Below are positions 1 to 42,408 of a DNA stretch of 42,408 nucleotides, piece after piece. The position numbers and the translations under genes were made by a program. The notes beneath the pieces are model-generated. The model saw only the letters and a program-made list of their open reading frames with translations, was not told the origin of the DNA and made no database searches. Source of the stretch: Burkholderiales bacterium. GTDB taxonomy: Bacteria; Pseudomonadota; Gammaproteobacteria; Burkholderiales; Casimicrobiaceae. How positions within the stretch are numbered: the stretch's first letter is position 1; each line of letters opens with the position of its first letter. Location of the stretch: NCBI GenBank assembly GCA_025354165.1, contig JANXNI010000027.1, positions 1 through 42,408 of the forward strand, written 5' to 3'.

Positions 1-175
1 TTTTTCGATCAATGAACTATCGATTTAATTTTATCTGACTAACAGCATTTTCATGAATTAACCGTTTTATGTGGGGGAGTGAATGAATTGTCAGTAGATA
101 AGAAAGAACAAACAAACAAAAAACGCGCGCCGAGGCGTGATGCACGGGCGTTCGCGGTGATTCTGGTATCTACGC
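1..175. other. Left flank, probably host DNA, with a possible interrupted host reading frame
   Basis: This stretch is AT-richer than the phage and lies outside the transposase-site array. A GGGGGAG ribosome-binding-like sequence at 73-79 precedes a frame that could start at TTG 88 or GTG 79 and is basic at its N-terminus (KKEQTNKKRAPRRDAR). It runs into the phage end. If the phage is removed between the two tacgc copies (171-175 and 42293-42297), the frame continues open to the end of the window. That is weak support for an interrupted host gene, because an open stretch of about 37 codons can occur by chance. I do not recognise a protein family. One TTAACCG motif lies at 58-64. Confidence 0.35.
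171..175. repeat. Candidate 5-bp target-site duplication, left copy (tacgc)
   Basis: The pentamer tacgc occurs here and at 42293-42297, just outside the left and right transposase-site arrays. Mu-like phages duplicate 5 bp of target on insertion. A matching pentamer in two short search windows has a sizeable chance of being coincidental, and the implied termini lack TG/CA, so this is tentative. Confidence 0.35.
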
Positions 176-178
176 AGT

Positions 179-240
179 CAATTTGACCGATTTGCGCAGC
201 GATTTGTATTTAACCGATTATTTGCGGCCGATTTGGCAGT
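179..240 (+). repeat. Left-end transposase-site array
   Basis: Copies of a CRATTTG heptamer lie at 179-185, 188-194, 200-206 and 229-235, with a split version (CGATTA-TTTG) at 215-224. The segment 221-240 (tttgcggccgatttggcagt) is repeated inverted at the right end (42242-42261) with 2 mismatches. Clustered, directly repeated boxes at the element tip are what MuA-type transposases bind. A TTAACCG motif (210-216) sits between the boxes. The call rests on the repeats and their position; the exact protein footprint is inferred. Confidence 0.7.
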
Positions 241-259
241 AACTTCGGGCGAAAGCAGC

Positions 260-1075
260 TTAATCTGCGTTCGTATGCGCCCACCACACCACGCGTCCCA
301 AAATTCCAAACTCGCGCTGGTTCATCGCGTCGCTCGTGAGCGTTAGCGTTTTGTAAAACTCACGGTTATCGGAAATCACGTCCAGCGAGCCATCCAGGCC
401 GCGCTGCAAGCGTTTGACGTACACCTCACCGTCAAGTAGCACTGCATAGATGTCATCGCGCGCCGGGCCGGTGTCGCGCTTGTCGATCAGTACGATATCG
501 CCGCTGCACAGCGTCGGCTTCATCGAGTCGCCGCGCACCACGGCCAGCGCCAGCATCGTCGGCGGGACACGCAGCTCTTCTTCCAACCATTGCCGATTGA
601 ATGAGCGCGTGCCGATCACCTCGTCATCGACGGCCATGATGCCCTCGCCAGCGCTCAACAAGTTCCGATACAGCGGTATCTCGACGAGCTGGGCGGCGTA
701 TCGAGTCTCATGCGCGGGCGGTTGCCCGTCCGTCGTCAGCACCGTTGATCGCGCGTCTTCGTATTGTTGTTGTCCAAGCAACGGTTGATTGGTGTCGGCG
801 GACTCCACGGCCTGTGAAAACCGCACCAAGCCCGACAGCATGCCGGACGCCTGCGGATCAATGCGTGCGACGGTCATCGCAATAGTGATGAGACGATCAC
901 CAGGAATCGACGTTTCATTGGTGATGTAGGCATCCAGTGTGCGCTTCGGAATGCCGGTCGCGTCGCTTATGACTTGCGTCCCACCGGCAGCACGCACCCC
1001 GACTCTCAACAGTTCCGCAATGCGCTTTCGCATCGTGTCCGAGTTCGACGGACTTTCAGCGGGCAACTCAGACAT
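260..1075 (-). CDS. c: Phage repressor, XRE-like HTH plus S24 (LexA/CI) autoprotease
   Basis: This 271-aa protein is the likely lysogeny repressor. Residues 15-65 form a helix-turn-helix region (TQVISDATGIPKRTLDAYI). The C-terminal half is a peptidase S24 domain with nucleophile Ser184 in GDSMKPT and general base Lys221 in VYVKRL. Ala142-Gly143 is in the right place for the self-cleavage site. By family knowledge, RecA-stimulated cleavage would inactivate it during DNA damage and induce the phage. Classical Mu repressor lacks this domain, so this phage is probably SOS-inducible, as some CI-type transposable phages are. The start ATG at 1075 is preceded by an AAGGGGGG ribosome-binding sequence. 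It faces ner across the operator region 1076-1259. Confidence 0.93.
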   Translation of the reverse strand: MSELPAESPSNSDTMRKRIAELLRVGVRAAGGTQVISDATGIPKRTLDAYITNETSIPGDRLITIAMTVARIDPQASGMLSGLVRFSQAVESADTNQPLLGQQQYEDARSTVLTTDGQPPAHETRYAAQLVEIPLYRNLLSAGEGIMAVDDEVIGTRSFNRQWLEEELRVPPTMLALAVVRGDSMKPTLCSGDIVLIDKRDTGPARDDIYAVLLDGEVYVKRLQRGLDGSLDVISDNREFYKTLTLTSDAMNQREFGILGRVVWWAHTNAD

Positions 1076-1140
1076 AGCGCCCCCCTTGATCTCGCATTGT
1101 CCGAGTTGGCGGAGCGCTTGATTCTGCGCCGCTCGCGGCG

Positions 1141-1170
1141 ATATTTCGCAAACTTGGACATCTCAGACAA
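1141..1170 (-). promoter_or_regulatory. Putative repressor promoter with TCAGACAA repeats
   Basis: Reading leftward, TTGTCT (1170-1165) and AAATAT (1146-1141) are separated by 18 bp and lie about 65 bp before the repressor start. The -35 box lies within one of two direct TCAGACAA repeats (1163-1170 and 1172-1179); related TTGTCC/TTGGACA elements are nearby. They are plausible operator half-sites for the repressor's own control. The call is by motif only. Confidence 0.4.
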
Positions 1171-1200
1171 GTCAGACAAACAAATTTCTCTGGATATCGC

Positions 1201-1228
1201 TTGACACGTTCGCGAAATCCAGTAATAT
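1201..1228 (+). promoter_or_regulatory. Putative early promoter driving ner and the transposition operon
   Basis: A consensus TTGACA (1201-1206) is followed after 16 bp by TAATAT (1223-1228), about 30 bp before the ner start at 1260. It is the best sigma70-type match in the divergent control region. It overlaps the AATCCAGTAA direct repeats, which suggests repression by Ner or the repressor. Confidence 0.6.
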
Positions 1229-1245
1229 TCAGCATAATCCAGTAA
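1216..1245. promoter_or_regulatory. Direct repeat AATCCAGTAA x2, candidate Ner or repressor operator
   Basis: The 10-mer AATCCAGTAA occurs at 1216-1225 and again at 1236-1245. The 20-bp period is about two helical turns, so two bound protomers would lie on the same face. The first copy overlaps the -10 box of the early promoter and the second covers the transcription start region. Mu Ner binds paired sites in the equivalent place. Which protein binds here is inferred. Confidence 0.5.
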
Positions 1246-1259
1246 ATAGATATCGCCAT

Positions 1260-1598
1260 ATGTCGCTACCCTCAACAAAAGTGCTTCGTGATCCAGCTCG
1301 CCGCTGGTCGTGGCTGGTGGCCCACATGAAAGGGCGTGGCAGCTCGCTGTCAGCTATCGCTAGAACGATCAATATCAGTCGCTCCGCAGTGCAGAGCGCC
1401 AAATATGTGGCGTACCCCCGCGTCGAAGCTGTTCTGGCAAAAGCGCTTGACGTGAAGGTGCAAGAGCTGTTTCCAGACCGCTACGACGCAGACGGCGTAC
1501 CCACCGCTCGCCCCGTTGGGCGTCCGCGTAATTCTATTGACAAGACTGTACGCCCAACTGTTCGCGCCCGCAATACACAAGCGCGGAAGGCCGCTTAG
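1260..1598 (+). CDS. ner: Ner-like (Nlp family) early negative regulator
   Basis: This 112-aa DNA-binding protein belongs to the Ner/Nlp family. The conserved pattern runs from RRWSWLVAHMKGRGSSLSAI through a lambda-repressor-like HTH (about residues 27-50) to the family-typical LDVKVQELFPDRYDADG near residues 63-79. A basic tail (about 80-112) extends beyond Mu Ner, which is about 75 aa. In Mu, Ner shuts down both divergent early promoters once transposition genes are made; the position just downstream of the divergent promoter supports the same role. The ATG at 1260 keeps the conserved Trp-containing N-terminus, although no strong ribosome-binding site is visible. Confidence 0.88.
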   Translation: MSLPSTKVLRDPARRWSWLVAHMKGRGSSLSAIARTINISRSAVQSAKYVAYPRVEAVLAKALDVKVQELFPDRYDADGVPTARPVGRPRNSIDKTVRPTVRARNTQARKAA

Positions 1599-1600
1599 AT

Positions 1601-2047
1601 ATGCGTCGCGCGCAGATCATCGCCACGCCGGATTTTTTCGAGGTTCCCGCTCCTGCGCCGGTGGTTGAGGGAACGCACGACTACCGGATGGAGGTCAGTC
1701 AGCTCGTTTCACGCATGCTCGCCGATGCCGCGCTAGCCGAAAAGGATCGCTACGCGGTCGCCTCCGAAATGAGTCGGTTGACCGGCCAAGACATCAGCAA
1801 GGCCATGCTCGACGGCTACGCCGCAGAGTCGCGCGACACCTTCAACATTCCCATGAGTAAGGCGCTCGTGCTTGAAGTTGCCTGCCAAAGCCACGCGCTC
1901 ACCGCCTGGATGGTGGCCAAGCGTGGCGGCAAGTTGCTGCTCGGCGCAGAGGCCATTAACGCCGAAATTGGGCGACTGCAATGTGTCGCTGACGCAGCCG
2001 CACGCCAAGTGAAAGACCTGAAAGCGCTTGCAAGGGTGGCCGTATGA
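1601..2047 (+). CDS. Conserved early protein of unknown function upstream of the transposase
   Basis: This 148-aa soluble protein lies between ner and the small Mu-type HTH gene. It starts 2 bp after ner and its stop overlaps the next start (ATGA at 2044-2047), so it is part of the early operon. The N-terminus has a Pro-rich stretch (VPAPAPVVEG); the rest appears mainly helical, ending in a region with coiled-coil character (about 120-147). I recognise no catalytic motif. Genes of this size and position are common just upstream of A in B3-type transposable phages, but I cannot name a function. Confidence 0.8.
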   Translation: MRRAQIIATPDFFEVPAPAPVVEGTHDYRMEVSQLVSRMLADAALAEKDRYAVASEMSRLTGQDISKAMLDGYAAESRDTFNIPMSKALVLEVACQSHALTAWMVAKRGGKLLLGAEAINAEIGRLQCVADAAARQVKDLKALARVAV

Positions 2048-2304
2048 AGGCGCGCATCAAAAACCGCTGGCTGACTGCCTCTGAGATAGGCCGGGAGCTT
2101 GGCGTGTCTGCGGGCACCGTCCGATCAAGGGCGGCCAAGCAGGATTGGTTTCGCGTGCCGCGAGAAGAAGCGGGCGGTGGCCATTTGTATTTGTGGCCAC
2201 GCCAGGTCGAATTCGACCTTGAGGCGCTATCTCCGCATTTCGTGATTCGCAGAATCAATGCCTTTAGCGGCGCGGTTGCTCAATTGTTGGCGGATTATGA
2301 GTAA
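2044..2304 (+). CDS. Small Mu-type HTH DNA-binding protein
   Basis: This 86-aa protein contains a single Mu-type helix-turn-helix near its N-terminus (WLTASEIGRELGVSAGTVRS, residues 9-28) with the Trp-rich continuation KQDWFRVPREE, similar to the N-terminal domain of MuA. It has no catalytic domain. Its last 8 bp overlap the A start (ATGAGTAA at 2297-2304), which implies translational coupling. It may help A or Ner bind at ends or operators, or be a duplicated A N-terminal domain that became a separate regulator. That role is inferred. Confidence 0.75.
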   Translation: MKARIKNRWLTASEIGRELGVSAGTVRSRAAKQDWFRVPREEAGGGHLYLWPRQVEFDLEALSPHFVIRRINAFSGAVAQLLADYE

Positions 2305-4549
2305 GTCACATTACTCTGCCAAAGAGCTTGCCGGGCTGCCTGGTATGCCGTCCACCGAGCGCACGGTTAAGCGTCATGCCGCCGCTAGCAAATGGCGCGC
2401 CCAAGCGCGCACCGGCAAGGGCGGTGGCGTCGGCTACCTGCTCGCTGATCTACCCGAAGAAACGCAAGCGGCGCTCGTTGAGCGCCACCTCTCCACCCCC
2501 GCCGCAGCCACCTCGGCGGGAGCTTTGCCTGTCGGCGCATCCGGTTCGCTCCCGGTGCGTCCTGCCACCACTGCACTTGCTAAAACCTCCTCCTCTGGTG
2601 CGAGTGCAGTCACGGGTAAAGCTCCCACCAAGTTGGCTATCGCCAGCCCCCGGTTAAATCTCACCACCACCGCCGACAACCTGACCGAAGCCCAGCGCGA
2701 CAACGGCGCGGCGCGGCTCACCTTGCTGCGCGCCGTGTATGCACTGCGCGCCAACGGCCTCGCATTGCAAAAAGCCTGTGACGCCGTCGCCCGCAACGCC
2801 ACGCGCGGCACCCTCGCGCCCGAGCTGCAATCGCTGTTGTCGGTGGCCAATGCCAGGGGCGACGCCATCAGCGCCCGTACCCTCATGCGCTGGCACGGTT
2901 ACTTGCAGAGCGCCGCCGACAACCCCAGCGCGCAGATCACCGCCTTGGCGGAAATCGTCCCGGTTAAAACCCTCGCCCTCCCGCCTGACGTGCTCGGCAC
3001 CATCGCGCTGCTCGACACCAGCGGAAACAGCCTAAGCGCCGCCTGCCGCAAGTACGCCCGCGCCAACGGCTTCATTCACGATGAGGTCGAGATTAACCGC
3101 CTGTATCACCGCGCCACGCGCGCCCTCCGCGACAAAGTCCCCGCCAGCGTCATGCACAAGCGCCGCCACACCGGCGCGGGGTTAACCGCCAAAAAGCCGC
3201 ACGTCACGAGGAGCACAGCGAACCTCTTGCCGAACGACATCCGCGTGACCGATGGCCACAGCATGAAAGCGCCCTGGGCGCACCCTGAGACGGGCAAGCC
3301 CTTCACGCCTGAATTCACCGCCGTCGAGGATTGGGCCACGCGCAAAGTCGTCGGCTGGTCGGTCAGTCTGTCCGAGAACGCGCTGGCCGTGCGCGAGGCG
3401 CAACTCAACGCGATCCGCGACTTTGGCGTGCCAGGCATTACCTACAGCGACGGCGGATCGGGCCAGACGGCCAAAGACATGGACGACCCGGTGCGCGGCT
3501 TTTATGCCACGTTCGGGATCGATCACCGCACCGGTCGCCCCGGCAATCCGCAGGGGCGTGGCGTCATCGAGCGCGCGTGGGCCAGTCATGCGATGGAAGT
3601 CGCCCAGGAAAACCCGCTATTCCGTGGTAAGACCGTCGACCGCGACACCCTGCGCCGCAACACCATCGCCCTTGATAAGTCCCTACGGCTGGCCAAGCGC
3701 GACCCGTCCAACGTCGTCCCGATCAACCAACTCCCGCCGTTCACGCAGTTCATCGAGCGCATGACGCAGGCGATTGACGAGTACAACAGCCGCCCGCATC
3801 GCGGCTTGCCCAAAAACGACGCCACCGGCCTGCACTTCTCGCCCAACGACTATTGGGCACACCTGGCCACCCATCCCGATTGCGCATTCGAGACGGTCAG
3901 CGTCGACGCCCAGCGCCTCATGTTCATGCCGTACCTGATCGTCCCGGCGCGCCGTGGCCGCGTCACCCTGTTCAAGAAGTATTACGGCCACGCCGACCTG
4001 TACACCCTCGCCGACGAAAAGCATGTCCGCGTGTACTACGACGTGACCGACCCGCGCCTCACCTGGATCACCGATCTAGAAGGCCGCTTCCTGTGCGAAG
4101 CCACCATCGACGCCAACACCCGCGACGCCTTCCCCATGTCAGTCGTCGAGCAAACCCGCCTGCGCCGCATCGACAACCAGGCCAAGCGCCTGCAAGGCAA
4201 AGCGGACGACCTGGCCGAAGAGCGCGCCGGAATCGTCCACTACAGCGCCCAAGCCTTTGCCCGCCCCGATCTGCCGGTGCTCGACGTGGAAGACGACGCC
4301 ACCGTCGTCCCGATCAAACCCGAGCCCGAGGCAGACGCCCGGCCCGCCCGATTCGCGGATGAGCTGGACAAATTCCGCTGGCTCATGGCCCATCGCGACG
4401 CCGTCACCGACAGCGACACCAACTGGCTGCGCGGCTTCGCCAGCAGCGCGCTGTACCGCGACTGCGAGGAAATCTTTGAGAGAGAAGGCATCGCCTACGG
4501 CCCGGCCCACGGCGCAGGCGGCGAAGTTTTTAAGGTGGCTGCCGCGTGA
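2297..4549 (+). CDS. A: Mu-type DDE transposase (A protein)
   Basis: This transposase of 750 aa catalyses strand transfer for phage integration and replicative transposition. The ATG at 2297 is preferred to the upstream ATG at 2258: it begins directly with the Mu-type HTH (YSAKELAGLPGMPSTERTVK) and overlaps the previous stop. Counted from this start, a Pro/Ala/Ser-rich linker covers about 65-115, the helical end-binding domains about 125-270, and the RNase H-fold core about 310-510. The triad is D319 (VTDGHS), D385 (YSDGG) and E425 (VIERAW), spaced 66 and 40. The mu-C beta-barrel and a C-terminal tail that would contact B follow. Five TTAACCG/CGGTTAA motifs lie inside the gene. The stop overlaps the possible GTG start of B. 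Confidence 0.95.
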   Translation: MSKSHYSAKELAGLPGMPSTERTVKRHAAASKWRAQARTGKGGGVGYLLADLPEETQAALVERHLSTPAAATSAGALPVGASGSLPVRPATTALAKTSSSGASAVTGKAPTKLAIASPRLNLTTTADNLTEAQRDNGAARLTLLRAVYALRANGLALQKACDAVARNATRGTLAPELQSLLSVANARGDAISARTLMRWHGYLQSAADNPSAQITALAEIVPVKTLALPPDVLGTIALLDTSGNSLSAACRKYARANGFIHDEVEINRLYHRATRALRDKVPASVMHKRRHTGAGLTAKKPHVTRSTANLLPNDIRVTDGHSMKAPWAHPETGKPFTPEFTAVEDWATRKVVGWSVSLSENALAVREAQLNAIRDFGVPGITYSDGGSGQTAKDMDDPVRGFYATFGIDHRTGRPGNPQGRGVIERAWASHAMEVAQENPLFRGKTVDRDTLRRNTIALDKSLRLAKRDPSNVVPINQLPPFTQFIERMTQAIDEYNSRPHRGLPKNDATGLHFSPNDYWAHLATHPDCAFETVSVDAQRLMFMPYLIVPARRGRVTLFKKYYGHADLYTLADEKHVRVYYDVTDPRLTWITDLEGRFLCEATIDANTRDAFPMSVVEQTRLRRIDNQAKRLQGKADDLAEERAGIVHYSAQAFARPDLPVLDVEDDATVVPIKPEPEADARPARFADELDKFRWLMAHRDAVTDSDTNWLRGFASSALYRDCEEIFEREGIAYGPAHGAGGEVFKVAAA

Positions 4550-4608
4550 CTGGAATCACGCAGCAGCCGGAGTTAGCGACACACATCACCAACCAGAGGA
4601 AATTACCA

Positions 4609-5349
4609 GTGAAACATCAATTTGTCAAAACCAAGAACTACGAACGCTTCATGAAAGCGTTTCGCAGCGTCGAAGAGCGCGGCGCACGCGAAGCGGGCAT
4701 GCTCTTCGTCGAAGGCCAGCCCGGCGCAGGAAAGACCGAAACGGTGCAAGGTGTCGCCGCGCAAAACGGCTGGGTGTTTTTGCGCGCCAACGTGGACTGG
4801 ACGCCGCGTTACTTTCTCGGCGAGCTGGCGCGTGAACTCTCGGTCGACACCGCTGGGCGCAGCGGCGACCTGTTCAAGCGCTGCCTGATGCAGTTGGCCA
4901 AGCGCGACTTTCCCGCCATCGTCGTCGACGAAGTGCAGCACTGCCTGGGCAACCGCGCCGCCATCCTCGAAAAAATCCGCGATTTCAGCGACCGCACCAA
5001 CAGCCCCGTGATCCTCGTCGCTGGTGAAAACGGCGCATGGGAACGCCTGGGCCGCTTCCCCCAGCTCGCCAGCCGCATCGCCAGCCACATCAAGTTCGAG
5101 CTTGCCGACGACAACGACATCGCCGCCGTGTTCAAACAGCTTTGCGAAGTGCCCGTCTCCGCCGATCTGGTCTCCCGCGTCAAAAAAGACAGCAAGGGCC
5201 TCATGCGCCTGGTCATGAACGCCATCCCCGCCGTCGAGCGCATCGCCAGCACCAACGGCCTCAAAACGGTCACCGCCAAAGACGCAGATGGCGTGCCGCT
5301 CTGCGTCGACTGGCAAGCCACCCGCACACCACTCTACGGGCGCGCGTAA
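4609..5349 (+). CDS. B: MuB-like AAA+ ATPase, target selector for transposition
   Basis: This ATP-dependent DNA-binding protein would deliver target DNA to the transposase. Walker A is GQPGAGKT and Walker B is AIVVDEVQ, with a sensor-like motif after LVAGENGAW. The GTG at 4609 is preceded by AGAGGA at 4595-4600, giving 246 aa. The GTG at 4546, overlapping the A stop, would add 21 residues without a visible ribosome-binding site. Mu B is 312 aa with an N-terminal HTH; this protein lacks that domain and resembles the shorter B/TnsC-like ATPases of other Mu-like phages. Confidence 0.93.
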   Translation: MKHQFVKTKNYERFMKAFRSVEERGAREAGMLFVEGQPGAGKTETVQGVAAQNGWVFLRANVDWTPRYFLGELARELSVDTAGRSGDLFKRCLMQLAKRDFPAIVVDEVQHCLGNRAAILEKIRDFSDRTNSPVILVAGENGAWERLGRFPQLASRIASHIKFELADDNDIAAVFKQLCEVPVSADLVSRVKKDSKGLMRLVMNAIPAVERIASTNGLKTVTAKDADGVPLCVDWQATRTPLYGRA

Positions 5350-5480
5350 TGGACTCGAATTTCGCTTACCTGCTGCTCATCATCTGCATCATTGGATGTG
5401 CGGCCGTTGGCATCGACATCGCGGGTCGTGAGCGTGCGCGCAAGCACAAACCCAGCGACGACAAAGGAGACTTCCGGTGA
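5349..5480 (+). CDS. Small single-pass membrane protein
   Basis: This 43-aa protein starts at an ATG overlapping the B stop (TAATG) and ends on the next start (GTGA). Residues 5-24 form one hydrophobic helix (FAYLLLIICIIGCAAVGIDI), followed by a basic, charged tail. The coupling at both ends argues that it is translated. The role is unknown; small early membrane proteins in temperate phages can act in exclusion or host takeover, but nothing here shows that. Confidence 0.65.
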   Translation: MDSNFAYLLLIICIIGCAAVGIDIAGRERARKHKPSDDKGDFR

Positions 5481-6037
5481 AGCAGCACACGGATGCAACC
5501 CTCGCTTTGCGCGCCATTAACGACAGCAGCAGCAAATGCCTGGGCGTCGGCACGATTGCGGGCTTTCACACCAGCCTCACCCGCACCCAGGCTGACGCCG
5601 CCGTGCGCTACCTCATGGCGCGGGCGCTGGTCGAGCACCACAAGCGCGGCTGCTACCGCATCACCGCGCTCGGCGTGCAGGTCGCTAAGAGCGAGGCGGG
5701 CGTCGTCAAAAGCAAAACTGGCATCGCCGCCACCGCCACGCAAAAGCAAACGCAAGGTGCCAACGGCATTCGCGGCGCTGCCTGGCGCGCGCTGCGCATC
5801 ACGCCCAATCTCACCATTGACGAAATCCTGTCCCGAGTTGACGACGGCGAAACCGACAACGCCCGCCCGCGCGTGCTGCGCTATCTCGCGGGCCTTGCAG
5901 CGGTCAACATCATCACCCGCAAGGGCAAGGCGCATTTGCTCACCAATGACTTAGGCCCCATCGCCCCCACGGTCGGCCAGCGCGGCCAGGTGTTTGACCC
6001 GAACGCGGGCGTGTTTGTCGTGGGTGAAAGCGAGTGA
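5477..6037 (+). CDS. Early protein with two winged-helix-like segments
   Basis: This 186-aa protein starts with GTG overlapping the previous stop. Two segments look like winged-helix repeats: about 5-65 (TRTQADAAVRYLMARALVEH, then a YRITALG wing) and about 98-155 (TIDEILSRVDDG, then VLRYLAGLAAVNIITRKGK). They are joined by a basic, low-complexity linker. It is probably DNA-binding, with unknown targets. Similar proteins follow B in several Mu-like phages. Confidence 0.75.
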   Translation: MKQHTDATLALRAINDSSSKCLGVGTIAGFHTSLTRTQADAAVRYLMARALVEHHKRGCYRITALGVQVAKSEAGVVKSKTGIAATATQKQTQGANGIRGAAWRALRITPNLTIDEILSRVDDGETDNARPRVLRYLAGLAAVNIITRKGKAHLLTNDLGPIAPTVGQRGQVFDPNAGVFVVGESE

Positions 6038-6384
6038 CCCGCGCCATGCAACTCATCACCGACCTGCGCGCGCGTGACAAGGCTGCGTCGTTTGCTGTCA
6101 TCGCCCAAAAGATCGGCGTCAGCAAGGCCACCGTCGTGCTCTGGTTCAACGGCAAATATCCCGCGAACGCCCAGGCCGTCGAGGCCAAAGTCGTCGCGCA
6201 GTACGACACCGTGCAGTGCCCGTTTTTGCAGCAGACCATATCGCTGGTGAGCTGCGCGGAATTCCACAAAAAAGAGATTCCCACCAGCTCACCCAGCGCG
6301 CTCTCGCACTGGCGCGCCTGCAAGGAATGCCCCTACAGCGCCGCCCACTGGCATCAAAACGAAAGCGGAAAGACCAAAGCATGA
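6034..6384 (+). CDS. HTH protein with a C-terminal cysteine cluster
   Basis: This 116-aa protein starts with GTG overlapping the previous stop; the ATG at 6046 is an alternative. Residues about 18-42 form a clear helix-turn-helix (FAVIAQKIGVSKATVVLWFN). The C-terminal half has four cysteines in QCPF, SCAEF and ACKECPY, typical of a small metal-binding or Fe-S site. The combination of HTH and Cys cluster is conserved among early proteins of Mu-like phages. It is likely a DNA-binding regulator; the metal is unknown. Confidence 0.75.
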   Translation: MTRAMQLITDLRARDKAASFAVIAQKIGVSKATVVLWFNGKYPANAQAVEAKVVAQYDTVQCPFLQQTISLVSCAEFHKKEIPTSSPSALSHWRACKECPYSAAHWHQNESGKTKA

Positions 6385-6644
6385 ACGCCATCAAAACCAC
6401 CGGCATCGTCGTCGCCGCCATCGTCGTCGCGCTCGCCATCGCCAAAGCGCCCGTGCTCGATGTCGAGGTGAACGCCCAAATGCAGGCCGAAGCCGCCGCC
6501 ATGAAAGCGCCCGAGCCCTGCTGGGACGAGCTGCCGTTTCGCGTCGCCCTCACGCAAGAAAACATCGACCGGCTCTGCATCAAGGTGCAGCGCCCCCGCC
6601 CCGCAACCGCTGCCACCCGTCCCGTCGCGCAATTTCACCCTTAA
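6381..6644 (+). CDS. Small exported or membrane-anchored protein
   Basis: This 87-aa protein starts at an ATG overlapping the previous stop (ATGA). Residues 6-22 form a hydrophobic helix (TGIVVAAIVVALAIAKAP) that could be an uncleaved anchor or a signal peptide. The remainder is soluble with two cysteines (EPCWDEL and RLCIKV) that could form a disulfide outside the cytoplasm. The TAA stop (6642-6644) lies within a TTAACCG motif. The function is unknown. Confidence 0.65.
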   Translation: MNAIKTTGIVVAAIVVALAIAKAPVLDVEVNAQMQAEAAAMKAPEPCWDELPFRVALTQENIDRLCIKVQRPRPATAATRPVAQFHP

Positions 6645-6657
6645 CCGAAAGCCACCC

Positions 6658-7485
6658 ATGTCCACCACCCTCCCAATCTCCGCCAAACGCCTGCAAATTC
6701 TGCGAATCCTCTCGCTCGTCGACAACATGACTGCGCGCGACGTCAATCAGCAATGCGATCTGCTGAAAGACGCAACCGAAGCCAGCCAAATGCTGATGAG
6801 TATGGCGTCACGCGATCCCGCCCTGGTCGAAAAAATCGAAACCAAACCGATCACCTGGCAAATCAGCGACGAAGGCCGTGCCGCGCTCGCGTCGGGCGAA
6901 GTACCCGTCAAAAAATCGGGCCGCACTGCCCGCGTTGAAGCGGCTGAAACCGCTGCCGAAAGCGAAGAGGCCGACGAGGCCGAAGAGCAAGAAGGCGTGC
7001 TCGACTGCGCCGTGTGGATGTCTGGCGACGTGTCGATCATTCACGGCGAAAGCAACATCACGCTCAACGCGGATGAGGCCAGCAAGATTGCGGGCTACCT
7101 GGCACAAAACCTCGACGCTGATGTCTTCGCGCAGCACGTCGCGTCGCTCGTGCTCAGTCGGATCACCGCCAAACTGTTCGACCACCCCGACGATAAGCGA
7201 CAACCCAGCCCGTTTGACAGTGAAGTGGGCATTCCGTTGAGCCCGCTGTTCACGCCCAACAAATTCGAGGCGTTCCTGCGTCAAAGCCGCCCGGCCACCG
7301 AAGCGGTGAGCACCGACGCCAACTGCGCCAACGCAGGCGCAGCGCCACTGGAGCCCACCGAAGCCACCGGCCTGGCGGGCGTCGAGCTGGACGGCCCAAA
7401 GGGCATTCAGATTCCCGTGTTCACCCAGCAGCCCGAGGCCATGAGCCGCGCTGACCAGTTCGCTCAAACAGCGGCAAGGGGCTGA
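6658..7485 (+). CDS. Hypothetical early protein with winged-helix-like N-terminus and acidic linker
   Basis: This 275-aa protein begins with about 80 residues resembling a winged helix (KRLQILRILSLVDNMTARDV through WQISDEGRAALASG). A very acidic linker follows at about 95-120 (AAESEEADEAEEQEG), then a mixed C-terminal region. It sits in a run of early genes with 13 bp before it and 2 bp after it. No enzymatic motif is seen. It may be a DNA-binding protein; the function is unknown. Confidence 0.75.
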   Translation: MSTTLPISAKRLQILRILSLVDNMTARDVNQQCDLLKDATEASQMLMSMASRDPALVEKIETKPITWQISDEGRAALASGEVPVKKSGRTARVEAAETAAESEEADEAEEQEGVLDCAVWMSGDVSIIHGESNITLNADEASKIAGYLAQNLDADVFAQHVASLVLSRITAKLFDHPDDKRQPSPFDSEVGIPLSPLFTPNKFEAFLRQSRPATEAVSTDANCANAGAAPLEPTEATGLAGVELDGPKGIQIPVFTQQPEAMSRADQFAQTAARG

Positions 7486-7487
7486 TC

Positions 7488-7811
7488 GTGCCGATCCACA
7501 TGAAAACAACGATTGCTGATGGACGGCCCATCGCCTCGATGAGCGCACAGTTCCTCAGAACCTGCGTACAAAAAGGCGAGCTGGATCGAGGTGATATCGA
7601 GTCGATGGCCGCCGTCGTGTACGCCGCCATGATGACGGCGGTCAGCAATACGTTGCTCATTCAATGCGGCGACCGCACCGGGTCGGCGTTGCATAGCCGT
7701 GCGCTGGCCGAGCTGTTGGGTGAGTGCAATTTTTCCGAAGCAGCGGCTCGGAAAATGATTGCGCAAACCAACGCGCGGCACGCCGCCGAAACCAAGGCGC
7801 GCGCCCACTAA
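7488..7811 (+). CDS. Hypothetical early protein
   Basis: This protein is 107 aa from GTG 7488, or 103 aa from ATG 7500. It appears mostly helical (GDIESMAAVVYAAMMTAVSN, ALAELLGECNFSEAAARKMI) with no membrane segment. It overlaps the next start (TAATG at 7809-7813), so it is co-translated. No family is recognised. Confidence 0.65.
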   Translation: MPIHMKTTIADGRPIASMSAQFLRTCVQKGELDRGDIESMAAVVYAAMMTAVSNTLLIQCGDRTGSALHSRALAELLGECNFSEAAARKMIAQTNARHAAETKARAH

Positions 7812-8605
7812 TGCTGCGCGCCACGTGCCCTACCTGCGCCGCTGTGCATGAGTTTGACGCGCTCATCCAGCACGACTATGGCCGCAAGGCCGTAGTCGCG
7901 GCCATGCACCTGCCGCCTGCGCTATCGGCGCAGTGCTTCCGGTATCTGCGGCTGTTCGTCTCTCCGAACGCGCCGCAGCGTGGCCTGACGATGGATCGCG
8001 CCGCCACCCTGCTCGATAGCCTCGTGCAGACGGTTAACGCCGCCCAGGTCAACGCGAAAGGCCGCGACTGGTCGGCACCCCTCGCTGTCTGGCCGGACGC
8101 TTTCGACGCCGTGTTTGCCGCCGTGGCAGACGGGCGTCGAAAGCTCCCGCTCACCAATCACGCGTATCTCTTCGGCTGCATCGCCAACATGGCCAACGTC
8201 ACCGAGGCCAAACAAGAGACCGCCACCGAGCAAGCGCGCCGCAGCCCCGTGCTCAATGATCGGTTAAGCGAAACATTAAGCGACGAAAGTGCGGTTAAAC
8301 GAAAGTCCGATCAGGATTGCGTTATCGCCGAAGAAGGTCCGCGCGAAATCCCCGATTTCGTGAAAGCCACGTTCGCCCAGCTCGTCGGCAACAAATCCAT
8401 GCAAGCCGTCAGCGCACAACAAGCCGCGCTAGACGCGCCCGCCGATCCGCTGCTGCACCAAATGGCGCAGGTCACCAAAGGCAAATGGAAGGGCAAGGGC
8501 GGCACCATCGTTCGCGTCGCAGGCGACCAGGTCTATGTCGCCATCACGTTCCCCAGGAACGGCCTGCAAACCATCCCGTTTAACCGCTCCGAGCTGGCCC
8601 TATGA
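7811..8605 (+). CDS. Hypothetical early protein with an N-terminal CxxC and KOW-like C-terminus
   Basis: This 264-aa protein starts at the ATG overlapping the previous stop; an in-frame extension upstream has no ribosome-binding site. Cys residues in ATCPTCAAVH (about 4-10) suggest a small metal site. The middle is helical; the C-terminal about 60 residues (KGKWKGKGGTIVRVAGDQVY) look like a KOW/SH3-like barrel. Three CGGTTAA motifs lie in the gene. It may bind nucleic acid, by analogy with KOW domains. Confidence 0.75.
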   Translation: MLRATCPTCAAVHEFDALIQHDYGRKAVVAAMHLPPALSAQCFRYLRLFVSPNAPQRGLTMDRAATLLDSLVQTVNAAQVNAKGRDWSAPLAVWPDAFDAVFAAVADGRRKLPLTNHAYLFGCIANMANVTEAKQETATEQARRSPVLNDRLSETLSDESAVKRKSDQDCVIAEEGPREIPDFVKATFAQLVGNKSMQAVSAQQAALDAPADPLLHQMAQVTKGKWKGKGGTIVRVAGDQVYVAITFPRNGLQTIPFNRSELAL

Positions 8606-8853
8606 CCGCCCCCACACCCAAATTCCACATCGGCCAAAAAGTGAAGATCGCACCCGATCCGCAAACCGGTGGCCTGCCCGTCATGCGCGACAGCGCCCTG
8701 CTGCTCGAAGTCGGCACCATTGAAAGCGTCCAGTTCACCGGCAACACCGCCGACCGCACTGCGCGCGAGCTGGCCACCATTGCACTCAAGCCCGTGGGCA
8801 ACGACATCAACCGTCGCCTGCTCGTCGCCGTCAACTATCTGAAAGCTGCCTGA
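8602..8853 (+). CDS. Small KOW/SH3-like protein
   Basis: This 83-aa protein overlaps the previous stop (ATGA). The pattern FHIGQKVKIAPDPQTG ... EVGTIESVQFTG resembles a small beta-barrel of the KOW/SH3 type, like the C-terminus of the preceding protein. No catalytic residues are apparent. The function is unknown. Confidence 0.65.
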   Translation: MTAPTPKFHIGQKVKIAPDPQTGGLPVMRDSALLLEVGTIESVQFTGNTADRTARELATIALKPVGNDINRRLLVAVNYLKAA

Positions 8854-9041
8854 TGGCCACCATTCGATTCCGTAACGAACACGGCCCGGTCGCCCTCGCG
8901 CCCAGCGCCATCACCGCCGTCGCGCAAGAGGCGGACGGCGTCTGGATTCAAGACATCCACGGCGAATGGTGGCACGCGCTCGACAGCACCTTCAACGGCA
9001 TCACCTCCGAAATCGACTTTGCAATCAGGAACGCCCGATGA
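8853..9041 (+). CDS. Small hypothetical protein
   Basis: This 62-aa acidic protein has alternating beta-type residues and an aromatic patch (GVWIQDIHGEWWHALDS). Its start overlaps the preceding stop (TGATGG) and its end overlaps the next start (ATGA), which supports expression in the early operon. No family is recognised. Confidence 0.6.
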   Translation: MATIRFRNEHGPVALAPSAITAVAQEADGVWIQDIHGEWWHALDSTFNGITSEIDFAIRNAR

Positions 9042-9388
9042 CCCCCACCGCATTAAATGAAATGCTCGCCCTGGAGCGCAAAGCGCTTGTGCTCACCGCG
9101 CTGCAATCGCGCATCGGTGCCAGCCGGGGCATGCACGTTGCCGAGCTGTCTGCCGTCACCTTGTTGAACGAACGCATCTGCCGCAAAGCCATCGAGCTGC
9201 TGCGCCTCGACGGCGTGCAGCTCTGCGGCAAACCCGAGACCGGTTACTACATCGCCGCCACCGCCGACGAACTCACCGGCACCACCGACTGGATGTTCAA
9301 GCGCGCCGCCAAAACGCTGAAACAAATCAGCCGCATGACCAAAACCGCACTGCCCGCCCTGGTCGGCCAGATCAATCTCGACGACTGA
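9038..9388 (+). CDS. Small winged-helix-like protein
   Basis: This 116-aa protein starts at an ATG overlapping the previous stop. Residues 10-75 resemble a winged helix (GMHVAELSAVTLLNERICRK, AIELLRLDGVQL, then a GYYIAATADEL wing). A basic helix follows (FKRAAKTLKQISRMTKTALP). It is probably DNA-binding, just before gam. The target is unknown. Confidence 0.65.
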   Translation: MTPTALNEMLALERKALVLTALQSRIGASRGMHVAELSAVTLLNERICRKAIELLRLDGVQLCGKPETGYYIAATADELTGTTDWMFKRAAKTLKQISRMTKTALPALVGQINLDD

Positions 9389-9439
9389 CCCAACCCCGAA
9401 TTTAACCGTCCCTCCTCACCCTAAAAAAAGGAACCACCA

Positions 9440-9973
9440 ATGGCCTCCAACCGCCTCAAAACCGCCGCCCAAAAGTTCAACTGCGCCACGCAGGATGACT
9501 GCATCGCCATGATCAAACAGATCGGCGATCTGGAACGGCAAAAAGTCCGCATGACCGCAGACGCTGACGACAAGATCAACGAAATCAAGCAGAACCTCGG
9601 CCACGGCATCGAGCCCATCAGCGGCGAAATCGCCGCCCGGCAAGACGCCGTGCAGAGCTACGCCGAAAGCAACCGCGACAAGCTCACCAATGGCGGCAAG
9701 AGCAAAAGCGTGGAATACACCACCGGCATCATGGGCTGGCGTCAACGCCCGCCGAGCGTGTCGGTGCGCGCGGCAGATGTCGTCGTCGAAACGCTCAAAA
9801 AGCTCGGCCTCGCCCGCTTCATCCGCAGCAAGGAAGAAATCAACAAAGAGGCCATCCTGCAAGAGCCCGAAGCCGCACGCGGCATCGCGGGCCTGACGAT
9901 CAACACCGGCGTTGAAGACTTCTACATCCAGCCGAGCGACAGCACCGGCACGATGGAAGCCAAAGCAGCATGA
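9440..9973 (+). CDS. gam: Gam-like host-nuclease inhibitor, DNA-end protector
   Basis: This 177-aa protein of the Mu Gam family binds double-strand DNA ends and blocks exonucleases; bacterial Ku is distantly related. The long N-terminal coiled coil (about 25-75, DLERQKVRMTADADDKINEI) and the following beta region (VEYTTGIMGWRQRPPSVSVR) with LARFIRSKEEINKEAIL are typical. The length matches Mu Gam (174 aa). It is separated from the previous gene by about 50 bp that carry a TTAACCG copy and an AAAAAAGGAA ribosome-binding region. Its stop overlaps the next start. Confidence 0.9.
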   Translation: MASNRLKTAAQKFNCATQDDCIAMIKQIGDLERQKVRMTADADDKINEIKQNLGHGIEPISGEIAARQDAVQSYAESNRDKLTNGGKSKSVEYTTGIMGWRQRPPSVSVRAADVVVETLKKLGLARFIRSKEEINKEAILQEPEAARGIAGLTINTGVEDFYIQPSDSTGTMEAKAA

Positions 9974-10386
9974 TCCCCGGCATCAGCCGCGCAGCCGAGT
10001 TCGGCGGCGTCACGATGAACACCGTACCGACCGCGAAAGCGTGTCGCGTCTACATCGCTGGCCCCATGACCGGCCTACCGCATCACAACTTCCCGGCGTT
10101 CCGCAAAGCCGCCTGCGACTTAAACCGCAAGGGCTATCACGCCGTCAGCCCGCTTGAAATTAACGGCGAGCAGGAGGGCGCGCCGGGCGACTGGATGCAG
10201 TGCATGCGCAAAGACATCGCCGCACTCGTTACGCGTTGTGACTTCGTCGCGCTGCTGCCCGGCTGGCAGTTGTCACGCGGCGCGTTGCTGGAGCACTACA
10301 TCGCCAGCAGCGTCGGAATCATGTGCCAACCCATCGAACACTTTTTACAAACCGCAGCCGGTCGGCCACCGGCAAACCTTGAGTAA
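9970..10386 (+). CDS. DUF4406 protein, nucleoside deoxyribosyltransferase-like fold
   Basis: This protein is 138 aa from ATG 9970; ATG 10015 is an alternative closer to the conserved core. The motifs VYIAGPMTGLPHHNFPAF, EQEGAPGDWMQCMRKDI, ALLPGWQLSRGALLEHYIA and the C-terminal IMCQPI are those of DUF4406, related to the 2-deoxyribosyltransferase/TIR-like Rossmann fold. Members are common in phages. The biochemical activity is not established; cleaving N-glycosidic bonds of nucleotides or NAD-like molecules is a family-based guess. It sits between gam and HU. Confidence 0.85.
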   Translation: MIPGISRAAEFGGVTMNTVPTAKACRVYIAGPMTGLPHHNFPAFRKAACDLNRKGYHAVSPLEINGEQEGAPGDWMQCMRKDIAALVTRCDFVALLPGWQLSRGALLEHYIASSVGIMCQPIEHFLQTAAGRPPANLE

Positions 10387-10402
10387 CAGGAAACACACCA
10401 CC

Positions 10403-10702
10403 ATGAATAAAGCAGACCTCATCGACGCCGTTCACACCGACCTCGGCGGCACCAAAGCCGAGGCCGAATTTGCCGTGAAGTCCGTCATTGCCCACATCGA
10501 GGCGGGCATCAAATCCGGCGACGGTATCCAGCTTGTCGGCTTCGGCAGCTTCACCACCACGAAGCGCGCCGCACGCAAAGGCCGCAACCCGTCTACGGGT
10601 GCCGAGATCGACATCCCCGCCGCCACCGTCGTCAAGTTCTCCACCGGCAAAGCACTCAAAGAGGCGCTCAACGCCCTGCCTGCCGCGAAGGGCAAGAAGT
10701 AG
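10403..10702 (+). CDS. HU-family DNA-bending protein
   Basis: This 99-aa protein has complete HU/IHF architecture: MNKADLIDAVHTDLGGTKAE helices, the VGFGSFTTTKRAARKGRNPS arm, an EIDIPAATVVKFSTGKALKE C-terminus and a Lys-rich end. The PSTG arm tip includes the intercalating Pro. HU assists Mu transpososome assembly, so a phage copy fits the early region. A GC-rich palindrome and a perfect 13-bp inverted repeat follow the gene. Confidence 0.95.
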   Translation: MNKADLIDAVHTDLGGTKAEAEFAVKSVIAHIEAGIKSGDGIQLVGFGSFTTTKRAARKGRNPSTGAEIDIPAATVVKFSTGKALKEALNALPAAKGKK

Positions 10703-10708
10703 CCCCAC

Positions 10709-10730
10709 GCTCTCCCGTGCGCGGGAGAGC
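10709..10730 (+). terminator. Stem-loop after HU
   Basis: A perfect 9-bp stem GCTCTCCCG/CGGGAGAGC with loop TGCG lies 6 bp after the HU stop. No T-run follows, so it may act as an mRNA-stabilising or weak terminator hairpin. It resembles the CTCTCCC/GGGAGAG palindrome at 30640-30661. Confidence 0.45.
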
Positions 10731-10773
10731 GGTATCAACAACTATCCGGGATTTCCAGACAGTTGTTGATACC
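10731..10773. repeat. Perfect 13-bp inverted repeat
   Basis: GGTATCAACAACT (10731-10743) is exactly repeated as its reverse complement at 10761-10773, with a 17-nt spacer that contains TCCGGGA. It abuts the HU hairpin and ends 14 bp before the next start codon. It lacks a T-run. It could be a protein-binding or recombination site, or a long RNA hairpin controlling the next gene. Confidence 0.7.
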
Positions 10774-10787
10774 GACAAAAGCACCCC

Positions 10788-10994
10788 ATGAGCCGAAGCA
10801 ATGAACGCAACCCGAACGCAGAGCAAAACGCCCGCCGCTGGAAGGGCTGCGACGACAAAGTCAAGTTCCCCAGCAAAGCCAAAGGCATTGGCCGCGCCAA
10901 AGCCCTGGTGCGCAAAGGCCGCTTCGAGGGCATGACCGTCTACCACTGCCACGTCTGCCACCGCTGGCACCTGTCCACCCAATTTGAAAAGTAG
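10788..10994 (+). CDS. Small zinc-ribbon-like protein
   Basis: This 68-aa, very basic protein has the C-terminal motif YHCHVCHRWHLST, a CxxC with flanking histidines that probably binds zinc. Short basic proteins ending in such a motif are frequent in phage early regions, and nucleic-acid binding is likely. The start codon lies directly downstream of the inverted repeat at 10731-10773. Confidence 0.75.
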   Translation: MSRSNERNPNAEQNARRWKGCDDKVKFPSKAKGIGRAKALVRKGRFEGMTVYHCHVCHRWHLSTQFEK

Positions 10995-11005
10995 GAGCCA
11001 CCCCT

Positions 11006-11314
11006 ATGCCAACAATCACCACCAGCGTCGACGTAGATTTTGATTGGGACGAAGTCATTAAATGGCATTCAGACGCCGCTGCGCTGGCGGCTGCAATTCA
11101 CCACGCCGGGCTTTCTCGTCGGGTGATTGACGCCTTAGCCGCCGAAGCCGCTCAAGCAAATGGCAAACAGCTCACACCAAGCGAAGATCGGGTTGACGCG
11201 CTGACCGTACTCGACCGTCTGGTCGACGACTACGTACGCGGCTTGCCTATCGACGAGCCGTTGCGACGCATCGCTTACACACACTGCGGGCGCGTCATTG
11301 CCGCGATCCACTAG
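11006..11314 (+). CDS. Hypothetical protein
   Basis: This 102-aa acidic, mainly helical protein (IKWHSDAAALAAAIHHAGLS, DALTVLDRLVDDYVRGL) has a GTAGGAG ribosome-binding region 12 bp upstream. It lies 2 bp before the next gene. No family is recognised. Confidence 0.65.
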   Translation: MPTITTSVDVDFDWDEVIKWHSDAAALAAAIHHAGLSRRVIDALAAEAAQANGKQLTPSEDRVDALTVLDRLVDDYVRGLPIDEPLRRIAYTHCGRVIAAIH

Positions 11315-11316
11315 CC

Positions 11317-11658
11317 ATGCCCGCCACCAAGAAGCCCCTCAGTTTCGCCGCCGCTGCCGCAGCCAAAGCGATGGAGCGCAAATTAAAGCTCTGGCCTGCT
11401 GGCCCAGAGCGCGAAGAAATGCGCGAACTGTTCAAACCCATCGGTCAAAAGATGCGCGAAGCCAAAGCCGCCCACCGCAAGGAAGTGATGAGCTGGCCGC
11501 AAGCGCGCCGACAAGAGATTTACGCCGCCATCTACAGCGGCATCACGTTAGGCGAGGTCGCCAAAAAGTTCGAGATCGACATGGTGCTCGTAACGACGGT
11601 GCTCCTGATCAATCAAAAAAAGAACGTCTTTTACACCCGCAACGACGTCTCGATCTGA
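11317..11658 (+). CDS. Hypothetical basic protein with a C-terminal HTH-like segment
   Basis: This 113-aa basic protein has helices at about 8-60 (AKAMERKLKLWPAGPEREEM). The segment EIYAAIYSGITLGEVAKKFE (about 67-86) resembles the helix-turn-helix of homeodomain-like phage regulators. It is located just before gemA. The function is unknown. Confidence 0.65.
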   Translation: MPATKKPLSFAAAAAAKAMERKLKLWPAGPEREEMRELFKPIGQKMREAKAAHRKEVMSWPQARRQEIYAAIYSGITLGEVAKKFEIDMVLVTTVLLINQKKNVFYTRNDVSI

Positions 11659-11660
11659 CC

Positions 11661-12104
11661 ATGCCCAAACCCAAAATCATCAACGCCCGCAGCAAAGAGC
11701 TGGGCATGATCCACATCGGCAAACAGCAGCTCGGCCTGGATGACGCGGGCTATCGCGACATGCTCTTCGCGCTCACCGGCAAACGCAGTGCCGCCGAGAT
11801 TGGCGACGCGGGCCGCAGCAAAGTGCTGGAGCACATGGTCGCCAGCGGCGCAAAGCTCAACTGGAACAAACGCTGGGCCAAAAAGCTGGCCGACGAAAAG
11901 CAACCGCTCGTGGGCAAAATCCGCGCCCTGCTGTTGCACCTGGGCAACCTCTCGGACAGCTACGCAGACGGCATCAGTCGCCGCATGTACAAGGTCGACC
12001 GCTTTGAATGGCTCGCACCGCGCCAGCTCATCGGCATCGTCACGGCGCTGACCAAGCAACTCGACAAAGTGCGCGCAGGCGCGGTTAAAAAGGATGCGGC
12101 ATGA
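11661..12104 (+). CDS. gemA: GemA/gp16-like regulatory protein
   Basis: This 147-aa protein of the GemA family (DUF1018) has the signature IHIGKQQLGLDDAGYRDML and FALTGKRSAAEI near residues 16-46. In Mu, GemA alters host gene expression and DNA supercoiling; the mechanism is poorly known. A CGGTTAA motif lies in its last codons. Its stop overlaps the next start. Confidence 0.88.
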   Translation: MPKPKIINARSKELGMIHIGKQQLGLDDAGYRDMLFALTGKRSAAEIGDAGRSKVLEHMVASGAKLNWNKRWAKKLADEKQPLVGKIRALLLHLGNLSDSYADGISRRMYKVDRFEWLAPRQLIGIVTALTKQLDKVRAGAVKKDAA

Positions 12105-12748
12105 GTCGCCGTTTTTGGACGGATGACGAGCTGGCCATCCTGCGCGCGCGATACCCGCACGAGCGCGGAGAGGTGGTCGCGAAAGCGGTCGGTCGAACGC
12201 TGGCGCAAACCTACTCAAAGGCGAATGCGCTCGGCATCGGCAAGACGCCCGAATTCCTTGCGAGCGAGGCCGCGTGCCGCCTGCGTCGGGGCGACAACAT
12301 TGGCGCGGCGTACCGTTTCAAAAAAGGCCAGGTGCCGCCGAACAAAGGCATGCGCGGCTTCCATGCGCCGGGCTCCGAAAAGGGTTGGTTTGGCAAGGGC
12401 AGCAAGCCGCACAATTGGGTGCCAGTCGGCAGTCATCGCCTCAGCAAAGAGGGCTATCTGTGTCGAAAGATGACCGACACCGGCTACCCACCGCGCGATT
12501 GGGTTGCCGTGCATCGCCTGGTGTGGATAGAGCATCACGGCGAAATTCCGCCCGGCCATCACATCCGGTTCAAAGATGGCAACAAGACCAACGTCGTCAT
12601 CGAAAACCTTGAGTGCATCACGCGCGCAGCAATGATGCTGCGCAACACCATTCACAACCTTCCAGCGCCGCTGAAAGAAGTCATCGCCCTCAAGGGTGCA
12701 ATTAACCGAAGGATTACCAATCATGAGCGAAAACAACAGCGCGCCTGA
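12101..12748 (+). CDS. HNH endonuclease with N-terminal Myb/SANT-like domain
   Basis: This 215-aa protein has an N-terminal FWTDDELAILRARYPHERGE region (about 5-47) resembling SANT/HTH domains of phage HNH enzymes. The HNH core is at about 132-182: H138 in VAVHRLVWIEHHG, H153/H154 in PPGHHIRFKDGNKTN and N168 in IENLECITRA, the HNH_3 type. Such genes are often free-standing homing endonucleases that settle between phage genes. Here it splits gemA from the next conserved gene and overlaps both neighbours. Confidence 0.88.
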   Translation: MSRRFWTDDELAILRARYPHERGEVVAKAVGRTLAQTYSKANALGIGKTPEFLASEAACRLRRGDNIGAAYRFKKGQVPPNKGMRGFHAPGSEKGWFGKGSKPHNWVPVGSHRLSKEGYLCRKMTDTGYPPRDWVAVHRLVWIEHHGEIPPGHHIRFKDGNKTNVVIENLECITRAAMMLRNTIHNLPAPLKEVIALKGAINRRITNHERKQQRA

Positions 12749-13019
12749 CAAGGCCGCGCCCAGCCGAACGATTGCCGATTTGAGAAGCGTTCTTTTTGAC
12801 ACGCTCGCCGATTTGCGCAACAAAGAATCGCCAATGGATATTGATCGCGCACGTGCCATCAGTGAAGTGGCGGGCCGCGTTATCGAATCGGCAAAGGTCG
12901 AAGTGGAGTTTTGCAAGGTCACCGGCGACGGCGGAACGGGTTTTATTGAAGCGCCAGTCGACGCGCCAAAACTGCCCCCTGGCGTAACCGGCATAAAGCG
13001 TCACCGGCTCGCCGGTTAA
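12723..13019 (+). CDS. Conserved hypothetical phage protein
   Basis: This 98-aa protein starts at an ATG 26 bp inside the HNH gene. It is acidic and helical (ADLRSVLFDTLADLRN, ISEVAGRVIESAKVEVEF) with a short Pro/Gly-rich tail. Proteins of this look sit before the Mor gene in B3-type phages. The TAA stop overlaps a CGGTTAA motif (13013-13019). The function is unknown. Confidence 0.7.
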   Translation: MSENNSAPDKAAPSRTIADLRSVLFDTLADLRNKESPMDIDRARAISEVAGRVIESAKVEVEFCKVTGDGGTGFIEAPVDAPKLPPGVTGIKRHRLAG

Positions 13020-13032
13020 ACGCGATCAAGCT

Positions 13033-13464
13033 GTGACCACCGAAACCAACATCGACTTAATCCTCGCCGCGCTCGGCAAGGATGCCACGATGTTGCTCGT
13101 CGACAAGTGTGGTGGCCAGCATCATCGCATCCCGAAAAAGCCGCCCGTGTGGCTGGTGGACGCCATTGGCCGCGATGCAGCCGCGCAGCTCTGCCAGCTC
13201 TACGGCGACACGTTCCTGACGATCCCGATGGCGAAGAGCTGGAAGCGCCAGGAGCGCGACCGCGACATTCGTGCCGACTTCGACAGCAACACCTTCACCG
13301 TTCACCAGCTCGTGCGCAAATACGAGCTGCACGAGTCCACCATCCGCGCCATCCTGAACAACGTCGACGCGCCGGTGAATGCCGCCGTCCCACGCTTCGG
13401 CGGCTTGGCGCATCGCCGCGATCCTGATACGGTTGACTTGTTTTTAACCGAGGGGCAATCGTGA
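13033..13464 (+). CDS. mor: Mor/C-family transcription activator
   Basis: This 143-aa protein of the Mu Mor/C family starts at GTG 13033. The dimerisation region is at about 35-65 (PVWLVDAIGRDAAAQLCQLY, then GDTFLTIP) and the HTH at about 86-108 (FTVHQLVRKYELHESTIRAI). In Mu, Mor activates the middle promoter, whose product C activates late promoters. Only one such gene is visible here and it is the last gene before the late region, the position C holds in Mu. It probably activates the late promoter directly; that is inferred. Confidence 0.9.
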   Translation: MTTETNIDLILAALGKDATMLLVDKCGGQHHRIPKKPPVWLVDAIGRDAAAQLCQLYGDTFLTIPMAKSWKRQERDRDIRADFDSNTFTVHQLVRKYELHESTIRAILNNVDAPVNAAVPRFGGLAHRRDPDTVDLFLTEGQS

Positions 13465-13469
13465 ATTCG

Positions 13470-13709
13470 CTATGGCTCCCAACTTTTAATCTCGGCGCGC
13501 AAGCGGCGAGCCTCTGGCCCTTTCCATTGATGAGTGCAGCTCCTAAAGCTTGCGAGCAATGGCCATCCGTTAAGATCAGCGCCGAAAGTGGCGTTCACCA
13601 GTCCCGCAGTCTTCATCATTTTCAATATTTTGTGCGCGTCGGTGCTTGTCACTTTTTTCCACGCTGGATCGGCCTCGATTTCAACGGCCAGTTCGCTAAT
13701 CTTTCGCAT
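13470..13709 (-). CDS. Small minus-strand protein between mor and the late region
   Basis: This 79-aa protein starts at ATG 13709, with AAGGAG (13720-13715 on the minus strand) 5 bp upstream, the best ribosome-binding site in this part. The longer start at 13733 lacks one. The sequence (MRKISELAVEIEADPAWKKV, HKILKMMKTAGLVNATF) is helical and could include an HTH. The opposite-strand frames here have no such start signal. It is transcribed towards mor, against the phage's main direction, so it may be expressed in the lysogen or modulate late onset. Confidence 0.6.
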   Translation of the reverse strand: MRKISELAVEIEADPAWKKVTSTDAHKILKMMKTAGLVNATFGADLNGWPLLASFRSCTHQWKGPEARRLRAEIKSWEP

Positions 13710-13781
13710 ATCAACTCCTTGCTTGTGAAGCACTGTTGTACAGCGTTTGGCGGTTATCTTTCAAGCCCTTGCGCCGTCCAT

Positions 13782-13811
13782 TTGACAAAGTCAGATTCGC
13801 CGGGTTAGTCT
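13782..13811 (+). promoter_or_regulatory. Putative promoter of the tRNA and lysis region
   Basis: TTGACA (13782-13787) is followed after 18 bp by TAGTCT (13806-13811), or after 17 bp by TTAGTC. The -10 is imperfect, as would be expected for an activator-dependent late promoter. It is the first candidate after the mor gene. A terminator hairpin lies only about 35 bp downstream. Confidence 0.4.
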
Positions 13812-13845
13812 ATTCGCGCGCGCTGATCAAACGCGCTGCCACAAC

Positions 13846-13876
13846 AAAGGGTCGCCGCGTCGCGGCCCTTTTCTTT
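13846..13876 (+). terminator. Rho-independent terminator upstream of the tRNA
   Basis: AAAGGG (13846-13851) pairs with CCCTTT (13866-13871), with CCGCG/CGCGG inside, followed by TTTTCTTT. It sits between the putative late promoter and the tRNA/lysis genes. It would limit readthrough unless modulated, or it marks the end of a short RNA. Confidence 0.6.
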
Positions 13877-13931
13877 ATGTGCTCGCGCGCACGAGCACCA
13901 ACATTGCCCCGGCTGAATCGACACTCCTCTC

Positions 13932-14007
13932 CGTGGAGTAGCTCAGTTGGCAGAGCGATGGCCTCATAAGCCATAAGTCGCAGGTTCGAGTCCTGCCTCC
14001 GCAACCA
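13932..14007 (+). tRNA. tRNA-Met (anticodon CAT) with initiator-like C1xA72 mismatch
   Basis: This is a 76-nt cloverleaf with encoded CCA. The acceptor strands are CGTGGAG and CTCCGCA, with a T3-G70 wobble and a C1xA72 mismatch. The D-stem is GCTC/GAGC, the anticodon stem ATGGC/GCCAT with loop CTCATAA, the T-stem GCAGG/CCTGC with loop TTCGAGT, and the discriminator is A73. C1xA72 is the hallmark of bacterial initiator tRNA. However, the D-stem has C11-G24 and the pairs next to the anticodon loop are GGC/GCC rather than GGG/CCC, as in elongators. It could be initiator-like, elongator Met, or Ile2 if C34 is modified to lysidine. It stands alone, just upstream of the holin gene. Confidence 0.9.
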
Positions 14008-14031
14008 GATTCATTTCTTGCGGAGACATTC

Positions 14032-14424
14032 ATGGACGAAACAAAACCCGCCGCGCCCAGCGGCATCATGGCCAAGCTCGATAGCGCGCTGCCGCGCATG
14101 TGGAAAGAATGGCTGATCACCGCACTGTTGATCGTGGTGCTGCTGTTTTTTGTCGGCTCCGCCATTGATCGCGTGGGCGTCATCATCGGCAAGGTGCCGC
14201 TCTTGACCATCGGCGGCCTGCTCGGCTACTACGGCGACCGGGGGCTGTTTCCGTATGCGCGACCGGGCGACTTGCAGAATGCGTGGATTGACGCGCGCAA
14301 TGCGGGATTTGCCGCCTTCCCCGAATCTGAGATTGCCTTGTTGGCGAACGCGTTCAACACGGCCTGCATCCGTCGCGCCATCATCGTTGCCGCCTGCGTG
14401 CTCGGCGCAGCGCTGGCCGCATAG
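14032..14424 (+). CDS. Putative holin
   Basis: This 130-aa membrane protein has about three hydrophobic segments: about 28-44 (WLITALLIVVLLFFVGSAI), 50-68 (VGVIIGKVPLLTIGGLLGYY) and 113-130 (IRRAIIVAACVLGAALAA). The motif GGLLGYYGDRGLFPYARPGD is typical of putative holins in B3-like phages. It precedes an SLT endolysin and spanin genes, so it probably forms the membrane lesion that times lysis. Confidence 0.85.
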   Translation: MDETKPAAPSGIMAKLDSALPRMWKEWLITALLIVVLLFFVGSAIDRVGVIIGKVPLLTIGGLLGYYGDRGLFPYARPGDLQNAWIDARNAGFAAFPESEIALLANAFNTACIRRAIIVAACVLGAALAA

Positions 14425-14441
14425 TTCCAAAGGCGAGAGCG

Positions 14442-15053
14442 ATGCGAATTTTCGCAATCATCATCGCGTTGCTGGCGGCATGCGCCTTCGGGCAAGTGCC
14501 GCCAGCCGCCTACGGTCACCAGCATGTGCAGCGCCAGCAAGCGCAAGCCGTGTGGGGCTTGAACGCGCCAATGGCCACGCTGGCCGCCCAGGTGCATCAG
14601 GAGAGCGGGTGGAACTGTGATGCCCGCAGTTGGGTCGGCGCAGTCGGCTGCACGCAGTTCATGCCCGCCACCGCCAACGACATGGCCAAGCGCTACCCGG
14701 ACTCACTCTACCCGCCGAACCCTCGTAATCCCCGTTGGGCGTTTCGCGCGCAAGCGCAGTACATGCTCGACCTTAAAAATGGCCGTGGTGCGCGCGGCGC
14801 GGCCAATGACTGCGAACGCATGGCCTTTGCCCTGGCTGCCTACAACGGCGGCGAAGGCTGGGTGCTGCGCGACCGTGCGGTGTCAGACGCCAGCGGCAAG
14901 CCGCGCGGCGTCTTCTTCGGCGCGGCGCAATACGCCAACGCGGGCCGCCGCGCCGACTTCAAAAAAGAAAACGCGGACTACCCCGAGCGCATTTTGCTGC
15001 GCATCGAGCCCCGCTACATCAAAGCCGGATTTGGCAAAGGGAGTTGCTCGTGA
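14442..15053 (+). CDS. Endolysin, SLT-type lytic transglycosylase
   Basis: This 203-aa muramidase-like lytic transglycosylase has its catalytic Glu54 in VHQESGW, the GAVGCTQFMPATAND motif and ALAAYNGGEGW, as in Slt70-type domains. The N-terminus (MRIFAIIIALLAACAFGQVP) is a signal sequence. The LAAC sequence at 11-14 also fits a lipobox, so it might be a lipoprotein or be exported independently of the holin. The stop overlaps the next start (GTGA). Confidence 0.92.
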   Translation: MRIFAIIIALLAACAFGQVPPAAYGHQHVQRQQAQAVWGLNAPMATLAAQVHQESGWNCDARSWVGAVGCTQFMPATANDMAKRYPDSLYPPNPRNPRWAFRAQAQYMLDLKNGRGARGAANDCERMAFALAAYNGGEGWVLRDRAVSDASGKPRGVFFGAAQYANAGRRADFKKENADYPERILLRIEPRYIKAGFGKGSCS

Positions 15054-15196
15054 GCACCAAAGCGCAACCAGGCAAAGGCCGTCAACGCCACTGCGCGCCA
15101 TTAATCTCGGCGACTAAGGGCAAACGAGGCTGGCCAAAAAGCGGCGGCTATCGCATGCGTTGGGGCGTTGCCGCGACCCTGCTGTTGCGCCCATGA
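15050..15196 (+). CDS. Small basic protein between endolysin and Rz
   Basis: This 48-aa frame starts with GTG overlapping the endolysin stop and ends with its TGA overlapping the Rz start (ATGA). It is Lys/Arg/Gly-rich (STKAQPGKGRQRHCAPLIS, KGKRGWPKSGGYRMRWG). The two coupled junctions support translation, but the composition could also reflect a spacer. The function is unknown. Confidence 0.4.
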   Translation: MSTKAQPGKGRQRHCAPLISATKGKRGWPKSGGYRMRWGVAATLLLRP

Positions 15197-15639
15197 TCGC
15201 CTACCTGTTCATCCCGCTGCTCGCCGTGATCGTCGCCCTGGGCGGCGTTGCGGCGTATTTCCGGGGTGAGGCCGCCCAGGTCAAGCCGCTGCAAACCGCA
15301 CTCACCGCCGCGCACACCGCGATGGACGAACAGGGCAAAGCCATCGACGCGATGGACAGATTGCGCGCCATCACCGATGGCCTCTATGCCGAGGCCACGG
15401 CAGAGCGCGCTGACAACGTCAAGGTCATCACCGTTTATCGAAAGGTGCAAAGTGAACAAGCCAAAACCAATCCTGAGCTGGCTGCCTGGGGCGCTGCTCG
15501 TGTGCCTGACGCTGCTATTGAGCGCCTGCGCCAGCACGACGCCCGTTATTCAGAAGGTGCCCGTGGTACTCAAAATCCCGGCCAGCTTTCTGGCCCCGAC
15601 GCCCGCCCCGCAAGTGCCGCAGATCGGCGCAAGCAATGA
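15193..15639 (+). CDS. Rz-like inner-membrane spanin
   Basis: This 148-aa protein starts at ATG 15193. One N-terminal transmembrane helix (MIAYLFIPLLAVIVALGGVA) is followed by a periplasmic coiled coil (about 30-85) and the typical spanin ending LAAWGAARVPDAAIERLRQ. It would pair with the lipoprotein encoded in the overlapping frame to fuse inner and outer membranes at lysis. Confidence 0.82.
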   Translation: MIAYLFIPLLAVIVALGGVAAYFRGEAAQVKPLQTALTAAHTAMDEQGKAIDAMDRLRAITDGLYAEATAERADNVKVITVYRKVQSEQAKTNPELAAWGAARVPDAAIERLRQHDARYSEGARGTQNPGQLSGPDARPASAADRRKQ

Positions 15640-15871
15640 CGAGCTTGAAGCCTACGCCGCTGCCATGCGCACCGCGCTCGCTGAAAGCAACAGCGACAAA
15701 CGGCGCATCCGTGAGTTTGGCGAAAGCCTTAGCGCTCAAGGGCTATCAGTGGCAAGCAGCGCAACGGTGGGCGCTGCAATCGCACCCGCACTATCGCCAG
15801 CCGATGCGCCCCGCCCCGCCCGCCTAAAGCTCTCCGACCGCATCAAACAAATCTGGAAGGTCACCCCATGA
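15452..15871 (+). CDS. Rz1-like outer-membrane spanin lipoprotein
   Basis: This 139-aa protein starts at GTG 15452, inside Rz in the +1 frame, preceded by AAAGGTG. The signal peptide (LPGALLVCLTLLLSACAS) ends in lipobox LSAC with Cys26. A Pro-rich stretch (LKIPASFLAPTPAPQVPQ) follows, as in other o-spanins. Unlike lambda Rz1 (60 aa), it continues about 230 bp beyond the Rz stop with a helical C-terminal region. The stop overlaps the next gene. Confidence 0.82.
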   Translation: MNKPKPILSWLPGALLVCLTLLLSACASTTPVIQKVPVVLKIPASFLAPTPAPQVPQIGASNDELEAYAAAMRTALAESNSDKRRIREFGESLSAQGLSVASSATVGAAIAPALSPADAPRPARLKLSDRIKQIWKVTP

Positions 15872-16764
15872 AGCAACTGAACAAAACCCTCTGTTGGCTG
15901 TATCTCGCTGCCGCCGCGTTTGCCATTGCCGCACCGATCGTGCATGCGCAGGACGCATCGGTTAAATCCGACTACCAAGCCAAGCTCGACTTTATCAACG
16001 ATCAAACCGCCGCCCAGCACGAGCGCGATGCGGGCCTTGCCACCGCCTGCGGCGTCATGGCCGACAAGATCATGGCGGCAGCCACCAAATGCAGCGGCGA
16101 CGCGTGCATCCTGTTTCTCGCCCGCGAGGTCGGCCTGCTCAACTGTGCCAGCCGCGCCACACCGGGTGGCGGCACCGTGCTCGCGCAGGCCGTCACTGCG
16201 CCCGAGCCACCCGCCCCGCTGCCACCACAACCCACGTTCGGTGAGCGCGTCGTCGCGGGCTTCGGCTGGGGCATTGGCAAGTTGGTTGATGGCGCATTCG
16301 CCAGCATCCCCGCGCTCGCGCAGCTCAAGCTCGGCCTGGAGCAAACCAAAAACTCGACGCAGCTCGGCATCGTCCAATCCAACAACGCGCTCGGCGCAAC
16401 GCAAAGTACCAACCGCGCGTTCGTCGACATGAACACGCAAACCGTCAACCTCGGCAGCATGGGCCTCATCACCGCGCGCGGCATCGCGGGCGAGGGCTTC
16501 GTGCAGATCGGCGGCGTCGCGGCGTCCGGCTTTGGCGCGGTGCGCGATTTTGCGCGCACGCCCACCACGCAAATCACCGCAGGCGACGGCAGCAACATCA
16601 CCATCGGCAATGGCAACGTCAGCCAGTCTGGCACCCGCAATCGCCTGTCCTCGCCCGGCCCGTGCAACCCCGTCGCCACCGTCACCGCCCCCGCCACCGG
16701 CAGCGACGCAGGCACCACCAACCCCGCCCCGGTCGTTACCCTGACGAGCGACTGCGCGAAGTAG
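15868..16764 (+). CDS. Exported protein of unknown function
   Basis: This 298-aa protein begins with a clear Sec signal peptide (LAAAAFAIAAPIVHAQDA, cleavage after AHA/Q near residue 27). The mature part has a helical, Cys-containing region (about 30-95), a Pro-rich linker (PEPPAPLPPQP), a Gly/Ala-rich middle and a repeat-like DGSNITIGNGNVSQSGTRN before a Pro/Thr-rich end. Export and its place behind the spanins suggest a periplasmic or surface role, or a virion accessory. No family is recognised. Confidence 0.75.
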   Translation: MKQLNKTLCWLYLAAAAFAIAAPIVHAQDASVKSDYQAKLDFINDQTAAQHERDAGLATACGVMADKIMAAATKCSGDACILFLAREVGLLNCASRATPGGGTVLAQAVTAPEPPAPLPPQPTFGERVVAGFGWGIGKLVDGAFASIPALAQLKLGLEQTKNSTQLGIVQSNNALGATQSTNRAFVDMNTQTVNLGSMGLITARGIAGEGFVQIGGVAASGFGAVRDFARTPTTQITAGDGSNITIGNGNVSQSGTRNRLSSPGPCNPVATVTAPATGSDAGTTNPAPVVTLTSDCAK

Positions 16765-16773
16765 CAGGCAGGC

Positions 16774-17160
16774 ATGGATTTAGAAGCCGTGTCCGACGTC
16801 GGCCTGCGCAAGGATGTGCAGGTTCGCGTTGGCGACACCCTGGGGCCTTATCGCGTTGAGTTGTTCAACGCGGCCAAGGCTGTGCAGGCACTCACAGGTG
16901 CAACGCTCGGGGGTGAGGTGTGGCCGCGCGCAACGCCGAACGCTACCGTCGCGTTGGTGGTGGCATTCAGCGACGGTAGCGCAACAGCGGTGGACTACTA
17001 CCTGGGCAATGTGGCCAGTGGCGGAATCACCGGTGCAGGCTCGTACTTTCAAGCGACAAAAAGCTACGGCTACCGCGTCTGGTACACCGAAGCGGGCGGC
17101 ATCAAAAAGACGCTGGTCTATGGGGCCGTAGACGTGTTCTCCGGCGTCCCGACTAAATGA
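16774..17160 (+). CDS. Hypothetical beta-rich protein, possible virion accessory
   Basis: This 128-aa protein is rich in Gly, Thr, Ala and aromatic residues (VALVVAFSDGSATAVDYYLG, GSYFQATKSYGYRVWYTEAG), consistent with a beta-sandwich. It precedes two small or repeat-rich genes that look like fibre parts and overlaps the next start. The function is unknown. Confidence 0.7.
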   Translation: MDLEAVSDVGLRKDVQVRVGDTLGPYRVELFNAAKAVQALTGATLGGEVWPRATPNATVALVVAFSDGSATAVDYYLGNVASGGITGAGSYFQATKSYGYRVWYTEAGGIKKTLVYGAVDVFSGVPTK

Positions 17161-17369
17161 TTGCCTGGCTCGTCATTTCAACGTTGCGCAGCGCGGCGTG
17201 GGTGCGTGTGTCAAACCTGCGCAGCGCCGCTTATGTCCGTTTTGCGCGGCTCGGTGTCGCGTTCGTACGCATCACGCAGATCACGCTCACGTTAGACATC
17301 CCTGCGCCCTCGGGCGCGAGCCTTGATTTCTCGGACGCGAACAACAGCATGTACCTCGGAGCGATCTAG
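17157..17369 (+). CDS. Small hypothetical protein
   Basis: This 70-aa protein starts at an ATG overlapping the previous stop and abuts the next start. It contains a near-duplicate LRSAAWVRV / LRSAAYVRF. The N-terminal half is basic and hydrophobic, the C-terminal half beta-like. No family is recognised. Confidence 0.55.
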   Translation: MIAWLVISTLRSAAWVRVSNLRSAAYVRFARLGVAFVRITQITLTLDIPAPSGASLDFSDANNSMYLGAI

Positions 17370-18404
17370 ATGGCCAACTTAAAAGTCAAAGACGCCACCG
17401 GCGCTACCGTAGAAGTCAAGGCCACGGGCAGCGGCTCCACCGGCGATCCGTTCATCCCCGATCACGGTTTAACCGACACACAGCTTCGCGCCAGCGCCGT
17501 GCCGGTGTCCGGCACGGTCGGCGTCTCCGGTGCGGTGGCAGTCACCGGCCCGCTGACTGATACGCAGCTCCGCGCGGTCGCCGTCCCGGTGTCCGGCACG
17601 GTCGGTGTCTCCGGGTCTGTCGCCGTCACTGGCCCCGTCACCGACACGCAGCTTCGCGCCACGCCGGTGCCGGTATCTGGCACCGTGGCCGTCACCGGCC
17701 CGCTGACCGATACGCAACTCCGCGCGGTCGCCGTACCGGTGTCCGGCACGGTCGGCGTCTCCGGCTCGGTCGCCGTCACTGGCCCTGTCACCGATACTCA
17801 GCTTCGCGCCACACCGGTGCCGGTGTCTGGCACCGTGGCCGTCACCGGCCCGCTGACCGATGCCCAGCTCCGCGCCACGCCCGTGCCTGTCACCGGTTCT
17901 TTTTCCGCGACGACATACACGTCCACAACCGCGTCAGGCACGCTCACACGGCCAGCGAATGCCACGGCCTACACCGCAGGTGCGTTGGTCGCTAGCAGCA
18001 CCACGGCGGGCTCTGTCGTCGTGCCCGTTGTCACGGTCGCTCGCATCGCGGCGGGCTCTGGCCTCATCCGTTCCGCGCTGCTCAAAAGCAACCACCTGAG
18101 TGGGCTTGACGCCATCAACTTCACGGTCGACCTGTGGTCAGCCGCGCCCACCTTCACCAACGGCGACGGCGGCGCGTATGCCGTCGCCACCAACGGTGAC
18201 AAGTGGCTTGGCTCGATGTCGGGAACGTTTCGCCAGTTCGCAGATCAAGCCGTCGCCATGTGCGCAGCAGACGGTGGGTTCCCTGAAATTGCATTCAAGC
18301 TCGCGAGCGGCACCGATATTTACTGGACGCTGCGCACCAATGCGGCCTTCACGCCAGCGTCTGGAAAGACGTTTACGCTCGTTCCTTCGGTGCTGCCAGA
18401 CTGA
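17370..18404 (+). CDS. Repeat-rich fibre-like or virion surface protein
   Basis: This 344-aa protein has tandem repeats built on TDTQLRAxxVPVSGTV and VAVTGP in its N-terminal half (about 33-174). Three 28-residue and two 22-residue units alternate, followed by a last degenerate unit. The TDTQLR-VPV motif is common in phage structural proteins. The C-terminal domain (about 175-344) is a beta-rich unit with VDLWSAAPTFTNGDGGAYAV. It is probably displayed on the tail or head. It is followed directly by a lectin-like fibre protein, suggesting one receptor-binding module. Confidence 0.75.
   Translation: MANLKVKDATGATVEVKATGSGSTGDPFIPDHGLTDTQLRASAVPVSGTVGVSGAVAVTGPLTDTQLRAVAVPVSGTVGVSGSVAVTGPVTDTQLRATPVPVSGTVAVTGPLTDTQLRAVAVPVSGTVGVSGSVAVTGPVTDTQLRATPVPVSGTVAVTGPLTDAQLRATPVPVTGSFSATTYTSTTASGTLTRPANATAYTAGALVASSTTAGSVVVPVVTVARIAAGSGLIRSALLKSNHLSGLDAINFTVDLWSAAPTFTNGDGGAYAVATNGDKWLGSMSGTFRQFADQAVAMCAADGGFPEIAFKLASGTDIYWTLRTNAAFTPASGKTFTLVPSVLPD
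17467..17890 (+). repeat. In-frame tandem repeats of 84 and 66 bp
   Basis: Successive units encode 28, 28, 22, 28, 22 and a partial set of residues, each beginning (L/V)TDTQLRA or LTDAQLRA. The DNA copies are closely similar, so unit number could change by slippage or recombination. Confidence 0.85.
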
Positions 18405-19240
18405 TGCGCGACGCTCTACTGAATCCGAATCGCGCGCTGATTGGCGACCTGCTATCAGTGCGCCCGAATTGGGGCGTGAGCACGCGACGATTGACTCGGC
18501 GCTACACCGGCCCGTGTATGAACGTGCGCCGCAGTAGCGACAACGCCACGCGGGACATTTACTTTGCGGGTGACGCGTTAGACGTTGAGGCTATCCGCTC
18601 TTTTGCAGGCGCGGGCGGTTCGGCGTTTGTTGTGACTTGGTACGATCAATTTGCGTCCGCCGCATCGGCGCTAACGCAGGCCACGGCTGGCACGCAGCCG
18701 CTAATTTTGAATGCAGGCGTTCTTGAAATACTTGGCAATCGAGCGCAAAGCCCCGGCGTTCGTGGATTCGGCGCACAAACGCTGATAGCCGCGACGCCGC
18801 CGTTTACGGCGTCCACTGAGTTTACGCAGTCAATCGTGCATGTGAACAGAAACAGTGGCACGGCAAGTCACGTCATCTTGAACTCGTCCACTCGTATCGG
18901 CACTTATGTACCCTACCTTACGACCTTCTATTTTGACTTTGGTGGCACTGGCTCCCCAAATCGTATCAATGTGGCAAGCACTGTCACGACGGGCGTTTCT
19001 GCCGCATTCGTGACACGGAACTCGGTCGTGCAAAACGTCAAGGAAATACGCGTCAATGGCGTACAGGCTATCAGTGGATTGGGAACGTCTGCCACACTAA
19101 ATCAAGTTCAATTGTTCGCTAATGGTGCCACGGAATACGCAGATTCCGCAATGGGCGAAGTTCTTTTGTTCAATGCGTCGCTTGCGCCGGATCAGTTGAC
19201 GCTGCTCAACGTAAACCAGAAAATTTTCTACGGACTGTAA
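18404..19240 (+). CDS. Tail-fibre-like protein with arabinofuranosidase/lectin-type domain
   Basis: This 278-aa protein has the motifs YTGPCMNVRRSSDNATRDIY and FVVTWYDQFA followed by ALTQATAGTQPLIL. They match the conserved start of ABF-B-like catalytic/LamG-type domains found in phage fibres and environmental glycan-binding proteins. The C-terminus (MGEVLLFNASLAPDQLTLLN) is the usual last strand of a concanavalin-like jelly roll. It probably binds a surface glycan; catalysis is not shown. The gene sits in the lysis-to-packaging interval, not after the tail genes. Confidence 0.78.
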   Translation: MRDALLNPNRALIGDLLSVRPNWGVSTRRLTRRYTGPCMNVRRSSDNATRDIYFAGDALDVEAIRSFAGAGGSAFVVTWYDQFASAASALTQATAGTQPLILNAGVLEILGNRAQSPGVRGFGAQTLIAATPPFTASTEFTQSIVHVNRNSGTASHVILNSSTRIGTYVPYLTTFYFDFGGTGSPNRINVASTVTTGVSAAFVTRNSVVQNVKEIRVNGVQAISGLGTSATLNQVQLFANGATEYADSAMGEVLLFNASLAPDQLTLLNVNQKIFYGL

Positions 19241-19242
19241 TC

Positions 19243-19521
19243 ATGGCAACCATCAAAAACTTCGACGTTGAATTCAAGATCGTTACCTTCACGGTCATCA
19301 GCGACGGCCCCGATGCGGGCGGTGTGAATGGCCAATGGAAAGCCAGCATCAACGGCCACGAACTTGCCCGCGAGCCTTTTGGCTTCGGGCGTGAAAGCGT
19401 CATGCCGATTGTGGGCAAAAAGCCAGACGGGTCGAAGATTCTCTACGACGAAATCAGCGACGGGCTGTACAAGCTACTGGCCGAATCAGGCGCGTTCGAT
19501 TTCGCGGCCGCAAAGCCTTAA
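19243..19521 (+). CDS. Hypothetical protein after the fibre gene
   Basis: This 92-aa protein has beta-type character (VEFKIVTFTVISDGPDAGG) and a helical end (DEISDGLYKLLAESGAFDF). It is separated from the fibre gene by 2 bp. It might be a fibre chaperone or cap, judged from position only. Confidence 0.65.
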   Translation: MATIKNFDVEFKIVTFTVISDGPDAGGVNGQWKASINGHELAREPFGFGRESVMPIVGKKPDGSKILYDEISDGLYKLLAESGAFDFAAAKP

Positions 19522-19524
19522 TCA

Positions 19525-19767
19525 ATGAACGAGTCCATGAACCTCGCCGAACTACCCGACGAGCTGGATCGCGCCGCTGCGATCAGCCAGGCGGAGTGTG
19601 ACGAAGGCATTGCTGCCGCGCGACGTGCGCTGGTGGGCTGCACCTATTCACACTGTGCCAACTGTGGCGACGCGATCCCGGCAGAGCGCCGGGCACTCGG
19701 CAACGTTAAGCGCTGCATCGACTGCGCCCAGCTCTACGAATTTCATCAAAAGCAACACGGCAAATGA
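19525..19767 (+). CDS. TraR/DksA-like C4 zinc-finger protein
   Basis: This protein is 80 aa from ATG 19525; ATG 19537 is an alternative. An N-terminal acidic helix (LPDELDRAAAISQAECDEGI) is followed by the C4 finger CANCGDAIPAERRALGNVKRC ending in IDCAQLYE (about 44-68). DksA/TraR proteins insert into the RNA polymerase secondary channel; Mu-like phages usually carry one near the packaging genes. It may tune host or phage transcription. Confidence 0.88.
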   Translation: MNESMNLAELPDELDRAAAISQAECDEGIAAARRALVGCTYSHCANCGDAIPAERRALGNVKRCIDCAQLYEFHQKQHGK

Positions 19768-20090
19768 ATAACGAACAATTTGCGCACCAGCTCGGCGAAA
19801 TTAGCGGCCAGTTGAAGAGCATCATCTCGCAGAACAATCACCAGCTCGATCAGCTTGGCAAGCTCGACAACAAGATCGACGGCGTGCGCTCGTCGTTGTC
19901 GGCCAAGATTGACGTGGAGACGGCGAAGATTCACACCCGCATTGACGGGCACGACAACCGTCTGCGCGCCGTCGAAACCGATGGCGCGAAGCGCAGCGCC
20001 ACCGTTGCGGTGCTCGCGGGTGGCGGCAGCGGCCTGGCGGTGTCCGCACTGGTCATCGGTATCAAGGCGCTCTTCAAAATCGGCCCCTAG
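19764..20090 (+). CDS. Coiled-coil protein with C-terminal membrane segment
   Basis: This 108-aa protein has an N-terminal coiled coil (about 5-72, GQLKSIISQNNHQLDQLGKL) and one hydrophobic helix near the C-terminus (VLAGGGSGLAVSALVIGIKA). Similar small proteins precede the terminase genes in Mu-like phages (Mu gp25/DUF2730 position). The exact function is unknown. Confidence 0.72.
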   Translation: MNNEQFAHQLGEISGQLKSIISQNNHQLDQLGKLDNKIDGVRSSLSAKIDVETAKIHTRIDGHDNRLRAVETDGAKRSATVAVLAGGGSGLAVSALVIGIKALFKIGP

Positions 20091-20092
20091 CA

Positions 20093-20596
20093 ATGGCCAC
20101 CGAACCGAAGTACAAGCGCGAGGCGTACCGGCTCTACGTCGAAGAGTCGAAGACGCCTGCCGAAATCGCCAAGGTCGTCGGTAAGAGCGAGCGCACCGTG
20201 CAGAACTGGATGGCGCGTGCGCGCGAACGCGGCGAGGCGTGGGACAAAGCGCGCTCGGCGTACATGCTAGGCCCCGGTGGGCCGGAGAGCATCACGCACA
20301 CGTTCGTGCCGCTCTTCTTCGGGCTGATGAATTCCACCATTCGCGATCTCGACGCCAAGAAAGACATGGACGTGCTCGACAAGGTCGCTGCCCTGACGCG
20401 TTTAACCGATGCCAGCGTCAAGGCGAGCAACGCGCTGGGCCGGTTAAATCCGTCGCTCAATCGCGCCAGCATGGTGATGGAGTATCTCAAGCTGCAAAGC
20501 GATTTTGTGCTGCGCGAGTTTCCGCAACACCGTCTGGCGTTTGCGGAAATTCTGGAGCCGTTCGGCCAATTCCTCGTCGGCAAACTGGACAACTAG
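20093..20596 (+). CDS. DUF1804 protein, probable small terminase subunit
   Basis: This 167-aa protein has an N-terminal HTH (KYKREAYRLYVEESKTPAEI, then VVGKSERTVQNWMARARERG, about 5-45), which fits DNA recognition, and a helical C-terminal region. The pattern AYMLGPGGPESITHTFVPLF is typical of DUF1804 proteins of B3/D3112-like phages. It sits 3 bp before the large terminase. Two motif copies (20402, 20441) lie 39 bp apart inside the gene in opposite orientation. Confidence 0.82.
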   Translation: MATEPKYKREAYRLYVEESKTPAEIAKVVGKSERTVQNWMARARERGEAWDKARSAYMLGPGGPESITHTFVPLFFGLMNSTIRDLDAKKDMDVLDKVAALTRLTDASVKASNALGRLNPSLNRASMVMEYLKLQSDFVLREFPQHRLAFAEILEPFGQFLVGKLDN

Positions 20597-20599
20597 CGC

Positions 20600-22276
20600 A
20601 TGGCTCGCGCTGAAAAATTTAACCGCAAGGAGTTCCAGAGCGCGCTCGCCGATCTGGCCTACGCGCTCCAGCTCCAGATCGACACTGATGTCGAGGGCTT
20701 TCCGATTGATGCGCAGGCCAGCGCAGATCGCCGCGCGCGCGCCTGGGATGACTTCGGCTTTTTTGTCCCGACGTATTTCCCGCACTACGCGACGGCGGCA
20801 CCCTCGAAGATGCACGAGTGGGTGTTTGCCACGCTGCCCCGGTCGGTCAACGCGCGAGAAGGTTTGCGCCTGGCGATGGCTGCACCGCGCGGCGAGGCCA
20901 AGTCCACCATCGTCACGCAACTGTTTGTGCTCTGGTGCGTGGTCACAGGACGCAAGCATTTCGCCATCATCGTGATGGACACCTACGAGCAAGCCGCCGA
21001 AATGCTGGAGGCGACCAAGGCCGAGCTGGAATACAACTCGCGCCTGAAAATGGATTTCCCGGAAGCCACCGGACGCGGGCGCATCTGGCGTGACGGCGTG
21101 TGCGTCACCGCAAACGACGTCAAGCTCAAAGCGTTCGGCTCTGGCACCAAGATGCGCGGCCAGCGTCACGGGCCGCACCGCCCTGATCTGGTCGTCGGCG
21201 ACGATCTCGAAAACGACGAGAACGTGCGCAGCCCCGCGCAGCGCGACAAGCTGGAGCGCTGGTTAAAAAGCAGCGTGTTGAACCTGGGCAGCGCCGATGG
21301 CAGCATGGATGTCATCATCCTGGGCACCATCCTGCACCATGACAGTGTGCTCGCGCGTCTGCTGCGCAACAAGCTGTGGACGACCAAGCACATGCAGGCG
21401 ATGTTGAGCTGGCCCGACAACATGGACTTGTGGGATCAGTGGGAGGCGTTGCTGCTGAACGACGGGCGCGAAGCGGCGCGCCAGTTCTACCAGGCACGCA
21501 TCGACGAGATGAACGCGGGCGCAACCGTGAGCTGGCCAGCACTCCGCGACCTGTACGTGCTCATGCTCAAGCGCGCCACCGATGGCCACGACGCGTTTGA
21601 CCGCGAGCAGCAGAACGACCCGAGCGCGGGCGACGCGGCACCACTGGCCGGTTCGATCAAACTGTTCGGCGGCATGTCGCATCAGCCGCATTGGCTGTGG
21701 TTCGGCTCGGTCGACCCGTCGCTCGGCAAGGCCGGGCAAAGCCGCGACCCGTCCGCCATCCTGGTGGGCGCACTGGATCGGCCGTTGAAGCGGCTCTACG
21801 TGTGGCGCGCCAACATCAAGAAGCGCCTGCCAACCAAGATCATCAGCGACATGATCGCGCTGCAACGCGAATTTAACTGCGTCTCGTGGGTGTGCGAGGC
21901 CGTGCAGTTCCAGGAGTTTCTGCGCACCGAGATTGTTCGTCAGTCCATTGACGCGGGCGTGCCGATTTCTGCGTTCGCCACGCAGCCCATCAGCGACAAG
22001 ACGCTGCGCATCGAAGCCTTGCAGCCGTTCATGGACGGCGGCTTCATTCACATTCACAAGGATTGCCTGACGCTCATCGAGCAGCTCAAGCACTTTCCCA
22101 ACGGCGACCACGACGACGGCCCGGACGCACTGGAAATGCTCGTCAAGTTCGCGTTCTCGCGCATCGGCAACGTGGAGTTTTTTAGCGTCAACGACATGGC
22201 TCGGCTCGAAGGCCGCGAGTCCGCATACAGCCACGACGACGGCAGCGACAGCAGCGCCAGTCGCTCAGATTATTAG
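20600..22276 (+). CDS. Large terminase subunit (Mu gp28-like)
   Basis: This 558-aa packaging motor and nuclease has an ATPase domain with Walker A-like APRGEAKST (95-103) and Walker B LVVGDDLE (197-204). The RNase H-like nuclease domain has D372 (GSVDPSLG), E433 (WVCEAVQF) and the C-terminal acidic cluster DHDDGPDALEM (503-513). In Mu-like phages it packages headful DNA including flanking host DNA. It has a short Ser-rich tail. Confidence 0.93.
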   Translation: MARAEKFNRKEFQSALADLAYALQLQIDTDVEGFPIDAQASADRRARAWDDFGFFVPTYFPHYATAAPSKMHEWVFATLPRSVNAREGLRLAMAAPRGEAKSTIVTQLFVLWCVVTGRKHFAIIVMDTYEQAAEMLEATKAELEYNSRLKMDFPEATGRGRIWRDGVCVTANDVKLKAFGSGTKMRGQRHGPHRPDLVVGDDLENDENVRSPAQRDKLERWLKSSVLNLGSADGSMDVIILGTILHHDSVLARLLRNKLWTTKHMQAMLSWPDNMDLWDQWEALLLNDGREAARQFYQARIDEMNAGATVSWPALRDLYVLMLKRATDGHDAFDREQQNDPSAGDAAPLAGSIKLFGGMSHQPHWLWFGSVDPSLGKAGQSRDPSAILVGALDRPLKRLYVWRANIKKRLPTKIISDMIALQREFNCVSWVCEAVQFQEFLRTEIVRQSIDAGVPISAFATQPISDKTLRIEALQPFMDGGFIHIHKDCLTLIEQLKHFPNGDHDDGPDALEMLVKFAFSRIGNVEFFSVNDMARLEGRESAYSHDDGSDSSASRSDY

Positions 22277-22288
22277 GAGGCGAGAGCC

Positions 22289-24010
22289 ATGCCGCAATTA
22301 GTAGATGTGAACGGCCAGCCGTTCAAAATGGCCAATCTCAAGACGCCGCAAACCGCCGCGATGTCGCACTTGCCGCGCCTGTTCGCGGAGCATCCCGCGT
22401 CTGGCTTGACGCCGCAGCGGTTAAAGCAAATCCTGCGCGACGCCGAGGGCACGCAGTGGGCACGACAGTTTGAACTGTTTGAGGATATGGAGGAGCGCTG
22501 GGCGCATCTCTTCGCCGAGATGGACAAACGCAAGCGCCGCGTGATGGGGCTTGAATGGGAGATTCGCGCGCCCGAAGAAGCCAATCAGGACGACACCGAT
22601 TTATCGAACAAAGTCAGCGAGGCATACAAAGGCATTCCGAATTTCTCAAGCGTCGTGTTCAGTATGCTCGACGCCACCGGCAAGGGCTTCGCGCCGATTG
22701 AGCGCGTGTGGGGCTATCAGGACGGCATGCAGTTGCCGCGCCAGCATTGGCTGCGCCCGCAGTGGTGGTTCACCACCGACGCTGACACGCGCAGCAAGGT
22801 GCTGTTGCGTTCACAAAGCGCGAAGGACGGCGAAGAGCTGATCAACATGAACTGGCTCGTGCATCGTCACGCGGCCACGCCAGGCAACGTCGCCGTGTCG
22901 GCGCTGTACCGCGTGATCGCTTACACGTTCATGCTCTGGGCCTATGCGAAAGGCGATCACGCCGAGTTCAATCACAAACACGGCATGCCGATCCCGGTCG
23001 GCAAATATCCGTCTGGCTCGACCGACGCAGAGAAGTCAACGCTCCTCAAAGCCGTGACCAGTCTGGGCCACGGCTCGGCAGGCATCATGCCCGACACGAT
23101 GCTGGTCGAATTGATGGAGGCCGTCAACGCCAGCTCTGAACCGTTCATGGCCATGAGCGATTGGGCGGAAAAAGAGGCCAGCAAGGCCATCAACCACGGC
23201 ACGCTCACCACGCAGGCGGATGGCAAGAGCAGCACCAACGCGCTCGGCAATGTCCACAAGGACGGCGCGCATGATGTGACCAAAGCCGACGCCGTGGAAG
23301 CCGAGGAGACGCTCCACGACCAGCTCACCGCACCGATTGTGTTCCTCAATTTTGGCAAGGTTCCGAAGAACCGCTTGCCGCGCCTGGTGTTCGACACGCG
23401 CGAGAAAGAAGACATCACCGTCTGGTCAGACGCGCTGCCGAAGATTCTGGCCAGCGGCGTGGACATCGGCGAAGATCAGGGCCGCGAGATTTTCAACATC
23501 CGCGCATTGAAGCCCGGCGAGAAACCGCTCAAGGCCACCTTCGCCGCTGTCGCGCCTGCCGCATCGTCTGGCGATCCAGCGACCACCAATCAACCGGCCA
23601 CCAAGCCCGGTGCTGCGCCCGGCACGCCCGCAGGCAAAGCGCCCGCGTCAGACAAGAAAGTCGTCAACATCCGCCCCGCCGCCACGCTGCGCGCATTGTT
23701 CGACACGATTGCGGGCGAGCCTGGTGGCGCTGCTGCGCTCGCCCGCGCCCAGGTTGATCCAGGGCCGTCAACCGAGTACAGCGAGCAGCTCGCACGCGTC
23801 GCCGCTCCGGCGATGGCTGAAACCTTGAAGGCGCTGCGCCAGATCGTCGACGATGCGCCGGACTTGGCCACGTTGCAGCAAATGCTGGTGGCAGGGTTTG
23901 GCGACCTGCCGCGTGACGAGCTGGTGCAGGTGATGGGGCTGGCCTATGCGGTTGCGGATTTAGCCGGTCGGGCCGACGTGCTCAACGGCAATTTGAGCGA
24001 AACCGTCTAA
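22289..24010 (+). CDS. Portal protein (DUF935, Mu gp29-like)
   Basis: This 573-aa protein has DUF935 features: AEMDKRKRRVMGLEWEIRAP, ATGKGFAPIERVWGYQDG, then YTFMLWAYAKGDHAEFNHKH with GMPIPVGKYPSG. It forms the dodecameric vertex through which DNA enters and to which the tail joins. A strong AGGAGG ribosome-binding site lies upstream. The C-terminal about 170 residues contain an Ala/Pro-rich linker and a helical tail. Confidence 0.93.
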   Translation: MPQLVDVNGQPFKMANLKTPQTAAMSHLPRLFAEHPASGLTPQRLKQILRDAEGTQWARQFELFEDMEERWAHLFAEMDKRKRRVMGLEWEIRAPEEANQDDTDLSNKVSEAYKGIPNFSSVVFSMLDATGKGFAPIERVWGYQDGMQLPRQHWLRPQWWFTTDADTRSKVLLRSQSAKDGEELINMNWLVHRHAATPGNVAVSALYRVIAYTFMLWAYAKGDHAEFNHKHGMPIPVGKYPSGSTDAEKSTLLKAVTSLGHGSAGIMPDTMLVELMEAVNASSEPFMAMSDWAEKEASKAINHGTLTTQADGKSSTNALGNVHKDGAHDVTKADAVEAEETLHDQLTAPIVFLNFGKVPKNRLPRLVFDTREKEDITVWSDALPKILASGVDIGEDQGREIFNIRALKPGEKPLKATFAAVAPAASSGDPATTNQPATKPGAAPGTPAGKAPASDKKVVNIRPAATLRALFDTIAGEPGGAAALARAQVDPGPSTEYSEQLARVAAPAMAETLKALRQIVDDAPDLATLQQMLVAGFGDLPRDELVQVMGLAYAVADLAGRADVLNGNLSETV

Positions 24011-24127
24011 ACGCGCTTAGAGCGATTTTTCAAGCCTCGGACATATGCACGTAGCCAGAGACCACGCCAAATCGTTTTTAACCGGGGTTAACCGATGGTT
24101 CTGCATATCTCCTGATCGGGGGCAAGC
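24011..24127. promoter_or_regulatory. Intergenic gap with two adjacent TTAACCG motifs
   Basis: This 117-bp gap separates portal and head morphogenesis genes in an otherwise tightly packed region. TTAACCG occurs at 24078-24084 and 24088-24094, ten bases (one helical turn) apart and in the same orientation. No convincing promoter or terminator is seen. A tandem site for a DNA-binding protein is possible. Confidence 0.4.
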
Positions 24128-24931
24128 ATGACATTTGCCGCCGAATTCAAAAAGCCGTTCAAAGAGCAGGTCGATTTCTTTCTCGGCAAGCTCAATATCG
24201 CCGTCAAGGATTGGCTCGATTTAACCGCTGCCTACAACGATTACGCGTTCTACGTCACCGGCGCAATGCAGGCTGATCTGGTGAACGACTTGCGCGACGC
24301 CGTGCAAACGGCCATCGTCGACGGCAAGGATATTCGTTGGTTCAAGGAAAACTTTGACCGCATCGTCGCCGATCACGGCTGGGGCGCGACGAACCCCAAG
24401 TTCAATGATCCGAACTATCGCGACTGGCGCGCCCGCATCATCTTTCAAACCAACTCAGCGGTGAGCTTTAGCGCCGGGCGCTATGCCCAACTCACCGATC
24501 CGTCGCTGATGAATGACGGCAACGTGTGGGTGTACAAGCACAGCGACTTTGTGTCGCACCCGCGCCGCCTGCATTTGAGCTGGAACAACACGGTTAAGCC
24601 GGTGGGCGACCCGTGGATGCTTGCGCATTGGGGGCCGAAGGGCTGGGGTTGTCGCTGCTATGTCATCGTGGTCACCCGCGAAACGGCACAGGCCGCGCAT
24701 TACAAGTTTGGCCAGCCCGAGGGCGAAGGGCAAACCTACCAGTACACCAACCGCAAAACCGGCGAAGTGTCCACGCTGCCGGTGGGCGTCGATCCGGGCT
24801 GGAACTACACGCCAGGGCGAACACTGGCCGAGCGCGGTCAGGATCTCGCGCAAAGCAAACGTGCCGAGTGGCCGCCCGAGATCTCACGCGCCTTCGATGC
24901 CCTGCTGCGCAGCAAGGGCTTGCCCGCATGA
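24128..24931 (+). CDS. Head morphogenesis protein, Mu gpF/SPP1 gp7-like
   Basis: This 267-aa minor head protein has the family pattern YRDWRARIIFQTNSAVSFSA, VWVYKHSDFVSHPRRLHLSW, and DPWMLAHWGPKGWGCRC in its C-terminal half. It assists prohead assembly and may travel with the DNA. Its stop overlaps the next start. Confidence 0.9.
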   Translation: MTFAAEFKKPFKEQVDFFLGKLNIAVKDWLDLTAAYNDYAFYVTGAMQADLVNDLRDAVQTAIVDGKDIRWFKENFDRIVADHGWGATNPKFNDPNYRDWRARIIFQTNSAVSFSAGRYAQLTDPSLMNDGNVWVYKHSDFVSHPRRLHLSWNNTVKPVGDPWMLAHWGPKGWGCRCYVIVVTRETAQAAHYKFGQPEGEGQTYQYTNRKTGEVSTLPVGVDPGWNYTPGRTLAERGQDLAQSKRAEWPPEISRAFDALLRSKGLPA

Positions 24932-25539
24932 GTACCGTCACGCTGAGCAGCAACGCCGACGAGGTAATTGCAAAGTTTGGCCGCATGATCGCCGGGCTGC
25001 AAGACACCAGGCCGCTGCGTGGACTGATCGGTGAGCTGCTGGTCGAATCCACGCGTCGCCGCTACGTTGACAGCGTTGCGCCGGATGGTTCGGCCTGGGC
25101 GGCGCTCGCACCCAGCACGCTGGAGCAATACGTCGCAGGCTTCGGCAAGTCGCTGCGCAAAACCAAAGGCGGCAAGCCCGTGGGCGGCAACACGGCGGAC
25201 TCGCTCAACAAAGCGGGTCGCACGCGCCTGGGTGGACGCAAACCTCTACTCGTCACGGGTGACCTGGCCAGCTCCTACTTCTGGCAGAACGAAGGCAACA
25301 ACCTGGTGATCGCCACCAACAATCCGAACGCGGCCATTCACCAGTTCGGCGGCAAGAGCGCCTACGTGATTCGCCCCAAAAACAAAAAGGCGCTGGCGTG
25401 GCCCGGCATGACGGGCGGCCCGGTTAAATCGGTCGTGCATCCGCCGTTGAAAGCGCGGCCCGCACTCGGTGTGTCCGATGCCGATGGCGACATGATGCTG
25501 GTGCAGACGGCAGCGTACATCTTCAACTTTGCCCGCTGA
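24928..25539 (+). CDS. Virion morphogenesis protein, Mu gpG-like
   Basis: This 203-aa protein starts at ATG 24928, overlapping the previous stop. The sequence RRRYVDSVAPDGSAWAALAP, LVTGDLASSYFW and AAIHQFGGKSAYVIRPKNKK matches the phage virion morphogenesis (gpG/tail completion) family. It is likely a head-tail joining or tail completion component. Confidence 0.9.
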   Translation: MSTVTLSSNADEVIAKFGRMIAGLQDTRPLRGLIGELLVESTRRRYVDSVAPDGSAWAALAPSTLEQYVAGFGKSLRKTKGGKPVGGNTADSLNKAGRTRLGGRKPLLVTGDLASSYFWQNEGNNLVIATNNPNAAIHQFGGKSAYVIRPKNKKALAWPGMTGGPVKSVVHPPLKARPALGVSDADGDMMLVQTAAYIFNFAR

Positions 25540-25651
25540 CGAATTGCTGAAATCATGCTAAGGTAATTCGCGCGCGCATCGCTTCGCGGCGCGCCATGTG
25601 CTCGCGTCGGCGCGCACCTATCTTGAGTCTGCGGAATCAAGAATTCAGCTC
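25540..25651. other. Intergenic gap with GC-rich hairpin
   Basis: This 112-bp gap lies between the gpG-like and protease genes. GCGCGC (25572-25577) and GCGCGC (25589-25594) can form a short stem. No T-run and no convincing promoter is seen. It precedes the capsid-forming genes, so an internal processing or termination signal is possible. Confidence 0.3.
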
Positions 25652-26713
25652 ATGCAATTGAGCCGAGACAACTTCACCATCGCCCTGTTGAGTGCCGAAG
25701 ACCAGGCGGGCTTGCCCGCAGGTTTCAACGTGCAGCTCTTGCCCTGGGGGGATTTTCGCGCGCTCGACGGACGCCCCGCCAAACTCAAACACTGGACATT
25801 CAACGATGTAAGCGCCAAAGACGTGCTCGCTCTGTTCAAGAGCCGCAAGCGTGAAATGCCGTTTGACTACGAGCATCAAACGCAACTCTCGGCCAGCAAC
25901 GGCCAGCCTGCCCCGGCTTCGGGTTGGGTGAAAGACATGGTCGCTATTGCCGGTCGCGGTTTGTTCGCCGCCGTCGAATGGACGGCCCGTGCCAAAGCCA
26001 TGATCGAGGCGAAAGAGTATCGCTACGTCTCGCCGGTCATCAACTACGGCACCGAAGACGGCGTGATTCGCCGCGTCGCAATGGGCGCGCTCACCAATGA
26101 CCCTGGCTTAGTCCTGGGCGAAGTGCAATTGAAAGCCGACGCTGATGGCGTCGACGACGAATTCCCCAATCAACCTACCGGAGATCGCAGCATGGACTTG
26201 CTCGTATCGCTGTGCGCTGCGCTCGGCTTAACCGCCGAAACCACGCCAGATTCCTGCCTTGTGGCAGTCACCGCTTTGAAGGCGAAAGCCGACGAAGTCA
26301 CCGCCGCCAGCTCGCAGATCGCGACGCTCAAAGCCAACCAGTTCGACACGGCCAAGCATGTGCCGGTCGAAACGCATCAGGCCATCAGCACCGAGCTGGC
26401 CACGCTCAAAGCGAGCATCAGTAAGGCCGAGCAATCGAGCCTGATCGAAGAGCTGCTCAAAGCCGGAAAGCTCGTGCCCGCGCAAAAGGCATGGGCCGAA
26501 ACGCAAACGGTCGACTCGCTCAAGGCGTTCACCAAGGATGCGCCTGCGCTCGTGCCAGCCAATACGCAAAGCAAGGGCGGCGAAGGCGCTGCGTCGCTGT
26601 CTCAGCAGCAAGTCGCCATGAAGGCTCGCGCCTATCAGGACGACCAGGAAAAGATCGGTAACACCGTGAGCGTGGCGGACGCCGTCGCTCACGTTTCAGG
26701 CGGAAAGGCTTAA
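25652..26713 (+). CDS. Prohead protease with C-terminal scaffold (Mu gpI-like)
   Basis: This protein is 353 aa from ATG 25652; the frame is open upstream to GTG 25598, but those residues look non-conserved. The N-terminal protease region (about 1-175) has FDYEHQTQLSASNGQPAPAS, AAVEWTARAKAMIEAKEYRY, VSPVINYG and VAMGALTNDPGL, the signature of Mu I-type proteases. The C-terminal part (about 181-353) is helical and acts as scaffold. A nested start probably makes the scaffold alone. Confidence 0.88.
   Translation: MQLSRDNFTIALLSAEDQAGLPAGFNVQLLPWGDFRALDGRPAKLKHWTFNDVSAKDVLALFKSRKREMPFDYEHQTQLSASNGQPAPASGWVKDMVAIAGRGLFAAVEWTARAKAMIEAKEYRYVSPVINYGTEDGVIRRVAMGALTNDPGLVLGEVQLKADADGVDDEFPNQPTGDRSMDLLVSLCAALGLTAETTPDSCLVAVTALKAKADEVTAASSQIATLKANQFDTAKHVPVETHQAISTELATLKASISKAEQSSLIEELLKAGKLVPAQKAWAETQTVDSLKAFTKDAPALVPANTQSKGGEGAASLSQQQVAMKARAYQDDQEKIGNTVSVADAVAHVSGGKA
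26192..26713 (+). CDS. Nested scaffold protein (Mu Z-like), internal start in the protease gene
   Basis: An in-frame ATG at 26192 preceded by CCGGAGA (26179-26185) would give a 173-aa protein equal to the C-terminal part of the protease, mostly coiled coil (VTALKAKADEVTAASSQIAT). Mu makes its scaffold Z from the 3-prime part of I in the same way. It is inferred from the ribosome-binding site and family precedent. Confidence 0.6.
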   Translation: MDLLVSLCAALGLTAETTPDSCLVAVTALKAKADEVTAASSQIATLKANQFDTAKHVPVETHQAISTELATLKASISKAEQSSLIEELLKAGKLVPAQKAWAETQTVDSLKAFTKDAPALVPANTQSKGGEGAASLSQQQVAMKARAYQDDQEKIGNTVSVADAVAHVSGGKA

Positions 26714-26718
26714 CCATC

Positions 26719-27075
26719 ATGGTCACCGGAACCAAAAAAGCATTCGTAGCGGGCGCCGCTGTTGGCAAGAACCGCTTTGTCAAATTCGGCGCGGATGACG
26801 ATACCGCCATCGTCGCCGCCGCTGCAACCGATCTGATCATCGGCAACAGCGAAACGCACGACGTCACCAGTGGTGACACGTTCGACGTGTTCATGGGCGA
26901 CATCGGCAAGGTGGTGCTCGGCGGCACCGTCGTGCGCGGCAACCCGCTCACGTCCGACGCGACCGGCGCGGCCATCGCCACCGTCACTGTGGGTCACCGC
27001 ATCGGCGGCATCGCGCTCAAGTCCGGTGTGGCGGGCGACGTCATCACCTATCGCTACGCGCCTGGCGTGCTGTAA
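26719..27075 (+). CDS. Capsid decoration-like protein (DUF2190-like)
   Basis: This 118-aa Gly/Val/Ala-rich beta protein (FVKFGADDDTAIVAAAATDL, DVFMGDIGKVVLGGTVVRGN, GGIALKSGVAGDVITYRYAP) has the look of DUF2190 head-decoration proteins. It lies between scaffold and major capsid genes, where cement proteins are usual. It would stabilise the shell. Confidence 0.78.
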   Translation: MVTGTKKAFVAGAAVGKNRFVKFGADDDTAIVAAAATDLIIGNSETHDVTSGDTFDVFMGDIGKVVLGGTVVRGNPLTSDATGAAIATVTVGHRIGGIALKSGVAGDVITYRYAPGVL

Positions 27076-27111
27076 GCGCAACCCCACTTTCAATTCGAGG
27101 AGACCGCTTAA

Positions 27112-28044
27112 ATGAGTTCCCGTTCTATTCCCGTCCGCACCGACCTGACGCCCATTGCAATCGCATGGCGTCCGCGCGATGTCGACTTGATTGCTGACGA
27201 CGTGCTGCCCCGCACGCCGGTGTCGGCCAAATTCAAATGGCTGTCGTGGGATCAAGCCGGTGGCTACACCATCCCTGACGCCAAAATGGGCCGCAAGTCC
27301 AAAGCCACTGAGGTCGATTACTCGGCAGTCGAAGTGGCCGATGAGGTCAAGGATTGGGGTCTGTCGTCGCTTGTGTCCAATTCCGACATCCTGGACGACA
27401 ACCAGGGCGTTGACTACCTGGGCAACGCAACGGCGTTCACCACGGGCCTGGTGCGCCTGGCGCGTGAGGTGCGCGTAGCAAGCCTCGTGTTCAACGCGGC
27501 CACCTATGTGGGCGGCCAGCAACAAACGTTGTCGGGCACGTCGCAGTGGAGCGACCAAACCAACAGCGACCCGTTGAAGGCGATCACCGACGCGATGGAC
27601 GTCCCGATCATGCGCCCGAACATTCTGGTGCTGGGCCAGGTGGCGTGGACGAACCTGCGCCGTCACCCAAAAATCGTGCAAGCCTGCAACCTGACGCAGC
27701 AAACCGCTGGCATGGTGGCCAAGCGTGCGGTGGCTGATCTGCTCGAAGTGCGTGAAATCTACGTCGGCGCGAGCTTCATCAACAGCGCCAAAGAAGGTCA
27801 GACGCCAAGCTATGCCCGCGCTTGGGGCAAGCACGCCGCGCTGATCTATCGCGACCGTGATGCAGGCCCACAAAGCGGCATGACGTTCGGCTTTACCGGT
27901 GACCGTCGCGTGCTCGACGTGCGCCAGAAGGACGAGCCCGATTTGGGCGTGGATGGCTCGCAGCGCGTGATCGTTACCGAGCGCGTGAAAGAAGTCATCA
28001 GTGCCTCGCAGTGCGGGTACTACTTCCAGAACTGCGTCGCTTAA
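27112..28044 (+). CDS. Major capsid protein (B3/D3112-like)
   Basis: This 310-aa protein has a strong GAGGAG ribosome-binding site upstream. Its position after protease and decoration genes, its length, and patterns such as DDVLPRTPVSAKFKWLSWDQ, NATAFTTGLVRLAREVRVAS and RVIVTERVKEVISASQCGYY fit the HK97-fold major capsid of B3/D3112-type phages rather than Mu gpT. The stop is inside a TTAACCG motif. A terminator-like hairpin follows. Confidence 0.88.
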   Translation: MSSRSIPVRTDLTPIAIAWRPRDVDLIADDVLPRTPVSAKFKWLSWDQAGGYTIPDAKMGRKSKATEVDYSAVEVADEVKDWGLSSLVSNSDILDDNQGVDYLGNATAFTTGLVRLAREVRVASLVFNAATYVGGQQQTLSGTSQWSDQTNSDPLKAITDAMDVPIMRPNILVLGQVAWTNLRRHPKIVQACNLTQQTAGMVAKRAVADLLEVREIYVGASFINSAKEGQTPSYARAWGKHAALIYRDRDAGPQSGMTFGFTGDRRVLDVRQKDEPDLGVDGSQRVIVTERVKEVISASQCGYYFQNCVA

Positions 28045-28069
28045 CCGCGTAGACGATCCGGTGCTCAAT

Positions 28070-28098
28070 GCTTCCGCCTTCGGGCGGGAGCGTTTCTC
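28070..28098 (+). terminator. Hairpin terminator after the major capsid gene
   Basis: GCTTCCGCC (28070-28078) pairs with GGCGGGAGC (28083-28091) around a TTCG tetraloop, followed by GTTTCTC. It is a stable stem with a weak T-run. It probably reduces readthrough or protects the abundant capsid mRNA. Confidence 0.6.
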
Positions 28099-28146
28099 GA
28101 AGCGCAATCACGGGCATTGCGTTGCGACAAACCCGAGGGCCACCTT

Positions 28147-28416
28147 ATGAGTCACAAAAACTATCGCGTGCTGACACCCAACTTCAACCACGACGGCGAG
28201 AGCTATGACGTTGGCGATGTGGTGCCGTTGACGGACGGCCAGGCTGCCCAGCAAATTGGCGTGAGCGCGGTTGAGCCGTGCGACGACGAGCCAACTGTCA
28301 AGGTGCCGGTCAGCGAGGAAGAGCTGGCCGCCGAGAAGGCCGCAGCCGACGCAAAGGCCCTTGCTGCTGCGACCAAAGCCGCAGCCGCCAAAAAAGCCGC
28401 CGCCAAAAAGAAGTAA
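28147..28416 (+). CDS. Small protein with Ala/Lys-rich tail
   Basis: This 89-aa protein starts at ATG 28147. The N-terminal half (KNYRVLTPNFNHDGESYDVG, VVPLTDGQAAQQIGVSAV) resembles small phage proteins between capsid and head-tail connector genes (Mu gp35 position). The C-terminus is an Ala/Lys helix. It may bind DNA or capsid; the function is unknown. Confidence 0.72.
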   Translation: MSHKNYRVLTPNFNHDGESYDVGDVVPLTDGQAAQQIGVSAVEPCDDEPTVKVPVSEEELAAEKAAADAKALAAATKAAAAKKAAAKKK

Positions 28417-28427
28417 CGATTTAACCG

Positions 28428-28844
28428 ATGTACGCCACCCTGGCCAACATGGTCGCGCGCTTTGGTGAGCAGGAGTTGATCCAGCTCACCGACCGCGCCG
28501 ATCCCGCGATGGAAGTCGTGGACGAAGCCGTGTTCAATGTGGACGCGCTGCGGGCCGATGGCTACGTCAACGGCTATCTGCGCACGCGCTACGCGCTGCC
28601 AATGGTCACGCCTGATATTGGCGTTGTAACCGCCGCCGAGAACGTGACGCGCTATTACCTGTTCGGCAATGGCGCGCCGCAGTATGTCAAAGACGGCTAC
28701 GACGAATCGACGGATTGGCTCAAGCTGGTGCAGTCCGGCAAGGTGTTGCTCGACGCCACGCTCGCGCCTGCGTCCACCACGGGCGGAGCCATCGGCACGG
28801 CGATGTTCAACGAATCACGCAATGATTTTGCGTGCCGGTACTGA
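28428..28844 (+). CDS. DUF1320 protein (Mu gp36-like), probable head-tail connector
   Basis: This 138-aa protein of the DUF1320 family begins YATLANMVARFGEQELIQLT and has NGYLRTRYALPMVTP and VTRYYLFGNGAP. It acts at the neck by position. A TTAACCG copy ends exactly at the base before its ATG (28421-28427, ATG 28428). Confidence 0.88.
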   Translation: MYATLANMVARFGEQELIQLTDRADPAMEVVDEAVFNVDALRADGYVNGYLRTRYALPMVTPDIGVVTAAENVTRYYLFGNGAPQYVKDGYDESTDWLKLVQSGKVLLDATLAPASTTGGAIGTAMFNESRNDFACRY

Positions 28845-28853
28845 TCGCCCGCG

Positions 28854-29318
28854 ATGGATTTAACGCCAATTGTGGATCGCCTGAAAAGCCAGGTCAGCGC
28901 ACTCAAGCGGGTGAAGTTTGCCATTGGCATCGGCGCGGCGCTGGAGGATGCGTATTCGCAGCAGCGTGGCGACCTGTGGGTTTACATCATGCCGCTGTCG
29001 GAGCGGTTCGCCACCGTCAAGGAAGGCACCGGCGAGATTGATCCCACCGATGGCCAGGAGAAAACCCGCCAGCTCGGCCAGGTGCAGTTCAGTGCCCTGG
29101 TGATCGCCAAGAACGTGCGCGACAAGCGCGGCAAGGCGTCCACCGATGAATTGAACGTTGTGCTCAAGCCGCTGCGTGCGTGCTTGATGGGCTGGGCGCC
29201 GCCCGGTTGCCACACGCCCATTGAGCTGCAAGGTGGCAGCAATAAAGGGTCAACCGGAGACGGACGCGTGAACGTCTGGCAAGAAGATTTCAGCACCGCT
29301 TACGACGAATTTAATTAA
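28854..29318 (+). CDS. Mu gp37-like protein, probable tail terminator
   Basis: This 154-aa protein, with IVDRLKSQVSALKRVKFAIG, FSALVIAKNVRDKRGKASTD and a YDEFN end, fits the gp37/tail-terminator family. It would cap the tail tube and join it to the head. It follows the DUF1320 gene as in Mu-like phages. Confidence 0.78.
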   Translation: MDLTPIVDRLKSQVSALKRVKFAIGIGAALEDAYSQQRGDLWVYIMPLSERFATVKEGTGEIDPTDGQEKTRQLGQVQFSALVIAKNVRDKRGKASTDELNVVLKPLRACLMGWAPPGCHTPIELQGGSNKGSTGDGRVNVWQEDFSTAYDEFN

Positions 29319-29328
29319 GGACGCCATC

Positions 29329-29694
29329 ATGGAACCGAAAAAAGACGAAGCCGCACCGAACCCATTTGAAGGGCAAGGCGGCAGTTTCTACATCAACCCG
29401 AAGGGCAGCAACACGCTCAAGCGGGATCGCAACTTTGACGTGCCATTTGACGCGTTGTCCAAAGTTGAAAAGCATGCCCGCCTGGTGGCGATCCCGGCTG
29501 ACCTCATCAGCGACCGCGACCGCGCGGCCCGTATCGGTGGCCTCGGTTTAACCGCCGAGGATCACGCCGCCATCGCCGCAACGAATTCATCCGCCAAAGC
29601 GCCGTCGAGTGCAGAACCCACGGTCGCCGCTTCGGCTGCGCCCGTGGCGGAAGCCGCGCCCGCAGTCACCAACAAAAGCAAGGGAGCTAAATAA
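29329..29694 (+). CDS. Hypothetical protein with Ala-rich tail
   Basis: This 121-aa protein has an N-terminal region with GGSFYINPKGSNTLKRDRNF and a low-complexity Ala/Pro/Ser tail (about 85-121). It lies between the tail terminator and tail tube genes and overlaps the next start. It is a conserved-position small tail gene in Mu-like siphoviruses; the function is unknown. Confidence 0.7.
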   Translation: MEPKKDEAAPNPFEGQGGSFYINPKGSNTLKRDRNFDVPFDALSKVEKHARLVAIPADLISDRDRAARIGGLGLTAEDHAAIAATNSSAKAPSSAEPTVAASAAPVAEAAPAVTNKSKGAK

Positions 29695-30629
29695 TGTCGT
29701 CCAGCCGCCCCAAGGCGCTACTCGCCAAAATCGAAGTCACGCCGGGCGTTGATCCCGTCCCGGTCGTCGGCACCGATGCCGTGCGCATCATGGACGAGGT
29801 CACCGTCACGCCGATGGACTTGGACTACGCGCCGCTCAACTATGCCCGCGACTACATCGGCACCGACATCGAGCTGGTGGTCGGTACGCGCATCAAGTTA
29901 ACCGTCAAGGTTGCGCTGTCTGGCTCGGGCGTCGCAGGCACCGCGCCCAACCATGACGTGCTGGATCGCATCTGCGGCCTCAAGAAAACGGTGGTCGCGG
30001 TCACCAGTGTGGCGTACAGCGACGACGTGGATACGGCGTTCGAGTCTGCCACGATTTACTACTATTTCAGCGGCCACTTGCACAAGGCGCTGTTCTGCAT
30101 GGGCGAGTGGAGCGTCACCCTCGATAAGGGCAGCATCCCGATGATGCAGTATGAGATCACCGGCATCTACGGCGGCATCACGGACGTCACGCCGGGCACG
30201 CTGGTGTTCGCCAACTACGTTGATCCGCTGCCAGTGAACAAGCTGAACACCGGTATTCCGAGCCTGCACGCGTTCAGTACCTCGATGTACAACTTCAATG
30301 CCAAGCTCGGCAACAAGATTGTCCACACCAACATTCCAGGCGTTGAAGACATTTCGCTCACCGACCGCGAGCGCACGGGCTCCATCACGATCCGCGATCC
30401 ACTGATTGCCAGCAAGGACTATTTCAGCATCGTCAAAGCCGCCACCACGGGCGCGTTCTCAATGGTGCATGGCACGGTGGCGGGCAATATCTGCACCATC
30501 GCCGCAGCCAACGTGCAGTTGAAGAGCCCCAAGTATGGCGACGTCGACATGAACGTCACCAACCAGTTCGACCTGCGATTCGTGCGAGCAAGCAAGGCGA
30601 CCGCCGCGCTCACCGTCACCTTCACTTAA
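29694..30629 (+). CDS. Major tail tube protein
   Basis: This 311-aa protein has an N-terminal RPKALLAKIEVTPGVDPVPV, a conserved DRICGLKKTVVAVTSVAYSD region, and LKSPKYGDVDMNVTNQFDLR near the end. The pattern fits the tail-tube protein of siphovirus-type transposable phages. No sheath gene accompanies it, so the tail should be non-contractile. A REP-like palindrome follows. Confidence 0.85.
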   Translation: MSSSRPKALLAKIEVTPGVDPVPVVGTDAVRIMDEVTVTPMDLDYAPLNYARDYIGTDIELVVGTRIKLTVKVALSGSGVAGTAPNHDVLDRICGLKKTVVAVTSVAYSDDVDTAFESATIYYYFSGHLHKALFCMGEWSVTLDKGSIPMMQYEITGIYGGITDVTPGTLVFANYVDPLPVNKLNTGIPSLHAFSTSMYNFNAKLGNKIVHTNIPGVEDISLTDRERTGSITIRDPLIASKDYFSIVKAATTGAFSMVHGTVAGNICTIAAANVQLKSPKYGDVDMNVTNQFDLRFVRASKATAALTVTFT

Positions 30630-30639
30630 TCGCAATCCA

Positions 30640-30691
30640 CCCTCTCCCGCGCGGGAGAGGGTTGCGGTGAGGCTACGGCAAATGGCCTCAC
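30640..30691. repeat. REP-like palindrome after the tail tube gene
   Basis: CCCTCTCCCGC (30640-30650) is followed directly by its reverse complement (30651-30661). A second stem GTGAGGC/GCCTCAC lies at 30667-30673 and 30685-30691. The pattern of a CCCTCTCCC/GGGAGAGGG palindrome followed by GGTGAGG is a common chromosomal REP element type in G+C-rich proteobacteria. It may serve as terminator or have been acquired from a host. Confidence 0.65.
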
Positions 30692-30725
30692 TCCAACCCA
30701 CCCAACAACCCAGGACAAAGCCACC

Positions 30726-31301
30726 ATGTCTACCCCCACCAAGCTCCCCGAGTTCACCATCAGCCGTGCCCCCATCATGTGGCCGGTTAACTTGTTTCAG
30801 CCACAGGAAGACGGCCCCGAGATCGAAATCTCGATGCGCATGCGCTTCAAGCGCCCGCTGTCGTCCGATACCAAAGCCTATATCGAGGCACGCAACAAGC
30901 GGATCGAGCGCGAGCGTAAAGACATGGACGAGCGCTTCGCTGCGCCGCTGCGCAAGATGACGCAGGCACAGCGCGATGCCATTGATCCGGGGCTGTTGTC
31001 GCCGGATATGTTGGCCGCAGCCAACGCGCCGGAGGTCGAAACCGTTTTAACCGACGACGAGCGCAAGGCCCGTCTCGACGCAATTTTTGATGCAGAGGCG
31101 TACCGCGCCAAATGGTGGCTCGGCTGGCCCGTGGGCACCATGAAAGACGCCGAAGGCAGCCCGCTCGACCCGGACAACACCGAGCACCGCGCCTACCTGA
31201 TCGAGGGCGTTCCTGGACTAGAAGTCGCCATCAACAAAGCCATCGAAGAAATCATGACCGGTGGACGACAAAAAAACTCGCTGCCGCCGCTCGCGTCCTA
31301 G
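30726..31301 (+). CDS. Tail assembly chaperone, short form (gpG-like)
   Basis: This 191-aa acidic helical protein follows the tail tube gene and precedes the tape measure, the standard chaperone position. Near its end the 0-frame codons Q-K-N contain the slippery heptamer A AAA AAC (31271-31277). Most ribosomes end at the TAG at 31299; some shift -1 to make the longer form. Confidence 0.85.
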   Translation: MSTPTKLPEFTISRAPIMWPVNLFQPQEDGPEIEISMRMRFKRPLSSDTKAYIEARNKRIERERKDMDERFAAPLRKMTQAQRDAIDPGLLSPDMLAAANAPEVETVLTDDERKARLDAIFDAEAYRAKWWLGWPVGTMKDAEGSPLDPDNTEHRAYLIEGVPGLEVAINKAIEEIMTGGRQKNSLPPLAS

Positions 31302-31705
31302 CGGGTCGGCGGCATGACGATGAAACGAGTTCGGACGGTGGGTCGGCAGCCGCATTTGAAGGTAAGCGCGCGGAAGGGTGGCACCTCGCCGACCCTGACG
31401 ATGAGCTGCCGCCCACCGACCCGAGCCATCGCTATGAGCTGTGGCCCGACAACCTGGACGCGTACTGCGCCTACGGCGAACTCGCAACGCAGTGGGTTAA
31501 AGACGCCAACGGCATCGACACCGGCTTTAACTACAGCGCCGTGCTCGCGCACCTGGCGTTCACCGTGCCCAACAAGGCCGAACGCAAACAACGTTACGAC
31601 GACCTACGCGTGATGGAGCGAGCAGCCATCCCCGTGCATTACCAAAAAGCACAAGAGGCGATGGACGCTGCCGCCACCAAAGCACGCCAGCAAAAGCCCG
31701 GTTAA
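30726..31705 (+). CDS. Tail assembly chaperone, -1 frameshift product (gpGT-like)
   Basis: Slipping -1 at A AAA AAC (31271-31277) joins the first 184 residues to a 142-residue extension, 326 aa in all. The extension (31277-31705) contains TDPSHRYELWPDNLDAYCAY and NYSAVLAHLAFTVPNKAERK, a DUF1799-like T domain. The frame has no good start codon of its own near the junction. A potential stem GCCGCCG/CGGCGGC (31283-31289 and 31307-31313) lies 5 nt downstream as a stimulator. Both forms would coat the tape measure during tail assembly. Confidence 0.82.
31271..31313 (+). promoter_or_regulatory. Programmed -1 ribosomal frameshift signal
   Basis: The heptamer A AAA AAC is in the correct phase (0-frame codons AAA, AAC). 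The spacer is 5 nt, then a 7-bp GC stem GCCGCCG/CGGCGGC encloses a 17-nt loop that also carries CGC/GCG complementarity. This is the classical arrangement for tail chaperone genes. Confidence 0.82.
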
Positions 31706-31738
31706 ACCCAACCCCACCCAGCGAAAGCCCAGCCCCGA

Positions 31739-34700
31739 ATGAGCGGTCAAGATATTCAACTGAGACTCGTGATCGGGGCCGATGGCGCAGCGGCGGTGAC
31801 GGTAGTCAAACAGACTTCGGGTGAGGTTGATAAGCTGGCCGATGCGCAGAAGCGCGTGGCAGCCAGCAACAAAGACGCAAGCGGCAGCGCGGCTGATTAC
31901 GCTGCCGAGCTGCGCAAGCAGCTACGTATGTTGCAGGACACGACCGCACAGCACCGCGAGCTGGAAGCACGCATGCGCGGAGCCACGCAATCGCAGTTGA
32001 CAGACGTTCGCGCCCTCGGGGCACAAATTGACGCGCTAACCGCCAAAAGCACTCAGTTCGCTGGTGTCGCAGGTGGGGTGTCTGGTCTGCTCGCCAATTG
32101 GGTCGCACCTGCTGCTTTGATTGCATCGGTAATCGCGTTCACAAATGCGCTGACCGAGGCACGCCTACAGGTCGAAAAGTTAAACGCGACCCAGTTGTTT
32201 GCCAACGGTGGCGATCTGGCTGCGGCAGGGCGTGACATTGCGTTCGTGAAAGAGCGTGCCAATGCCCTGGGACTAGAGTTTCTCGTAGTAGCGAACTCTT
32301 GGGGCAAGTTCAACGCGGCAGCGCGCGGCTCTGCCCTTGCAGGTGAGGGCGCGCGTGAGGTATTCGATTCGATTTTGAAAGCCTCGACGGCTCTGCGATT
32401 GAGTTCCTCTGAAACAGAGGGCGCACTGCTCGCGGTGCAGCAGATGATGAGCAAAGGAAACGTGCAGGCCGAAGAGCTGCGCGGCCAGCTCGGCGAGCGA
32501 CTTCCGGGTGCTTTTGGTATTGCCGCCCGGTCGATGGGCGTCACCGAGAAGGAGCTTAACAAGCTGCTCGAAACCGGCAAGGTGCTTGCCACGGATTTCT
32601 TGCCAAAGTTTGCAGCGCAGCTCACCAAAGAGTTGGGCGATACCCCCCAGAAAGCGGCGGAAGGCACGCAGGGTGCGCTCAATCGTCTAAGCAACGCGTT
32701 CGTTGATCTAAAACAAGAAGCATCACAGCTCGGCGGACCGAACGCTGCGGTCGGCGCGCTTACTACACTTTTTGACAATCTAGCGCAGTCGATCCGAGTC
32801 ACGCGCGCCGAAAGCGGCGGTCTGTTCATGCAGATCGCCAACGGCTACAACACGGTTAAACGCTTCATTGAAGGCGGCGGCTCGGAGACCGAAGCGGGCA
32901 AGCTACGTGAAGGCAAGATTGCCGCGCAAGAGTTGGTCGAAAAGATGCGCGAACTGGTGAAGGTTCGCGCGGAGTTCGCCGATGCACCCGCCCGTCAAGG
33001 CCAAATCGACAGGCAACTCGCGTTGCTCGGCCAACAGTATGCAAAGTTTTATGGTGCAACCACAGCGTTGGGCCGCGACGCGCTTGCCATTGAGGGCGAG
33101 CAGTACCGTGATCGTGCGGAGCTAGCCGGAAAAAACAAAACGCTAATTCAGGGGCTGTTTGACTCGCGCAAAGCGAGCGACGAGCAGTACCTGAAAGACT
33201 TGGCGGCGACCGGTAACAAGCAGGCGAAATTGCGCCTGGCAATGCACGAGATTGACGAGAAATACAAGAACGACAGCAATCGAACCGAAGCCGAAATCGC
33301 TGCCCTGCGGGCGGATGCCACCAAAAAAATTTATGGCGGCGACACCAAGCAGGCGGCTCAAGCGCATTACGCCGAGCTAATCGCACGCGAGGAAGGATTT
33401 CAGAAGTCCCTTGAGAAGACGCTTAAAGACGAAACCGAAACGCTGAAATTTGCGCGCGATCAAGGCGTCATCACGGAGACCGAGTATTACCAGCGGCTCG
33501 GCGAAATTCGCATCATCGGTCAGGCCCAATATGAAGAATCGGTTAATCGCGAAGTAGCGGCAGCACGCGACGCTGTGGCGCGCGGCGACCAGGCGAAAAA
33601 GAAGGATTTCGCGACTTATTTGGCGCAGCAAAAGGAGTTCGGCAACCAGCGGTTAAAGATCGAAGTCGAAACCAACGAGGCCACCGCCGCTGCGCAGCGC
33701 AAGGCATTCGCCGAAGAGCTGGCGCGTCGCACTCGCCAGAATTCAAGCCTGGCCGATCTGGCTCAGTCTCGTCGCGACGCGGCAGTCAGCAATGCCGAAG
33801 AACTAGAGCAAAAACAGTTTGAGCTGTCGCTGCTAGGCGAGGAGGAACTGACGCAGCAGCGCCTACAGGCGCAGCGCCAGATTGAGCTGCAAATGCGTCG
33901 CCAGCTCACTGCCGCGCAGAAGGAATACAACAAGGCGCTGGAAGATGCTATTCGCGACGGCGCAAGCCCGTCCGCCATCGCCGCTATTACGGCGAGTTAC
34001 AACGACACCACCACTGCAATTCGCGCGGGAGCGGCTGCCAACCGCGATGTCACGCTCTCAATCATTAACCAGAGCAGCGCGCTCAATGACCAAAAACAAT
34101 TTTGGGACGGTTTTTTCCAGTCGATCAAGGGCGGCTGGAAGGGCGTTCGCGACTATCTCAAAAACTTCTTCTTTGACTGGCTGCTGAAACAGCTTTCGCA
34201 ACAGTTCGTGATGAACGTGGCGGTCAGCGGTTCCGGGGGCGCAGGCGGTGGCGTGGGCGGTATCGTCAACGGCCTGGGCAGCTTGTTCGGCGGTGGGGGC
34301 AGCGGAAGTATCGGCGGCAGTCTGTTCGGCGGCGCGCTGGGCTCTCTCGGCACCCTTGGCGGCGTGATCGGCATGGGCGGCAGTGGCATTCTTGGCGCGC
34401 TGGGCGCGGGCTATTCCTTGGGTGCTGCCGGCGCAACGGCAGGTGGGCTCGCAGGTGCAACCGGCGCGTTTGGGTTGGCCACGAGCGCAGGCGGTATCGC
34501 CGGTGTGGCCGGTGGTATCGGTTCGGTGGTTGGCTCTGTGATTTCGATGATCCCCGTGGTCGGCTGGATCGCCATTGCCGCGTACGCTGCCTTCAAACTC
34601 TTTGGCCACGACAAAGAGCCCGGCTTCAAGATTGATAACAACTTGACGAACGTCGGCAACCCGTCGAGCCACTTCACGCCGGACTCGCTCTCCCCGTTTG

Positions 34701-36838
34701 ACTATAGCGGTCGCGGCGTCGATCCAGCGGTGTACGCCACGCTCACCAAAGCCATCAACACGATTGATGACCTGCTGGTGAAGGACTTGCTGAGTGGCGA
34801 TGTCATCAACAAGATTCGTCAAAACATCAACTCGATTCAGAACGAAACGAGCTGGCAGCACCTCGACAAAGAGGGCATCGAAAAGGGCACCAAAGAGTTT
34901 TTGATCAAGCGCTACGGCGCAGTGTTTGATGAGGTCGATCCCAAGATCGCGGCCAGCATTCGTGGCTTCACTGGCACCAGCGAGGAGCTGCTCAAGTTCC
35001 TCGGTGGCGTGCTGGGCGTTATGCAAACACTCAAAACCAATGCCGACGCATTCAAGGCGGTCATTGGCGAATCGCTTTCATTGGGTCAGCTCACTGCGCT
35101 GCAAAAAGAAGGCGAATCCCTGGCCGACACGCTCACCCGCGTGGTCGGCGTCTTCCAGAGCACTACGCAAATTGCCGAGATCATGGGCAAGGGCGCGGAT
35201 GCGTTCGGTGCCGTGGGCTTGGCCTCACTGGAGGCGCGTGAGCGCTTGGTGACCCTGGCAGGCGGCTTGCAATCGCTGTCATCGGGCGTGTCGTTCTACC
35301 TGGAGAAGTTTTTCACGGACGAGGAGCGCGCGGCCCTTGCGCGCAAGCAGGCGCAGGCGCAATTAGAGAGCGGATTCGCCGCGCTGGGCATGGCCATTCC
35401 TACCTCGCGTGCGCAGTTCGTGGCCCTCGTCAAAGGGATTGACCTGTCGACCGAGGCGGGCCAAAAACTCTTCGTGGCACTGATGGCGCTCGCGCCCGCC
35501 TTGGACACGGTGCTTAAGGTGGCCAGCGAGCCGCGCAAGGGCCGTTTGCAGGTTGCTGCTGATCCGTTGACCGGCAAGGCGGAGACTTCACAGTTTTATA
35601 GCGACAATTTTTTAACCGAGACCCAACGTCGCGCACAAAAGTTTGCCGAGTCCACACAGTCAGTCAACGATACGTTCGGTCATCTCGGCATCGCCATCCC
35701 CAAAACCCGCGCGGAATTCAAGGCGCTGGTCGATAGCTGCGACCTCACGACTGCCAGTGGTCGCATGATGTACAACATACTGATGGGTATCGCGCCCGCA
35801 TTTGCCGATATCACCGAAGCCGCGCAAAGCCTGGTGCAGATGGCCATCAACATCGGCGGCGTGCTGGAATCCGGCACGCAGCTCGCCAGCGACCGTCTGT
35901 CGCAACTGTTTGCCATCATCGACAGCACGGGCGAATCCGCCCAGGTGAAGATGCAGCGCAAGCTCGCGGCCACCACCGCATTGGCTGCCGAGCTGGATGC
36001 TGCCTACAACGCGTCCGTGGCCCGCAACGGCGGCAACGTGCTGGCCGATTCGCTCGCCATCAAGGCGGCGCGTGACGCGGTGCTGGCACAACAAGCGGGC
36101 CTCGCCGGTGACCTGGCCCTATTCACGGTGCTGCAAGCGCAATACGGCGCACTGGCCGATCAAATGTTCAGCCTCGAAAAATGGCATCAAGAGCAGATCG
36201 CGCTGGCCAACGGCAACGCCAATCAATTGCTGCTGATTGAGCAGAGCTACGCCGAGCGCCGCAACGCGATTTTGACGGGCGGTGTGAGCACCGGCCTGGG
36301 CTCACTGAGCGCCACGATTCAGGCATGGATCAACAGCCTGTTGCTCAACAGCTCGCTGACCACGCTCACGCCGCAACAGCAGCTCGACGAGTCGCGTCGC
36401 CAGTACGAAACTGCTCTGCAATCGGGTGACGCCAACGCGATCACGCGCGCCGCCGATGCCTACCTGCAACAGGCCCGTTCCTTCTACGCATCAGGCGCGC
36501 AGTATGCCGCGATCTTCGCCGCTGTGCTCGCGCAAATGCAGGCGCTGGCCAACGGTCAAAACGTGCCCGTGGTGCCCACGCCGAATGTGCCCGTGGTCGG
36601 TGGGTCGGGCGGCAACTTTGGCGGCGGCGGCGCGCTGCAATCGCGCGCTGCCGCTGCATCCGCCGCATCCGCCGAGCGCGCGGCAAACGTCGCGACGCAG
36701 GCGCTGGCCACGATCATGGCGGCGGTTAAATTTTCAATTGACGACGAGGGCGAGGCCAACCGGGCCAGCCGTGAAGCGTCGACTAAAAAAATCGTCGACG
36801 CATTGGCACCGGTCGGCAACAAGCGCGTGGCGGTGTAG
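31739..36838 (+). CDS. Tape measure protein
   Basis: This 1699-aa protein is the longest gene, as expected for the ruler of a long tail. The tape-measure N-terminal domain is at about 150-297, including VQAEELRGQLGERLPGAFGI, SMGVTEKELNKLLETG and DFLPKFAAQL. Coiled coil is extensive at about 540-770. A Gly-rich hydrophobic segment follows at about 825-950 (GGIVNGLGSLFGGGGSGSIG), likely membrane-interacting during DNA entry. The C-terminal helices are Ala-rich near 1640-1665. By the usual rule of about 1.5 angstrom per residue, the tail would be roughly 250 nm; that is an estimate. Confidence 0.93.
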   Translation: MSGQDIQLRLVIGADGAAAVTVVKQTSGEVDKLADAQKRVAASNKDASGSAADYAAELRKQLRMLQDTTAQHRELEARMRGATQSQLTDVRALGAQIDALTAKSTQFAGVAGGVSGLLANWVAPAALIASVIAFTNALTEARLQVEKLNATQLFANGGDLAAAGRDIAFVKERANALGLEFLVVANSWGKFNAAARGSALAGEGAREVFDSILKASTALRLSSSETEGALLAVQQMMSKGNVQAEELRGQLGERLPGAFGIAARSMGVTEKELNKLLETGKVLATDFLPKFAAQLTKELGDTPQKAAEGTQGALNRLSNAFVDLKQEASQLGGPNAAVGALTTLFDNLAQSIRVTRAESGGLFMQIANGYNTVKRFIEGGGSETEAGKLREGKIAAQELVEKMRELVKVRAEFADAPARQGQIDRQLALLGQQYAKFYGATTALGRDALAIEGEQYRDRAELAGKNKTLIQGLFDSRKASDEQYLKDLAATGNKQAKLRLAMHEIDEKYKNDSNRTEAEIAALRADATKKIYGGDTKQAAQAHYAELIAREEGFQKSLEKTLKDETETLKFARDQGVITETEYYQRLGEIRIIGQAQYEESVNREVAAARDAVARGDQAKKKDFATYLAQQKEFGNQRLKIEVETNEATAAAQRKAFAEELARRTRQNSSLADLAQSRRDAAVSNAEELEQKQFELSLLGEEELTQQRLQAQRQIELQMRRQLTAAQKEYNKALEDAIRDGASPSAIAAITASYNDTTTAIRAGAAANRDVTLSIINQSSALNDQKQFWDGFFQSIKGGWKGVRDYLKNFFFDWLLKQLSQQFVMNVAVSGSGGAGGGVGGIVNGLGSLFGGGGSGSIGGSLFGGALGSLGTLGGVIGMGGSGILGALGAGYSLGAAGATAGGLAGATGAFGLATSAGGIAGVAGGIGSVVGSVISMIPVVGWIAIAAYAAFKLFGHDKEPGFKIDNNLTNVGNPSSHFTPDSLSPFDYSGRGVDPAVYATLTKAINTIDDLLVKDLLSGDVINKIRQNINSIQNETSWQHLDKEGIEKGTKEFLIKRYGAVFDEVDPKIAASIRGFTGTSEELLKFLGGVLGVMQTLKTNADAFKAVIGESLSLGQLTALQKEGESLADTLTRVVGVFQSTTQIAEIMGKGADAFGAVGLASLEARERLVTLAGGLQSLSSGVSFYLEKFFTDEERAALARKQAQAQLESGFAALGMAIPTSRAQFVALVKGIDLSTEAGQKLFVALMALAPALDTVLKVASEPRKGRLQVAADPLTGKAETSQFYSDNFLTETQRRAQKFAESTQSVNDTFGHLGIAIPKTRAEFKALVDSCDLTTASGRMMYNILMGIAPAFADITEAAQSLVQMAINIGGVLESGTQLASDRLSQLFAIIDSTGESAQVKMQRKLAATTALAAELDAAYNASVARNGGNVLADSLAIKAARDAVLAQQAGLAGDLALFTVLQAQYGALADQMFSLEKWHQEQIALANGNANQLLLIEQSYAERRNAILTGGVSTGLGSLSATIQAWINSLLLNSSLTTLTPQQQLDESRRQYETALQSGDANAITRAADAYLQQARSFYASGAQYAAIFAAVLAQMQALANGQNVPVVPTPNVPVVGGSGGNFGGGGALQSRAAAASAASAERAANVATQALATIMAAVKFSIDDEGEANRASREASTKKIVDALAPVGNKRVAV

Positions 36839-36840
36839 TC

Positions 36841-39780
36841 ATGGCCGTCAAATACATCTGCGACTTTCTACCGTACCGCAAAAGCAATGCCGCTTATCGA
36901 ACGCTCGCCGCAAAAAATCCAGAGGACTGGACGGGCACCGCCTTAACCGTCACCAGCGACGACACGACGCGCTATGCCGTGCTGGCCGCCAACGGCGCAA
37001 CGCTGTGGTCGCCACCGAGCGGCAGCGGCACCTGTTTCATGCTGGTGAAGGCGCGCATGATTCCGGGGACGTTTGACAGTTGCTACATCCGTGTCAACGC
37101 GGAGTTTGACGCGTTAATCGACGTGGTGACCGGTGTCGCCAATCTCTACAAAAGCGGCACGCTGCTAGCGAGCGGATCGCTGGGCTCGGGCGTGTGGCGT
37201 TCGTCAAGTGATTTCGAGCCCGCCTGGATTCAGTTGATTTTTAACCAACTCGGCTCACCCACCACAGGTGCAAGTCTGAGCATCGCGCCGGTGAGCAACG
37301 CGGGCGCGGTGAGCGGCTTTGTCAGCTACACCGGATCGACGTTTACCTACGGCATCGCCTGGTCGCCGGGCTTCGGGCGTTCGGGCTCGGGCGGCAAGGG
37401 CGCGTTTGATTACGTGGGGCTCTCCGATGGGTCAGGGCTCGCGTTGCAGGACGTGTCGCCGCGCTCGCGGTTAGACCCGGCCTATTACGATAAATGGCTC
37501 AAATTGGCGCACGCGGCATCCGCGCCCCGTGTCATGACCGCCGAGCTATTCGTGCCGGGCTACGACGGCTCGAATGTGACCAACTACACCACTGCCGTGC
37601 TGCGCGCGGCGACAGTGCCATACAACAGCGGCAGCACCTGGCCGTTCGACAATCAGGCGTTTGCCGAGGCCATTGTCGACTTTCCCGAATTCAGCCGCGC
37701 ATTGCCAGCGGAGCTACTCGGTCGGCAAAACATCACGGCGGGCGATCTGGTGATTGCCAACCCAAACGGCGTTCGCGATAACTGGCTGCTGGCCAAAGCC
37801 AACAAGGCCGTGGTCACGCTGCGCTACGGCGATCGGTCGTGGCCGTTTTATGACTTGGCCACCGTGTTCACCGGCGAGGTCACCGACGTGACCGATGAGC
37901 CTGGCGCGATCCGCATGAAGCTGCGCGACACCATGAGCCGCTATGACAAGCCGGTGGCACGCGGCAACCTGGTGGGCGCGGGCAATAACACCGGCAAGCC
38001 GATTCCGATTTCAGCGGGCCTCTCCGACAGCGTCACGCCGGTGTTGATCGACTCGGCCACGTTGACCTATCGCATTGGCGAGGCCAACATCAAAGACGTG
38101 GCGGTGTTTGACAAGGGCGTGGGCCTGATCGACAGCGCGTTTACGCTGATCAGCTACAACGTCGCCACCAAGGCGCTGCGCACGAGTGTCGCGCACGGCA
38201 TGGTCGTGGGCGACGCGGTGAGCTGGGCCAGTGGATCGCTACCCAGCCCGCTGACCACCGGCACCAACTACTTTGTGCAGAGCGTGCCAACGAGCGACAC
38301 GTTTACCGTGTCGGCCACGTACGGCGGCGCAGTGATCACCTTGAGCGGCACCAACGGTGAGCAGGTGGCCACGGTGACATTGCCCGGCACGGACGTCATT
38401 CGCTTTGGCGCTGCACACAACTTCGCAGCCAACGACCTGGTGAAGTTCACCACCGGCTGCCCATCACCCTTGGTCGCGGGAAATTCGTATTACGTGAGCG
38501 CGACCAACCTCACGACCACCGAAGCGTCATTCAGTTTGACCTCGGGCGGCGCGGTGATCGACTTGACGGCCACCACCAAAACCGAGAGCTACGCGGGCTT
38601 TAGTTTTTGGGGCTACGGCTCGGCGCACGGCTATGCCAACAACGACGAAATTGTGACCGGCCCGACCACGACGGGCACGCCGCCAATCGCCGCGAACACG
38701 CGCTATTGGGTGTTTGCGATCAACACGGTCGAGCACGGCTTTCGCAACTCCAATGGCGGCGCGCAGATCGCGTTTTCTGGCGTGGGTGGCATTGCGGGCA
38801 CGACCACGCCGAACGCCAGCGGCTATTCGGTGTACAAGCCGCTGTCCACCGTGGGCGCGCTGCTGGCCGTCATCGTCGACGCGGCAGCGGCCACCTTTCG
38901 CCTGGTGCGCAACCCAGCCGGTCAAATCACCTGCACGCTGCGCGGCCAGAGCTTTGGTGGTGCGACTTATACCGGCTCAGCCGTTGAAGCGCTCAAGGTG
39001 CTGGTCGGCGCGTCCGATCCGCTGATTTCCACACAACTACAAACCAACGGCACGAACATCAGTTGGCGCAACCGCGTCGGCGTGTGGGTGGATCAACCCG
39101 CGAACCTGGCTGACTTGATCGATTGGCTGGCACTGTCGTGTGTGAGCGCCTGGGGTACCAACCGCCTGGGCACGTTGATCGCCAACATTCTGGACGCCGA
39201 CTTTTCCGCCACGCCCACGGCCACCATCACCGATGACCTGGTCGACCCGTCCAATCAACTGCGCCTGACCGCCAAGCTCTTGCCGGTGGATCGCTACGAA
39301 GGCGCTTCGGTCGGCTACGACAAAAACTACACGCCGCAGTCACAAAGCGACCTGGCGGGTGTGATCAATGCCAACGTGGCCCTGGTGCAATATCTTGCGC
39401 GCAAATTCGCGATCAGCACCCTGAATCTCGGCGGCAGCGGCAACCTGGCGGGCCTTGATTTGGGCGAAAAGGGTGAGCGCCGTCGACTGCCAATGTTTGA
39501 GACGGCGCTGGAGCTGGGCAGCCAGGCCGCATACCACTTGAGCCACGGCATCCTGTGCTGCCCCAAGCAAATGGGTGTGTTCACACTCACCGTGTCCTGG
39601 CAAGCGCTCAATGCGTTTCAGGTCGGCAAACAGGTCAGGATCAAAACCAGCCGCTACGGCATCAACCCATCAGTCGGAAAAAACTTCCTCGTCACCGCCG
39701 TGAGCGAGAAATTCACCACCGGCCAGGTGTCGCTCACGCTGCTCACCGACCTGGACGGCTATTTCCCGGTCACCACTTAA
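36841..39780 (+). CDS. Large tail-tip or baseplate protein with three internal repeats
   Basis: This 979-aa protein follows the tape measure, where the distal tail proteins are encoded. The N-terminal about 220 residues are beta-rich. A middle region contains three related segments of about 70-75 residues (about 435-512, 513-585 and 586-660), each with an AHGMVVGDAV, AHNFAANDLVKF or AHGYANNDEIV start and a YFV/YYV/YWV strand. These look like small beta-barrel repeats seen in phage structural proteins. The C-terminus (QVGKQVRIKTSRYGINPSVG, TGQVSLTLLTD) resembles hub-type tail proteins. The exact role is inferred. Confidence 0.8.
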   Translation: MAVKYICDFLPYRKSNAAYRTLAAKNPEDWTGTALTVTSDDTTRYAVLAANGATLWSPPSGSGTCFMLVKARMIPGTFDSCYIRVNAEFDALIDVVTGVANLYKSGTLLASGSLGSGVWRSSSDFEPAWIQLIFNQLGSPTTGASLSIAPVSNAGAVSGFVSYTGSTFTYGIAWSPGFGRSGSGGKGAFDYVGLSDGSGLALQDVSPRSRLDPAYYDKWLKLAHAASAPRVMTAELFVPGYDGSNVTNYTTAVLRAATVPYNSGSTWPFDNQAFAEAIVDFPEFSRALPAELLGRQNITAGDLVIANPNGVRDNWLLAKANKAVVTLRYGDRSWPFYDLATVFTGEVTDVTDEPGAIRMKLRDTMSRYDKPVARGNLVGAGNNTGKPIPISAGLSDSVTPVLIDSATLTYRIGEANIKDVAVFDKGVGLIDSAFTLISYNVATKALRTSVAHGMVVGDAVSWASGSLPSPLTTGTNYFVQSVPTSDTFTVSATYGGAVITLSGTNGEQVATVTLPGTDVIRFGAAHNFAANDLVKFTTGCPSPLVAGNSYYVSATNLTTTEASFSLTSGGAVIDLTATTKTESYAGFSFWGYGSAHGYANNDEIVTGPTTTGTPPIAANTRYWVFAINTVEHGFRNSNGGAQIAFSGVGGIAGTTTPNASGYSVYKPLSTVGALLAVIVDAAAATFRLVRNPAGQITCTLRGQSFGGATYTGSAVEALKVLVGASDPLISTQLQTNGTNISWRNRVGVWVDQPANLADLIDWLALSCVSAWGTNRLGTLIANILDADFSATPTATITDDLVDPSNQLRLTAKLLPVDRYEGASVGYDKNYTPQSQSDLAGVINANVALVQYLARKFAISTLNLGGSGNLAGLDLGEKGERRRLPMFETALELGSQAAYHLSHGILCCPKQMGVFTLTVSWQALNAFQVGKQVRIKTSRYGINPSVGKNFLVTAVSEKFTTGQVSLTLLTDLDGYFPVTT

Positions 39781-39792
39781 CCGCACCCATTC

Positions 39793-40608
39793 ATGCCGCT
39801 TCGCATTATTCACACCAACAAAACCGACAGCGCCACGCTCTCGGTGTCGCCGTCAGAAAACGCCAGTTTTCCGGTGGCCAACCTCACCACCGCGATGCGT
39901 GGCGACGTGCTGCGCACCACCGGCGTGAGCGCGCAGCAAATCCGCGCCGTGTGGGGCAGCGCGCAAAGCGTAAGCGCCGCAGCCTTGTGCCAGCACAATT
40001 TAACCGCAGCAGCCACCTGGCGCGTTCGTCTTTACAGCGACAACGCATTCACCACGTCAGTCTACGATTCAGGCACCGTCACCGCGTACGACAGCGCCGG
40101 GATCGGCACGCTTGACGCGATCACCGACCCGAGCTTCATCGGTTACAAAAACTCGGTGCTGTGGTTCAGTGCGGTCAACGCGCAAAGCATGACCATTGAT
40201 TTAACCGACGCGGCCAACCCCGCAGGCTACCTGTCCGCCGCGCGCATGATCGTCGGCGGCTACACCGAGCTGGCCTACAACTTCGACTGGGGCCACCCGT
40301 TGAACGCCATCGACCCGACCACGCAAAGCACAACGCTCGGCGGCTCGCTGCTCAGCCAGGACAATGGCCCCATCAAGCGCGAGCTGCAACTCGATTTCGC
40401 GCGCCTGGCCGCCACAGATCGTAACTTCATGTTCGACCTGATCCGCACCAAAGGCAAGGGCAAAGACGTCTACGTCTCCGCCTGGCCCGGTGCCACCGGC
40501 AAGAAAGAGCGCGACTACCAGTTCGCCGCCAAACTCACCGCCTGGCAAGGCGTCGCACAGCCCATGCTCAACTATTACGGCACCAGCGCCACCTTCGGCG
40601 AATACTGA
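39793..40608 (+). CDS. Distal tail protein, beta-rich
   Basis: This 271-aa protein has discoidin-like beta patterns (ATLSVSPSENASFPVANLTT, SVLWFSAVNAQSMTIDL) and a C-terminal domain with REYQF-like tail-protein features (KRELQLDFARLAATDRNFMF, GKDVYVSAWPGATGKKERDY). It is the last gene of the structural operon. It probably forms part of the tail tip. No further tail gene follows, which is short compared with B3-like phages. Confidence 0.78.
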   Translation: MPLRIIHTNKTDSATLSVSPSENASFPVANLTTAMRGDVLRTTGVSAQQIRAVWGSAQSVSAAALCQHNLTAAATWRVRLYSDNAFTTSVYDSGTVTAYDSAGIGTLDAITDPSFIGYKNSVLWFSAVNAQSMTIDLTDAANPAGYLSAARMIVGGYTELAYNFDWGHPLNAIDPTTQSTTLGGSLLSQDNGPIKRELQLDFARLAATDRNFMFDLIRTKGKGKDVYVSAWPGATGKKERDYQFAAKLTAWQGVAQPMLNYYGTSATFGEY

Positions 40609-40620
40609 AAACCACAACGT

Positions 40621-40633
40621 CACACCTAGTGTG
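40621..40633. repeat. Small palindrome CACAC-CTA-GTGTG
   Basis: A 5-bp inverted repeat with a 3-nt centre lies just after the last tail gene and before the boxA-like sequence. It could be a small operator or part of the same RNA structure. Confidence 0.35.
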
Positions 40634-40638
40634 ATGTT

Positions 40639-40696
40639 CGCTCTTTAACAATCAGATCAGGAGCGCCCGGACTGGCTGAAATAGCGCCAGTCCGGG
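40639..40696 (+). promoter_or_regulatory. boxA-like sequence plus perfect 11-bp stem-loop (nut-like element)
   Basis: CGCTCTTTAACAAT (40639-40652) matches the boxA antitermination sequence of rRNA leaders and lambda nut sites. Fourteen nt later CCCGGACTGGC (40666-40676) pairs perfectly with GCCAGTCCGGG (40686-40696) around the loop TGAAATAGC. This boxA-spacer-hairpin order is that of a nut site. It lies downstream of the tail operon, before accessory genes. It could let transcription pass into the right end, or sequester NusB/S10. There is no T-run, so it is not a simple terminator. Confidence 0.55.
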
Positions 40697-40880
40697 TGAC
40701 TCAGTGACTAGGTGATGTGCTCACAAACCGCTACATTGTTGGTTTTAACCGATGAGCGACCACCATGAGCACTAAAGCCCCCAGCCACGTCCCCCCGCTG
40801 CCATTCTGGAAGCGCTGGACGGCCCATGTCTTTAACTGGTCGGTCAATTAACCGCCACCCAAAAACTGTATATTGGCACA
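40697..40880. other. Mostly non-coding segment with a 28-codon frame
   Basis: This gap after the stem-loop holds two TTAACCG copies (40745, 40848) and the small frame at 40765-40851. TATATT at 40869-40874 could be a -10 box for the next gene, but no good -35 is seen. Nothing else is recognisable. Confidence 0.4.
40765..40851 (+). CDS. Possible 28-aa peptide
   Basis: ATG 40765 opens a 28-codon frame encoding MSTKAPSHVPPLPFWKRWTA and ending HVFNWSVN, unusually rich in Trp, Phe and Pro. A 7-codon frame (40752-40775) with its own ATG overlaps the start. The TAA stop is inside a TTAACCG motif. No ribosome-binding site is convincing, so translation is uncertain. Confidence 0.25.
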   Translation: MSTKAPSHVPPLPFWKRWTAHVFNWSVN

Positions 40881-41204
40881 GTGAAATGCAACGTATATCG
40901 GTTTTATGTGGGCGGCAAAAAGCAGGACGATGACGACGTCAAGCGTGCTGGCGCTCGGCTCGGCCTCGTCGTCTTTGAGCCCTATCGCCGTGATCAGACC
41001 GGCGCGCCAGTAAGGTTCCGTGCCATGCTGGTTTCAGCTGATCAGGCCGGTCAAAATGTCCTGCCGCCGCTCGATCACGCATTCATCACCCGCCTGGACT
41101 CTCGGGGAATCCTGATTCGTGGCCAAGAGATCATCGCCCGCAGCCCGTCGATTAAATCTCGGCTGGAATATTACGATCAGCTCTGGCTCTGTAAACCGGC
41201 CTGA
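40881..41204 (+). CDS. Hypothetical accessory protein
   Basis: This 107-aa protein starts with GTG 40881. It is basic, with a mixed alpha/beta look (KCNVYRFYVGGKKQDDDDVK, LGLVVFEPYRRDQTGAPVRF, SRLEYYDQLWLCKPA). It stands alone on the plus strand after the tail operon, where Mu-like phages carry accessory genes. No family is recognised. Confidence 0.6.
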   Translation: MKCNVYRFYVGGKKQDDDDVKRAGARLGLVVFEPYRRDQTGAPVRFRAMLVSADQAGQNVLPPLDHAFITRLDSRGILIRGQEIIARSPSIKSRLEYYDQLWLCKPA

Positions 41205-41304
41205 CGGTGCGTTGGGCACGCCACCGATGTCCGTGGGGCCCCTCTAACGTTTTGGTGTTTTCAGTACCGAACGGGATTTCGCGACCGAATTGGCAGCGTG
41301 TCAA
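41205..41304. other. Gap between convergent accessory genes
   Basis: This 100-bp space separates the plus-strand orphan and the minus-strand pair. CCGAATTGGCAG near 41286-41297 resembles the end-box CGATTTGGCAG at 229-239 but differs at several places. No clear terminator is visible. Confidence 0.3.
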
Positions 41305-41859
41305 CTACATATCGGCCTTTGCCTTTTCGGCTGCGCGTGCTTTTTTCGCTGCGGCATAGGCCATAACCACGTCATTTGCCTTTTTTGACGATACAGAAAT
41401 TCGCGTCTGCGCAGGGCGTTGCGGAGGGCCATCGGTGGCCGGGAAATACATCAGCGATGCTTGCAATTCAGGTTTTGTCCAATGCACAATTTGCGTAACA
41501 GTTCCGACGATTACCCTCATTGGGTCAGGCTTCTGCCACGATTCCAGCGTGTCGTGCGGCCCAATGCGCTCCTCGATGTTGGTTTTGATGTCATCAAAAA
41601 ACCGCCCTTCGAGCCTCACACCGTACCCCTCGAATGTCCCAGCGACGTATATAACTTCAAACTGAACTGGCACTTTGTTGGCGTACGTTTCGCCCGTGAC
41701 GAAGCAGCTCTGATAGCTCACTAGCTCTTCGCCGCACTTCTGAGTGGGCATCTTGGCTTCAACCGCGCCTCGCGGGGAGCCTAGAGGAATGCCTTTAAGA
41801 TCAACGGCTGATGCAATCGAACAAAATCCGAACAAAACGAGGGCGATTTGCAGTTTCAT
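41305..41859 (-). CDS. Periplasmic protein of unknown function
   Basis: This 184-aa protein has a clear Sec signal peptide (MKLQIALVLFGFCSIASAVD, cleavage after ASA at about 18). The mature part has two cysteines (QKCGEELVSYQSCFVTGETY) that may form a disulfide, and a Lys/Ala-rich C-terminal helix. The N-terminal motif KGIPLGSPRGAVEAKMP resembles small periplasmic proteins with a GIPLGS start. Its start overlaps the stop of the HNH gene, so the two form an operon transcribed towards the phage interior. It is probably a lysogenic-conversion (moron) gene. Confidence 0.75.
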   Translation of the reverse strand: MKLQIALVLFGFCSIASAVDLKGIPLGSPRGAVEAKMPTQKCGEELVSYQSCFVTGETYANKVPVQFEVIYVAGTFEGYGVRLEGRFFDDIKTNIEERIGPHDTLESWQKPDPMRVIVGTVTQIVHWTKPELQASLMYFPATDGPPQRPAQTRISVSSKKANDVVMAYAAAKKARAAEKAKADM

Positions 41860-42176
41860 GGTTTAACCTGGGTGGATTGACGAAGAAGGCGACAGCGGCG
41901 CACATCGGCGTGTGTCTTGGCGCGGTGCTCGGCTAGGGTTAACCACTGCATGTTCGCGCGATGATCCGCGCCGCCCGCACACAGGGGCTCAATGTGGTCA
42001 ACCTGATAGCCAGGGCAAGCGCCTTTAATGTGTCGAGTCACGGGGCACAGATCACCTTTGCGGAACCGATAAACTTCGCCCGCAGAACGATCAGCAGCCA
42101 AAGCCACAAAGGCAAAAGCCGCGAAACCCCCGCAAATAAAGGCAACTCGAAACATAGGGCGCAATCGTAGCGTCAA
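41856..42176 (-). CDS. Exported or membrane-anchored HNH nuclease
   Basis: This 106-aa protein has its HNH core in the C-terminal two thirds: YRFRKGDLCPVTRHIKGACP, then D60-H61 in QVDHIEPLCAGGADHRAN, N75 and H84 in the LAEHRAKTH segment. Cys44, Cys54, Cys66 and Cys95 could bind a structural metal or form disulfides. Residues 8-28 (FRVAFICGGFAAFAFVALAA) form a signal peptide or anchor, so the nuclease would act in the periplasm. Met8 is an alternative start. It is the first gene inside the right end, divergent from the phage's main direction. Attack on incoming DNA is a possible role. Confidence 0.8.
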   Translation of the reverse strand: MTLRLRPMFRVAFICGGFAAFAFVALAADRSAGEVYRFRKGDLCPVTRHIKGACPGYQVDHIEPLCAGGADHRANMQWLTLAEHRAKTHADVRRCRLLRQSTQVKP

Positions 42177-42208
42177 GTTTCAATGATTTAACCGATCACC
42201 CAACAAAC

Positions 42209-42289
42209 AGATTTGCGCTCGATTTGTCAGCGAACGCTAGCACTGCCAAATTGCCCGCAAAATCGCGACAAATCGAGCGCGAAATTACA
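42209..42289 (-). repeat. Right-end transposase-site array with internal inverted repeat
   Basis: Reverse-orientation boxes CAAATTG (42247-42253), CAAAATCG (42258-42265) and CAAATCG (42269-42275) mirror the left end. Forward boxes AGATTTG (42209-42215) and CGATTTG (42220-42226) also occur, so the orientation is mixed. The 14-mer gcgctcgatttgtc at 42215-42228 is repeated exactly as its reverse complement at 42267-42280. The 20-bp inverted partner of the left end is at 42242-42261. Confidence 0.7.
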
Positions 42290-42292
42290 TTG

Positions 42293-42297
42293 TACGC
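42293..42297. repeat. Candidate 5-bp target-site duplication, right copy (tacgc)
   Basis: This is the right partner of the pentamer at 171-175. It follows directly after the right-end array of transposase boxes. The same caveats apply: it is a short match, and the termini are not TG/CA. Confidence 0.35.
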
Positions 42298-42408
42298 CAA
42301 ACTTGTTGCCCTGCTACATGCGAAATCCGCCTTCCGTAGTTTTCTGTAGTTTCTGGACGGATCGGGCAAAACAAAGCCCGCTGCCGTTGCCGATCAGCAG
42401 GCCTCCTC
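42298..42408. other. Right flank, probably host DNA
   Basis: These 111 bp follow the right transposase-site array and lack the phage's repeated boxes. GGGC-AAAACAAA-GCCC (42364-42379) could form a short hairpin. No coding family is recognised. The frame that continues the left-flank reading frame across the tacgc junction is open to the end. Confidence 0.4.

Follow-up and report, generated by a model that had tools for sequence, protein, structure and literature searches.

CGGTTAA, a lineage-specific DNA word dispersed through a Mu-like phage genome and paired in tandem near its middle: a candidate protein-binding site

The 7-mer CGGTTAA/TTAACCG occurs 48 times (19 times as CGGTTAA and 29 times as TTAACCG) in the window, by which we mean the whole 42,408-bp contig analysed here, and the data support selection on the DNA word itself and not on the encoded protein. 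Comparison with related phages further shows that CGGTTAA belongs to a wider family of words and is specific to its lineage. We tentatively favour the reading that the word is a short asymmetric site of a candidate phage DNA-binding protein, dispersed phage-wide and anchored by a tandem pair in the central region of the genome.

The phage genome and its dispersed word

The gene set of the window (transposase A, ATPase B, Gam, Mor, TerL, portal, major head and tape measure), its TGT...ACA ends and its two different host flanks identify a Mu-like transposable siphophage. The left flank matches host contig C8 and the right flank another contig, C69; since both match this host, the phage is tied to it. 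The left phage end is similar to those of RcapMu (TGTAGGGGGG) and RR1-B (TGTAGGGGGG). The features referred to below are as follows.

1..70, no strand: host flank, 100% identity to G000:C8:29795-29864
71..42289, plus: Mu-like (transposable) phage genome, 42,219 bp, TGTGGGGGAG...AATTACA (host identity ends at 70 and restarts at 42290)
260..1075, minus: CI-like repressor (S24; phrog/Pfam match), no word copy in its upstream region by scan
2258..4549, plus: transposase A (phrog_310, 3.7e-121)
4546..5349, plus: transposition protein B, an AAA+ ATPase, candidate binder or partner (phrog_296, 1.4e-42; PF13401)
5477..6037, plus: transcriptional-regulator-like protein reg9 (phrog_2030, 1.8e-19)
6034..6384, plus: small HTH-like protein reg10, candidate binder (phrog_2119, 9.1e-26)
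20093-20596: DUF1804 protein, upstream of TerL, taken as small terminase
24078..24094, minus: tandem doublet CGGTTAACCCCGGTTAA, 10 bp spacing, in the portal-F gap (sequence inspection)
42290..42408, no strand: host flank, different locus, 100% identity to G000:C69:23365-23483

Word copies, from the 7-mer count:
58..64, minus, host flank (also by host identity)
210..216, minus, near left end
2364..2370, plus
2651..2657, plus
2961..2967, plus
3093..3099, minus
3182..3188, minus
6641..6647, minus, overlaps TAA stop
8031..8037, plus
8261..8267, plus
8292..8298, plus
8580..8586, minus
9402..9408, minus
12082..12088, plus
12702..12708, minus
13013..13019, plus, overlaps TAA stop
13444..13450, minus
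15959..15965, plus
17469..17475, minus
20402..20408, minus
20441..20447, plus
20619..20625, minus
22418..22424, plus
24078..24084, minus, doublet member
24088..24094, minus, doublet member
24221..24227, minus
24591..24597, plus
25421..25427, plus
26228..26234, minus
28041..28047, minus, overlaps TAA stop
28421..28427, minus
29548..29554, minus
29898..29904, minus
30784..30790, plus
31047..31053, minus
31699..31705, plus, overlaps TAA stop
32853..32859, plus
33540..33546, plus
33650..33656, plus
35612..35618, minus
36723..36729, plus
36943..36949, minus
39777..39783, minus, overlaps TAA stop
40000..40006, minus
40201..40207, minus
40745..40751, minus
40848..40854, minus
42188..42194, minus, near right end

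All 48 copies counted by eye in the initial annotation were confirmed in place, 47 of them within the phage itself (71-42289) and the remaining copy, at 58, in the host flank. The roughly tenfold excess claimed there also held up in a Markov check (48 copies against 2.8 expected at order 2). Expected both-strand counts at the other orders are 3.5 (order 0), 2.6 (order 1), 6.2 (order 3) and 19.7 (order 4), and the word ranks first by z among all 7-mers at orders 0-3. At order 5, 47.9 copies are expected and the excess is gone, because the 6-mers within the word carry it. The site is slightly longer than 7 bp, the next base being A in 30 of the 48 copies and the one after that T or C in 36 of the 48. 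One-mismatch forms have no comparable enrichment, the highest being GGGTTAA (4 versus 1.3 expected), TGGTTAA (5 versus 2.0) and CGTTTAA (6 versus 2.7). Copy spacing in the window is random-like (CV 1.00, or 0.93 once close pairs are collapsed), and 19 copies read with transcription and 29 against it.

Called genes contain 33 of the 48 copies, where a synonymous-codon null predicts 3.3, and therefore the DNA word itself is selected; here the null and the Markov excess agree with what had been claimed from inspection. The other 15 copies lie in the 5,763 bp of called non-coding DNA, at a density 2.9 times that of coding DNA. The coding copies are spread over four strand/phase classes out of six (5, 11, 4 and 13 copies), and the two classes left empty are those in which TAA would fall in frame. 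The five overlaps with TAA stops were correctly reported.

Sister words and the tandem doublet in related phages

We scored words in a set of 51 related sequences, the window included, with a word-score threshold of 7.5, and 22 of the 51 score at least 7.5. Sister words that share a single pattern, GTYARR, occur in many of the related phages. Phage G432, which lacks ParB and is one of the window's four closest phages as judged by B (46%), has 20 copies of CGTTAAA versus 2.2 expected, and in RcapMu, RcW, G466 and G467 the dispersed word is GTCAGGA. When diverged CGTTAGA phages are aligned, 86 of 163 CGTTAGA sites are retained exactly, compared with 16.5% for all 7-mers. Ten of 15 phages space their copies more evenly than chance would (P<=0.05), the window not being one of the ten, in a test that leans slightly towards evenness in that close pairs were collapsed in the data and not in the simulations.

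The window's doublet lies 2.9 kb from the genome centre and reads against the A strand. Doublets spaced at 10-11 bp, about one helical turn, fall in the gap between G and I in 18 of 24 script matches across the 51 sequences, and a G-I gap doublet is present in 18 of the 51; by annotation, D3112 and LPB1 add two more beyond those found by script. All 14 G-I doublets that were checked read with the A strand, opposite to the window's. Spacer and flank are alike in the window (CGGTTAACCCCGGTTAAAAACGA), G441 (CGTTAGACCCCCGTTAGAAATCGA) and D3112 (CGTTAACCCCGTTAGAACCCCGTTAGAAATCG). Among the 22 sequences scoring at least 7.5, G437 and G462 have their doublets outside the G-I gap, and the script found no doublet of this class in RcapMu, RcW, G456, G432 or G459. 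RcapMu, RcW, G466 and G467 carry GTTAGG-type doublets in the G-I gap, as against their dispersed GTCAGGA, so the paired and the scattered word can differ. By rough estimate, the chance expectation for a same-strand pair as close as the window's is ~0.1 among 48 sites. In Ab30, a reported insertion-free segment (18,736-18,772) lies ~0.9 kb from the doublet at 19,630-19,656.

Candidate binding proteins and competing readings

Every phage in the comparison had been found by way of A, B or terminase, and the presence of these genes is therefore uninformative; B and reg10 are present in all 16 phages labelled wordless in the correlation analysis. Given the other genes, the strongest correlate of the word is B (partial r 0.38, p 0.0005, 27 phages), with reg10 at partial r 0.21 (p 0.03) and reg9 uncorrelated (partial r 0.03, 27 phages). 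A nearest-neighbour check, however, ranks B last, at 12/27 versus 17/27 for terL, reg10 and DUF1804. The only Pfam domains in the window's B are AAA-type and TniB, while reg10 has an HTH_31 match (6.8e-5) that falls short of Pfam's cut-off and, as seen in the alignment, a C-terminal Cys cluster. The putative binder may be B, on which the two tests disagree; a ParB-like gene is not needed.

Many of these phages encode upstream of A a ParB-like protein, with a ParB_N domain (PF02195 match, 28.1 bits, cut-off 26.3) and a helix-turn-helix-like stretch, and the dispersed words could be its parS-like sites, GCGTTAGAA / CGTCAGGA being predicted for the ParB of RR1-B or RcapMu. We consider this improbable. 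The two co-occur over the 51 sequences: 19 have both ParB and a score of at least 7.5 (19 of the 22 at that threshold, a likeness to ParB-parS), 3 the word only, 7 ParB only and 22 neither (Fisher p 1.3e-5). ParB distance also follows the word among 17 phages (partial r 0.52, p 0.0045), but partial r is only 0.24 (p 0.09) once 27 phages are used. Unlike parS, the word is not a palindrome, and it occurs without a ParB gene in the window, G432, G444, G463 and G443, the last three scoring below 7.5; G455 was left out of this list because its contig starts at A. In the window, tblastn, phmmer, a ParB HMM and hhalign all found no ParB. The HTH-like stretch of ParB, moreover, varies among phages sharing one word, and D3112 and LPB1 have the doublet and no ParB.

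Two readings are less probable still. In the first, the words are stoperators, at which a CI-like repressor binds genome-wide and stops transcription in the lysogen. The site is asymmetric, dispersed and phage-specific, as in mycobacteriophage L5, and cluster A stoperators likewise are asymmetric, with >20 copies across L5; according to PMC9283540, L5 stoperators follow transcription and fail when reversed. Here, in contrast, orientation does not track transcription (172 copies with and 214 against over 20 phages), and the window's copies are mostly intragenic (33/48). A repressor was detected in 12 word phages, and in 11 of these the 250 bp upstream of its start hold no copy, G441 having one. 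As the initial annotation had noted, no copy falls in 217-2363 of the window, and by eye the repressor-ner gap carries TGTCYGA-like repeats instead. In the second, equally doubtful, reading, the words serve packaging and are recognised by the DUF1804 DNA-binding protein. Phages of the CGTTAGAA group resemble one another in its HTH-like stretch, whereas those with CGTCAGGA and CGTCAAAA have E in place of Q, but the partial correlation between the protein and the word is nil (r 0.00). Mu packaging begins at the left end, so genome-wide sites would not be expected.

It is highly improbable that the phage mimics either a host-protein site (nucleoid, segregation or Chi-like) or a DNA-uptake sequence. 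A Neisseria-type uptake word does exist in Mu-like contigs (L024, GTCTGAA, 21 versus 2.2), so phages can mimic such words, and the present word resembles the Neisseria DUS in being short and occurring ~1 per kb in phage DNA. Unlike the DUS, it is not in excess in this phage's host. The rest of the host assembly, outside this contig, holds 296 copies in 4.68 Mb, under the 787 of a reversed-word control in the whole assembly; within this assembly, the window's own host, to which both flanks tie the phage, CGGTTAA is 18-fold and CGGTTAAAY about 70-fold less dense than in the phage. The 55-kb G458 contig, in addition, has no CGTTAGA in its final 14.9 kb. The copy at 58, said to leave open that the host shares the word, is a lone copy in host DNA. 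Finally, a codon or mutational artefact, of the kind suggested by other high-z words that are confined mostly to one or two strand/phase classes (CCAGCTC in the window, TCCAGGA in D3112), has a negligible probability for a word that spans four classes, lies tenfold above the synonymous null and is denser in non-coding DNA.

Of the four options that had been offered, the stoperator, host-motif and uptake readings find no support in these counts, and the site of a phage-specific protein is the one that survived.

Possible role and comparison with Mu

If the word is such a site, its binder would probably come from the early transposition module, where the best candidates are the ATPase B and, two genes further downstream, the small HTH-like protein. 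Bound sites may organise, and perhaps mark, the phage DNA, with the doublet as point of departure, loosely as the strong gyrase site (SGS), MuB and nucleoid proteins serve the Mu domain; as a result, the ends would be paired for transposition and self DNA told from host DNA. In Mu, mutations of the gyrase site lie close to genes G and I and to the centre (PMC10052514), and the Mu domain requires the SGS and MuB (PMC3820752). What these phages would share with Mu is a special site, close to G and I and to the middle of a transposable phage genome (PMC10052514, PMC3820752). In contrast to the SGS, the G-I site here consists of two tandem copies of a word which in many phages is also dispersed genome-wide, and the window's own doublet lies between portal and F.

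A bolder extension, which we think unlikely as it stands, is that this branch of transposable phages writes a lineage-specific GTYARR self-tag about once per 1-3 kb, and that a transposition-module protein reads the tag from the central doublet outward, folding the prophage and blocking self-transposition, as a sequence-coded form of target immunity.

How Mu-like phages avoid self-insertion and pair their ends has been worked out mostly in Mu, with MuB and the gyrase site. The first question arises when such phages form much of the cell's DNA, and the second concerns ends that lie 37-42 kb apart. If the reading favoured here is true, a word that is scattered, that changes between lineages and that is paired mid-genome would allow both questions to be approached from sequence in phages other than Mu. 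Such systems could then be recognised by a simple computational signature, namely the DNA-level word of highest enrichment together with its doublet.

Selection on the DNA word in the window

The 7-mer CGGTTAA/TTAACCG occurs 48 times in the window, 29 times as TTAACCG and 19 times as CGGTTAA, just as the initial annotation had counted and placed it, against 3.5, 2.6, 2.8 and 6.2 copies expected on both strands under Markov models of orders 0, 1, 2 and 3, respectively. At each of these orders it has the highest z-score among all 7-mers in the window. The site extends to CGGTTAA-A-(T/C), the next base being A in 30 of the 48 copies and the one after that T or C in 36, and single-mismatch variants of CGGTTAA in the window are not enriched to a degree comparable to the exact word.

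To obtain a synonymous null we kept all called proteins and drew synonymous codons from the codons outside word copies. In 300 draws this gave 3.3 coding copies (sd 1.7, maximum 11) compared with the 33 present. The 15 non-coding copies lie within 5,763 bp, a density 2.9-fold above that of coding DNA, where the extent called non-coding is overestimated since the ORF caller overlooks short genes such as ner. Coding copies use four strand/phase classes; the remaining two would place an in-frame TAA. Because of the excess over the synonymous null, the non-coding density and the use of four strand/phase classes, we conclude, as had been claimed from the sequence, that selection acts on the DNA word itself. 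Three other words that we first thought to be dispersed, CCAGCTC in the window, TCCAGGA/CCTGGAG in phage D3112 and TCCAGGA in phage LPB1, were judged to be codon effects.

Limits of the phage and readings that involve the host

The window spans one entire contig of an assembly of 4.72 Mb in 97 contigs. Positions 1-70 are identical to part of host contig C8 and positions 42290-42408 to part of host contig C69, which places the phage at 71-42289, with termini TGTGGGGGAG...AATTACA and a left end similar to those of RcapMu and RR1-B. The flanks thus come from two host loci, as expected of a transposing Mu-like phage. C8 and C69 each run unbroken across the junction and, since the flanks differ, the sequenced population includes insertions of the phage at more than one site. 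Its genes are Mu-like (S24 repressor, Ner-like protein, transposase A, transposition ATPase B, regulators, Gam, Mor, TerL, portal, head, tape measure). Upstream of A, 2044-2304 encodes a small stand-alone HTH-like protein with Sigma70_r4 and AsnC matches below the Pfam cut-offs, a phrog_1206 match at 5.6e-4 and no tblastn match among the compared phages; by eye it resembles the Mu-type HTH. Between Mor and the terminase, 15868-16764 encodes a 298-aa protein with a weak microbial PARG-like match (E 0.004, below cut-off). The first 25 kb of the window gave no Megablast match to phages, p5477 (the protein starting at 5477) gave no tblastn match to phages, and a search of viral contigs with the transposase, the repressor, p6658 and the small HTH-like protein reg10 (phrog_2119) confirmed no close relative.

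The assembly holds 344 copies of CGGTTAA. This contig accounts for 48; the other 296, in 4.68 Mb, amount to 0.063/kb versus 1.11/kb in the phage. CGGTTAAAY is found 21 times in this contig and 33 times elsewhere, and the reversed-word control occurs 787 times, so that CGGTTAA in the host is not above control. A copy at position 58 had left open that the host shares the word. This copy does lie in the left flank, but the flank is host DNA and the host has no excess of the word. Host-motif and uptake-sequence readings are therefore dropped for this host. In three other Mu-like contigs (L019, L020 and L024), which are rich in GTCTGAA/CCGTCTGA, the Neisseria uptake word, the dispersed word is probably a host uptake sequence.

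Two roles in transposition were also considered. The word as end site of the transposase was rejected, the end repeats GATTTGKCAG (window), CTTCTGGACA (RR1-B) and CTTCCGGACG (RcapMu) being by eye unlike the words; since ATTTGACCGATT adjoins ATTTAACCGATT at the left end of the window, some overlap of the word with end sites may exist. A role as transposition target, considered in view of the host copy at 58 (6 bp from the junction), was dropped because no copy lies within the 3.1 kb inspected at the C69 junction.

Sister words and a mid-genome doublet in related phages

The word of the window shows no excess in phages D3112, LPB1, VW-6B, TJ1 and G048 (0-5 copies, with expected counts of no more than 6.4). 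A different word, GCGTTAGAA, is dispersed in Rhizobium phage RR1-B, with 21 copies of CGTTAGA versus 1.3 expected and 13 coding copies versus 0.8 under the synonymous null, and CGTCAGGA occurs 16 times in RcapMu and 13 times in RcWaterboi (11 and 10 coding copies, each versus 2.4). A scan with a transposition protein B alignment (best 80 of 116 loci) yielded 38 records that were counted in full, of which 12 carry 13-28 copies of CGTTAGA, G443 carries 10 and the other 25 carry 0-4. Further words are CGTCAAAA (G469, G462), TGTCAGGA (G456), CGTCAGA (G459, G455) and CGTTAAA (G444 and G432, the latter taken from base 20001 on; contigs may include host DNA).

All sister words share the pattern N-GT-Y-A-R-R-N, in which frame that of the window is GGTTAAAY. 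Scoring this GTYARR class with 7-mers and 8-mers in 51 sequences including the window, we found 22 at 7.5 or more (-log10 Poisson) and 26 at 6 or more, counts that are not independent across phages (RR1-B, G448, G449 and G452 share >90% of A). Permuted cores in 13 phages, scored with 8-mers only, gave median best scores of 2.0-2.7, rarely up to 11.9 (once, in D3112); the best 8-mer class reached 7.5 in at least 8 of 520 trials, and scores of 7.5-9 are individually weak. Other repeated words were set aside: GGGAGAGGG in G034/G039 was read as paired terminator-like repeats, and the copies of TCGTTTAA in L081 (5/6) and of CCGGTTAC in L104 are clustered locally. Phage G433 (L199-L200) has a different DNA-level dispersed word outside the GTYARR class, GCTGGCCA/TGGCCAGC, with 26 coding copies versus 6.3 and 11 non-coding copies versus 0.9.

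At aligned CGTTAGA sites in 14 phage pairs of 68-80% nucleotide identity, 86 of 163 were retained exactly compared with 16.5% of all 7-mers, where the pairs overlap in phylogeny and the all-7-mer control is unmatched for composition. With close pairs collapsed in the data and not in the simulations, spacing was more even than random (P<=0.05) in 10 of 15 phages; the window is not among these. Among sites 7-60 bp apart in 13 phages, 14 close pairs are tandem, 14 are convergent and 2 are divergent, some of them common to related phages, versus approximately 10 pairs expected in total. Convergent pairs are spaced by 17, 25-28 or 36-37 bp, which suggests helical phasing. Convergent pairs at 17 and ~25-28 bp recur in RR1-B (L074: 1673/1690, 25519/25547) and RcapMu (L075: 425/450, 20245/20272, 35277/35305), an arrangement that suggests phased dimer binding.

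We also looked for 7-mers that recur at a distance of 9-12 bp and are enriched in the rest of their genome. The top match overall was the doublet of the window, a tandem word pair at 24078-24094 on the minus strand (copies at 24078 and 24088), and a word doublet was best or second-best in 15 relatives. With the class fixed, the 51 sequences hold 24 tandem matches at 10-11 bp: 18 in the G-I gap, the ~0.2-3.7 kb stretch that separates genes G and I, two (D3112, LPB1) in that gap by annotation and four elsewhere (G437, G462 twice, G458). The window doublet sits in the portal-F gap, in the orientation opposite to the A strand. Spacer and flank are alike in RR1-B (CGTTAGAGACGCGTTAGAAAC), G441 (CGTTAGACCCCCGTTAGAAATCGA), the window (CGGTTAACCCCGGTTAAAAACGA) and D3112 (CGTTAACCCCGTTAGAACCCCGTTAGAAATCG). 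Since RcapMu and RcWaterboi carry CGTTAGCCCCCCGTTAGG in the G-I gap (by eye), doublet type and dispersed word differ there; these two, like G466 and G467, combine a GTTAGG-type doublet with GTCAGGA as the dispersed word. Contig L021, fetched by its terminase, has a CGTTTAA doublet 11 bp apart (14507/14518), maybe another word variant.

Mutations of the strong gyrase site of Mu are described as mapping near G and I (PMC10052514), and for Ab30, a relative of D3112, an insertion-free 37-bp intergenic segment at 18,736-18,772 is described as a proposed gyrase site (PMC5977238). We do not take the Ab30 segment as support for the doublet. The word triplet of Ab30 lies at 19,630-19,656, approximately 0.9 kb away, and the difference in genome length between paper (37,205 bp) and record (37,238) is too small to bridge this distance; simple identity of the two is disfavoured because they are different places. 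In the Ab30 record (LN610590, L239) the insertion-free segment seems to contain GGCACATTGTGCC (18,758-18,770), with an inverted repeat 25 bp on (18,783-18,795), possibly the site of some other protein.

Candidate binders of the word

Stoperator-like repressor sites, an option raised by the initial annotation, do not fit the layout of the copies. Judged from this layout, the binder is unlikely to be the repressor, because 11 of 12 phages lack a copy within 250 bp upstream of the repressor gene and word orientation does not track transcription (172 with, 214 against). Stoperators of phage L5, in contrast, are described as following transcription, with reversal abolishing repression (PMC9283540). 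The repressor-ner gap of the window (1076-1260) contains repeated TGTCYGA-like boxes (TGTCCGAG, TGTCTGAC, TGTCTGAG; by eye, some on the minus strand) that are likely CI operators.

A ParB-like protein (PF02195) was formerly the leading candidate, and among the 51 sequences it is associated with the word (19 both, 3 word only, 7 ParB only, 22 neither; Fisher p 1.3e-5). It was displaced by word phages without ParB, namely the window, G432, G444, G463 and G443. Two ParB phages have low class scores (G457 3.5, G460 2.4), and the HTH-like stretch of ParB varies among phages with the same word. We rejected reg6 (phrog_2345), whose relation to the word is inverse (partial r -0.34).

Common to all 27 phages that we labelled as word phages (five of which, G444, G443, G463, G466 and G467, score <7.5) are A, B, reg9 (phrog_2030), reg10, Mor, TerL and DUF1804, the protein upstream of TerL. 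Given the other genes, word distance in these 27 follows gene distance for B (partial r 0.38, p 0.0005), reg10 (0.21, p 0.03) and A (0.16, p 0.007), with ParB at 0.24 (p 0.09); it does not follow reg9, Mor, DUF1804 or TerL, given the mean distance of other genes. By nearest-neighbour agreement B comes last (12/27), and terL, reg10 and DUF1804 each reach 17/27. In an earlier set of 17 phages the leaders by partial r were ParB (0.52), B (0.44) and reg10 (0.41). On these comparisons the A-B-reg9-reg10 module is the best bet as the source of the binder.

Among the matches listed in the literature on transposable phages (alone and together with ParB), stoperators, strong gyrase sites, over-represented 7-mers and dispersed motifs, no title or abstract opening presents a word of this kind. 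We rank it as a variant of dispersed-site systems because it lacks the tested defining features of stoperators, of uptake sequences and, in the window, of ParB-parS. The Mu prophage is described as a stable domain with its ends paired, made so by a gyrase site at its centre together with MuB and nucleoid proteins of the host; a nucleoid-like role has been suggested for MuB (PMC3820752). For the present phages, where the sites and the selection on them are shown, we infer that a protein of the A-B-reg9-reg10 module would read the dispersed word and the doublet, and that this reading would organise, and perhaps mark, phage DNA.
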